The notes beneath the pieces were generated by a model, which did no database searches, had not been told where the DNA came from, and saw nothing but the letters and a program-made list of their open reading frames with translations. DNA of 64,000 nucleotides from contig WBVU01000004.1 in the NCBI GenBank assembly GCA_009192285.1, positions 1,820,001 to 1,884,000 of the forward strand, read 5' to 3'. Position numbers and translations under genes: made by a program. The DNA is from Morchella semilibera (taxonomy: Eukaryota; Ascomycota; Pezizomycetes; Pezizales; Morchellaceae). Of the stretch, positions 1 to 64,000 are shown in pieces (positions within the stretch are counted from its first letter, which is position 1; each line of letters begins with the position of its first letter).

Positions 1-2408
1 TTATATAATCGCATGGAGTTATACCTGCAGGGTCTATGTCTCAGTGCAGGACTACCAGTGCATATATTTACAGATTCTGTTGATTGATCTTAAGCTTCGA
101 TTAACAGGTTCCAGGAATCCGGTAAATTTAAACTTCTGGTTCCAAATTTCTGCGGCTAATTTTTTGTGCATGGAGATGCCCCGTAAATTCGCAGTAGAGG
201 AAAGACATATGCATCTTGATAATGATCTTGAATTTTATTCCTAGATACATGTACGTACAAGTAGGTATAGATGCGTATTGTGGACTCATAGTACGTCTGG
301 ATCAGATGGCTCCATACAGAGAAAGGTAGGTGAAATAGCCACTTGCGTCATGATTTAGAGCTATTTCTTTGCTATAGTTTTCACTTTTTCAAGATCTCCG
401 ATTCAACAGGATAACGCCCAAAGTATGCATGACCTGGGATCTACCGTGAAAGCTGGTTGCTCACATTTTTAGGAGATGCACGTGGGATTAGAGATACGCC
501 CCAAATAAATACATAGACTATATAATCGTAGCTGCACATCTCTCTATATTCTTTCAAAAACCAGACCGTCTCTAGCCCTGCTTCACCCCGATCCCAAAAA
601 TTAGATCAGGCAATCATCGACGCCCATATATTACACTGCTACATGTAAGAAACACTTGTAAATTCTACATGCACCAAGAGAAAGAAGGGCGGTAGAAGGA
701 TGTAATTTTCGTCAATATCCAGCTATATATATATGTATAGGCAACTTTAGTTCCAGACACGAGACTCCCGTCTCGGTCAAAGAATCACGATGCTAGCTTT
801 GCAGTACGATCAACCCCACTCTTCTATACTTTGAGAACGAGAATGATTATAGTAGGACAACAAGGACCCTGCTTCTTACATGTATGTGTACTACTGTGGG
901 TCTTAACCTGGGCCTTCTAGCATAGTGATCTAACCTATATCAGAAGGGATATTACTTTCGTTACAACCAATTTCAGTACATGTATATATGCCAGTGGGCG
1001 CTAGATACTTATCTCCATGGATCCAGAGTGAATATAATATCACATGCTGTCGTTGAAAAGAACCGGGAAAACGGGGCCAGTAGGAACGGGACTATGGAGG
1101 GTTGCTCAGATGAAGACCATACCGCATACCCTCGTTACCTCCGGCCCCGTAGTTCTCAAGAATGACCCCACAAAGAAGTACATATACATGTAGTCTTCAA
1201 CCCCTAGCCCTTACCGTTGACAAGGTACATGGATGGTGCATTTCGGCTAAATTTGTCTGTTCTCACACCAGGTTTCTCTCCAACATGCATGTAGGTACAA
1301 GGTACTTGTACCTCATCTATTTCTTCAGAAGTGATATTGCTGCGCGTCCGAACCCCGCAAAAATAAAGGAAAACGCGATATTTACCCGGGATATTAGCTT
1401 AGATGATGGATGAGATGGAGAAAAGGTTCTTCATTTTCCGGTAAGTGAGGCGATCGAGGTTGATCTTGAGTCTACTAAACGGTGTAGGAGGAGTACATGT
1501 ATCTCAGCTAACAGATAATTGGTCCCAGCCAAGATATGAACCATTGAAAGAGCTTTTAATTTTGTTAAATATCTCTGGAGCCGTTGTGATTGGGTGGTTA
1601 AAACAATTCGTTATATATCAATATATCCCCACCACGAGTCTTATAGAGTCTAGATCTAGAGTGGAATAAAGTTCGCCGGTATCATCGAACCCTAAATGAG
1701 GCATCGCTCGACGAATACCGAACAGAAGCTTGTGGGAAGAACTTTATCCTAAATACATCTTAGAAGCTGCCCTGGTCCTTCTCGGTAAATCAAATATTAC
1801 AGCGGATCATCTCCTTATCCGACGTGTTTTCCCCAGATCTCTCCCCCCACCCCCCGCATTATTACCGGCATTCTCAACCCCTTTGGCTCTTTAACCACGA
1901 GCCTTTCTTAGAACGCGGTTAGGATTGAAACCAGGTCCACAATATTTGTTCCCCCTTTGCAACTACCATCCGGTCCCGGTTAGCTTCAACGACATGCAGA
2001 TAGTGAATGCAGGTGTTTACCTCTCTCTTAGAAAACCGAACCAGGAAGTCTAGCTCGCCCAAGACAACATTCGCTTGAACGATAGTCCGAGAGGTTCTCC
2101 GGATTGTGCTCTACAGACCGGTACCTACGCCGAGGGAAAGCCGAATGGCGGTTAAACTCAGCAGCAGGGAAATAACAACGCGTGAGGCCATGATAAATCA
2201 AGATCAACAGATATCATCGTCATCCAAGGACGGGTGGATATTAACAGTATGGCGGCTGATTTGTACATAGAGTGGAGTGGATATAGAGTTGCTAGGTATT
2301 GGTTTCCTAGGTCTACATCTATATAAGGCGACCAATCTCTCCTGGGGCGAATGAAAGTTCACCAACCAACAGCTCCCACTGCAAATTAAATTTTACAGCG
2401 CGGCCGAG
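1..2408. other. Intergenic region upstream of GH51 gene
   Basis: No convincing gene is seen. Open frames here are short, lack family motifs and are not joined by plausible introns. The stretch carries six copies of the palindrome TACATGTA (starts near 246, 640, 877, 977, 1185 and 1494). A GGCTAAA heptamer at about 1245 matches the XlnR/AraR core motif, but it is over 1 kb from the downstream start and may be chance. Confidence 0.6.
2320..2326 (+). promoter_or_regulatory. TATA box of the GH51 gene
   Basis: TATATAA followed by GG lies 83 bp upstream of the arabinofuranosidase ATG, a normal TATA-to-start spacing for a filamentous fungus. A CTGGGG hexamer just downstream (about 2342) fits the CreA consensus SYGGRG, which would suit carbon repression, but one hexamer is weak evidence. 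Confidence 0.55.
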
Positions 2409-4924
2409 ATGAAGGGTCTTCTAGGAATCGGAGCTCTCCTGAGCTTCTCGTTGACAACTGCTGCTGCCGTCACCAACACAACAAGTTATGCAGTTGACTT
2501 GAAGATTACCACAAAGTCTGGTTCCAGGAACAAGACAGCGCCGTACTTGCACGGGCTATTCTTTGAGGATATTAATGTGGGTTCATCTGACTGCCGTTTT
2601 GTTGTGAGTTGGCCGACTAACAAGTAATTCAGCACTCTGGAGATGGTGGGCTCTATGCCGAATTGATTCGAAACCGAGCCTTTCAAGGTATAATTTTTTA
2701 AGCCTACCCATATTGGATGCTAGAAATACTTACGACCGCAGGTTCCGATGTCACCTTCGGCAGCGTCCCCGGCCTACGCGGTGCCAGGATCGTGGAGTCA
2801 GAGAATCCTGTGTGTGCGTGGGCACCGACTCTCACTGCTTGGAAGCCAATTGGAGGCGCAATACTTTCTCTTGACGTTCTAAACCCATTGTCTGATGCGC
2901 TTACTACTGTCATGCGTGTTGATATCCCACGGGGTGCAACTGGCGAAGTCGGATTCTATAATGAGGGATGGTGGGGAATGGACGTAAGACCGTAAGTCCT
3001 AAAGCAATCTTTGATCCTGGAATTTCTTGGCTAATCCTCAAGATAGGCAAGCATATAATGCGTCGTTTTACATTAAACCTAATGGCGCGCTTTATGCAAA
3101 GAACGTAACTGGGGTTAAGGTCTCATTACGCTCTGATCTTACAGACGATATCTGGGTTGAGAACACTATAACTTTCGAAGGTGACCTCAGCACCCACAAC
3201 TACACAAAGCTCGAGACTGTTCTCAAGCCTGAAGTTTGGGCCCCTAACAGCAACAACACTTTTGCGATAACCTTTGACGCCGCTGAGGCAGCCGGTCAGG
3301 CGTTTTACTTTGACCTTGTTTCACTGTTCCCACCCACCTACAAGGACCGCCCCAATGGACTTCGAAAGGATCTTGCTGAGCATCTTCACAACCTTGCCCC
3401 CAAGTTTCTCCGATTCCCCGGAGGAAACAACTTGGAGGGTCTCAGCATTGAAACCAGGTGGCAATGGAAGAAGAACATTGGCCCCATCATCGACCGCCCC
3501 GGAAGACCCGCCGACTGGAGGTATTACAACACCGATGGCATGGGCTATCTCGAATTTCTCGAGTGGTGTGAGGATCTAGAAATCGAGCCATTGTTGACCG
3601 TATATGCTGGATATTCGCTGGATGTGGCGGATGTGCACCCGGCAAACACTGTCCCAGAAGATGAGCTAGACTTCTACATCCAGGAGGCGATAGACCAGAT
3701 TGAGTACGCCACCGGAAGTGTTGATACAACCTGGGGAGCACTGAGGGCCAAGCATGGGCACCCGGAGCCGTTCGTGATCAAGTAGGTTTTAAACTTTCTA
3801 CAGAGAGAGTAGTATGTTGGTTATGAACTAACTAAATCTCTATAGATTTGTCGAGATTGGGAACGAGGATTGGTTTAGTGATTCTTACTACTGGCGTTAC
3901 CCAAGGTTCTTGGAGGGTTTGAAGGCAGCCTATCCTAACATCACGTAAGTATATATATACCCTCAAATAACCATTCTTGCGAGTAATGAATACTGATTGG
4001 AGTATAGCTACATTGCATCTCAAGCAACTGAATCATCCCCGTCCGGCATCAACACCTCTAGTAAGTCCTACAAAACCTCTATATTTGGTACCCAATGCTA
4101 ACCTACTCCAGTTGCTCCTGGTGGAATGTGGGATCTCCACCACTACGAGACCCCCCAGTTCTTCAAGGATCGCTTCAACTTCTTCGACAACTGGCAAACT
4201 GTCGCCGGATATCCAGGTGTCCAGATCTGTTAGCCCCTCTCTCACCCCCAGAGTCCGCTAAACACACACTAACTAATCCCTTGTAGTCGTTGGTGAATAC
4301 TCCGTCCTGTCCCGCGATCGTGCCGGCGGTGTCGACTGGGCCAATGGCGAAGGCCGCTTTGTCTACCCTACCATGGTGGCCGCCATCGGCGAAGCCATTT
4401 TCGCGCTCGCCATGGAGCGTAATCCATCCGTAGCCACGCTCAGCTCCTACGCCCCACTCTTCCAGAACTTCAACTCATACCAATGGACGCCAGACTTCAT
4501 CGGCTTCTCGGCGGACCCGAACCAGACGGTGCTGTCGACGTCGTACTACCAGCAGCAGATGTTCTCGCACTTCAAGGGCGCAGAGACACTGCCGATCATC
4601 AACACCAAGGGCGATTTTAACCCGCTGTGGTGGCACGCGTCTACGCAGGATAACAGAGTGTTTATTAAGCTGGTCAATGCAGCTGCCTATGAGGTGCCGG
4701 TGAGTCTGAGCCTGGACTTTAAGGTGAGCAGAGTCAATGGCACGATCCTGAGGAACGATGACGAGTATGGCTTCAACTTTATTGGAAATGCGACGGCGAT
4801 CTCACCGGTGAAGTTTGTGCTGGATAATGGGAAGAATGGAACCGCGATTAAGGCCAACGGAAATTCCTCGACGGTTAAGTGGAACGTCCCGAGTTTGTCG
4901 GTGACGGTGTTGGAGTTGAACTAG
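2409..4924 (+). CDS. abfA: Alpha-L-arabinofuranosidase, GH51, secreted (8 exons)
   Basis: Predicted exons are 2409-2576, 2633-2687, 2742-2991, 3047-3781, 3846-3944, 4008-4060, 4112-4216 and 4287-4924; all phases agree and give 700 residues. The enzyme would remove terminal alpha-L-arabinose from arabinan, arabinoxylan and related hemicelluloses outside the cell. A signal peptide covers about residues 1-20. The GH51 landmarks are in order: LHGLFFEDIN then HSGDGGLYAELIRNRAFQG, FLRFPGGN, the acid/base Glu in EIGNED (about E410), HHYE, and the nucleophile Glu in VVGEYS (about E492), followed by a C-terminal beta domain. The length is at the upper end of fungal GH51 enzymes. Many N-x-S/T sites fit a secreted glycoprotein. 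A TATA box lies 83 bp upstream. The exon 3/4 junction was chosen because it alone keeps GMDVRPQAYNASFY in frame. The gene looks intact. The symbol follows Aspergillus usage by family only. Confidence 0.95.
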
Positions 4925-5566
4925 GGGGGAGGAGTTCTGTTATGGGGGAGGGGATCTTTGTATAGTTTTTTTCTTTTCTTCTTGGGAAGATGGTGTATAT
5001 GGCATTGTATGTAGTTAAGCATGAAGGAAAAAGTATGAGTGCGGTTCCATAAATTTATTTGTTGTGTTTGCGTTGTATTTGTTGCAGAGTGAAGTCCTAT
5101 TAGTAGTAGGGTGCCATACTAGCGAAAACCAAGCCATGAGTGATAACCCATGACCAAGAACACTTGCCTCACGCCTCACGAGTCACGGCACAAACGACTA
5201 CATGTAAGTTTTCGATCTTCATTTCATTAAACTAGCCCACGATCCACATACAGAGACCACAAAGTCCATCAACTCCCACCCAGATTCCTGTACATCTATT
5301 GACGTCATAGACGTCGTGCTAATGACCTCACCTCACCGTCCCGCTAACTGATGACCGTTCCTGTTCCCCAATGCAAAATGCAAAACGCAAATATAAAAAC
5401 CCAAATGCCATGCCCACCCCAAAATGCTAAAAAGATACAAACGCCAGAGAGAGGACAAAAGAGAAACGAGAGAGAAAAAAAACCATAAACCCAAAAACCG
5501 AAAAGCCAACAACATATTTTTTACACATATAGAAATCGTACCGTATCGTACACCACCACCACTACA
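4925..5566. other. Intergenic spacer between GH51 and Hmp1-like genes
   Basis: It holds the GH51 3' region (T-rich, near 4965-4980) and the promoter of the next gene, which is A-rich with a CACCACCACCACTACA stretch just before the start. No gene is seen. The open frame on the minus strand at 5333-5620 is hydrophobic low-complexity translation of the A-rich strand and is not supported. Confidence 0.6.
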
Positions 5567-6014
5567 ATGAGCGGCAGCAACCAAAATAGAGGCGAGAACC
5601 CTTCTCAGCTCAGTGGACATCTCCAGTATGTCAAAGGCGCCGCCTCGGTAAGCCTCTTTCCCCCCTTTCCCCTTTCCCCCCCCCCTTTCCCCTTTCCCCC
5701 CCTTTCCCCGATTCCGAAAGCCCTACGGACTAATAAGCTACAACCACAAACAGGAGATGGTTGGCGACACGCTCGGCTCAGCATCCTGGAAGGACTCTGG
5801 CCGCCAGGACAAGGAGGCGGCGATCGGGCAGATGCGCGCGGCGAAGCAGCAGGGCGACGAGGAGATGGACTATGGCGCGCGCAAGGCGTCGGCGCTGAGT
5901 GCGGAGGGGAGGATGCAGAGTGCTGCAGGGGGGCTGACGGGGTGTGGTGGGTTGAAGGAGAGGGGGGAGGAGAAGGAGAAAGTTGCGGAGCAGAAGACGA
6001 CGGAGGGGTGGTAG
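5567..6014 (+). CDS. hmp1: CsbD-like / mismatch and cruciform DNA-binding protein (Hmp1-like)
   Basis: Two exons, 5567-5647 and 5754-6014, give 113 residues. The intron (106 bp) starts GTAAGC, is extremely C/T-rich, and ends with a CTAATAAGC branch-like site and CAG. The protein is small, hydrophilic and Lys/Glu/Gly/Gln-rich. It shows the fungal CsbD-like pattern: SGHLQYVKGAAS-E-MVGDTLGSASWKDSGRQDKE followed by AEGRMQSAAGGLTG. Fungal members are annotated after Ustilago Hmp1, a protein reported to recognise mismatched and cruciform DNA; CsbD itself is a bacterial general-stress protein, so the real role may be a stress-induced chaperone-like one. The start is the first ATG, directly after a CACC-rich leader. 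The gene converges on the membrane-protein gene at 6281-6882, with 266 bp between the stops. Confidence 0.82.
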
Positions 6015-6280
6015 TGCTAACTAGCTGGTGCTGGTTGTGCGTGTTAGCTAAGTGTATGGCATTGTATCATTATGGGTTTCATGTTGTATCGTACCTTGAG
6101 AAGCTGTTACTGTAGCACTTTTGTTTCTCCTTCTTCTTTTTTTTTTTTTAGTTGTTAAGTTGTTAAGTTGTTGTGTGGTTATGGTAGTGTGGTTGTTGCA
6201 ATTCCCAGAATGCATTCAGTGCCATTTTCATAATCGTTGTCATTATCATTATCGTAAACGCTCTCTCTCATCTGGCAAGA

Positions 6281-6882
6281 TCAATTGCTCGGATACAACT
6301 CATGAAAGTCCCTCGACCTCGGCCTCTCTGGTAGATGTCCCTCCACCGACGACAAATCCGATGAGCTCCTCGTTGACGACGCCTCCGACTGCGACCGCGA
6401 CGACTCCGACCCTCCAAGCGAGACCGTTTCCTGTCTCCATCTTGAAACTGCACCTCCCCCAAAACAACCCCTGTCAGCTCCATGTAAAACACTTCTTATA
6501 CGTCTCACACAACATGTGTACATTCTTTTTTTTTTTTTTTTTTGGGGGGGGGGTCTCGCTTACCTTGAACAATTGGCGATTCATCCTCACTCTCATAAGT
6601 CCTCTCGGGTGGTGGAGTTCCTGGTCGCTGGCGCTGGGCCTCGAGGTCAACGCCGACATTGCTGCTGCCTTTCTCGTTGATTTCGCCGCTGCTATTCGGT
6701 TTGTAATTGTCGGCGTCTTTGCTACGCCAGGAGCGGGCCCAGTAGTAGATCATGAAGCCGCAACCGATAAAGAAACCGGTGATGAGGAGGGAGGCGATGA
6801 CGACGGTTGCGACGAAGGATTTGTTCTGCGAGGGATGGCCGACGGTCCATTCGGAGGCATCTATTATTGAGGGGGAGGACAT
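6281..6882 (-). CDS. Single-pass membrane protein, function unknown
   Basis: Two exons on the minus strand, 6882-6564 and 6447-6281, give 161 residues. The 116-bp intron carries a run of C then A on the coding strand just after GTAAGC. A long hydrophobic segment at about residues 22-48 (SFVATVVIASLLITGFFIGC and onward) is followed by WARSWRSK, so the short N-terminus is probably outside and the Ser/Glu-rich tail in the cytosol. The tail is disordered: PGTPPPERTYESEDES, then SESSRSQSEASSTRSSSDLSS. The acceptor before TTTCAAG was chosen because it keeps this Ser-rich tail open; another acceptor about 25 nt earlier would give a basic Arg-rich tail. I do not recognise the family. A short TA repeat and AAT-rich DNA lie directly upstream. 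Confidence 0.72.
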
Positions 6883-8863
6883 GTTGTACTTTATATATTT
6901 ATAAATATATATATATATATATAAGAGGTAGTAAGGAAATATAAAAAAAAAATGGAATAATAATAATGATGATAATAATGATAATGATAATAATAATGAT
7001 AATATAATAATAATCACAATAATAAGATATTAATGATAGTGGTATATAGAAGGAAAAAAAGGGGAATAGTAACCAGTACTATGAAGAAGGTAGTATCGAC
7101 CCTGTGATTAGTGTGGTTTGCCTGATTGCTTTCTTGAATGAATTGATGATGTGTGGAGCGAGAGAGAGAGAGCAGGGCCCATTATAAAGAATTGCAAATT
7201 TCATCGTTGGCGCCCTGACAATTCAATTGGCATTCAAGATAGCCCCCCCCCCCCCTCAACTCCCCAACAGTACTGTAGTGTGTATGTAGGTACATGTAGG
7301 TACATGTGGAGTTAGAGTAGCTTAGACATACAATGCGTCTGTCCCCTTCTCCTGACGTCTCCATTTGTCGCTAAAGACATGTATAGAAAGAAAAGAAAAA
7401 AAACAAAGTGATGATCATGAATGATTTCTCTCTTGTTCCCGCGTCCGCGTTTCAGGAGTGAGGCTAGCACAGCTCAACGGGTTTCGTCTTTCTTTCCCTT
7501 TCTGTATGTCGCCTTCTGTCTTGAGGTGAGAGCTCCCCTGCGCTAGTTGATCTTCTACTCCAGATTGGGACATTGCTATTCATAGTAGCAACCAATCAGA
7601 GTCCGAGAACAGGAGAAAGTCTACTAATGAGGCTCTCTTATGAGGTAGGACTTGGTAGTCTTGGAATCCCCATGGTACCAATTTTATCAAAACTGAGTAC
7701 CAGTACCCGCCGTCAGTCTTCCCTTCCCGTGCTTTTCTAGTGGCGCTTAGAAATCCTGGCAGAAAATCGTACGTCCTACCCGTCAAAATTAACGTATGTA
7801 TTAACGTATGTACTTAGGCACATGGTACACAACATAAAAAAAGTAATAAAACCTCCTCCTGGAATCCGGAATGGGCGAGCGCGCGTTGACGTCCTCATTA
7901 TCCTCCTCAACTCAGCCCTAGTAAGGAGGTTGCTGGATATAGATGTTGCAAGCGCCCGTCGTATACGATTTCTACTTTAAACGTTAATTACTATTCTATA
8001 GATCTACATATCCAGGTCGAGCTGATTCTCATCAAGAGATCTATCTATCTGATTTTGCGTAGTGTTATAAGATACGCGCCGCTGAGTCGCGTGCCAGGTC
8101 AGTGGTATATGTATCTAAACAACAGAATATGTAATTAATGCATACATACTACTACACCTTTGGGTACGTGAAGCAAAAAGACCTACAGCTTCAGCCCAAC
8201 ACCCTTTCCCCTGTAGAAGGGAAGGGGGGCCCGGGGAAAGAGAATATAAAAAACATTACATGATGTCCATAGGAGAATGGATACCACGTTGTTGTAAAAG
8301 CCCCACGCGGGGCCGAACGAGCTAGTGGGGCTTGTAGCGGCAAGTTCCGTCCCACGTAGATAAATGTACATGTAGAGTACATGTAGTTCTACAGTCGTCG
8401 TCAACTATCATTGACATGATGCAAATAATGAAAACACACATCCCTTTATCTCATAATACGCAACACGATAGAATCTTCGAGTCACAACATTCTCCTAGGT
8501 AGCAAGCTTACCTATCCAAAACCTTCATAAAGAAGTAACAAGATCCTCCTTCGCCATCGTTCCTCATTCTCCTAGAAGGGTCGTTCATGTATCCCCGGGA
8601 GGGAAAATCTGGGTGGGAGGGTGCCCTTATAAGTCCTAGCTTCGGTGTCTTGTCTACATGTAGTCATAATGATTCTTCTACATCTGAATATAAATATTAG
8701 AGAGAACAAAAACAAAGGTTTTACTATTGGCCGCATGCTCCCTACATTGTTCTTCTAATGTCCTGTATTTGATCCTTCCCTAGATAGTAATTTTTACATA
8801 CCTGCCCACAACTTATATCTCTAATACTCTATCCGCCAGCCCCAGTAAAAAGATATCTAGGCC
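6883..8863. other. Intergenic region with A/T-rich simple repeats
   Basis: An AT dinucleotide run (about 6905-6922) and an ATA/ATG-type imperfect repeat (about 6955-7015) lie just upstream of the membrane-protein gene. TACATGTA occurs at about 7291, 8367, 8378 and 8655. A tRNA-Lys-like hairpin lies at 8299-8332 and is listed separately. No gene is supported; open frames are short and featureless. Confidence 0.6.
8299..8332 (-). repeat. tRNA-Lys-derived hairpin fragment
   Basis: Read on the minus strand, the segment begins GCCCCACTAGCTC and ends CCCCGCGTGGGGCT. These match the 5' end (GCCTCGCTAGCTC) and 3' end (CCCCGCGTGGGGCT) of the tRNA-Lys genes at 42.6 and 59.6 kb, with the anticodon region missing. 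The first seven bases pair perfectly with the acceptor 3' strand, whereas the intact tRNAs have G-T pairs there. It is too short to be a tRNA. It may be a deleted pseudogene or a relic of a tRNA-derived repeat. Confidence 0.5.
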
Positions 8864-9457
8864 ATGCCCCGACACCATAACCGTCACCGCTCCCGAACGT
8901 ACGCCGTCTACGGCAACTTACCGCTGCTCAAGCGTCTCCACAAGCCCAAGCCCACCACCTCATCGGCACCCATCTTTCTACGCAAGCCCTACATAGACCG
9001 CACCAATGAGACCAGGGAACTCATCAATCTAGTCCAGCAGAGCATTCGCATCCTACCCGCCTCAAAAGGGAACAAGAAGCCGCGTTCAAAGATCTCGGTG
9101 GTACTGCCTAAGATCGAGGAAGGCGACGAGGAGGTAGAGATCATATTTGATTTGTCGGATCTAGATCTTACGTTTGGTACGGGAAAGAGGCAACAAAAAG
9201 TACCATTTGATAGGGCGGTGGGCGGCATAGAACCAGACTATGTAGATGTAGGGAGAGCAAGGGAGACAACATTAGAGATGGAGTGTTCGCGGGAGGGAAT
9301 GGATTGGGAGCAGACTTACCCAAGGATGGGAATAATGATTCCGAGATTTGGTGAACAGATTCGTGCGCATTATTGGGACGAATGTGCGATGCAGGGTGAG
9401 GAAAGGGATGAGAGTGGGGTGTTGGTTGATGGGATGGATTGGGAGGATGAAGGTTGA
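8864..9457 (+). CDS. Hypothetical protein, 197 residues
   Basis: A single-exon frame opens with a very basic N-terminus (MPRHHNRHRSRTYAVYG) and turns acidic toward the end (GMDWEQTYPRMG, VDGMDWEDEG). A central stretch, ISVVLPKIEEGDEEVEIIFD, could form beta strands. No signal peptide, membrane segment or known domain is seen. Codon use looks gene-like, no longer competing frame overlaps it, and its 3' end converges on the gene ending near 10045. The start is the first ATG of the frame, followed directly by basic residues. I do not recognise it; it is probably a lineage-restricted protein. Confidence 0.6.
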   Translation: MPRHHNRHRSRTYAVYGNLPLLKRLHKPKPTTSSAPIFLRKPYIDRTNETRELINLVQQSIRILPASKGNKKPRSKISVVLPKIEEGDEEVEIIFDLSDLDLTFGTGKRQQKVPFDRAVGGIEPDYVDVGRARETTLEMECSREGMDWEQTYPRMGIMIPRFGEQIRAHYWDECAMQGEERDESGVLVDGMDWEDEG

Positions 9458-9811
9458 GAGGAAATGTAGGTCAACATGGGTGTTGAGAACACCTGCCCCC
9501 CGCCCTTTCTTTTGCGGTTTATTTGTTTTTACTAGCTTAATCATTGTTTACGTCACACGATTTATCTTTTAATTGTTTATACTCTTGACAGAATATCACC
9601 ATGATTTGCAATTGTGGCTGGGTAGATGGATGGCGGATGTAATGTCAAGGCGTTTCATAATTCAAACAATTGATGTCACGATGATCACAATAGGTTGTAA
9701 AGCCCAGCCATGTGATTCGATTCAAAAGCCTTCCATAATGGCTAGCCACTACTTCAAACTATAGACACTATACAGAATCGAAGAACGGGAAGGCAGAAAA
9801 GAAAGAAAAAG

Positions 9812-9842
<31 letters not shown>

Positions 9843-10044
9843 AAGAGAAAGAGAAAGAGAAAGAGGGGGAGAAAGGAGAAAGAGAAAGAAAATAAACGGC
9901 ATTTAAAAAAACTCGTGAATAGCCACGAATGGCAAAACTCACTAACGCAATTTTCCACCTCTTTTATGCCTTTTTTGATGACCATTCTCGCTCTCCCATC
10001 CGCTTCTTCAATCAATCGATTCCAGAGTTTCCAGGGAGGAGGGC
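9458..10044. repeat. Convergent 3' spacer with GAAAGT/GAAAGA repeat
   Basis: Between the stops of two converging genes. An imperfect hexanucleotide array of GAAAGT, then GAAAGA units runs from about 9798 to 9890. Translated on the minus strand it gives a long Phe/Ser/Leu run that looks like protein but is a repeat artefact. Nothing else is seen. Confidence 0.65.
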
Positions 10045-11963
10045 TCAAAGGAGGTTGCGGTCGAACCTGGGAGGCGTGATAAATGTTAATAATCTTGCAA
10101 CTGATGAGAATATATTTCTTGGAGGACATACTTGTGATGGATAAAGGTCTCCCTGCGCTGTTTCTTCTTGTAGTAAGCTGCCTTTTTCTCCTCTTCCTCT
10201 TCCTCCTCCTCCTTGATCCTTTGGAGGCGGGACTCGTCATTATCATTTTCGCGCCTAATCTTTGCATAGTGAGCAGCAAGTTCCTCCTCTCCAGAGTCCT
10301 CAAAATCTTCAATAATTTTGTAGGGGCCCTTTCTATCGACCTCTTCACCGGACTCTTCGTAGGCCTCCTTGAGAAACTCTGAGTGGACCACCTTATGGGT
10401 AGAGGTGGTCCCTTGTCTGATTCCAGCCGCGCCGTCATCAGCTTTCCCGTTGGCCTCTCCTTCATCAGTGTCACTATCCCCACCATCACTCCCTCCGGTG
10501 TACACATAGGGCACATAATCCTCATCAGCAGGGAGTTTCTCGGTTCTAAATGCAAGTTCGAGAACCTCATCGATAAGTGCCTCCTTTTCAAAGACAAGCT
10601 CAATCATGACCTCAAGCTCCTCGGTGGTAACTGCAACGGCGTCTTTATTCCTTTTATAGGCCGCAACTTCAATGGTCATAAACTTTGGAGGCTGAATCCC
10701 CTGCTTCATCTCCTCGATGATTTCATCCTCAGTCGGAAAGCGGAACTCACGTGGGACATCAATGGGCTTCGTTTGCGAGATTTCGGCCTCCTGGGCGGCT
10801 GCTTTGGCGACGTTGAGGCGGCCGGTGAGAAATTCGGTTGTCCGGAGGTTGAACAGTTTAGCGGGGCGGACGCGCTGCCATCTTTCGCGGGAGTTTTGCA
10901 TTCCCCTAATTCCGAAAAGTTTTTTGCTGCGGAGGTTTTCAAAATATTTATGGGTGAGGGGGGCTCTGTACGGGAGGTCGGGATTTTTGAGGTGTACTAG
11001 ATTGTCGTAATATCCAAGAAGGTCTGCAGGGCAGTCCTCACGAGAAAGCTTTATCAGTTGGAACGGTTCGAAGTAATTGGGGGACATGAGAGATCCATCG
11101 TCGTGGTAAGCAAGTGAGGGGCGATGACGACTAATCGTTACGGGTTGGCTTTCAACTGGCGAGATTCTGGAAAATGGGAATGGGGACGGGGACACAGATG
11201 GGCTGATTTGGAACCGCCGCACAACAATTCCGAAATCTACCTTTTTCTCTTGCGCGGTGGTGGAAGTCACATCTAGACTTTCTTCCTCCTCTTCCTCCTC
11301 TTCCTCCTCTTCTTTGAGAGTAGGTAGAAGGCCTTCCTCCTCAGAAACGGGAGCCGGGCGCATGAATGCAGAGGCCCTTCTTGCATCTTTAGTAAAGCGG
11401 GTTCGCAAGGCTCCAAGCCCACCTCCTCCCTCCCTTTCTGCCTTAGCCACTGGAGGGACTTTACGGAGAACTGCAGGGGCCCTCTTCTCTTCCTTAGAAA
11501 CATGATCTTCGGGGAGCATATGGAATCTTCTCTCATCTTGAAAAAGAGCACGAGGATCCATCGCATTAGTAGCCTTTCTCCAAAAGCCTATTTTCTTTTT
11601 AGACTTGGGCTCCGGGGAAATCACATCATTCTCTAGATCAACTGTATGGAACGATGCCGCCGTATTCTCTTCTTGGATGGAAGGAAGGGTATTGGTGCTT
11701 CCACCCAACAGCGAAAACCCCTCTATCTCCGGCCCCATCCCCTCAATTGGGATGGGATTGCTGATGGTGATCCTTGGCTTAACTGGAGACGGCTTGTCGA
11801 ACTCTTTTGTGATTTCTTTGAGGGCGACGGAAACACAGTTGCGGAAACGTTTAGGCCAACCATCCTTCGGTGGGTCTTTGTCTGTTTTGACGATAACGGG
11901 CTCTTTTCCATCGTTGATCCATTCACCCAGCTTCCTTCTGGAAACAGCGGAGCGAGCGGCCAT
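10045..11963 (-). CDS. Hypothetical acidic protein, about 617 residues
   Basis: One long minus-strand frame, probably ending with a 65-bp intron (10131-10067, GTATGT to CAG) and a 22-nt last exon, giving 617 residues; read without the intron it would stop at 10086. The ATG at 11963 (MAARSAVSRRKLGEWINDG) was preferred to one 13 codons upstream for its better context. The first 110 residues are basic and may fold (GWPKRFRNCVSVALKEITKEFD). Then come low-complexity regions, including an 11-13 Glu run near residue 230. A second ordered part at about 310-480 includes YFEPFQLIKLSREDCPADLL and PREFRFPTEDEIIEEMKQG. The tail is acidic and then Lys-rich. There are no membrane segments or catalytic motifs. 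I do not recognise it. The strand opposite carries shadow frames only. Confidence 0.75.
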
Positions 11964-13931
11964 TCTTAGAAATAAATTGTCGATTTTAAAAGGGAAGATC
12001 AAAAAAGGAAAGAAGAGATTTACTAGGGAACGAGGGACGGTAATGGTAATTCGGGTCGGGATGAGGAGATGGGATGATGGATGGGGGAATGAGGAGGATG
12101 TGGATGAAGATGGTAGGAATGAGAGGGTACGAGAAGGCCTTAAGAAAACGATTAACCTATTTCAGAGCTCAAAGACTCGGCATAGTTTGACACTAGGACC
12201 AAATCTTTCCTATCATCATCAACAGCCACAATAACTGATGTAAACAAAAAAAAAACCCTCATTAATGCTAAAGAGCTAAAATAAACTATTGACCGAGTGA
12301 CATTTTGTGATTCTTGGCTATCATTGCGATTGATTGATTGATTGATAGTGACTGTAAACTGGTACATGTGGTTACAAGTATGTGATTACAAGTACATGTA
12401 TCTCTTTGACAACGTGATCTTAGGAATATTTGTTATGTAAATTTTCGTTTTAATTTTATTGGGTGTTGAGTTTGCATGATACCGTTATAAATATTAGACA
12501 AACCGAATTTTCTTTTTTGTTTTTACAGAGTTTGTACGCATCTTGGAAGCGAAGCCCTAGAGGTGGCGTAATCATGATCTACATGTCTTTGTTCTAGCAC
12601 GTAAACGCCCACACATTTAGACATATAAAAATGAAGTCTGTTTGTCAGCACAGTAGATACATCATATTAAGAACAAACTCGGCCTTCACGGCCCTACGCT
12701 TATAGATCTGACAAGGCCCCTTAGCCTTCCAAACAGGCCTTATTGACATATACTCGAGCCCTGTGGGTTCTAGCAGCAAAAGTGAGAAGAGTGAATGGTG
12801 TTGCCTAATCGATCGTTGCTTAGACAACAGAGAAAAAAAAAACCCTACTCTTCTGCTAGCCTACTACTACATACTTAACTACATGTAGCCAGCCATCTTT
12901 CTGCTGCTCTGTCACGGCAGACTAAATCTCCACACAAAGTGCTTGAATGGCCTTGTGAGCTGTAAACTACGGATACCGCGAATCGATGCTACATGCTATT
13001 CTAAGAGGGAGAAATGACTTACACAATTACCATGCAAGGCACCATTTGAATAAGCCATACTAAGAAAGTACCGGGTCCTCTTAATCGGAACAATACCTTA
13101 CTTCATCAGGGCTCTGGTAATCATCTCTAAGTTCCTAACCTACTATATACGGATAATGCTCGTCTGTTCAGTGCTGGTGCGGGTAAGTAATGTACTGGCA
13201 GTTCGTCCTGGCGGGACGTGTGCTTGGTTACACGTTGACTGCGCGGTGCACGAATGCACTAATCTTCCAGAGCATACATGTACCCACATCTTTGAACGGA
13301 TTGATACCCAATGAAGTAATAGCATTAATGTCTTAGGCCATGACGAGTGATATTCTATGATCAAAATCCCCATATGCCTCGCGGGCCATCATGTACTTTG
13401 TTTTCATACTCAAACTCATGTATATATATCTTTTCTATACATGTATGTGTATACCACAAGTCCTTCGTGTGCTTTCTCCAAGATTCTACTAGACACACAT
13501 ACCTCATGCGCGGGCAAAAAAGAAAGTGGAGAAGAAACATAAGTACCTAAGCACTCCATGACTCTTTCCCTAGATACCCAATCCACAGTGTAAGAGAAGT
13601 CTATAGACTTTTGATAGTGTGCGGAGTATAATTTCAAAAATAATAGAGATACATGTAATCATATACCCGCACAAAGTCTAAATTTTATTATGTTAGAGTG
13701 AATGTAGGCGCTTGCACTTGTACCACATTATACAGGTACATGTATTACATTTACTTTTTTTGACTACATGCACTACATGTAGCTTGTACCCACGTGGTCA
13801 ATAAAATACATGTATACCATGTAGCGCCAATAGGTAAGTACATGTCCACCATCATTCCCCTGATCCCTAATTACGTAGACCTAACCAAATCTCGTCAACC
13901 ATATATCCCGTCGGCCATCTTATTTGTGGAT
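11964..13931. other. Intergenic region with TACATGTA cluster
   Basis: No gene is supported. TACATGTA occurs at about 12393, 12880, 13275, 13438, 13650, 13737, 13774 and 13807; the last six lie within 540 bp, directly beyond the 3' end of the aminopeptidase gene. A short GATT repeat sits near 12330-12345. Confidence 0.6.
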
Positions 13932-15332
13932 TCAAAAGTAAGATGCCTCGACAGCGAAGCCAATAGCCAACTAGATTTGTATGTCAGAAAGTTCCTCCCC
14001 AGATCTTTTGAGAGCTTGATCTCCTACCTTGATATGTTCAAGGATGTGGTTGAAATCGAGCGTGCTGACAGTATCACTAGCGGAGTGGATATACGGGGAG
14101 ATGTCTTTAAAGGTACCCTCGGTAACAAAGGAAGCAGCTAGAGGCAGTCAGTACAAACTTACACTATTTAGAAAGGGTGGCTCACGATAACCAGCGGAGC
14201 TTGCTGAGGCACTATTGTATCATTTATCATGTCAGTCACTGGACAAATCAAACCAGAATTTCCTTTAGAGACATATACTTACTGATCGCTACATCCGTAT
14301 CCGCAAACATCGGTGACAACCGGTAGGTTAGTATAAACTGGAATAAGTGTTTTGACGAAGTTTGTTAAGGCAGTGCTAACATAGTCTGTGTAGACAGCGA
14401 TGACGTTTTTTGGTGAGTAACCGGTCATGTCTTGAACCAGGACAGCCTTGATGCTACGCCCGGCACTGGCATAGCTGTTGAAAATTGCCCGGGAGCCGAG
14501 AAGACCGCCTTCCTCGCCAGCATACCAGTGAAATTCAAGGGTGTTTGTGGGTGCAAACTTTGCATTTACGAGCACTCTGAATGCCTCCAGTATCGTTACC
14601 GTCCCGGAGTTATTGTCGTCAGCACCAGGTGCTCGTCCTGAGGCCGTCGTGCCAACACTATCGAGATGAGCACCGATGACAACTATGATCGTTTTATAGT
14701 TAGTCTGGTTAATTCTCATAGTTAGGGCCTATAGACAAGCACCTGTAGCGCTGCTTGTTCCAGGGATCTTCGCAATGACACTCTGCTGACTGAAGCCCGA
14801 AGCAGAGTGTGAGTACTGGGTTACAATGACGGCTGGGTTCGCAGCTCCGATAGTTTTTATAGTGTTGTACAGCCATGTGGCTGAAGTCGTCCCAGTTGAG
14901 GATCGATAGTAGCGATTATTATAACTGGTGAAGGTGTTTGTCCAACTTTTGGGATTGCTTGTGCCCGCTGCAGTAATCAAGGGATTGACTTGAGATTGGT
15001 GAGCAGGTCCACTAGGGAAAAAGTTCTGATGTGATTCGAGAGAAGAGGCTGATGATGTGCCAAAGTCTTCTAGTTGCTTTGGCTCATGTTGGTTACGCGG
15101 CAGTTTGTACGATTAGAGATGGTAAACATACCCAGGTATCAGTAACATCTACAAAGTTTATTTTCTTTGATACGAATAGGTCGAACTTCTGGTCCTCCGT
15201 CACCCAGGTCCCCTCATCATCTTCTGAGACTTTAACAAGGCGGAGGCCTTCTGAGGGAGGAACTGGGGCTGCTGGGAGTGAAATTGTAATTTTCACAAGA
15301 ACAAAAAGAGGGAGAAGGACTTTTATAAGCAT
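13932..15332 (-). CDS. lap1: Leucine aminopeptidase, peptidase family M28E, secreted (6 exons)
   Basis: Predicted exons on the minus strand are 15332-15132, 15082-14743, 14682-14283, 14211-14186 (26 nt), 14137-14028 and 13970-13932, giving 371 residues in phase. The enzyme would release N-terminal residues from peptides outside the cell using two zinc ions. A signal peptide covers about residues 1-19 (MLIKVLLPLFVLVKITISLP). A propeptide with FVDVTDTW follows. The M28E metal and catalytic residues are all visible: H186 in GAHLDS, D203 in GADDN, E237 (general base) and E238 in GEEGG, D265 in VQDMTGY, and H314 in CSDHAS, plus the CGYGC disulfide pair. The C-terminus HILEHIKLAIGFAVEASYF is typical and fixes the last intron. 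An ATG 22 codons upstream would spoil the signal peptide and was rejected. The gene looks intact. Confidence 0.94.
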
Positions 15333-18300
15333 CTTAGGGCTTAGAGAATGAATACTGGAATACAAAAGGCAGAAAGAACTCGAGTTGACCGGGCTCACAA
15401 GACTGTCCTAAATAATGACCAAGAGGGAAGCCATATTTATACCCCAATATTTCATAAACTTTATGGTTTTATTCAGCTAATCAGCTCTGCCATGCTATTT
15501 CAAGAGATAAGGGGATATTACCATATTAGTTACTACAGTCGACAGCCTAGCTTCTGGCATTTTGTGGAAGGAGTTTTGATAAAAACACGATCATGAAATC
15601 TTAAAGAAGAAGGTCATTGTTTCACAGAAACAAAGTTTAAACGTTATTCGAGATTGTTCCGAGCCTTGGCTTTTATGCAGATCTCAGGACTTCCTCATGT
15701 GGAAATTAAAGCGAAACATGGGCAATCGTCTCTCTTAGATCTCCCCGCGCCTAACCGCCAGAGTGGGCCGGAGAACGGCGAGAACCAGGACACACCAAAC
15801 TCCCGCAGGCTTTGTAGTCCTTGAAAACTGTGGTATACGGAGATGGCCTGGAATACTGCTTATTCTGATAATTCTGATAGAGATCTAGATCTTACATTAC
15901 ACAAGCTTTATTATCTGGGGTGCTTACAGTTCCAGACGTTGGGTGTTAGAACCTTGAGAGAGAGTATCTGGATCAACAGCTCCCCTCGCTGGAATGATTA
16001 ACGGAGCAAACCTACAAACCTAAAGATGTGTTCATTGTAACTCTCAAGGCCCAAGGCCTAGTTAGAGGACTTTTATATTCTCAATCTTTACAACAGAGTG
16101 CCAAAGGATACGTATATACTTGATAACTACAACTTCTAAGCAAATGGTCCCTATATCAGATCTAATTCATAATGGCTATAGAACACCCTTGGGCACAGTT
16201 CAATATCTTTATCTGGTGCTGCATGCAAACCTATATTTCGGAATGTCATCCCCAGCCTAGGAAACTTGGCACCCAGTACACGGGGGTACATGTTCTCCTT
16301 GGTTTCGGCTTCCCGGTATTTATTACAGATACTTTCAATATTTGAACCCAGTGATAGGCCACCTATCAAATTCAAGGCTTGATTAGCGCCAAGAGATCAC
16401 CTAGCTTCGTTTCCGCCGGATGGCCCCAAAAACCGCTACCCGAAAATTGTTTCCCTCACACCCTACCAAACACTTGATAACCACGGTTTCCCTATCAACC
16501 GGAACTCCCCCTCAAGGAACCCACTCCGAGCCAGTTGGCTCTCGACTTTTAATAGATCAAGCTATCTACTTTACCCCCCCTCTGAGTTACTGCTATCAAT
16601 TATACCCCCTTTGCTAATGTACGGATATACGCAGCTGAATATTATGAATTCCAGCCGCGGACCCCACCGTATGATTATCTAGGTGCTTATCTAGGCGCGC
16701 CTACTTCCTACGACAACTTCCAATTAAGTTAAATTTAAAATTTAGTATTGCACGATCGATGTATTTATGTGTCCATTCTTGAGTTTTAAAGATAGAGACT
16801 TCAGGGATTGTGGTGGGTGATACTCTTAGCTTTCCTCCTGACCACATCACATCGTGATAGAAGCGCTGATGAAATAAGAGTTAGGCCGCTTTTATTTGGC
16901 TTAGCATAAGAAGGTTTACACGAAGTCTGACCCCGCCCCTTCCCGGCTTCTAGAGGCGCGAAAGCTCGTTTGATTGTCGGAAAATAAGCCATTTGGGGAA
17001 GAAAAATCAGAAGGAACGGAGGGCTTGATCCGAAACCCCCCATTCAACCCTTGTTTCTATCAAGAAACTCTAAATCGTCCCGGGATGTCATCTCTAGCTA
17101 AAGTATCAGGCCATCAGTCTTCACCGCTTGGGCTGATCACTTAACCCCGAAAAAAAAAATTGGGATCGAGATAAACATCATAATATGGCAAACAGAATTT
17201 ACCGCACAACTTACCAAAACTGGAGAGACGGGAGATCATAAAGTTACGGATGGTACGGGATGGCGGGTAAGTTTTAATGTAATACCTATTTGTTACAATG
17301 TCGCCATCTTCTTTTTTTATTTTTTTTCAAAAATATTCCTGTGCTCGATTTATATCCAACCATCCCATAGATAGCCCACTCTTCATTCCGTCTTTTCTTT
17401 GTACACGCAAGCATCTTCGGTGAAAAATAACATCCCTATAAGCCACACAGAAACGATTGGCCGGCTGATCACAGGAAACGACGAATCCTGTGGCTGCTAT
17501 CACAGTTACCTTGTACGATCACGGAATTCTGGATTCTTTCGGCGTCTGTGTGCTTTGTGCTTCCCCAGATTTCAGGCATAACCTGATACCTATCCTCGGG
17601 CCTCTTTTCACCTAAACACCAAGAAAGTTTGAGGGGGGCTAATTAGTTCGCAGGGAACAGACACCTAGTGATAACTTTTGAACCGATCCGTAGCTTAAAT
17701 GCTGTAATGGAGTACATTATCACTAGATCAAGACTTTCATTCAGTTATCAACAAGATGGCCCCCATCTCTACCGCCCTGCGTTAAATGTCTCTGTCTCTA
17801 TTGCCTGCAGGGAAGGTTTCTTCGACTCTCATCAAACTCCTGTCCATCCTTCGTACCGAACCAATCAAAGGGTGCAAAGTATGCAGGACACCCACCACTC
17901 ATGTATCGACGCAACAAGAAGTCATGGGCAAATTACAGGCTTTCTTAACCCACGTGTATGCATAGATTGTGGCTGAAACGAGCGAAGTTCGGGAATTGAT
18001 ACCAGTTAATCCCGGGACCAAATGGCTTCATGGAGTATCACTCGGGCGTATACATAGCAGCATCACACGTCCTGCTATGTCTAACCCCAAAAGGCAGAGA
18101 AAGTTGTCATATACGTATGTAATGACAAAGATTACTCACTCATAGCTCTTTTCTGGTTCTAATCCCATATATATCCATCAGGGCATGCGGCACATAACTT
18201 ACTCGCAACCTATAATTTATTTTCTAGTGTTTTGGGCATGAAATGATAATTCTCGAGGGAGCCCCCGATCAAATCAGCTGTTGGGAAGATCGGAGCTCTC

Positions 18301-21300
18301 CTCAGCCCCAATAAGATAAATATGACACCCTTTCTAAATCCGGGACTGGAGGTGAGTAACTAGGGACACACCTAAAACTGAATATAGCACGATAAGATAC
18401 CAGTTACCTGGTTTGTGGATTAGCTCTCGCAAAGGTTGGTTATTTTATCTTTAATCTAGTCCATAGGCGGAGTTTGTGCAATATACAGAAACGGAATCCT
18501 GTCACCTCCAAACGGCGCAGGGTTTTCAACCCGATAATATATATTTCCGATGGGACAGCTGGTGGTCCGATCCGCTGTTACACCACAAAAGCATGGGATG
18601 CTTACAGAGTCGCACATGTGTATAAGACGTGACATAAGGATGGACGATGAAGATGCTTTACTCTTGTCCCGGTTAGTAGCTTGAGCTATGGTTGATCGAC
18701 CTCACACCCTTAGGTGAACAAAACGCTGTTGCCTAGAGTTGATGCTCGAGGCCCGTTAGGTGTTACGCACAATTCTCCAGAAAATGCAAGCAGCTCTTAA
18801 GGCGTCGCCCAAGGCGCATGAATGAGTGCATGATTCGCTAAGGAGATAACACTGGAGTTATTTGGTTCGTCCAACGGCTTTAGAAAAAAGGAAGCCCAAA
18901 AAGCAAGGGGAAATAATGCGAAAGCATTCTCTAAAGCCTTATTTCTACAGGAAGACTGCCCTCCATACCCTACATATTGTTTAAAACTTCGCAAAGTTAG
19001 GTTTCCGCATTTAGGACCTAGGGCCTAGGTCTCTGAGTGCATGCAATAAAATTGCTCAATCACCTAGTAAGTTGGGTTGCATGCAGTCTCCAAGATTGTT
19101 ATAAGGTATTGAGGGCCTAGGTAGAGGTTTTAGTAGCATAAACCCTACATGACGGTCGATAGTCTCAGTAGGGCTCTGTCTTACTTGCGGTATACGTAGA
19201 CGGACGATATATCTCAAGATATAACGAGGAGGGCGCGGGGTTTAACTATCACGTTGAGCATCAGAGGGTAGAGTACCTCGGGTACGCCAAGAAACCCCGT
19301 GGCGCATGTGCCGAGATATTAAGACCTCAGCCCCGGAACCGGAGAAATTTTTCCAAATCGTTCTGTGCAGCACAGCTGACATGCACAGTGATTAACGGGA
19401 TGTCGCAGATATTTTACCCCTGTTATGCTTTTTTGCGCATGTTAACCGCGCCACAGATATTCAAGCGCCGAGGAACATGCGCTACACTGCGGTCAGCTCT
19501 TGCGGTTCTGTCCTGGGTATGCGTGCTCACTGTGTCACGCTTTCCTTGTTTTTTAAACCCGCAAAGCTCATTCCCCCTAATTTGTGCTATTCGTGACTGC
19601 AGATCTTGAATGCAGGGGGGGTTTATCGTGATATAGGTAGATGAGCATGATGTACTCGTGATGCGCCTTTGATGCTCCCAGCTGAATATCAGGGAAAATA
19701 GGTACATGTGGTCAAAGTGAACGTGCCTATGGGCTCCTCACTTGGAGGGCTAAAGTTTCACCTGGAGGGTACTTACGGTGAAAGTATCACTCCCGTCCGT
19801 ATTCAGTGCTCCATTGGTATGTAACTTTAGAGTAACGCATAGTTGGACCGGCTACTGCTTGCCGCTACTCCACATGCCCCCATGCCTTCTTCGCCCTCAC
19901 ACCTGGTAAGCGAATAGGAACTGCTTGGCATGTCTCTGCAATACTACTCGCGGTGGAGTGTGGATATGTTTATTTGACGGGGGGGTGGGGGGTACGAGGT
20001 AACTGGAAGCAAACATCAGTCGTTACAATAATAGCCGACGAAGAGCTATGCTTATTGGCAATTAAGTTTCTGTTGGGGTGTGAGAGGATTTGTCGAGAAT
20101 TGAGGCAGTGGGGTTTTTATTTTTTTTTATTTGGCTGTCTCCTCTTTGAGAATAGTGAATCTCGTCAATGTGGCTCCTTGTCTAGACCGTTTACATTTAC
20201 TGGAGATGTATTCTTGGAAACCTTGGATTTCTGCCTATGGACGCCTACGTACTTCACCTTACTGGGGTATGGCATGGACATAACGGATGAATTTTAATTC
20301 CTGGTAACCTCAGTAAGGTAAGTTACTGCTTGACCAGTTCCTCCAACATCGGACGAGACAGAACGAAACGATGCAAGGTTAATGATACTTGACACAGAAT
20401 CGTTTTCTCCATTATTCCGGCTCACCGTTGACCTACTTTAGCTTCGTCTCATACCTAGGATGCCTACTCTACTTATCATTAGTGAAGCTCGTACTCGCTC
20501 ATGTAACCTCCCCTCATCAAACATCAAAAGAACTGGAGGAGGAGGAGCAGGAGGAGGAGGAGGAGGAGGAGGAGGACGCATGGACCATCCATATCGCGCG
20601 GTGGAGGGACGGGGAACTGGATATGACCCATGATCCTGGTCACCGCATTAACCTGACTGCTGCAATGCAGAAAGAGCGCTTACCACTTCGATTCCCCCCG
20701 CGTCGCTCATCGCCCACGACAAGTGGGTGTGGCGGCGGTCCACTTTCGATGCTCGGCATGGTGCTCACGACAGTCACTTCTCCGTTATGTACCCAAATTC
20801 CTCCATACAGAAAGAAGAATGCCCATCCAATCCTTTAACTAGCACGCCCTGGTTGGCCCGTCCACAAGGCTCCCTCTTATGGTCCACAGGACGTGCATGC
20901 TCTCCATTATCCGGCTCCCCCAACCAGATCGATGGGAACCATCTTTCAAAGCTGACCCTTGGCTAGTATGGCCGCATTCGGTGCTCGTTGGTGGTTTTTA
21001 CTCGACGGCGTTATTTTTTTCCTATTCCTATCCAGTTTTTCGTTTCTTGTAACTTTTGGGTAGTTGGACTGATAGATAATAACCTTTGTCCCCTCACTTT
21101 CTCGCCTCTTGGAAATACCTTTTTTTTTTTTTTTGGTCTTTCTTTCGGCCCTTTTGTCACCCCAGAGGAATCATTGCCCCGCATTGCTTTTCCATTGATA
21201 TCTACTACATATATTTCTCCTTGTCTATTTACGTAGCGATTCGTTCCTCTTGCACAGTTTTTAAGTACGTACTAGCAGCTTGGGCTGTTATCCTCTATCT

Positions 21301-22327
21301 TGATCACTAGCAGGCCAGGCCATCTCACGATCCTCAAATCAGCTAGGCATTTTCTCACAAGAAAACGTTAACAGTTGAAGCCACTCCTATAAGTCGATAC
21401 GAAGGCTTCACCAGGCTTTCAATTGCGTTTTGCGCACTGCTGCTGTTACGTTATTAAAGTTACTTGACCGACGTCTCTTTGAGTTGGGTTGGGTTGGGTT
21501 GGGTTGGGACCGTTGCTACAAAGGTACACAGGGTGCTTGCTTGCTTGCCAGCAACCGCTAGTAAGTGCTACTTGCTGCTTCCTGGGACTCCGCCTCAGCT
21601 GTGATCTAAGCCGCCACACAGCAACAGCTCATTGTTGAGCTCATCGTGCATAGAGAAAGCAAAGAGAGAGAGGAGGAAAGAAGGAAAGAATAGGGGATTC
21701 GTACCAGCCTGCCATATATTATCGCTTCTCCTTTCCCAGAACTCTGATCAGCTTCCTTTCTGGTTATTTCTATATATTTTTTTTCCCTCTTTTCGCTTAA
21801 TCCAGGTTTTAATCGCCACTAGAGTCTGGTTACTCACTCGAGCCGGTTGGTACCAACCCGCACTTTTTCAGTAACTCAAGTAAGACTCGAGAATCAATTG
21901 ACAGAGTCAATAAGTACTCATTAATAAGGTATGACTATGACCCTGAGAATCTCCTTGTTTTATTTCTATTTTTATTTTCATTCTCCTCGGCCTCGTGTCA
22001 AGAAGCAAGGCTGTCCCTTCCCTAGAAGACAAGATCCAGATTTCTTTTCTTTTCTTTTCAGTGTGTTACTTTCATTCATTTCACTCATTCATGGGATGGT
22101 CGATCGCTTCAACGTACCTACAGGGTGGTGTATTATGACATTTCGCAAATCTATAACTCATTATTTACTTACACTACAGCTATTCGGCAGTTCTATTATC
22201 GATCGACTCACACCTGCCCTTACTGCTAGCTATCCGCATCTTACCCGCGCAGAAGGAGATGGCCGCAAAGTAATTTATCTTACTTATCATCCCAGTAACC
22301 GACTACTACTACCTACGCTTTTTTACC
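15333..22327. other. Gene desert, about 7 kb
   Basis: No gene could be built on either strand. Frames are short and lack motifs. The part from about 15.4 to 20.3 kb has no TACATGTA octamer, unlike most other noncoding blocks, which may mean a separate origin such as decayed transposon DNA; I could not identify an element. From about 20.5 kb there are GGA repeats (about 20536-20577), a five-unit TTGGG array (21484-21508) and the pyrimidine-rich leader of the next gene. Confidence 0.5.
21484..21508 (+). repeat. TTGGG tandem array (five units)
   Basis: Five GGG runs at 21486-21508 are each separated by TT. This satisfies the usual G-quadruplex pattern on the plus strand. It lies about 820 bp before the start of the large methyltransferase-like gene. 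It is not the fungal telomere repeat TTAGGG. Confidence 0.8.
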
Positions 22328-25300
22328 ATGGCCAACCCTGAGCAAAGGCAGCAACAGCAAAAAGTGCCCCACACTAACACAACCCCATCTCAAATATCAA
22401 TACCCAGTACGCTGCGCCTCAAAAACTCGTCGAAACTTCGAAAAGAGCACTCCTCATCAGCCTCAACATCGTCATTAGCTTCCCGACAACATATATCTTC
22501 ACGGGACCGGGAACCTTCACCTTCAGTACTTGTAAAAAAGAAGAGTAGTAGTAGTAACCTGCCAAAGGTTGCGCAGCAACACTCAAAACCAATGTCTATA
22601 CTAAACTCATCACCAATGCTCACGCCCGTGACAACACTAAAATCACGAACAAGTCCACCAACAAAAACGCATGCGGTATTTGGAGGAAGTGGTGGTGCTT
22701 CATTAACACCGGAAAAAAGACGGAATGTTATTAGGCGAAAACCTTCATCAAATGCGTCGTCGTCATTTTCACTAGTTAGCCTACGGACGGGGTCTACTAA
22801 TTCATTAAATGCTTCAACGGTATCATTGACCACAAGTCAGTCTAGCGTTGCTTCAAGGAACCCCTCACAATCATTCCTTGGAATTACAATGCCCTCAACG
22901 TCTTCATCAAGAGCCGCGAAAAAGCGAACGGCAAGCTCAAGCTCAAATGAAATTCCACGGATAATGACTCGAGAATTGCCATTATCACCGCCGCCGAATA
23001 TCAGTGAACCCAACCCGGGCAGCAGCCCTTCAACAAGATATACCGACTCACCAGGACCGTTCATGAACTACTCCTCCGCAAGCTCGGTAGCATCACAATC
23101 ACCAGGCTTCGGACCCGTAGGAGGGGGAGGATACAGCAGGAGTAGGCAAAATCCAACACCCTGCCCAACAAGGTCAAATAACCTCGACTCAGTGCGGGAA
23201 TCCACCACTTCAACTTCTTCGGGCTCAACAATCCGTGCGTCAAAAGATAGAGATGGTGACGACCAAGACTACGAGCATATCAGCCCATGGTCTGACTCGC
23301 CACTTCCCATGAACTCCACTCCTGACTGCGACGACCAGAACTATTTTGGACAATACCTACCAACAATGGCCTCTCCTGCTACAACACCATTCAACCACCA
23401 CCACCACCACAACCATCATAAGCCCTCACCAAAGATCGCACCTGCTCCCTCACCTTCGCCATTGCTCCTCTCGGCACCATCACCGGCACTGAGCTCAAGC
23501 AGGCGCAAGGTCAGCATCTCCTCGGCGACAGCCTTCTCCCGTCTCGGTAGCCGCACCCCCGACCTCCTCAGCTCTGGGTCAGGTCGTGGACTCGGCGTCT
23601 CAATCCCAACTGCATCTTCGCTCGCAAAGGGCCGTAGTAAATCACTCAGCGGCAGCACGGCATTTGCTCCGCCGCGCAAGGAGGCCGTCACACCACCAAT
23701 ACCTTCGCCGTCATTCCCGCCTCCGCGGAAGAACAGTGCGCCGCCAATTATCCGTGGTGCGACACCGGCGCCTCGGGATCCAGTAGCGATACAAGGAGGA
23801 CTGGGGCATAGAGTTATGAGCTCAAGGGTTGTGGAGAAAGGGGCGGTTGGGAGGGAGAAGTCGCCGACTCGTGGGAGTCCTGGGAAAGCGGCGGTGTCGC
23901 GGCCGGGGTTCTTTTCAAGGCAGAGGACGAGGACGAATGAATCTTTGGAGGAGAAGGAGCGGGGAAAGGAGAAGGAGGCGGTAGTGAAGGAGAAGAAGAG
24001 AGGGCCGGCGGCCGGGACTGGGCATGAAGGATATTCGGCATTCACCAGCAGAGGGAGAAGCGGATCTTCAACTGGCGGGAGCGTTGACAGAAGTGGAAGT
24101 GCCAGCTCAACAACCACAGGATCATGGGGACGGACAAGCCGACGAGGAAGTGAGTCGAAAGAGCCAACAGACGACTATCTGCGTGAGCGTCTACTGCCCG
24201 TTGTTATTGCAGGCGGCGGCGGTGTAATCGAGAACTATAACATCGCAGGCACAGCAGAGTCAATGATCAGATCTGGCAGTCAAGAAAGCAGCAAAGAAAA
24301 GAAGAGCTTCGAGTTTGGCGGCAAGCGGGCGCCCACCCCAGTCTCAATGTCCCGAGAACCCTCTTCAGAAGGCTCAATATTCGGACGCCGAAAGATTACT
24401 ACGCCAAATCCGCCCTCGCCGGGTTCAGCGGATGCGGCCACCCCCCAGGTCAAGAAGAAGGGCACATGGAACTTCCTCCGCGGTACGGCAGCAACCAGGG
24501 AGCGTGCAGCGACTCCAGCACCAGCACCACCAGCACCACCAGCGCCGGCCCCTGCACCAATGCAGAAGCTACATGTGCAGAATGTTCGGTCTCAGCCCCA
24601 TTATCTAGCAAACTTGGATAAGGAGCAGCAAAAGGAGGCCGCGAAGCTTGCAGAGCAGTTGCAGGAAATGAGGAATAAGAAGACGGCTACGACAAATTAT
24701 GCAGGGACACTCAGGCAAAAGCATCATATCCACTCCGCGAAGCCTTCAAATGCTTCAGTTGCCTCAGTTGCGGTTGCGGCGCCCGCACCTGCACCTGTCA
24801 AGCCGGCTGCGCCACAACCGCAGGTACAAGCTCCGGCGCCCGCGTCGCCGAAGAAGCCGGTAACATCCACTTCTTCAGCGGTAACCCCGGGAGAACAGGC
24901 AAAGCAGGAGGTTAGGCAGGCAAAGGCCGACGAGAGGTCAAGGCTTCAAGGGCGTTCAAGGGTTCCACAGATTGGAAGAATTCCAGCTGTTCAATATCAC
25001 TCACGGAAAGCATCTTTACAGACTAATAATGGATCCGTCAAACAAGCTCCTACCTCTGCTCCGACTCCAGCTTCGACTCCGGCTCCAGTTCCAACTCCTA
25101 TTTCTTCCCCGGCTCCGGGTTCAGTCTCTCCGCCCGTACCCGCGCCCGCACCTGCGCCGGCGCCTACACCAGCTCCGGCTCCAGCTAAGGCCCCCGCTCC
25201 TGCGATACCCACTAGGATGAAGGTGGAGATGCTTCCTCCTCTCACAACCCACTACCCCAGGGGTGATGTCCGCAATACTGATCTCCTCACGGCGCCGCCA

Positions 25301-27252
25301 ACGATGGGGAGACCATTTGAAGAGAGTTTCAAGCGTGCTAATGAGCAAAAACCCACTTTCCAAGTCAATTGGGGTGGCTTTGGACTAACACAGACACCTG
25401 TGACTGCACACCCACTCGAGAACCCATTCATCTACGATACACTTGATATCAGGAAGGCCAACCGTGCCAGCGAACTTCTCACCCCGATTGATGATACTCC
25501 AGTGACTTCGACGAACGACATGTCATGGCCAATTCGTGAGGATCCGTTTGCAACACCTACTCTGGGGCCCGGTGTGGTGGTGGATGGAAGCGAGTGCGAG
25601 GAGGATATCTGGAACGAATATGATGACCTTTTGTACAATGTTGATATGTTTGGCGAGCCAGCAGACGATCTTGAACACCAGGGAAATACCAGATCCGCAA
25701 CCTCATCACTCGGCTCACCATTCCAGTATGCTGACCTTTGCAGCACATTTCCCGATCTCCTTGACGAAGATAACGAAGACCTTCATACTCCTAGATTTGA
25801 TGACACTATACAAGATCAGGGTCTCTACATTCATGATTCACCTACGATTTCACCCGCGCTTCCAACCGTTATCGTTGCTGCTCCTAGTCCGGCTATAGAT
25901 GCCGGTCAGCCTTTCCTTCCACCTTCATATCCTGCAATTCTATCACCCTCAACTCCATTCTCTGTATCCTCTTTTATTCGTTCCTACGGCGATCGTGACT
26001 CTTACCCTTCAAACTCAAACAATCCACCAACTTCATCACCACCTGCCCCACCTCCAACAATCACTCTCGGCGCACCGCCACCACCTAGGCCAAGGACTCG
26101 GGTTAGAACCCACAGAGCAAATGGCTCAAATGGCTCAAATGGCTCAAACAGTTCAAACCTCTCTACTGGCTCTGACAACTTCGTGGACATCTCGGGTGAC
26201 GAAATGGACGTTCGACTCTGGGCCCTCATGACAAACCGCTACCTCTCCTTTGACCGCACCCTCGTAAGCCCTGCACACGAGCAAATGAACGGTATTACAG
26301 TACCTCTCGGTCCTCGCAACAGTGGTAACGGAAGGGTCTTGGTTATCGATGGTCTTGGACGTGGTATGTAAACCTGCATTATAATCATTGGCTTTTCACA
26401 AATACTAATTTTATCACAGATGATTGGTCTTTCTACTGTGCCTTCTCTTACCCCCGTGCCAAAGTATATAACCTCTCACCCACTGCCTCCCCTGCACCTG
26501 GCGGGCTCCCACCTTCACCGTCAACACCTCGACCGCCAAATCACCAACAGGTTAGGCATATGGACTTCACGGTGCAGTTCCCCTTTCCGGGTGGCTTCTT
26601 CAATGTCATCTCACTCCGCTTTCTACCATCCTCTCACGAAGCTTCCCTACCATTTATACTGAGCGAGTGCAAGCGAGTCCTGGAACCTGGTGGCTATCTG
26701 GAAGTCACAATGCTCGACCCAGAACTGATTAGCATGGGCCCGCGCACCAAGAAGGCCGTCAACCTTGTCAAAGCGATTATGGACCGCGAACGAGAGTCCG
26801 CCGCGACCCCCGGCTCTCCAACTACATCACCTCGCCCATCGTCAACCTCGGAGCGTATGCTTAAGCGACTCTCGAAGCGAGGCTTCGACGAGGTGAGCAA
26901 GTGCTTCATTAGCCTTCCCACCGTCGCACCAACGGAGGACTTTGAGACCCCAGCGGCGGCACGGGAGGGAGCGAACGACACGATTGGCGCAAGGATGATG
27001 GCTACTGTTGGAAGGTGGTGGTACACGAGGTGCTATGAGAGCGTCATCACTTCGAGGGGCGAGGTCATGCGTAGGAGTATGTGGAATGATAGGGCGCTGC
27101 TGAGGGAGTGCGCGGACAAGAATACGTCGTTTAGGATGCTGGTGGCGCACGCAAGGAAGCCGCTGAGGAACTCGGCGCCCGTTGTGGCGCCGTTGGAGAG
27201 AAATGGGGGACTGGATAGTTTGATTGAGGAGATTATGGGTGGGAGGAAATAA
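22328..27252 (+). CDS. Very long disordered protein with C-terminal methyltransferase-like domain
   Basis: Two exons, 22328-26363 and 26420-27252, give 1622 residues. The 56-bp intron begins GTATGT and has TACTAAT near its end. The ATG sits in a good context (CCATGG). Roughly the first 1000 residues are Ser/Thr/Pro-rich and disordered, with a His run near residue 357 and an Ala-Pro repeat at about 930-965. The conserved part begins near 1290 (DEMDVRLWALMTNRYLSFDR). It includes VLVIDGLGRDDWSFYCAFSYP, a degenerate SAM motif I, then FPFPGGFFNVISLRFLP and ECKRVLEPGGYLEVTMLDPEL, which match the later strands of class I methyltransferases of the type 11 kind. The C-terminus has WWYTRCYESV. Motif I lacks the usual GxGxG, so activity is uncertain. 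Similar long proteins with a C-terminal methyltransferase fold occur in other filamentous ascomycetes. Substrate unknown. Confidence 0.85.
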
Positions 27253-30200
27253 GTTTTTTTCTTTTATTATTATTTCTTGTCCATTTTCTTATATTCTCAT
27301 TTATGCGAGGTCTTGGTTGGATATCAGGCCCCTTTCTTCTAACTACATTCTTCGAATGACCTGGGGTTGTTGCTTCTTCGGTTCTAATTTGTTTTAGTTT
27401 ATGATGTTTCACGACTAGTCTGGACGTGTCTTTTTGGCTTTTGGCTTTTGTGTTTATTGTTTGTTTCCTTATTTCTTGGCTACTACTGCTGCTACTACTG
27501 GGTGGGAGAAGGAGGGTCCTAATATTCTTTTTTTCTTTCCTTCACGGACTGGATGGGGCGGGGATCTGTATACAGTACTGGTTACGACACTTGACATGAT
27601 CATGATTTGCTTTTTTGTTTGGTTTTTTGTTTTCTGGCTTCTTGGTTTTTCTTGTTCTGTATCTTTAGCGGTTTCTGTTTATTTATTTGTTTTTCTGTTT
27701 GTTTGTTTTAGCGATACTTGGGGGTGGTTCTTGTCTTTTTGTTTACTTTTTTGGTGCCGGCGGTTGGTTGTGATGTAAGATGGATTGGGATGAGCAAGAC
27801 TACATGTAGTTTGCTACTGAGATTAGGAAGACATGGGGGATTCAATATATTGAATGAAATTGGAGTTATATATCCACTGCCGTGTGTGTGTATCTCGCTA
27901 TGTGACTTTCATAAGTTACTCCACTATTCCGCTGTAACCTGCGGAAGATAAACAAGCTGCGGGTCATTTGTCGATCCTGTACGTAAAATAAGCAACACCG
28001 CAAAGACAAGACAAGTACTCCCGTCAAAGCGCTCTCGGAATATCGGTGTAAATCCCTCTCTCTTACCCTGTCTCTTTTATTATTGTCGCGCTTACTTGTG
28101 TGGCTTAAAAAAAAAAAAAAAAGACATAATATAGAGTTGATCAGAGAGTGATCTAGCCCACCGTTTGATGGATCTCGATTCCTCCAGTTCTTGTCGACTC
28201 TTCAAGCCCTACAGGCCAATCTGGAAAGCCCATCCATCCCCATTCGCAACCACACGCAAATCATGTGATTTTGAGCTCATGCGAGGATCTACGGTTCCAC
28301 TGTCTGGTAAGCGCCTCCCTCCTTCGCGAGCCCTTGGTAGAGTATGATAGGGTGTGCCAATATCTCGTGCCTTGGTTTAAATGGTGGGGGCGGTTGTAAA
28401 CAACGGATCGGGGAGGGCGAGAGGGTTATGAAATAAAATGAGATGTGAGCCGTTGTTTGGTTGGTTGGTGGTTGGTTGGTTCGCAATATCAACAGGGGGG
28501 GGTTGAGTCGGTGAGAAGTGGTTTCCATGGGTTTGTTTGGATGAGAGAAATTCACAAGTTGTTTCACGCAACGGGTCTAGGCTGCTAACCCGCCGCAAAG
28601 ACCGCACACCGCCCTACGATGTCGTTCCAGGACGTTTAGTTAGCCTTAAGCAAGTAAGTACCTTCAAGTGGGGGGAGGAGGGGAGGAAGGGTGAGAGGGA
28701 AGGGAGGGTTCGATCCGAGCCGGAGGACGGAAGCGCGGCAATTATTACTGTGGTACAGTTTTGGTAAGCGATCATGGAGGTGGGGAGTGATGGCCTGTGA
28801 AGTTGAAGGTTGTATGTAATGTCTCGAGTTCCTGACTGTCTCAGATCTGTGTGATTCAGCTGAGGCAATAAGATTTGCTTTTACGAATTAATAGACCCAG
28901 GAAGGAGTGTTATATGTAACATTTCTCTGATATATGATGACGTGATTCGGTTAGACAGAGTCAACGTCTTTGATCTGTGAATAGTCTGAGTCGGTCGAGA
29001 GTATTGGCCATCATCACCAAACACAGGAGCTCTGATGGTGGTTTTCACAACACAAGACTATCGTGTGCCTCGGTAGTCGTAGATGATGGTGGTCCAATTG
29101 TCTCGAGTCTTTACTGTTAACGTCAGCATCCAGAGGACCAGTTATTTGGTGCGTTTATTGGTCGGCGCGGGATGGTTGGTGGAAGGAAGTTCAAGAACCA
29201 TTGGCGGACAGTGTTCGCTAAGTAGGTATGTATATTTTTGAAATCTCTTATGTGCCCCCCCCTATGGTCTGAGACTATAACTATACATCATAGGATCTAT
29301 AAACGTCCGAATAGAGTATTATGATCAGAGCATCCTCCGCCAGCCATCGCAAAAGATCCTTGTTGGATGACGGTCTTTTTAAAGGAAGTGCTGTATCCTT
29401 CAGGGTGTATAAGCCGCACTTCTGCACTTTCGAATCTCTGCTATCCGGCGTATATTTAACCCCCTATGGAAAAAAACACACCAAGGCCACGATGGTTTTA
29501 TTGGGTAGGAGATAGGAATTTGAATTGATATGAGACCAGCACCAGAGGAAGAGAGCGAGCGGTAGGCCAAGGGGAGTGTCATTAAAAGCCACCGATGCCC
29601 GCTATACTACATGTAGCTATTCGTGCTGTGCTTCATGATGATATGAAACTCGAAGCACCGCGTTAGCTGTAGGAGGCATTGGCTATGTCCGACACTTCAC
29701 CAACCATTCTCCTACCGAGACGATGTGACAGTGGGTAACGTGGCTCATCATGAGTCGCTGATGGCTTCCTGCCCCCAATTGGGAGTATTCGCTCCCTGAG
29801 AACGATAATGAGATATTTGAGAGAAGTGCCGTGGACCATGCTGAAAATATCGACGTGATGCAAGATCAACTAGCTACAGTTTCTGACAGGCACTAGTGAT
29901 GGCGGTGTAGCTAGGATTTCCTTGCTGGTCTTCTGCAATTGACCATTTGAAAGCTTAAAATTTATCTTTCGGCGCCAAAATAACCAGTATTTTCCTGGGT
30001 TTTACCTAATATAAATCTAGATTGGCTAACAGATTTCGGCCTGTGTGTCGGGACTATTGGTGTTTTCACTCTTACACCATGTGATGCCACCAGTCTTGCT
30101 CCGTACATATGGCCCATGCCCAAAAACACTCGGGGTCTCGACCTCCGGCTCAATTGATAACTGGAGACGGCCGTCACATCAGATTGAGGGCAATAAAGAT

Positions 30201-32308
30201 CCTCTAGCAGAGCGATAAGGTAGTCTAATAGACTTTAGAGGTGGTCGCGGCCGACTTTCCTTGGGACTACGAGTTAATTGGGCCGAAATAAGACTGATAT
30301 GGGGGATGTTTTGAAGATATAAGGAAGCCTTCCCCAAAGATTCGCTGAGCAGAGCCCAGTGTTTATACACACATAATACCCTAACAGGTAAATCTTGGAT
30401 ATTGAACATGATTGGTTTGATAACAAGACATAGCTCTGCAGATCTGTAGGGCCGATGAGCTAGAGAAGCAGAAATGGGATTTGCTACTATCGATCATCCG
30501 CAACTAGTACGCTAAACCTTTGTGAATTTTATAATTATAAATCGTGTATTGAGTAGGGTTATGTACTGTAGTATTTAGTATCCTAGTTATTATTGAGAAT
30601 ACCTAAAGTATTGATTTTCGTTGTGAGCGGCCTTTTATTTTGCAATACATGTACTCGCATTCATACTGTGAATTCTAATCATATAATATCACTCGCTCCT
30701 TGAAAAACTTTGCAAAGCTTTTATTTGTCATTTTTGATCCATTTATTAAGATTGATCAGTTGATCAACTACCGAGATAGTGATATGATAGATGTCGAAAG
30801 TCTGTGCTTTGTGACCATGAAGCAAGCATCACCATAGGAAAAGGTGTCTTCATTGCGAGTCCGGACACGGTTTCACTCCTAATGAAAGGCCCAAAACTCG
30901 GCAATCCGTGAGGATTCTACCCAAAGAACTAGGAACTGAATGATAATTTCTTACTATCTAAGCATTATTTAGAGGATTTCATAGATCATGGAGTCGCCCA
31001 ATCCAGCAAAATCGGTGGTACCTCGCAATTGATAAATCTACCTCAAAGGCTTAGAGATACAGCGCTAACCAGCATTTATGTTCATTTAAGATACGGAGAC
31101 GCAAGCTTTGTTCTATACAGGACACCTCCAGAGATAGATATTGTTTTGATTCGGGCACAGCCTCGATTGCATGAAGCTCTTAGTTTTTTATTCAACAGCT
31201 AAAAGTAGACGATACTCAGACAACCTAGGAGTTGGAACAACTCAGAACAAGAAAATAAATGATTAAATTGGGTTCTAAATTATCTCCAAGTTACTCTGGG
31301 ATGTAAACCTTGGGTTGAAACTCATTACAAATATCCCAGTTGCTCATTGTTGATCAGGGTGACTCTGTCTACTTCCTAGGAACGGTCAGCATTGACAGTT
31401 ATAATCACCGGTATTAATTTGTTAAAAGCCCGGTATTTAGATATTACATAGTTAGAAAAAAATATCGTTTATAGGTTCTCGGTATCATTTCCATCAATTC
31501 GATCATTGACACTCACAATCATTAGAAAAAAACACTAAAACCCTCTCGCAAAGAAACAATAAAAAGATGCATGCACTTAATGTGTAGATACTAGAACTTA
31601 ACTACCTTAAATCCAAACCAAAGTTACCCTAAACCTTTATTTAGCAGATTTTTTGTTCCGGGATAAAGGTACATGTATACATCCACGTTACTAGTGGCCT
31701 AGAATTGGGTCCATGATCAACTCTATCCTTACCTTTCTTGGAAATTTGTTACTCCCCTAGCTTGTACAAGATTCCCACCATGTGGGTTGCCGCCCTGTAC
31801 TTCAGGCGTACTAATTGCAGAGACTGTTACTGTGGTAATGCTTTGTTTATGAAGGCCTCTATTGCCTGCCATGAAACAAGTTACCGCATCTCACCATCGT
31901 CTCTTATTCACGGACTTTAATGATACGCCCAAGGCATTTGAAGATATGGGCTATATAGTTCAGCAATATGCCACCTGCTCAGTAGAAAGTCGGCCAATTG
32001 TAGCTCTGTGCATTTATGTATGTATAGGTGGTGGACGGTGAGCCTGGAAGATGGCTGACCTCTAGGAAAGAATCCCACGCCTGCGATTTCAGTTTTTCTG
32101 TTGCGCAGTTACCAAAACCAAACGCTTTGTTTACTTCCCAATTTCCCTTCTCCTTCCCTCTTCAACCCAACTCCACCTGCTTTCACCAAGCATCCCAATT
32201 CCCCAACACTCAACCACAAATCTACCATTAACAATCATAAGAAATTAACCCTTTAAACAATCCTCACTTTTCACTCTTCACTCTCCAGTCTTCACTCCAC
32301 TTTTCACA
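27253..32308. other. Gene desert, about 5 kb
   Basis: The first 500 bp are T-rich 3' DNA. A poly-A run lies at about 28108-28123. A possible isolated exon at 28171-28301 followed by GTAAGC could not be joined to anything. From about 29.5 to 32.0 kb the DNA is AT-rich with no open frames worth naming, and could be decayed repeat DNA. TACATGTA occurs at about 27801, 29608, 30646 and 31670. The last 150 bp are strongly pyrimidine-rich and look like the promoter and leader of the gene at 32309. Confidence 0.5.
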
Positions 32309-33111
32309 ATGTCCCTTATCCACCCTTCCCATTACACTACCCTAACTTATAATGGCGTTAGCCAGGAATTCCCACAGAAGTGCAATTGTGACTTCTACAC
32401 CGGAAGCAGTGCTCGCCGCCATCTCGTCCAAGATTGGGAAGAGAAACTACACCACATGCGCAGGAAGAGACCAAACAACGACCGTTATTACGATGACTAT
32501 CGTTCATACAGTTTGTGTTTCTCACAAAGAATGGTCTTGGAGAAGGAGAAGCACGAAAAAGCCGGAGTCAAGATTTCAAGCACCAACTCCCCACCCGGAT
32601 CACACGACTCTTCCATCTCCAAGGCCACTGCGTTCAGGCCTGGCAGAAGAGCTTGGGCCATCATTGAGGACATGAAGACCAAGGATCAGTACCTCCAGAT
32701 GCAGAAGATGGACTGGGAGCCCACCGCCGTCAACTTCAACACCAACGTCATGGTCACCCCACCTCATAGCCCTAAATCCCCAGCCAACGGCCCTGAAAAG
32801 ACCATAAAGATTACTCAGGTTACTATTACTCCTAGAATCTGGGGCCCTCTTGTACCCCTTGGTTAGTTAGCAATTATTTCTCCACCCTATGTTATATATC
32901 GCTAACATATATGCCAGACTACAAGAATGAGTGGGACTTGATTGGATACGGACCCAAAGATCAACAAACCATCGATAAGGAAAAATTCATCAAGGAGAAT
33001 CGTTACGGCGAAAATCGTGTAATCACAACCACCCCAAGTCATATCGACATGAAAAGGGGCGCTCACCAATCCTCGGCCAAGTACATGCAGGCCCCCAGAG
33101 AATGGTCCTAA
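32309..33111 (+). CDS. Hypothetical protein, 248 residues (2 exons)
   Basis: Exons 32309-32861 and 32918-33111 are joined by a 56-bp intron with a GCTAACAT branch-like site. The protein is hydrophilic and charged, with no signal peptide or membrane segment. Visible features are CNCDFYTGSSARRHLVQDWEE near the N-terminus, a basic stretch HHMRRKRPNNDRYYDDYRSY, and PRIWGPLVPLDYKNEWDLIG across the splice junction. That continuity supports the intron. The start is preceded by a CT-rich leader typical of fungal promoters. I do not recognise a family. A small foldback element and a dense TACATGTA cluster lie just downstream. Confidence 0.72.
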
Positions 33112-34714
33112 GATTTAGGAGATGGTTTGAGCTGATCCGGCCGGTGAGAAGGATGATGTTTTGATAACTGGGGAGGGGTAACTTGTTAATCGTAAGCTAT
33201 AACAACAGTTGGAGAGGGGAATGCATTTGATTTCAACACGTACACCGTACACGAACATCAAATTAGCGGGTTCTTTTTATCATAACCTACATGTATTAAT
33301 ATTAATGTACCTTTTCTATCACATTGTCAACTTCCTGCAGAGATAGCTGTACTGAATAATAACACACCCCCACCATCATTCTTAATTATTGTTTTTACAC
33401 TCCTTCACTTCTTAAGTACATGTACCCAGGGTGTCGGAAAGTGATGCACATCCGGTGGCTTCATAGCCACACGAGAATCAATTTCCACACCAGGCTATTT
33501 CAAGGTAATTATGAGTGTTCAGATACTCCTCATCAAGTATATGCTTAGCACTTAGGTATGGTAGAGAGGTTTTGTACGATTTTGTTGTATTGTGATAAAG
33601 TATTTGGGCGTTGTCTAGTCAAATGTGCATCACTTTCCAACACCCTCATGTCTCGTTTGTACCTACATGTACATGTATGCTACGATAAAACTGTCCCGCT
33701 GTATAATGTACATGTACACACATGTGGTTGGCCTGACAACGTTAGCGCGAGAGTATACATGTAATTCTTTGGCTATGGTCATAATTGGTTTGACACAGAT
33801 AAGTACATGTACATGTATTACAGCAGTTCTCAGAATACTAGACCCAGCGGATATATTTCACAATGTGGTGAGAGTCATCCCTCAGTAGCCTATCAAGAAT
33901 GCCGCTAAGCTTTTCAGGCTACCAGATTTAGCCAATAGGGTAATTATTTTTCTTTTTCCGTTCCAAAATTACCGCCGGTTGTGGTTGCAAGCATGCATAC
34001 ATGGTGCTTGGCTCAAGTCAATCGAGTGATTGATTATGACTAAGATTCTATAAGACCCGATATAGGGTCATCCTCATAGCTACATGTACATACATGTACA
34101 AGCCACCCCTGCAGCCGGGAAAAAGGTTTTCTGTGTCAAAAAAAGGTCAATACAAGAAGCCACGTGTTTCACAAGTATACATCCACTAAACTCCCGATCT
34201 CCTTTGTTGTGGCTTCTCACCACCTCTATTATCATTTAAGACGCAAAGAATAGACTTCCATGGCCTGATCCGGGTATGATCCCATGTAAGTAAAAATCGG
34301 GCCTCTGTCAGCCTCTTTCGCTTAGATCTTAGGGGGGCCCCGTAAGTAAAAAATACATTTTATCCTATCCAACCTACTAATCGAATCATTTACAAATTCA
34401 GAACCGAGCTTAAATAATCGATAACCTCAGAATATCCATCATAGCAACCTCATGCACGAAACGGAAAGGAACACTCCGGTAGACCAACATAGCTGAAGAT
34501 GTCAAGGGAAAGACAAGAGCGGAATACAAGAAAAAAAGTCATATCAGAATTCAGAGATCGTGCTTCAAGCATACATCTTATACCCCTTAGTAACAGGCTA
34601 TCTGAGGAATCACTTGAAGCTCATCAATCAGATGGTTAATGGTTTCTGAGCATGTAGAAAGGAGCTATAATCTCGAGTTAGTAATCCTCAAATAGCCCCG
34701 GAAGAATCAAAGAC
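33112..34714. other. Intergenic region, densest TACATGTA cluster
   Basis: Ten TACATGTA copies lie between 33288 and 34098, some overlapping as TACATGTACATGTA (33664-33677, 33804-33817). A foldback element occupies 33430-33646. No gene is seen; the plus frames near 33558-33888 are translations of the octamer cluster. Confidence 0.65.
33430..33646. mobile_element. Candidate MITE with about 24-bp terminal inverted repeats
   Basis: The left arm starts AGGGTGTCGGAAAGTGATGC and continues ACAT; the right arm, reversed, reads AGGGTGTTGGAAAGTGATGC then ACAT, one mismatch in 24. The arms enclose about 170 bp of noncoding, AT-rich DNA. No target-site duplication is clear, and no transposase is present. 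It is probably a small non-autonomous DNA element or its relic. Confidence 0.6.
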
Positions 34715-36396
34715 TCACTGGACATTATAGACATGCATTTTCTTTGTCCATAGCTCTTGCTTGGCGTTATTAATTAAATTTGTCACATCATTGGGATGCA
34801 TACCCAGATTTCTTGTCAATAATGCCATCCCCAGCGCTTCAAACCCGGTTTCCGCAGCTTTTAAAAAGCCCTCCCCAATCTCCCGCTGCAGTGGGTCGGC
34901 TGGCCACTTGCCGAGCGGCACCTTTATTCTTCTAAGGGTAGAGTTTCGGAACCCAGCCCTTTCGGTCCCGTTGATGAGCGTGTCAACGCCTATGAAATAC
35001 CGACCTTTTTTTTTTTGCAACCATGAGCTAGAGAAAAAGGACAGGAAGGAAATAGCATACCGGCTCTCTTGGCGGCCTCATTGGTGAGTTCGTAATACTT
35101 TCGTAAGTTTGAATCTTTTCTATATGTCCCATCATCACTATCCAGATCCATATCATACTCACAGACCTCGATCCAGCCGCCGGGTTTTAAACACCTTACT
35201 AAGTAAGCAACAGTCTTTTTCTATTTGATGGATAGAGTGGCATACTTATAGGCTGCTGCGAAGAGCGCATTCCAGTCACTTACTGCACCGTTGAGGTAGC
35301 GAATATGTATCATATCGAAGGTTCCTTCAGCCCATTCCCACTCACTTTCGGCGTCATCTACTAGAAAACTAACGTTTGGTGGTACCCTAGAGGCGACGAC
35401 ATAAGTACTAGGAAGAAGGAGGGATATGGGTTTTTTCTTCTTCTTTACCAACTAGGTTGTATAGGACTTAGATCTATCCCGATGACTTCTGCGGAGGGGT
35501 ACTGCCTTCAATACGCACATCAGAGGAAACCCAATGATGGAGAGACTTCAAGGTACGTGTATACATACTCTCCCATATCAATTGCCCAGATTCCCGTTCC
35601 TGTACCCACATCTAATATTTTACTAGGATTTTGGCACAGCGGGGAAGTGTGTAGATCTCCTTTTAACACAAGTAGACATACATGATGCAACATGTCCAGA
35701 CTGTACCCACCAAAAGAAAATGTCAGCGGGACGTCATATATATTGACCGGACGTATCAATCAATCGGAGTAGTTATGAAAAACCAACCGAAACTGTTCTT
35801 TCTGGGTGGTTTCACGTAGAGAAGCGTCAGAATTGGAACAGCAGGATGAAATCGGATGAAATATATGGCTCAAAGAGGAATTACTTCGTCGTTCGGAAAA
35901 GCGTATATCCTATCAACCCCATAAGCAACAACCTCCCAGCTAGAATAAGCAGGGAGATATACCCGTCTCGATATGCATGATATCTACGGCCATTCTCAAA
36001 CCGATATCTACCACAGCCAATATCTCAGCATCATCATCATCTCTGTGTACGCGCTCAAAAAGCGAAAGCGTCCGTCATACTCGAATATCGAATTCGCGGC
36101 CGAATTCACGCTACAAACACTGTATCGCGCACATCACAATCAGCTACCAGCCCATTAACGCAACCTCACATCAACTATCGACCCGGCGCTATGGAACCAG
36201 CCACCCCTTCCAAGAAAGCTAGATCAACGAGAGATAGGTGCTTCGTACTCCCAATCTAGATCCTACAGCGACCGTCCAGTACGTCAGCCTATAACTTTTT
36301 ACACCAAGACCTTCAAGAAAATCGACTAACCGGACTCGTATCTACCTCAATATGTCCCTCGTCAGGAATATAATCATGATTTTCAGGTGGTGGCAT
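34715..36396 (-). CDS. LaeA/TAM-type SAM-dependent methyltransferase (at least 8 exons, N-terminus unresolved)
   Basis: Confident exons on the minus strand are 36006-35963, 35909-35885, 35801-35788 (14 nt), 35700-35565, 35501-35449, 35386-35246, 35194-35061 and 35004-34715, which join in phase to 278 residues. The join gives YRFENGRRYHAYRDGIYAFP, NDEKEQFRLDMLHH, motif I ILDVGTGTGIWAIDM, then YYPSAEVIGIDLSPIQPSWV, ESEWEWAEGTFDMIHIRYL and LKPGGWIEVCEYDMD, the exact order of fungal LaeA-like methyltransferases. Such proteins are linked to secondary metabolism and development, but most paralogues have no known substrate. A likely first exon (MPPPENHDYIPDEGHIE) is at 36396-36346. Between it and 36006 an acidic DDDDAEILAVVD stretch lies in another frame, so either an exon is missed or one base is lost. 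Pseudogene status is possible. Confidence 0.85.
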
Positions 36397-37074
36397 GAGT
36401 AGGGCGATGCGTAGGGTAGAAGCTGTGAAAGAAGTATAGTAACAGTATGAGATAAGTAATAATTCCGTTGGGGAATGAGTTTCGATATGTTTACTCTGTC
36501 TAGACAGGACAGATAACGGGGAACGTGATTTGTATTGGATGTGACGTGAGAGAAGGGAGGAAGGGAGGAAGACCTGGATATACACCTTGTCGTATAGATC
36601 GCCACCACCTCTCCGGCAAGGGTTTTGACTTAGGGTGCGCTGGTTGGCACCGTTAGGCCGCCGTTGCTGCTACGGTAACGGTAACGGTAACAGCCCATTT
36701 GGTACCTCTACATACAAGTTAGTGGGTCCAAGCCACCGTTTTGTGACCTCTTCTTTCCCTCTTCCGGTTCCCTAAATTCCTCTTCATAACTATGATAGCT
36801 ATACTTTTCACCTACTATGGCCCTACACGGTAGAAAGAGGGTACTACTTCTAGCAAGAGCAGATTGTATAGCAGAAGCGAAGCAGGTGAATAAATAAAAC
36901 AAAATCCGGTCAAATTATTACTTTCCTACCTACGGCACCTACATACGGTACTATATCTAGAGTAGCTCCCCTCGCACTTAAGGAATGCCCTTGTCAACGG
37001 GGCACAAGGCATACCTACTCTATGAGTTAATTACATGCGATAGAGGGAGGGGGAGAGGGAGAGGGAGGGAGAGG

Positions 37075-37106
<32 letters not shown>

Positions 37107-38287
37107 TACGGCAACTCGAGTACCTAGGAAAATTCAAACCTCCCCAGACCCTGAACACAGTCAGTCAGTTAAAACACGTACTTGACTACTAGCTAGCCAG
37201 ACTCGCCCTCAGTAGTAACTAGGTATATAAATATTATTCAGTCGCACCTCGCTACACCGCCAGCGTGTGCCAAACCCCTACGAGAGAGCAAATATACGTG
37301 GAGAAGGAGTCGACAGCTACATGTATGTAGCTGCAGCCAGCACTAGTACAGGGGTAGGGGAAAGTCTTCAGAGCTACACCGGCCATCATAGTTACAACCC
37401 CATCACTGTCAGTACTGTCACTCACTTAGACATTGTAGGCAGGTAGGCAGGTACATGTGGTGTTGAGATACCTCTAGTTAGGGCTGATATATGAAGGCAC
37501 TGTACCTTATATACCTACTACTGCACTGCACTGCACTGCGCTGCTTTCAGGCGATTGGGCAGGCCTCTACCCTACAGTACCTGAAATGCATCAAATACCA
37601 AAACCAAGTACTGCTGTTTCACAAGCCGATACGCTGGACCTCGCAAATCCGATCGATTCGGCTATGATTCTCCCCCCCCCCCCTTTTTTTTTTCTTTCTT
37701 TGCTCGGCAAGGGACATAACGTAGTTCTCGGCCAATAGCCCGTAGCTACATGACATCTTACGCCATCTACGTAAGTACATGTATGTAGATATTTTTTTTT
37801 AATCTAAGTTTTACATACAATAGCCCATCGATATCCTCCCTCTCTCTTTTTTTTTCCCCCTCCTTCCCCTCTCCTCCCTCTTCAATAATTCCGATTTCCT
37901 AATCATAACATCCGTACAGTTTTTTTTCACTACTACATACTTTTTTTGTTTGAACTTTTTTTTTTTTTAGTGCGAGCCTCGTGCAATTGGTGTTTGAGAG
38001 AAAAACAGCACAGAAAACAAAGAAATAATTAGACTCCCTCCTCTCTCACATACTGTCTTGAGCTCCCCATAAATACCCCCCTCACCGCCTACTCGGCCGC
38101 TCCGCGTAACCGCTGCAATCTAGCAGAAAGAAATGCGAAAGAAAGAAAAAACGCGTTAATTTTTTAAAAACACAACCAAGAAACCATAAAGTAGAGAGAA
38201 AAAGAAGAAAAATCTCATAATACGAAGCTATATATTAACTAAAAAAGTGAGAGAGAGAGGGGGAGAAAGAAAGAAATGGCACTGCAT
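36397..38287. repeat. Intergenic region with GA/GGGA microsatellite
   Basis: A purine tract of GGGAGA units passing into a GA run occupies about 37039-37107. Other small arrays are GGTAAC x3 (about 36675-36690) and CTGCA x3-4 (about 37521-37545). TACATGTA occurs at 37318 and 37776. Several T runs lie at 37680-37960. No gene is supported; much of 37.7-38.2 kb is the 3' region of the Tho1-like gene. Confidence 0.6.
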
Positions 38288-39289
38288 CTAGGCAACCCCA
38301 AACTTCCTCGCTCTGGCCTCTGCCTTCGCCTTCTCTGCCGGGTCGTCCAGAATGCCCTTGTAAGCCTTCTTCTGGACGCCAGCGGCCGGCGCCTGCGCCC
38401 TTCTCTGATTGCCCCTCTGCTCACCGCGTCCCGCGCCATTGTTTCCGCCTCTAGCCCTCTTTCCACCCCTAGTGTCCTGGGCTACCGGCGCCCCACGCTT
38501 CCTCTCCCGACGGTGCTCAGGGAGCGCCGAGTCAAGGCCCTTGACAACCTCCTTATTCTCAGTGGCATCCTCGGCGGTGGCATTACCGAATCGCTTCTCG
38601 CGCTCGAGTTTCTTGGTTGACTCGTTTGAGGCCACGTCCTCCTCGATTCCGAAGCGCTTGGCGCGAGCCTTGCGTCGCTCGAGTTCTACATCGAGAGACG
38701 AGGCGGAAAGACCTGCGGCAAACGAAGGTTCCTCGGCCTTGGGCTTGGGCGCACTGGTTGTTGCGGCAGTAGTGCTGGTAGCAGCCTCATCAGTGACTGT
38801 GGAGGGGGATGAAGGCGACTGCGAGTTTTGTGTGGCAGCGCCGTCTTTAGGCTTTGCGGGGGTGGTTGTGGCAGGTGCTGGGGTGTCGAAGAGCGCCGCG
38901 ATGGAGGCAAACTTCTTCTTTGGCTTTGCCGGCTCTGTTGGTGCAGGTGTTACCGCGGCAGCCGCGGATGCGGGCTCTGGCGTTGTTGTGGTGGCAGCTG
39001 TGGGAGCGGCAGTTGCATTTACGGCGGTAGTGGTGGCAGTAGTACTAGTAGCCGCAGCAACAGCGGGCGCGGGGTCGTCATTGTCGTCCCAATCAACGTC
39101 ATAGTCATCGGCGGTGGGGAGATGGCTCTTATTTGCAGCAGGCGATGGGGCGTCTGCTGATACATCTGCGGCAGTTAGGCGCGCAACGAGCTCCGATTTG
39201 ACACCAGTAATGGGGAGGTTTCGCTTCTGAAGGGCCTCCCGGAGCTCAGTGACCTTGAGCTTTGAGTAGTCTGTCGTTGATGATGACAT
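38288..39289 (-). CDS. THO1: Tho1/SARNP-like SAP-domain protein
   Basis: A single exon encodes 333 residues. A SAP domain lies at about residues 8-42 (DYSKLKVTELREALQKRNLP, ITGVKSELVARLTAAD), which binds nucleic acid. The middle is Ala/Thr/Pro-rich and disordered, with an acidic DDYDVDWDDNDD. The C-terminal half carries the paired Tho1/MOS11-type motifs ELERRKARAKRFGI and EKAKAEARARKFGV around a basic GGKRARGGNNGAGRGEQRGN region. Yeast Tho1 and human SARNP (CIP29) act in mRNP assembly and export with the THO/TREX and Sub2/UAP56 machinery; the same nuclear role is inferred here. It is somewhat longer than yeast Tho1 because of the low-complexity middle. It is divergent from the gene starting at 40158. 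Antisense frames across it are shadows. Confidence 0.9.
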   Translation of the reverse strand: MSSSTTDYSKLKVTELREALQKRNLPITGVKSELVARLTAADVSADAPSPAANKSHLPTADDYDVDWDDNDDPAPAVAAATSTTATTTAVNATAAPTAATTTTPEPASAAAAVTPAPTEPAKPKKKFASIAALFDTPAPATTTPAKPKDGAATQNSQSPSSPSTVTDEAATSTTAATTSAPKPKAEEPSFAAGLSASSLDVELERRKARAKRFGIEEDVASNESTKKLEREKRFGNATAEDATENKEVVKGLDSALPEHRRERKRGAPVAQDTRGGKRARGGNNGAGRGEQRGNQRRAQAPAAGVQKKAYKGILDDPAEKAKAEARARKFGVA

Positions 39290-40157
39290 TGTGATGATGT
39301 GGATGTGTGGATGTGTGGATGTGGATGTGGATGTGGTTGTGGTTGTGGTTGTGGTTGCGAGATAGAACGCGATTGGGGGGGGGGTGGGGGACTAGTGATC
39401 CCAGAATCTGTAGATAGGGAGATGAGAAACGGAACAAGGAAGAAGAAGACGAGGGGAGTGGAGAAGATAAGAGAGAAGGAAGAGTGAGAGGGAGATGATG
39501 TTTCGCGTGTGTGTGTGTGTGTGTGTGTGTGTGCAGGGAAGGGAAGGGAAGGGGGAAAAGAGAGAGATGGAGAGAGGAAGAGAGGGAGAGAGAGAGGGAA
39601 GAGATGGAAGAATGAGAGAAGGGACGAACAGGGAAGAAAAGAAAGAATTCTTTTTCTGGTTGTTATTTTGTTGCTGCGTTGTTGTGATGAAAGCGAGGGA
39701 GGAAGAGAGGCGCAGTTTGGAGCCAACGCAGACGGTGTGGCGGTGCTGTGTGGCGTGGGGGTATTTTCTTATGTATTTGAGTATTACCACACATCATTGT
39801 GCTTCAATTGCTTCAATTATAATAAAGGTGCAGATATTGGCATTGTATCTTCTCTCCCCAATGACGTCGCATCCATCACATCACATCACTCACTCACTCA
39901 CTCACTCTCACTCTCACTCGCCCTGGGTACTCACTCTTTCCCTTCTCTCTCTTCCCCCCTCTCTTCCCCCTCTCTCTTCCCCCCTCTCTTCTCTCTTCCC
40001 TTCCCCTCTCTCCCCTCTCCCCTCCTCTGATTACCCGCCCTTCGCTCCTATCTGCACGTGACCAGCGCGATCCTTGTCTTGTTTACACAGGATTCACGCG
40101 GGACACAAAACACTCAGCAGCCTTGTATGACCGATCCCTGATAACATCACCTCAACA
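39290..40157. promoter_or_regulatory. Divergent promoter rich in simple repeats
   Basis: This 868-bp spacer separates two divergent starts. It contains a GTGGAT/GTGGTT array (about 39299-39358), a GT run (about 39507-39533), a GA-rich tract (about 39536-39605), CACT repeats (about 39887-39920) and CTCTCTTCCCCC repeats (about 39945-40025). Long frames here on either strand are translations of the repeats. Confidence 0.65.
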
Positions 40158-42100
40158 ATGGCCACAGAGACAGAGACAGAGACGGGGGAAATCACCACAA
40201 CCACGCCGGGCACAATGCCCTCCTCAAGGTATCGCCGTCCCTCACTGCAAGAGCTCATGAGCCCCGATGATGAGACCATGGCACGAGACGTCCCCGGTGC
40301 CCCCCGTAGTATAAGGCCTCTACGCGTGAACAACGAGGGGGGACAGGCTACACCCACGACGACGACCATGACCACGAGACGGGAACGCAGGTCCGAGTTT
40401 GAGATCTACAGGGACGGGAAGAGCTCGAGGACATCGCCGGGGGCACAGCTCCACCGTGAGCGGCAGATGAGGGAGAAGGAGCTGCAGGCGCTGGAGGAGG
40501 AGTACCTCAATGGGCGTAGGGGGGGTAAAGCTATCACGAAGAAGGGGGGGGAGGGGGAGGGGGAGATAGAGGGTGCGTCTACTTATCTTACTGCATTATC
40601 TTTCCTTAACCGTGCCTTGTCCGGTTCATGGTTCTTCCTTGGTGAGGGGTCAATGATATCTACAGCTACTAACAAAACAATCTCCAGAAGCTCCCCAGCA
40701 CCACCACAACCACCAACCCTCCGTAAAAAGTATACTCTCGCACCGCAATCCCGATCCTCAGTTAACGCCAATGCCGCCACCGCCTCTGTCACTACTGCAC
40801 AAGAAGTTTGCAACAGGGACTACGCCGTCAAAGACCGCAAAGCCACCACCACCGCAGCACCCCCGAAAAGGTCCAACAAGCTCTCCCCAACTCCTGTCCT
40901 CGCCCCCGTGCCTGCAGACCCCGATGTCTCACCCCTAGAACACATGCGCCAACTCCGCGCGCAATTCGAAGCCCTCCGACCCCCCTCATCACCCCCCTCC
41001 TCCTCCTCCTCCTCCGACCCCACCCCACCCGCACCCGCACCTGCAACCAACCCCAACCCTACCCGGCGCCCCACAACCAACAAACCCACCACAACCGCCG
41101 ACCTCATCGCCCGCTACACCTTCACACTCTCCCACCTCCCCGCACTCACTCACCACTCCCGCACCGCGACCCTAACGCTCACCCCCACGACACCCACCTC
41201 CCCCGGCCACCTCACGCTGAACCTTCGGCCCGCCACCCTCCGCGGCAGCTCCCACCACACATACACGATCCCCCCGCACGGTCTCCCCATCCGGATCACG
41301 AGCCAGCACTCGCCTCGCGCCGCGCCCACCACGAGCGTCTACGACCTCGCCGACCTACCACTGAAGCACCTCCCCGCGCTGCGATACGCAAAGGCGTTCG
41401 TGGCACTCGTCCAGCGCGCCACGATCGTTGGCCGCGTCGAGGTGCGCGAGAAGCACGGCGGCGGCAAGGTCTGGCTTGGCCGCCGTTGGGCCGACGGCCG
41501 CTTCGAGGCCGCGCGTGAGGGTGGCGACATCCTCGTCCGCATCGACGGCGAGCGTGGCCAACACGTCAGCGTCTGGGTCGCTGGAAGGCGTGTCCGCGAC
41601 GTTGGCGCCGCGCGCTGGGAAAAGACCATTGACCGCGCACAGCGCATGTGGAGCGCCTGCTGGCGCGTCCTGGAGGAAGACGAGGAGGAGCAAGATCGAA
41701 GCCTCCTCCTACCTTCCACGTCCGCGTCTGCATCCCCGTCCGCATCCGCCACCCCACCAAGTACCAACCCCACCCGCAACCGCAACCGCAACCACAAACC
41801 CCAGAAGGAAGAGGAAGAGGAGGAGGAGGCAGAAGACGACGACGACCCCGCACCAGTCCCCTTCCACATCGACTCGTCCACAACCTTCGTCCCGACAATC
41901 GGCTGGTGCCGCCGCGACCCGCACACGCGCCTCTGGTGCATGCTCTTCCTTGACGGCGTGCGCCTCGAGATCAACCCACGACCGGCGACGCCGTGTGGGC
42001 CGACCGCGGCGGCGACGGCAAGCGCCGCGTCCTAAAGGACGGCATGAGGATGCCCGTCGTTAGGGAGCGCGTGGCGAGGTTTGTGGAGAGAGGGTTGTAG
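40158..42100 (+). CDS. Hypothetical protein with possible polo-box-like C-terminal domain
   Basis: The open frame 40158-42035 gives 625 residues. The N-terminus is Thr/Glu-rich and disordered. An in-frame intron is likely at about 40573-40671. The C-terminal half looks folded: SVYDLADLPLKHLPALRYAK then AFVALVQRATIVGRVEV, and later TIDRAQRMWSACWRVLEED and WCRRDPHTRLWCMLFLDGVR. This weakly recalls the polo-box region of Plk4/SAK-type fungal kinases, but no kinase domain is present, so the assignment is tentative. After DGVRLEIN (41975) the original frame ends in a short Ala/Pro tail. A neighbouring frame continues with protein-like sequence (GDAVWADRGGDGKRRVLKDG through RERVARFVERGL) to a stop at 42100. 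A one-base loss or a sequencing error is suspected, so the end given is the outer limit. Confidence 0.68.
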
Positions 42101-42550
42101 TGGCGTGGCGTGGGTAGGGCGGTGGGGAGGTGGGGGGGTGAGGGGTGGGCTTTTTGTGTTTTTTTGTTTCTTCCTTTTTTTTTTTTTTTTGATTCTGGGT
42201 TGGTTCCCCCCGCCCCGTAGTGTGCGGGGTGGGATTCAGGATTGAAGGTTTTTGGCGGTGGGCGGTGGGTGGGAATGATTTGGCTGCGCGGAGGTCATCA
42301 TTTGTATAATAGGTAAGAAGATCAAATTTTTTTTATTTTTATTTTATTTATTAATTTAACCCTCCTCCCTTAATTCCCTCCGCTCCCCATCCTCCCCTTT
42401 CCTCATCACCATTCCGAAAACCAAGAGGCCATAAAAAGAAAAACAATACGGTCATTGGGGGCCTCCACTCCGAAGTTACAAGGCAGGCACTCACTCGAAA
42501 AAGAAAGAAAAAAAAAAGGAATGAAAAAAAATAAAGTGAACTCAACAATG
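42101..42550. other. 3' region with T-rich tract
   Basis: A T run at about 42176-42190 and AT-rich DNA near 42320-42360 follow the preceding gene. An A-rich stretch at about 42500-42530 reads as T runs on the minus strand and could terminate the tRNA-Lys gene that follows on that strand. No gene is seen. Confidence 0.5.
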
Positions 42551-42623
42551 AGCCCCACGCGGGGGTCGAACCCGCAACCTTGAGATTAAGAGTCTCACGC
42601 TCTACCGATTGAGCTAGCGAGGC
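42551..42623 (-). tRNA. tRNA-Lys (CUU)
   Basis: A complete 73-nt cloverleaf without intron. The acceptor stem pairs GCCTCGC with GTGGGGC using G-T pairs. The D-arm has TAGCTCAATCGGTAGAGC, the anticodon stem TGAGA/TCTCA is perfect around loop CTCTTAA (anticodon CTT), and the T-arm is GCGGG-TTCGACC-CCCGC. The discriminator is T73, as in yeast tRNA-Lys(CUU). The A-box and B-box (GGTTCGA) are canonical. T-rich DNA lies 20-30 nt downstream. Confidence 0.96.
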
Positions 42624-45600
42624 ATGCCTGAAGAGTGCAGTCTGCGGTATAGGAATGCTTAGCTAAGCGATGGAGATGGTCCATCACAACAGTCATGTCT
42701 GGTAAATACAAAGTTCCCTCTTCCTCCTCCATATACATATGGCCAGTACCGGTGCCAGAGCTCCCTTTCCAAAAGGAGGGGCCGCTGGAGTAGTCCTCCT
42801 TGCGCGCCGTAGGGGCTGTAACATACATACATGTAGCCCTTTTTATGGTCTCCCAAGATATGTATGTGGGGTGGAATTATATATACCGAGCTTTGGGGGG
42901 AGGGTGTACAGGCAGGCAAAGCTGGAGCCGCGTAACAAGTCCTCCTGCTCCGCCATGGCCGCGGGTGGCATTGGAGGTTGTATAAACTGCTTCTTCGAGA
43001 GCCGTGAGTAGAATAGAGCGGGCGCCACGCATCGTGGGGTGGGGTTCATGTAGCTCGTTGGACGTACTGGCGCCTTGCTGGGGTTGATTGATTGTGGAGG
43101 AGCGGTGGGCTGTTGTAAGTACATACTTGTACTTTGTGTTCTCCCTTCTAAGGTACACCTGTCGGCTCTGTTCTGTTTGCCTGGAAGCTTTGCTGCAAGC
43201 ACCCCCACCCCCACGGCAAGGGGCGGGTAATTATGGTGACCTGGCCCTTAACCACTAGTACTAGTACTAGACCATCGGCATGCTTGGGGGTGGCTTTGCG
43301 CCGTCATTGAGCATTGGACTGGCGTGCCTGTTGATGCCGAAGTTTAAGCTACCGCCAAGGTCCAAAGTAAATTCAGGAGTATCCATGTCTACCAAACAGT
43401 TTGCCAACGTGGTAAGAGGATGGATGGGTTGGCCTTCCCAGAAACCGATATGGTGCCCTATGATAAAGTTACATGTAGCTGCAATGCACGGAGAGGTTCT
43501 TTGCGCATTCCACCTGCCGCGGGCAAGAACGGCGTAGTGCAGCGAGAGAGCCATAGCTGATAACCGTGGTAATTATAAACACTGGTGAAGTTGCTTATGA
43601 GAAGAGGTCGCTTGGGTGTGAGTACTGATTAATCCCCCCGGTTCCAACGCTTTCTAGCTTGCGGTGGATATCGATCCGGCGTGCGTATCTTTTGGGCGCC
43701 TAGGGGGTTTTTACGGACTCTATTAGCTTGACATTAAGCCTCCAGGCATAACTAGTTCAACAAAACCTAACGAATGGCCGTCTGGTCACGCATGTATACT
43801 ACAGGAATAGTCTTTGAGGGGGTTCAGAGCTTGCAGCTAGATGCTGAGGTGGGTGAGTTATTTATGAATGTTTTGATTTTGCTCAGGGGGTGATTGTGGT
43901 TCTAGCATACATAGCATGACGTGACGTCCAACAAGAGTTCAAGATCAAGTTTGCTTTTAAGCTTTATCCCGACTACAGGAGGGTTACCCGGGGCCATGGA
44001 GCCGTCCTCACTTGCTATGGGGAAACGGGCTACATGTACACATCATACCCACATCTTATCCGCACCTATCCACATCCACATGTTCGTTCGAATATTATCT
44101 GGATCTGTGACCAACCTAACGTCTAGAAAGTCCACCAGAGCATCGACCCCACACACGACACGGCTAGGCACCTCTCCTTCATGTACATACCACCACCCAT
44201 TTCCCCACCCAATTCCTTCTCCCGCAACCACTAGCCCAGCCTCACAATGCATACATGTATCGACTGTAGTAATCGTTCTAATCAACCTAATCCTTAGAGT
44301 ACACTTGATAAGTAGATGTAGCTACCGGGCCTGAGAAGTATTTATCCCAGTGGTAACACTTGAGTACACCCCTAGTACATGTAGAGGTTACTTGTCACAT
44401 GTAGTTCAGATCGCAGGTCAACCCCTACTAAAGCGATAGGAACTGCATGTAACCTTCCCGCCGATATCATCACCCTGTCACAGAAAATCACTCGGAGCCA
44501 TCGGTGCTAACCAGATACAGCTAGGTGGTTCAATTGGCATCTAGAATACCTGTAGTGTACCACCATCGGAGACTAAAAGCACATGTACCCAACAACCTGG
44601 ATCACGCCCCCCCTTATTACCCGCAGCTTTCCCACCCCCACCATGCCAGGTCTAGGTCTGTAGCCCAACACACACCCCAATGGCAAAATTCTCAAAGGTA
44701 CTTACAATACTCTGTCCCTGGACATTAGCAGCCTGTACTAACGTTGACACATCTCAGGTAACCTATTGCTCGTGGGATCTCGAGAATTAAACCCTCGCGT
44801 CATCGCTCCTCGGCGTGTGTAGGGCTTTTCCCCCTTCCAATCCCTCAGCTAGCACCTAGAAGCTGTGCAAAAGGTTGACATCGAGCAGCGGGAAATTATC
44901 ATAGCAGTGCGTACCTGAAAGCTGGTGGGGCCAGACGAATAGGATTATCTTCTGGTTATTCAATTGCAAGAGGACCTCTTCTACCAATTTACTCATGGAC
45001 CTAACTTTCTTTCTAAACGCCACTGGATGCATAAGAGTTTATGTAGCCCGGGGGGGGGGGGACTATGATGCCTAGGATAATAACAAAACTGCACTTGTCC
45101 TCTACCTCCAGCATCAAAAGACTACACGCCGTACGCATACCCCAAACACTCAGTGCGATCGATGGATAAGTGTGGCCGGCCAAGGGGTATTACCCATTAC
45201 TCGCAACCAAACTTCTGTCGGGTAAAAGGAGTGAATCTGTTTTCCAGCCCAGTTCATGAGACAACTGCATTTACCCGGTACCCCTGCATAGGAGGAGGAA
45301 CGGATCGACGAGTGATGGATAATGATTCGATTTCCAGTAGCAATGATATAACCACACTAAGCCCTACCTTTCAATACAGCTAAACGAAACTCAAAAAAGG
45401 AACCTAAATTAAAAAGTATCTTTATCGCATAAAGCTAAAGGCTGATACACCTGTAGCCACAACCACAATTATGAAATAAAAATAAGATATATGAAAATAA
45501 TTTAAGAAAAACGAAGGCAAACCCAAGAACGACAATCAAAGTCCTCCCAACAGCTAGGAGCAACGAGGAAAGTCCAGAAATATTGATGTTAGCTCTAAAA

Positions 45601-45762
45601 GATGCGGAAACCAAGAAGACCAATAGTGTTTTACAAGAAACGACAGACGAATGAACACCAACCAACCCCCCCCCCCCCCCAATGTGAGAACAAAGGATGA
45701 AAACACTCAACCTTTAAATCAAGAATGAAAAGTATAAAAGTATGGAAAATTATGCCGACCAG
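42624..45762. other. Intergenic region, about 3.1 kb
   Basis: No gene is supported. TACATGTA occurs at about 42828, 43470, 44031, 44252 and 44376. A TACTAG triple repeat lies near 43252-43269. G runs at 45049-45061 and a C run at about 45666-45680 flank the 3' part. Frames in this region are short and carry no motif. Confidence 0.55.
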
Positions 45763-47298
45763 TCATCGGCCACCTTTATGCCTCGAAAATGCCCTACTCC
45801 ACCTATTTCCACTCTTCAGGGCCGTGCCCTCCACCTCGTACACTGGCTCCTGTCGATCGAGCCCCGGTAATTCTACGGGGGCATGATTATGGTTCCCGCT
45901 CCCCCATGCTACCTGACTTTGCTGCGTTGGATGCGGGGCCGTGTTATTAGCCATTTCCACTACCCCGTTTGGGGGAGGCAAGACCTGTGCAGGGACTGTC
46001 TTTTGTTTAAAAGGCATCTTCGGAAAGTACCCCTGTTCTTGCGTCACAGTATTGTAACGGCCTGACGACCCGCTGCCTGGAGTTCTTGAAACGGAGGCTG
46101 TAGGATCGTAATAGTTCGTTGTAGTTACCCCTAAGTCTCCCGGCGGATCATTATTCCCACGGGATCCTACTCTACGGTACGTGTACCAGCCTAGAAAAAA
46201 GAATATAGCAATTCCAACAAGGCAGCCGGCAACAATGCCACCAATTGTAACAGGAGAAATTTCTGACACTGAGCCCGGGCCTGAGGTAGATGTAGGCGTG
46301 CTCGAAAGGCCGGCTGTCATGACAGACTGCTTCGACAGGAGATTTATAGCTGATGCTTTCGTATGGGCACTGCTTACTAATACTACCGTAGAAACTAAGG
46401 TTACTGGGGATCCTGCAGTACTTGATGTTATTGTCATTGTGCTCGTATAAGGCGTCTGGCCGATAGTAAAACATTCACTAATACCGCAATCATTACCACC
46501 AGGACAACAGCCGTACTGCAAGCTTGCGGGACACAGATACGAATCAGCAGGGCAAGATATATGTCCCCCTGTTGAATCCGGTGGTGGGATGCAGCTGTCT
46601 ATTGCACAAGTATATCCATCGGCGCAACATCCTCCTACAAGCGTGGGATCTTATTAGAAACGCCCGGGGTTATGCCATAACTGACAGAGTCCATACCATT
46701 AAGTTCGGCAGGGCAAAGAGCGAAACCTTTTTCGCAAGTGAAAGAAGAGGCTGAAGTTGCGACTGGGTCAAGTTGAGTCGTTGGGGAGGGCCCTGAGGCT
46801 ATTTTTTCCCCCCTCGCAGGTTAGATCAGATATACAAGGTATCTTTCAAAATCAGGAACCTACTGGTTGGTATAGAGGGCGTTGGGGCAGGTTGCTGTAT
46901 GGTCGACTCAGAAGTCGAGATGATTGTCACAACCACTGGGGTCTGTATAATGATAATCAGTCTTCAAGCCCAAAATAAAGAGATTCTAGCTTACCTCCGA
47001 AATATATGAAGTCACTTCATCGTACTCCGTTGTAATCTTTATATCCTCAGCATAGCCCCTTCCACAGAAACTATTCAGTACCATAACCTACATGTGTTGT
47101 GGGATCCTCGGTTATAGTGACATAAACCTGTGACTGAGGGGTTGCATCTCGCTTCAGCTCAAGTTGTTGGGATGAGGGACTGGATCCTGTCCGATCCTTC
47201 AACTTTTGCAAATCAACCCTACCACCCCTGGCACCCCGTGATGCTGCACATAATGATGTACCGGCAAATAGCACCAGAAGGGTATTGTAATAATACAT
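45763..47298 (-). CDS. Cys-rich type I membrane protein (5 exons)
   Basis: Exons on the minus strand are 47298-47092, 47045-46995, 46942-46864, 46798-46697 and 46634-45763, in phase, giving 436 residues. A signal peptide (MYYYNTLLVLFAGTSLCAAS) is followed by a dibasic site (LKRD), a Thr/Ser/Pro-rich stem, and two Cys-rich repeats at about residues 136-205 of the form C-x6-C-x(6-7)-GCC-x5-C-x4-C (FALCPAELNGGCCADGYTC; YLCPASLQYGCCPGGNDC). A second Ser/Thr-rich stretch leads to a membrane segment at about 275-297 (VTIGGIVAGCLVGIAIFFFL) and a cytoplasmic tail. The layout suggests a cell-surface sensor or wall-anchored protein. The Cys pattern resembles granulin-like modules in other fungal surface proteins; function is unknown. 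Confidence 0.8.
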
Positions 47299-49376
47299 CT
47301 ATACCAATGCTGTGAAGAAGTATATCTGCAAAAAAAACTCGTAGAGTAGATTGGACGGATGGATGAGCCGAACAACAACAACAAACTGATGTCTGCCAAA
47401 CAAAAAAAGAGTGGCCGGTTTTGGGTCGTCTACGTGGTCCGTCAATCAATCATATCATAGGGTTTGCATAAGTTAGAGAGGTAAAGGGGATTGAAAGACA
47501 GATAGTAAAAGTGGGCAAAAGAAGGGTTGTGCGAAACCGTCGTGACAGAAGGTACTTAGCAGGGCTGAAAGCCCAGTTCGGTCGGCCATGAGGAAAACTC
47601 CTCTTATCCCGAATTCTAGGACACACCCGCCATCGCCAGCAGTCCTTTTGCCAATGCCGACCTCGATTACGTGGTGGTGGGCAGAGAAGGCCATTGGTTG
47701 TAGCTGTCTGCAGTGCTCCCCATCCACACATCTGAAACATGGATGAGTCCAGGGAGACGAATAAGCTTCTGTTGTGCTGTGACACCAGAAAAGCGCTTGT
47801 GTGTAACAACAACGGGAACACACGAGTTTTAGAAGCTGGCTGTGAAGGGTCCTGTTTCTGTAAATACCCCCTCCTCGTATATTTTATGTACTTTGGGACT
47901 CATTCGCTTCTTGTGACCACTGGGAAGATGGTCAAGATTCTTACCGCATGACGGAGCCCCCCCTATACCTCGCCCACATAGCCCACCTTGTGCCTATTTC
48001 AAACGACAACCCCATCTCATCTTCTCACTGCACTTTCACTCATCCTCCATATGGTTACATCGCAGGGATCTGGAAACAAAATTCAAACCCTAAAACACAC
48101 ACACACGCATCATTCTAGAAGAACCTTCGAGAAAATTGAATCGGCCAGTTACTTCCCCTTTCTTAGGTTTTCTAGGGGCTTTCTCTCGACTTTACACACC
48201 GACTGCTCGCTATGTCTACTTCTACGAGAAACAGTTGATGAAGTCTTAGCCATGCACCTAAACATCCCGATTGTCCCAACTGGCCGCTTTTACATACATT
48301 ACCTTGCAGCTTGGACGTATGTAGCCGCTGGGATAATATGGTGGTGGCAGTGGTGGCGTGCAGAACTCCAACACCAGCCATTGATCTATACTACTGGGCT
48401 ATTGTAGCCAAACTTGATACACCTATTATCGAAAGAAAAGAAAAATTGAGTGACTCCAAGCGGCTCACCGGTTCAGAGATTCGTGCAACTTTGCCTATCT
48501 CTTAATTGGCTACTATAGGAAAGGAGTGACTCATACCGCAGGCCAATCTCCAATAGATACGTTGAATAAAGTCACAAGCCTCAGATCCCAAGCTCATTGA
48601 TGTTGGGGAATCACCAACTTGGCTCAAAGGTGCCAGTTCTACACAAATCCCACTCAATCAAAACGAGTGATATTACATGACGAAATCACCCCTGCATGTC
48701 TAGCCTCCATGGCGGTGCAGCACCGATCTCTACCGTTCTAGACATCGGTATGCGAACGTCTGTATTGCTTAAACGCTCTTGAGTAATCGTCCCGAGCCGG
48801 TTCACGCCGCAACTGATACCTAACAGCCCAGTGGCTCCCTAATACACTTCATTCGATACTTAATATGCAGAGCACTCTCGAACTATGTAATGCAACGGGC
48901 AAGACAGCGGGAAAGGGGCTGCGAGTTTTCAAAGTCTGCACCATGCAACAGCATAGTTTTTGAGTAGCTTCCTATCCTTCTTCTTTTTCCCATGCTGACA
49001 GATTGGCGGAACAGTTGGTGGGTCGCTCAAGGCAACAGCTGTAGCGTTGCTCCATACAATATCTCATCCTTTTCTTTTTTTCTTTGTTGGGGCGCCTTGC
49101 TTCTGTGGCTTGACCTTGCATCAGGGAAATCGATCTTATCCGAGAATCTGCGGCTGTCATTGATATAAACACATTTATATCTTCATGATCACTGAATCCC
49201 CTACATTTCATAATTCCCTCTTCGTTTCAGGGTCTATAATTCGGCCTCCTTGTATATACATAGGTGGTGGTAAATTCTCCTACATCTAAAGTAGTAACAT
49301 TAACAAAGAATATCACTGTTAATTGCGTTACGATGCCAGCACTATCTCGATTTGAGAACATTAACTTCGGAGATTA

Positions 49377-49492
49377 GAGACTTTGTGCAAAAGACTCCAG
49401 AGTCCTTTCCCGGTAACCTGATTGGCGCCGATCCTCTCATCAGCCAACAATACAAGTGGAAAAAGACTCTAGAGTCTTTTGCGCAAAGTCCC
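49377..49492. mobile_element. Candidate foldback MITE, 116 bp, TA target duplication
   Basis: The left arm GAGACTTTGTGCAAAAGACT and the right arm reversed, GGGACTTTGCGCAAAAGACT, match with two mismatches over 20 bases, and similarity continues for about 13 more. The element is flanked by TA on both sides (49375-49376 and 49493-49494), the target duplication of Tc1/mariner-type elements. The arms also contain AGACTCTAGAGTCT-like palindromes, so the whole piece could fold into a long hairpin. It has no coding capacity. Confidence 0.6.
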
Positions 49493-52400
49493 TATTACCT
49501 CAGATCATCGGTGGAATTGTCTTCTGATCAGGCTGGATTAGTAAACTGGTTCTCTGAAGATCATTCCCTATGTGCGGTCAATTGATCCAAGCCAAAGAAA
49601 TGGCAAACAAGAACCCTATGCGTTGTGTGGCGTTAAACGATTGAAATTCTCTCCACCCTAAATCTGCAGCTGGTAAGTTTTTCCTTCGAGAACTACCTCG
49701 GGAATGCTGTTGCTAATTGGGGGCAGCGAGTAGATCTCATAGCCGTCGCTCTCAAGTAGCAAATACAAAAACAATAACGTTGAACTATCACATCATCCTT
49801 TCGGTTATATTCAGTGCCTGTACATAACTGTGAGAATTTTCCAATAGAGTGGGGTAATTTTTCGTGCGCAGCCAATACATTCGCTTTTTATGTTACCCCA
49901 TTTATGGCCATACTTTTTTGCCTTCTTTGGTTAAAGCCCTTAGTGGCGGAGCTAGGTTGTGAAAAATATGGGACAGGGACAGCCGAAGGGATAAATTCCA
50001 CAGCATTAAAGCATCCAGCAGTATATCTCTGGTTAAATAGTATGCCAGGTTTCGACACCCGAAATTATAAATCTTGGATCTGGGGGCGTAGGTCGTCTCC
50101 AGAACCCCGGTAGCTAAAAGGCTTGCCACCGCCTCCACACAGTCAAATCGTTCCAAATATGGGCACGGCTTGATAACGGCCAGATGAAATGCGCACCTCT
50201 GGTCGTAACAATTATGGTTTCTTCAGCTGACACGAATTGCGTACGATGATTTTTTCACTAAAAGGCCCAACCGGGGCGATTTTGTCCATTACCAGAATCC
50301 AAACTCGAAAAATTGTTCAACGATCCCTAGTGGTTCTTGAACTAAGACAAAATAAGTGTAATGGAGAAGACGCATATTTAACACAAGGACTCCTAATCCT
50401 GTTTGCGATGCTGTGCATCAGTTTCAGAAAGTCGTTCTAAACTCAACACATATGGAGTGGATTGCCAGCCGAGTGATCTCTTATGACCATTTCCCCTTCT
50501 TGGTGTTAACCTGTTTTCTTGGGTCTGTCGCAGTAAGGCAAATTTTTTGAAATAAGCTATTACCCATGTGCATTCCCCCCTGAGCGTACGGCATCCTAGT
50601 CCGGCAATCCTCGGAACAATAACCGGGTCCAAACCAAAAGGAAAATGTAGCTATCTTGATACGAATGGAGCAGCATGCATTTTTCTGTGGTATCAATAAG
50701 CGAGGCCCGGAAATGTCCGCAGAACACCGCGCCTGTTAAAGATAGTCGGGGGGTTGTGCATAGGATCGGTGTGTTCGTTGACATGATGAAGATATGGATG
50801 GATCCCGTAATCTGCTCAGGGATTCACTTCTTTGGTGCACAGTTCCAGTGGAGAGAACAAGCCTTTACGTTGATCTCGATCCAGAGCACTTCTTTATTGC
50901 TTGGCCAGTGGACAATAATTCTATGCGGACAAAACTGATCTCATGTTTTCCGCTTTGATCTCATATCTGAGGATATTAGCCATCCAGATTGTTGTTTACT
51001 GATTAATGGAAACTACATGTAAGTGCAAACAGAACCGACTCGGGTTTGAGCTTACTATCTGCAAGTAACGTAGCCCATTCACATGATTGTACAGGTGTTC
51101 CATTATGTGTGCTAGGTGAAAGGAACGATTTAAATGGTGCTTCTTACATCACCTCGAACATTTGGTCGTATCCATGCAGGCAGAAAACTATAACTTCTGC
51201 CCATGACCATTATCGTTTTGTTGGTTTCATGCCGGCGCCCAAGTATTAAGTTGCCGCACAATGAACTAATTAATAGCTTGTGCAAATTTCCTTGACAGAA
51301 TTCTAGACTCAAGTTGTTATTCGACCACGTTTCATCTTACCTTGCCGCCGAAGCATCAGTTCTAGTTTCTCCACAATTAAGTAATCAGCACTATTATTAT
51401 GCCCCAAGTGTCCATAGACCTTGTTGTCTTCTCCCAAAAGCTTAGATTCCTTCTCATGCGCTGTTTTCTGGGACAATCTTCAGCACAATAGGGGTTTCCG
51501 AGATCATCTGGAAATCTCAACGATTGGATCAGAATATCTCTACCATGCGCCTTCCAATGAAGCCTACTAGTAAACCAGGTAAGATTGATTACTCTTCTTT
51601 CTGCAGAATTCTGATCGACACGATTCTCGGCATGCCCCGTTAGATATCTAGTGCTTTGCCTAAGTTCTTTACTTTTTTTTCGGGGGTGTCAGAAGGCGAT
51701 TCGAAATGTGACTCAAGACAGAGCTTGGTTCGCTCTGGTGATAACTGGTACATTAATAGATATAGAAGAGATCCTTGCTTGCCTGTTCTTGAATCCCTCC
51801 GATCCGGGCTGATTTGAGAGGCCAAATGTGTCGTGTTAGGAGCTCTACTTCCCCGCTTGAAAACTTAAAATCTCGGAGCTATATCATATTGACCATGAAT
51901 AACCTGTAGACCAATCCAAATCCACATTAGTCACAGGTAAGTTTATTATTCACAGAAAGTCGACGGAAATCCGAGACAGTTGGTATGGTTAAGAATTTCC
52001 TTCTGACATGGCATCACAAAAGCAGACATACATTTATTGGATCAAAATATACGTTAGTATCTATGATCGCTCAAGGCTGAGCTTTCGCAATGGTGGGGTC
52101 CATCATAAGGTTTAACATAGGCAGAGCTCAAGGTTCACACATGATCACTCGACTTCGTATATAACGATCTGGCGATAGACGCGGGTTAGAAATATATGTC
52201 GCAGATAAGTATGGATATTAGCTCATTTGGTAATAGTCATAACATATAGCCTTTTATCAATCCCAAACCACGCTACATTGAAATTCCCGGCTGTTTGGAA
52301 ATGATTTGCCTGTCGGTTCAAATATTGCCCCGACTAGTATTTACGCAATGGTGGCTAATTAAGCCTCGATGTATACAGTCGCACATCGCTATGGCGGAAC

Positions 52401-54289
52401 TCAATATACCGGACCCCTTGCAATTGCTGTCTCGTACGAAGCTGTCGGGGATTCTGCAAAATCAATTTCCTATCTCAGGTTCCTTGAGAATACTTAATGG
52501 ATCTTGGCCATACGGAATAGCGAGGTGCAACTAATACACATACGTACCTATAGCAGCCAGTCATTATAAAGTGAGCCGAGTCAACCTCCCATGATTTAAA
52601 AGGGGGATCAACCATAGGTACATGCATACACTTGTTTTATGTCGCGAGTACGTAGGCAACCACTCGTTTTATATAACATTGACCTCTATGCAGATTCGAT
52701 TTTAAATGGGAGGGCGCCAATCGATTGGAAGGTACGTGATGCTTAGATAGACGAGATCTCCCCGTATTCTCCTAATATCAGTATGCGGTCATGACACACC
52801 TGATTACTTATTTGGGGGGGGGGGGGTAGAATTTCATGTGTGGGAAAGCTGTACTGAAGTATGGATTACACGAGTACCAAGGGACTCCAGATACGGGACT
52901 CCAGTCATGAAGGATCTTGATCGTGCGCTGCGCACAGACCAGTTAATTATTCTGGTGCATATATATACATGTACCTAACCCAACCCTTTCCTTCCCTCCC
53001 CGAGACATCCTGAAAAAAAGCTGTCTAAACGGCATACAGTTGACCCAGTGGATTTGAAAGTGCTGTCTGCCAAACCAACAAAAAGCAACGCATATCGTGG
53101 GGAAAGGCCAGGCATATCATTGAAGCACATTTTGCGAATTATATATTACTAAATCATACATACTGGTATTTGGAACGAAGAATGGACCGATCCAACCCCC
53201 CTCAGCTCCCCGCACCTCGCTTGTAAAAGTGAATTTATGTGTGATTACCATGCCACATCCCTCCCACAGGGTGTGATGAGGGATGGTTGTGGACGAGGTT
53301 TTGAGCTCTTTGAGCTGCCCTTCTACTCTAGCCCAGAAAATTTGGGCTGCTACACTTCGACGTACATATACATGAACTAAACACTTCTTCTTGTGCTTGC
53401 AGGTCATACACGTATGTAGTAAATACATACATTCCTAAACACCCTTGATGTGTGGTGAGTCGAGGACCCACTCAAGGGAATACTAATATTTTTTCCAAGT
53501 TGCCTTATTTGACGGTTTCAAGGTTTCATTTTATCTCCGCATTTAATAATAAGTACCCCCCTAATTCGGGCGTCATCCGTATGCATGATTTTTGGATCCC
53601 TGCAACAGCAGCATACTGGGGACTTTGTCAGCCTTTTTACCGCACTCACGAAAATTACATAACAGTAGCCAAGGCAGCCCTATCTACCTCGAACCCATGC
53701 CCACCTAGTCCACACACCGTTAGCCATGTGCGTTGCGGCAGCTAGGATCTCAAGTGACCAAGGAACAAGCTGGTCATGGAGAGGAAGAATATGGGTAAAT
53801 CGGCACTGCCGAGAAATAAAAACACCTTCAATTGATTCAGGGCTGGAGAATTTCAGGAGGAGGAGGAGGGGGGAAGGCGAGGATAGTAAGATAAGCATGA
53901 AAAATGTTGAAGATGAAGAATTACAGGTGACCAAGAAAGACGCAGGGCAGGGCAAAGAGACGCCAACATACTGATCGGATTGATATAATTACAGTACGTA
54001 TTGTAGTTGGTGCATGTAAGTACATGTATATATGAAATTCGGTCTATTACAGCAGTGCGCGCGAATTGATCAACCGGTTACGTTAATGCTTCCAAGCGGG
54101 TACATGTAGTAATGAGATTATAGTGCTCTCAAGATCAAAGGTATGCAGCTCTAGCTCTACTGCAGCTGGTGCATAAGAATGTTGTAACCATTAATCAATT
54201 ATTGTAGCACCAATAGTCTATGTGGTAGGTATAATGTATGTACATGTATGTAATCAAAATACATGTACTTAGACATCCAACCCAGAGCA

Positions 54290-54365
54290 GAGCACGTATG
54301 AGAAGTATAGCACATACTCTACCATTAACACCATTAACACACAGGCTCTATACTTCTTATGCTCT
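54290..54365. repeat. Imperfect inverted repeat
   Basis: AGAGCACGTATGAGAAGTAT on the left is mirrored by ATACTTCTTATGCTCT on the right, with a 4-base gap. The loop holds a short direct repeat ACCATTAACACCATTAACA. It could be a relic foldback element or a chance hairpin. Confidence 0.4.
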
Positions 54366-54944
54366 ATATACTCACTCGATCTACAAAAAGTAGGATTTGC
54401 TCTGGAAGCACAACAGGCATATTCCTGGATATACTAGGCCCTGGCCGGTGATCCCGAGGGTCATAGAGGCATTATCTAAGACCACTCTGAGTCCAGGTTC
54501 AATAGTGGATCAGTGATTACATGTAGGAAGTATAAAATGTATCCATTGATTGATCATCGAGGGGTTACTGATTAGGTAACTGGTGTATCCCCCCGACAGC
54601 AGGGAAATGGCAGAAGGAGAATTCTCTTGTAAGCAGCCCGCGCATAGCACAGCTCCGTTATGTACAGACGCCGCTCGACTCACTGGATTGTTGTTCTGTC
54701 TGGTACATGACATAAGTAAGTATATGAATCCTGTGGTTTGTGGTGTTGTTGACCGCCCCTTCAGATTATATTTCTCTGCTACTACCAGCTCTTCGCCTTC
54801 CCTTCTCTCCTCTCCCCCTATTTTCCCTAAGGCTCACTTCGGATAATAATTTCTACCAGCGGTAGTTACTTTAATCTGAGAGTGAGAGAGTAGTAGTAGA
54901 GAATAGAGAGAGAGAGTGTGAGTGAGTGAGTGAGAGTGAGAGTG

Positions 54945-54978
<34 letters not shown>

Positions 54979-55238
54979 AGGTCTCTTTTTCCTTTTCTTT
55001 TTTCCTCCCCCCCCCCCCGGGTTCTTTCCTCCTCCTCTACTTCCATTTCTTCTATTCCCTCACTTCCTCGCACTTAACGCACACTTTACATACTCGAACT
55101 CTCATTCTTATATTTTATGGTATATTTCCCGAAAGTTTAAACAGCCCGGTCTACTACTATAAGCTTATTCGCACGCACGACGGCGCTTCTTTCTTACCCA
55201 TACCACAGAGGCTCTCGCCTCGTACACCCCCCATAATC

Positions 55239-56609
55239 ATGGCTTCGCCCCCGGCTCCTCCGGCTCCCTCAACTTCTTACCGCCCTTGGGAAGACACACC
55301 GCCTGCACCTCCACGGTCTACCGAACGATTGCCGTCCATTTCAAGTTCGGCGCTCTCTCCACATAACTCCCGGAAGCGGCAGCGGCTTTCGAACGAGCGC
55401 ATTGATCAGCAATACGCTTCAGGGTTGCCATCTTTGGGTTTGCCGTCTGAAGTTCGCTCTGGCGATTTTAGAGGTGGTGAAGGAGGTGGGGGAGGTGGGG
55501 GAGGGAGCATATACTGGCGGGGAGATGCTATGGGCGACAGAGGTAGCGCTTACATCAATCCGAACCACAATTCCAACCACTCCAACCACTTCACCCAACC
55601 TCAACTTCCTCCGCCGCTGCACAAACCTCAACCACTACATCAGGCAACAACAACAACAACATCATCATCACCACCATCAATCTCACCTCGCTTTACAGCC
55701 TCTCGTCCGGCTACACCTCCTCAACAGCAGCATCGAAGTCACCAGTCTCCCTCCAATCAGGCTCCCACAGCTCTTACTAATATAGTCTCGTCGGTACATA
55801 ATCTAGCCATTGACCTGGCCGCAAACTCTTCTACCTCATCGAGCTCCAATACTCCATCTCCAATAGCCCCACATCAGCTCCCTTCAATAGAAGCTCTAGC
55901 AACATGTTTAGATACCATATACACACTACTCAAGCGGTTAAAACCGTCCCTTGCTCAGCAGCAGCAGCAGCAACCGCAATGTAATGGAAACTCAATCACC
56001 AGTGAACAACAAATCATTTATGATACGAGACTTTCAGATCTTCAACGAAAGTTATCGAGCCAGCAGAAATCTTATGAAACGCTCGAATTGAAGTATAATA
56101 GTGTCTTATCCAAGCTCCTCATTTCACAGACGCAAAGATCGATATCGGACAGTAGATACAGCGCCTCCGCGGAAGAGTCCGAAAATTTGGCAAATGAGCG
56201 TGAACGTCTCATGGGTGTCGTTGAGGGTCTTGAGGAGACTCTTACAGAGGTACGGGCTGAGCGTGATGAGATGAGGCTTGAGATGCGTAGGAGTGGGGTG
56301 CAATGGGGCACAATTGTACAGAATGCAGGGAAGCTCGAAAAGGGCGCGAGCAAAGTGGAGAAGGCTCTGAGAAAAGAGATTGAGGGATTGAAAAACGACG
56401 TCGAGAGACTGCGAACCGCGGTTACCGACGGTGGGGGAGGGTGCTGTGCTGCGGTTGGGGAGGCTGGCGAGAGGGAAAGAATTGATTTAAAGAATAGGGT
56501 CAGAGAGTTGGAAGGCCGGTTAGAAGAAATGAAAAAGGAAGGAAAGGGAATTTGCGAACTTGCGGAATTAATTTCTAAGATGGGAAAGGGGATGACAGAG
56601 TCCCGGTGA
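55239..56609 (+). CDS. Coiled-coil protein, function unknown
   Basis: A single exon encodes 456 residues. Residues 1-190 are disordered and Pro/Ser/Gln/Asn-rich, with a candidate nuclear localisation signal (NSRKRQRLSNERID), a Gly run and a Thr run. A short ordered patch follows at about 180-235 (NIVSSVHNLAIDLAANSS; LPSIEALATCLDTIYTLLKR), then a Gln run. From about 255 to 450 the sequence shows coiled-coil heptads: DTRLSDLQRKLSSQQKSYET, ERLMGVVEGLEETLTEVRAE, KVEKALRKEIEGLKNDVERL and KNRVRELEGRLEEMKKEGKG. There is no catalytic motif, so it is probably a scaffold or subunit of a nuclear or cytoskeletal complex. It is preceded by a GA-repeat and CT-rich promoter. Family not recognised. Confidence 0.78.
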   Translation: MASPPAPPAPSTSYRPWEDTPPAPPRSTERLPSISSSALSPHNSRKRQRLSNERIDQQYASGLPSLGLPSEVRSGDFRGGEGGGGGGGGSIYWRGDAMGDRGSAYINPNHNSNHSNHFTQPQLPPPLHKPQPLHQATTTTTSSSPPSISPRFTASRPATPPQQQHRSHQSPSNQAPTALTNIVSSVHNLAIDLAANSSTSSSSNTPSPIAPHQLPSIEALATCLDTIYTLLKRLKPSLAQQQQQQPQCNGNSITSEQQIIYDTRLSDLQRKLSSQQKSYETLELKYNSVLSKLLISQTQRSISDSRYSASAEESENLANERERLMGVVEGLEETLTEVRAERDEMRLEMRRSGVQWGTIVQNAGKLEKGASKVEKALRKEIEGLKNDVERLRTAVTDGGGGCCAAVGEAGERERIDLKNRVRELEGRLEEMKKEGKGICELAELISKMGKGMTESR

Positions 56610-59600
56610 CAGTGAAGTAAGGCATGTACCTGTACATTCATTCATTCTTCCTAATTCTGCTTCTTAGTTTCTTGTATCTTCTTCAATTTTTTTCTTCCCC
56701 CTTTTATTTTTTGGGCTTTGCATTTCGGGAGGCGTTTGAGTTTATACCAATTATGATAGAGCATAGCCAGTACATACATATAGAAGCGTAATCCTTTGTC
56801 AAGTATTTTTTTCTTTTTTTTTCTTTTCCTTCTCTTTTCTTCCCTACATATTTTATGTAGGTATCAGCAGGGTTCAACGAAACGGGTTACAGCGCTGAGT
56901 TTGATTATTGGCTGGAGGAGATTTTGCGACGTACCTCCTGAATTCTCTCAACTCTACTCTCAGGCCCTTCGCCACAAAGTAGCCCATAGCGTCCAATGAT
57001 CAAAATGTCTGTTGCTGGGAACAATCTAGAAGGATGATATTACAAAACTTTTCATTTACTACCCCAGTCTATTGAGCTAGCTAACTATGGGAATTACTTC
57101 ATAGCTTCCCTCCGACCTCTATGTGCACGGTCCATCTGAACTCCCCACAATGTATCTACTCTACGTACTCTATAGATCTATGCACACACATAGAGAGAAC
57201 ATCGCCACACACGTTCCGTGTGCAGAGAACACTTGCATTCAGGTATTCCTTACTTTAAATCGGAGGTACCTGCGTCACTCTGCACATTATATGTTAGGTA
57301 GGATTTCGGAGGTAATGGTGATGAGGTGGTGCGATATTGGTGGTGATGGTGGCGCGATGGTGGTGGTGGTGATGGTGGTGGTGGTGGCGACATACGGTCT
57401 TGCTGGTGGAATTTAAAAAAGGCAAGCCTTTGCAGTCATCATCTATATATTATCCATCTTATTGGCTGGTCTCATAACTACTTAAGTACATGTATATATG
57501 CAGGGAGGTTTAAAGCAATATATCCTTTCGTATTAGCTACATGTAATTATAAGTGTCTTGTACGGGATCTTTTATCCTTTCAGCTTACCGTTGGTACTAT
57601 AATACTAGATGTATGTAGTTGTAAGTACTCTATCTGTAAGTTCGTCCTACTCACCCGAAAAAAAAAAAGGTTTGATATTTTACACCTAAAATATATCAAC
57701 AGACTTTAGAAGAGGCCAGCCTCTACCGACGGATACGATGTTTCTGTGGCTTACGCCACGGAGAGAGTGGTTGCCACTAGAATAATACGGTATGTATATT
57801 GCCAAGAGATATATTGTGAGCCTGACAACCATAAAAATACAACAGCGACAGTTGAGATACCGAGATAGACATAGGTCTATTGCAGGTTACATATATTTAT
57901 TCGATTTTAATACATAGCATCAATCGACCACTTGTAGCTTCTAGGATTTGTGTAGTTTGTTTCGAGTGATGGGCCGTGACCGTGTACTTAGTAGGCGGAG
58001 AACTTGATGTGGGGAACATTTTGACAAGTAACCTAAGACGTACAATTTAATTTCTCGTGTGCACTAAGATATACAGTGTTGTGCGCTCGGGCTTGGAATG
58101 GGGGGGACCTTGGGATTGGGATTAGTATGTAAGTACATGTACCTATATTTCCAAGGAAGATGCCTGAATCCCCCATTAATAAGCTGCATGGACGGGTAAG
58201 TAGTGTGCCACTCATTGTGCATGATCTGACATCAGTACATAACTTTTACTGCGAGGAAATGGTTAATTCGGAGGGAAACGGATATCGAACCATTTAGTTG
58301 ACCATGATTATGGGCATTTTAAACTAGGCCAAGAGTAGTTGATCTGACAGACCACGCGAAACAATACATGTAGCTATAATTTTTTTTAGCGTGTATAAAG
58401 TTTATAGCTATCGGTTAAGATCCGGAGAAATGCCGAGTTAGATTAGTCATGCGATACCGATACTCAATGTTGCATTCCAGACTTTGTAGTATAAATAGTA
58501 CATGTATATCTGGAGAATCGAGCCTAAACAAGGTGAACAGCGAATAATTGTACCTCGCCTCAGCTCACGTATATATATCGAGACTAACTTCCTGCGCGTA
58601 AATCTAGATAGGAACTGTATAGAATTATGGAAAGTGCCACTGCAGTAGGATAATACGTATAGGGTGTACAGAGCTCGAGTCCATAACTTATAATTAGTCT
58701 ATAGAAGGTTTAGGTATAGTTTGATGGCTACTCGTCCCTCCATGACGTTTCCGAACACGACCAATATTGCATATCATACAAATAGGGGGGGCTTGGCGCT
58801 TTTTTGTGTGTATGCAATAGCAGTCGTGTTCGGAAACATCATGGAATTAGTAGTAGTCGCTCGCCGGATTCGGTGTATAAGACCTACACCATGTAATTAA
58901 TTTACTGATTCTGTCCTTGCAATGTGATAGGTCTGTTAACTCCTAGATTCCCAGAAACTACGCGAGAAGGCATGATTATATTCATGAATGAGCCTCATAG
59001 AAAGTGTTTACCGCATATTAATATTATGTATATGTTATTTAGGCTAGCAAATGTCGTCATTATTGCGCGTCGAGTAAGGAGAAACGACAACATCAGAATC
59101 TCGAACCTCTCATAGACATGGGAGTACGTATTGCAGGATATACTAGTAAGCTCAAGTTCTGAGATTAAACCAGTACCTGAGGAGCGCCTTCTAATTCATA
59201 GCAAGCGGCCCGCGAAAATTTAAAGAAGGTGCAGTAAGTTAGTTCAGGAGCTTGATAGCCTTGATATATATCGCTTCTAGCTGAGACTAGACTTGGTCCG
59301 TATTGTGCAAACTTATAATTACTTCTATTTACTCTTGACTAAGCTTCAATTTATCTTCTAGCTATGTAAACCTACCACTGTTGGACATATATTGAAGACG
59401 TCACGCTGAATGTAAACTCCTCTCTACCATAACCCGCCAAACAGAAGTTGTTAACGGCTATGCTTGGCACTTTTATTAGCTACTAAAGATCTCCAATTTA
59501 GGAATCAGTAGAAGTAACTAAGTTACCCAAGGCTAGAGCAGACTACATAATTATAAGGAAACCCCAGCGCCACCATCGGAGTAGTTGGATAAAAACTCTG

Positions 59601-59618
59601 GTTTTCAACAGTATTAAA
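56610..59618. other. Intergenic region, about 3 kb
   Basis: No gene is supported. A GGTGAT/GGTGGT array lies at about 57332-57390; its translation gives a false Met/Val/Gly-rich frame. TACATGTA occurs at about 57487, 57538, 58134, 58365 and 58499. An inverted repeat lies at 58740-58844. The DNA from 58.2 to 59.5 kb is AT-rich. Confidence 0.55.
58740..58844. mobile_element. Candidate small foldback element, 105 bp
   Basis: The left arm CCATGACGTTTCCGAACACG continues AC; the right arm reversed is CCATGATGTTTCCGAACACG then AC, one mismatch in 22. A second inner inverted pair, TTGCATA and TATGCAA, lies just inside. The loop has a run of G and one of T. No target duplication is obvious. Confidence 0.5.
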
Positions 59619-59691
59619 GCCTCGCTAGCTCAATTGGTAGAGCGCGAGACTCTTAATCTCAAGGTTGCGGGCTCGACCCCCGCGTGGGGCT
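59619..59691 (+). tRNA. tRNA-Lys (CUU), divergent copy
   Basis: A 73-nt cloverleaf nearly identical to the copy at 42.6 kb, followed by a run of T (59691-59697) that would terminate RNA polymerase III. It differs at three sites: D-loop C to T; the top pair of the anticodon stem becomes C-A; and T54 in the T-loop becomes C, changing the B-box GGTTCGA to GGCTCGA. These changes hit structural positions, so it may be weakly expressed or an early pseudogene. Confidence 0.85.
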
Positions 59692-60829
59692 TTTTTTAGG
59701 ACTACAGATCCTCAAGAACCAAGTTTCCGCTACGTGTTATCTTTTGGTGATGGTTTGTGGTTACAAATTTATGTGATTTGGCCCATTTTCAGGGTGTTTA
59801 TAGATTTAACTATATTATTAAAAATGGTAAAGTCTAAATCTAAACTCGTCCATACGGGTGCGAATTGGCGGTGGTGGACATTATTAGCATCACCGAATCT
59901 CACTCGAGCGCACAGACCCCTATTTTTAGAGCTGTTAATTTATCAACTGTACCCACTCATTGTGTGTGGAAAGTAAACTCCCTTCCCCCAAAAAAACGGA
60001 GATTCGTTATAGTCCGACCGACTCTTGTTACCCCTTTTTTTCGAGGGCCAAATCCCTAAATCCATGTTGTAAGTATAAGCGAAAGATAGACTAAGATTTG
60101 CCTAGGCCCACGGATCTAGGTTTATAATTTCTCTCAAGTAGGGCCTTATGACCTCTGGGGGAGATAAGTTGATATATGCCAGGCCATGATCACGACGCTT
60201 CCCTCAAGACCGGGGTAGTGATCTTAATGCCTTGAATGCGCGGCGATGGAACCAAACATGAGACCCTAGTGGGGATAGTAATGATACTTAACGGAGTTAA
60301 GCAGTTGTGAAGTCTAGGGAGGGATAGAGAAATTATACTGAGGGATACGGCCTGGTATTGATCAAGTTTTGGTGTACCAGACCACTCCCCAGATCATTGA
60401 CCCCCCGAGAAGTGTACCACTAGGCCGTTCAGGACATTGGGAGAAACCACAGAAGCCAATAATGGTCATTGCAGTTATGATACTGGGGGGGAAAAAAAAG
60501 GCCCATTCAATTTTTTCATTAGAAAATATCATTTATTTCGTTCATTTACATACAGCTAACTATCTACTATATTCTTCCAGCGGACTCTACTGCCGTTAGA
60601 AAAAGAGAAGTAGCAATACATCATATCTCCAATAACTTGCTCTCCAAGTCGCATGGACATCCATCGTGGCCATCATCGTCGTCTGCAGCAAGAAAAAAAA
60701 GGGTAAACAGCTTGCAGCATTAAGGGCGTCCCGTCATAAAGAAAAAAAAAGACAAAGGAAATGAAGATATAACAAAGGAAATTATGCTATAAAAAAGAAC
60801 TGAAGTGGAAATGAATCACTTAGCAGTCC
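59692..60829. other. Intergenic region after tRNA-Lys
   Basis: No gene is seen. A stretch at about 60230-60340 (including GGAGTTAAGCAG) faintly recalls the internal part of 5S rRNA but cannot be folded into one. A-runs near 60490-60500 and 60695-60750 lie beyond the 3' end of the minus-strand gene. Confidence 0.5.
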
Positions 60830-62678
60830 TCAGCAAGCAGCCCAGACAGCTACACTATTATAACTGCTGTCAACAGGGGCCTCCAAGATCAAGGCAATAC
60901 GTCTTTTTAACTCCATACGCTCTCTTTCTACAACCTCAATCTCCATCCTCCTCATCATCTCTACCTCCTCAAGCATCCCCTCCGCAAGTTCTTTATAACC
61001 TTCAGCTACTCTTGTGACCGTCGTTACAATTGCTTCTTCCTCGCCATAATCTGCAAGCACACCAGCAACGCCATCAACACCCGCGATAGAAACTTCTAAT
61101 CGCCTTGAAATTCCCACACACTCCCGCCGCCACTCTTCGCCAATCCCATCAACCCACCTCTCACGGTCAGTACCACCACGGGGATTATATCCAGCAATCC
61201 ATTCACCAAATATACCACACAGACCTTTGAACTCCCCACTACGCATAGCATCAATGCGTTTGATAGCTTCCGAAAATGCTTGAACACGTTCCTCGGGACT
61301 CTTAGTTGTATCCCGACGTTTCTTTCCAGGAACGACATTGTTGACCACGGCAGCAAGGGGAGTCAAAATTTTGGCGCTTCTGCTTCTTCAGGCTTGTTTC
61401 TCGAGCATCATAATGACGGGCAGAGAGCTTCTCAAACCGTGACTTTAATGTTGATGTGGCAGACGAGATGAGCTCCTGATATACAGCAGTAGAGCATGAG
61501 TGTAGTGTAAGCAACTGGAGGAGCTGTGTCTGGGCATGTATGGTTGCCGTGTCAAGAGGTGGTGATGGTACAGCAGTTCGTGAACGGGATGTCTGGCTTG
61601 GGTTTGCATTTGAAGGTGTGGAAAAGTCCTGTGTTAATGCTGTGAATGCTGGGCGTTTGACCTTAACACTCCCTGCCGTGTTTGGTCGAGAATTTGTGTT
61701 AACCCCTGAGGGCACCGAGCTAGCAACGTTTTGTAAGGACGTTATACTTGAGCTTTTTCTATGTCCTTTTGTTGGGGCAGGAGGTATCATCGAGGCGTTT
61801 AGATTTGTATTTGAACTAGTGGATGGCCTCCTAGTATGCGAGGAGCTGGTAGTTGTCCCACCAGAGCCACTGGGCAAACTCAAATCTGATTTAGATGATG
61901 TAGCTCCATACATGGAAACCGGCCTCGGCCTCGTAGTAGTCCTCCTCATGGTAGGAATAGACTCTGTCTTTACATTCCCATTTCCGGCAGCCTTTGTAGA
62001 AGACCTTAGAGACATGGCCCTACCAATACGTCCGTTGGTTTCTCCAACCGCAGCTCCAGCCACGCCCTTCTCGTCCTTCTCTGATTTATCTATAGTCAAA
62101 GCCCTAGAACGTAGAGTAGAAGCCCTCTTTCCCGTTTCCGAATCCAGCTTCGCTAGCCTCGACGACGTTGGCTTGCTCAAAGAAAGAAGTCTCCCAATCC
62201 CCTTCCCAGTTGCCGTAGCAACGGAGGTTTTCTCATCTTCCGCCTTAGCCCTATCCTCAAGCTTAGGCTTATTAGATATGCTTGTAATACTCCGTTTCTC
62301 ACTAGGTCGTGTACGTCCCCCCGCTACACGACCCCCTGGTGGCGGCGGCGGTGGTGGTGGCATCTTAGCCGTGTCGTCGCCGCTATCTTGTTTCTGCATC
62401 TTAGATGAGGTCAGGGGAGGGCTACGGTCGCCTCGTTTACTTGAACGGTTTGAGAGCGTCGGTGACGAATTGAACCTGTCTCGGGAGGTCTGAGGCGGTG
62501 AATTCCTCGATGACGACGTTGGGCGGGACGTTGGCGGTGAGGACTTGTGTCGCCTAGAAGACGCAGAAGCTGAGGACGAGGACGAGGAAGGCCTCTTTGT
62601 GAGAGGTTCCTGAGTGTCCATAGCTGACGGGCCCAGCTGTCGCGGGATCTTTGACGGCGTGGGGATAGGGACAGGCAT
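60830..62678 (-). CDS. Basic Ser-rich protein, open frame split in two
   Basis: The first part runs from the ATG at 62678 (MPVPIPTPSKIPRQLGPSAM). It encodes about 434 protein-like residues: a disordered basic Ser/Thr/Pro-rich region with an eight-Pro run near residue 110, then an ordered start LDTATIHAQTQLLQLLTLHS and SRFEKLSARHYDARETSLKK. At about 61376-61366 the protein-like sequence moves to the next frame: LAAVVNNVVPGKKRRDTTKS, EERVQAFSEAIKRIDAMRSG, EFKGLCGIFGEWIAGYNPRG and a helical Glu-rich tail to the stop at 60830. No GT donor lies near the switch, so an intron does not explain it. Helical pieces on both sides look like one alpha-helical domain, so a one-base error or loss is likely. 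The combined length would be about 616 residues. I do not recognise the family. Confidence 0.72.
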
Positions 62679-64000
62679 AGTGAATAATGCCCTTCCGAAG
62701 GGTGAGGGGGGGGGGAGGAAGGAAAGGGAGGTGCAAAGGCACTTTTGAGGGGGGAGGGGGGCGAGTTGTTGTGTCCTACTTCTTCTCTATGTTTTGCTTA
62801 TTGTTGACAGACCCTATTCCCTGTCCGCGCTCCACGGGCCGTTGTGTCGAACCAGGGCCAGTGGATGAGGATGGGATGGAATGAGCTCTGGTGTGGGCGA
62901 GGATATGTGATGTGAGTGGACGATGGGGGGAAGAGTGCAGATGGGCGCTTGCTGGATGTTGTCTGAGATGTTTTCGCCTATCCCGGGTTGCCACAGCGAT
63001 CACTCCTGTTTACCGTCCAATTGTTTCGCGTGGGGACCTGACTTGACTACCCCCAAACCAGAGCCATGATGACTTGATGACTACTTTAATCAGAGCTTAG
63101 GGAATGTCAAAACATAAAGCAGAAGCCATCATGAACTCAAAGCTCCCCCCTTGTTTAATATTCTAGAAGAAACGTTGGGTTAGGGTTCGTACAAATCTCC
63201 GACACACTAGACATGCAACTCTACTCTAGCTTCATGCACAGCTCTTAACTTTTCTACTTACTAGCACGGGCATCTCTTACTCTACATTCGACACTCCTTC
63301 TCCCCGGATACGAGTTCCTAAGAGGATTGTACGGGGGGACATTCCAGAAGCGGTGCTGTTCGGAGAGTGTCAGTGCGCCGTGCATGCTGGAATGGTTCTA
63401 ATTTTGCAAGTTAGATAATCTCGTTTCGTTTCATGTTTCATTGAACTTACTCTTATTATGGCAATTGTGGCCGTTTAGTTTCATTTACTGAATCCGTTTG
63501 AATGGTTAAATGAGTAAGTATCATTTCAACCCGTTTCAGTACTGTAATGACTTCACCTCCCCGATGGAGATGGGCGCGAAAAAAAACAGGAAAGCTCGTT
63601 TATCGTAATTGTAGATACCTACATGTATCTAAGCAATATATCGGGGAAAGCCTCGGGACCCCCAAAGGCTCGGCCTTTAGTCATATGTAAAGCCAATAAT
63701 GTCACTATCCCCCCCTCCCCCCTTATTAACGGCGGCGGAAGGATTACGCCTATTTTATTATTATTATGCTCACGACTAATGGTAAGGATATGGAAAACCT
63801 TCATTTCATAATGCTAGCGCAGTTTGAGACAACTCCAGACTCTGGTTGGTCTCGAGGTTGATTGTATCTGTCTGTACGCATCAATTGGCCAGGTCCTGAG
63901 AAATATGGGCAGGAAAGATTAAAACTTCTCGTTTTAATTAATATGCTAGTGTTATTCTACTTTATATCCTGTTTCAATCCAAGCCCATTCTTTAGCCGAT
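62679..64000. other. Promoter and intergenic DNA to the window end
   Basis: G-rich tracts at about 62700-62765 lie just upstream of the minus-strand gene; read on that strand they are C/T-rich, as in many fungal promoters. One TACATGTA lies at 63620. C runs lie near 63709-63722. No gene is seen before the window ends. Confidence 0.55.

Follow-up and report, generated by a model that had tools for sequence, protein, structure and literature searches.

The palindromic octamer TACATGTA occurs in 53 exact copies within the window, by which we mean the whole 64,000-base stretch of fungal DNA analysed here, and we tentatively read it as the putative site of an abundant, cooperatively binding, sequence-specific DNA-binding protein, a reading that we hold to be somewhat less than evenly probable. 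A previous sequence-only reading had counted about 52 copies by eye; the 21 starts it listed are all correct. In 100 dinucleotide-preserving shuffles the octamer appeared 0.71 times on average (sd 0.89, maximum 3), and Markov models of orders 1 to 3 predict 0.85, 1.44 and 2.38 copies for the whole window. The expectations at orders 4 to 6 are high (9.8, 30.8 and 47.6) because the octamer itself fills its own sub-words; an intergenic model with the octamer masked predicts 0.7, 1.1, 1.2 and 2.1 copies at orders 1 to 4. The excess is more than 20-fold in all low-order models, and of all 8-mers present ten times or more TACATGTA has the top z-score. The runner-up palindromes, ATATATAT (16 copies), TATATATA (14) and ATGTACAT (7), all remain far below it. 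Our tests were chosen while the work progressed and P values between 0.001 and 0.02 are to be read accordingly; the main excess is independent of them.

The motif is sharply defined. With the octamer masked, intergenic DNA has 45 one-mismatch forms where 23.1 are expected (21 transitions where 8.2 are expected and 24 transversions where 14.9 are) and 229 two-mismatch forms where 210.5 are expected, and versions carrying a one-base deletion or insertion are present there without a clear excess. Dispersal as one repeat family was rejected, since the direct repeats contain no such family and no pair of flanks reaches 18 matches in 30; the same applies to a microsatellite, as tandem runs of the octamer never go beyond two units in the window. 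It had been proposed that the octamer is a maintained signal. That it is maintained or actively produced stands, given the more than 20-fold excess, the sharpness and the lack of a single repeat family in the window, but maintenance itself is unproven, since transposon footprints left by a recent burst would give a similar picture.

The flanks are not random either. Among the 106 half-flanks, A at −3 (T at +3) is found in 58% against 34% at any intergenic TA, T at −4 in 49% against 32%, and T at −1 in only 8% against 25%, all of these frequencies being computed with a slightly different list of gene spans. Within sites, A at −3 shows no correlation with T at +3. The dinucleotide TA occupies outer bases 3–4 on both sides of 11 copies, on one side of 11 and on neither side of 31, an excess of both-or-none over independence. 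Over the first 14 flank bases, 51 pairs share at least nine matches compared with 25 in column-shuffled controls, a similarity of the near flanks such as neighbouring half-sites would give. In 9 of the 106 half-flanks, where 0.5 would be expected, a TACA begins at outer base 3. Two of these nine represent one exact pair viewed from either side; in the other seven, which lie in a 10-bp register, the near half TACA is intact and TGTA is missing, while the reverse is never seen. Because the near half alone is kept (7 vs 0), arrays of half-sites are favoured over random decay of second copies. The 6-bp register has no such asymmetry (5 vs 7), so that support for half-site arrays comes from the 10-bp register alone. 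A control with GTACAT/ATGTAC was discarded because these hexamers share bases with the edges of the octamer itself. Even when the octamer is masked, intergenic DNA contains more TANNTA hexamers than expected from a Markov-3 model (TACGTA 2.4-fold, TACATA/TATGTA 2.1–2.2-fold, TATATA 1.5-fold), and TA dinucleotides repeat in intergenic DNA at 4-bp spacing (1.54-fold).

The copies are clustered more than chance would give, with 39 of the 53 falling into six clusters of at least five (6, 8, 10, 5, 5 and 5 copies; see the table). Gaps of at most 60 bp occur 11 times compared with 3.7 under random intergenic placement (P 0.001), and the largest gap between copies measures 14.0 kb against 6.9 kb under random placement. 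Exact copies sit close together as a 6-bp tandem twice, as a 10-bp pair once and as an 11-bp pair once. One-mismatch forms are likewise concentrated near the octamer, 12 lying within 20 bp of a copy where 2.7 are expected and 14 within 40 bp, four of them at 6 bp and three at 10 bp.

Table. Positions of the exact octamer copies and of the genes named with coordinates in the window
Feature	Position	Strand	Context
6 TACATGTA, cluster	246..1501		0.9-2.2 kb upstream of the alpha-L-arabinofuranosidase gene
alpha-L-arabinofuranosidase gene	2409-4924	+	PF22848 and PF06964
1 TACATGTA	5199..5206
1 TACATGTA	7291..7298		one-mismatch copy 10 bp further (7301)
3 TACATGTA	8367..8662		two are 11 bp apart
8 TACATGTA, cluster	12393..13814
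1 TACATGTA	27801..27808
1 TACATGTA	29608..29615
1 TACATGTA	30646..30653
1 TACATGTA	31670..31677
10 TACATGTA, densest cluster	33288..34098		between convergent gene models; 6-bp tandems 33664/33670 and 33804/33810, 10-bp pair 34081/34091
2 TACATGTA	37318..37783
tRNA-Lys (CTT)	42550-42623	-	convergent intergenic block with octamer cluster
5 TACATGTA, cluster	42828..44383		between convergent gene models
1 TACATGTA	51014..51021
1 TACATGTA	52966..52973
5 TACATGTA, cluster	54021..54525		about 0.7-1.2 kb upstream of the ORF at 55239 (+)
5 TACATGTA, cluster	57487..58506		between convergent gene models
tRNA-Lys (CTT)	59618-59692	+	convergent intergenic block with octamer cluster
1 TACATGTA	63620..63627

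Two inverted repeats lie close to octamer clusters. One, at 33428-33451/33623-33646 within the densest cluster, has 24-nt arms that are 96% complementary and 171 nt apart; the other, at 58728-58856 and adjoining a cluster, has 46-nt arms (80% complementary) around a 37-nt loop.

Gene spans were set by hand from our own models and Pfam hits and are approximate, as are the gene ends at 14240-15332, 32309-33111, 34715-36300, 45763-46800 and 60830-62678. Besides the arabinofuranosidase gene, whose modelled introns are short (51–64 bases), a SAP/Tho1 protein gene and an M28 peptidase gene were recognised. The genes present and the shortness of the introns suggest a filamentous fungus of ascomycete type. 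Six-frame Pfam scans covered 1–2.4, 6.9–8.9, 12.5–22.3, 27.3–37.25, 42.6–55.2, 56.6–60.8 and 62.7–64 kb, and in the intergenic stretches scanned no further family exceeded the cut-off, the M28 peptidase and a weak match of the same gene to M20 aside. Weak methyltransferase matches below the cut-off were found at about 35.1–35.6 kb on the minus strand and at 26.5–27.2 kb.

None of the 53 copies lies inside the modelled gene spans (21.6 of 64 kb), which bears out the earlier observation that called coding exons are free of the octamer. This is not by itself proof of avoidance, since composition alone would place only 0.10–0.17 copies there. If, on the other hand, the copies were spread evenly over TA dinucleotides, 11.9 of the 53 would be expected in genes and none is observed (P about 1e-6). 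The absence from genes is informative only against a process that places copies evenly over TA dinucleotides.

All 53 copies are thus found in 42.4 kb of intergenic DNA, about 1.25 per kb. As far as the rough gene models allow, convergent blocks hold 20 copies in 10.4 kb (1.9/kb), tandem-gene blocks 15 in 10.0 kb and divergent blocks 11 in 18.3 kb (0.6/kb); the window edges account for 7 in 3.7 kb. A role of the octamer in promoters only is unsupported, convergent blocks being denser than divergent ones in these rough models. Copies are also few near coding ends: the 100 bp next to modelled start and stop codons hold none (3.5 expected), a distance of up to 300 bp takes in three (10.1 expected) and the closest is 180 bp away. 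A limit of 170 bp gives a P of 0.003, the limit having been picked after the nearest copy at 180 bp had been seen. The 14-kb stretch from 13815 to 27800 contains no octamer, and within it the divergent region at 15.3–22.3 kb represents about 7 kb in which no gene was found. RIP was rejected as the cause of the octamer-free 15.3–22.3 kb, composition and RIP indices being like those of other intergenic blocks. At 21483-21507, intergenic DNA carries GTTGG five times in tandem.

The protein postulated in our preferred reading would recognise double-stranded DNA as a symmetric dimer, with TACA and TGTA as its half-sites. The extra half-sites, set off by a fixed 2-bp gap, place site starts 10 bp apart, which is about one turn of the helix, and the protein would act from clusters in which adjacent half-sites aid binding. 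We infer that a protein reads the site, that selection would keep the site, and that its role would lie in distal intergenic DNA rather than in promoters alone. What favours a binding site is the combination of excess, symmetry, sharpness, clustering, non-random flanks, half-site arrays, distance from gene ends and absence from modelled genes. Several observations argue against it. Ordinary transcription factors generally have site densities far below 53 per 42.4 kb, and a binding site explains such an extreme density poorly. The rough gene models show no promoter bias, with convergent blocks denser than divergent ones; the 6-bp register lacks the half-site asymmetry; and the one-mismatch excess leans to transitions, as neutral decay would.

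The strongest rival, which we consider rather unlikely, is that a cut-and-paste transposon of the Tc1/mariner type left the copies behind as excision footprints. Elements of the Tc1 type duplicate TA when inserting at a TA and leave two bases per end when excised, giving TA-CA-TG-TA. Repeated hopping at preferred intergenic TA sites would scatter identical scars, and insertions into genes would be lost by selection, with which the complete absence of copies from genes agrees. The two exact 6-bp tandems and the four one-mismatch partners at 6 bp fit re-insertion at the scar's own TA, and the leaning of the one-mismatch excess to transitions also suits excision footprints. The octamer is a known Tc1 footprint, TA-CA-TG-TA (PMC3520976), here in 53 exact copies, and A at −3 and T at +3 agree with the preference for ANNTANNT of Sleeping Beauty, a related element (PMC2756404). 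That preference does not, however, predict the depletion of T at −1, nor would scars be expected to lose only the far half of second sites in the 10-bp register (7 vs 0). No source element is seen within the 64-kb window, and the Pfam-scanned stretches of it contain no transposase domain. Of terminal inverted repeats that are flanked by TA and lack the octamer, the window has 4, compared with 2–8 in 15 simulated sequences; for those starting with CA the figures are 2 and 0–3. MITE or Tc1 copies in the window were rejected, terminal-inverted-repeat pairs being at chance level. The shorter scars TACTGTA (4) and TACAGTA (3) are unenriched (3.6 expected each), and very many excisions would be required. 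If the copies were neutral scars formed at a constant rate until now, the ratio of the one-mismatch excess (22) to the intact copies (53) would imply that they accumulated over roughly 0.12 substitutions per site. Transposon scars could give much the same picture as a binding site.

The clustering might also be expected if the octamer were an architectural or chromosome-organising signal (a boundary, loop anchor or replication start) and not a site of gene regulation, with clusters marking intergenic positions. The concentration of 39 of the 53 copies in six clusters of at least five is compatible with this, as are the large octamer-free stretches (largest gap 14.0 kb against 6.9 kb at random) and the location of three of the six clusters between convergent gene models, rough as these are. 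However, no consistent change in GC or AT skew is seen across the six clusters, and we regard such a signal as distinctly improbable.

An RNA element, for example a UGUA-type 3′-end or RNA-stability signal serving both strands of convergent genes, would account for the dense copies between such genes. The TAYRTA hexamers, which are 3′-end efficiency elements in yeast, are enriched too (TACGTA 2.4-fold, TACATA 2.2-fold, TATATA 1.5-fold). Such an element has little to recommend it given that copies are lacking from the 170 bp next to modelled start and stop codons, that many lie 1–2 kb upstream of genes and that exact two-fold symmetry is not required of an RNA signal. Equally implausible as the main source is functionless slippage of a TACATG unit during local replication. 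It would explain the pair of exact 6-bp tandems and several one-mismatch partners in near-tandem position, but no run exceeds two units, and it is contradicted by most copies, which are isolated by tens to thousands of bases within unrelated flanks; its contribution is minor at best.

The earlier remark that no described function was known for the octamer in this setting calls for correction, since TACATGTA is an abundant promoter motif of Phytophthora for which the factor is unknown (PMC3520976, PMC3597505), as well as an Irx site and a Tc1 footprint (PMC3520976). As motif-1 it is found upstream of 12,070 genes across the Phytophthora genomes analysed in PMC3520976, and as M93 it has 4,150 occurrences in P. 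infestans promoters, where it was taken to reflect general growth (PMC3597505). The oomycete and fungal motifs are the same palindromic octamer, strongly over-represented in both; the oomycete motif was described from upstream regions and linked to expression, whereas those of the fungal window show no promoter bias in our rough gene models. A fungal report of the octamer was absent among the matches listed, and the three papers matched by a whole-word search all concern Phytophthora, to judge by their titles. According to PMC3520976, the octamer is a rare Tc1 excision footprint in C. elegans, identical in sequence and in its TA-centred context to the copies described here, which differ in reaching a density of about 1.25 per intergenic kb although no element is seen in the window; the same authors judged an origin from transposon scars unlikely for the Phytophthora motif because of its conservation and abundance.

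PMC3520976 also gives TACATGTA as the preferred site of Irx homeodomain proteins, and the Irx sites ACATGT and ACAnnTGT are used in PMC4726432. An Irx-like (TALE) homeodomain protein is one candidate reader of the fungal octamer, named only because these published sites match it. The Irx (Iroquois) proteins are animal factors, and the fungal site needs all eight bases. The core ACATGT outside octamers is without excess in the window (73 in total, 53 of them in octamers and 20 against 16 expected at equal base frequencies). The site of the BEN-domain protein NACC1 shares the CATG core, and the test oligonucleotides ATTACATGTAAT and TTTACATGTAA include the octamer, but NACC1 is a human protein and these oligonucleotides carry T just outside the octamer, the base that is depleted here to 8% (PMC11472053).

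Should the octamer be a binding site, its density of over one copy per intergenic kb would reveal, in a fungal group, a regulator or chromatin protein in very wide use, and would connect the window with the Phytophthora TACATGTA motif, which still lacks an explanation. Should the copies instead be transposon scars, they would document a burst of cut-and-paste transposition on a very large scale and would cast doubt on whether the Phytophthora motif is regulatory at all. A likeness may be drawn to HIP1, the highly iterated palindrome of cyanobacteria, which is also a single exact octameric palindrome of very high density. HIP1 is bacterial, has another sequence and is common in coding DNA as well. 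It is conceivable, although we think it unlikely and offer it as speculation, that TACATGTA is a eukaryotic counterpart of such palindromes, its clusters marking distal intergenic DNA throughout the fungal genome and being bound by an undescribed cooperative protein that, unlike an ordinary promoter factor, would organise chromosomes or set regulatory domains.
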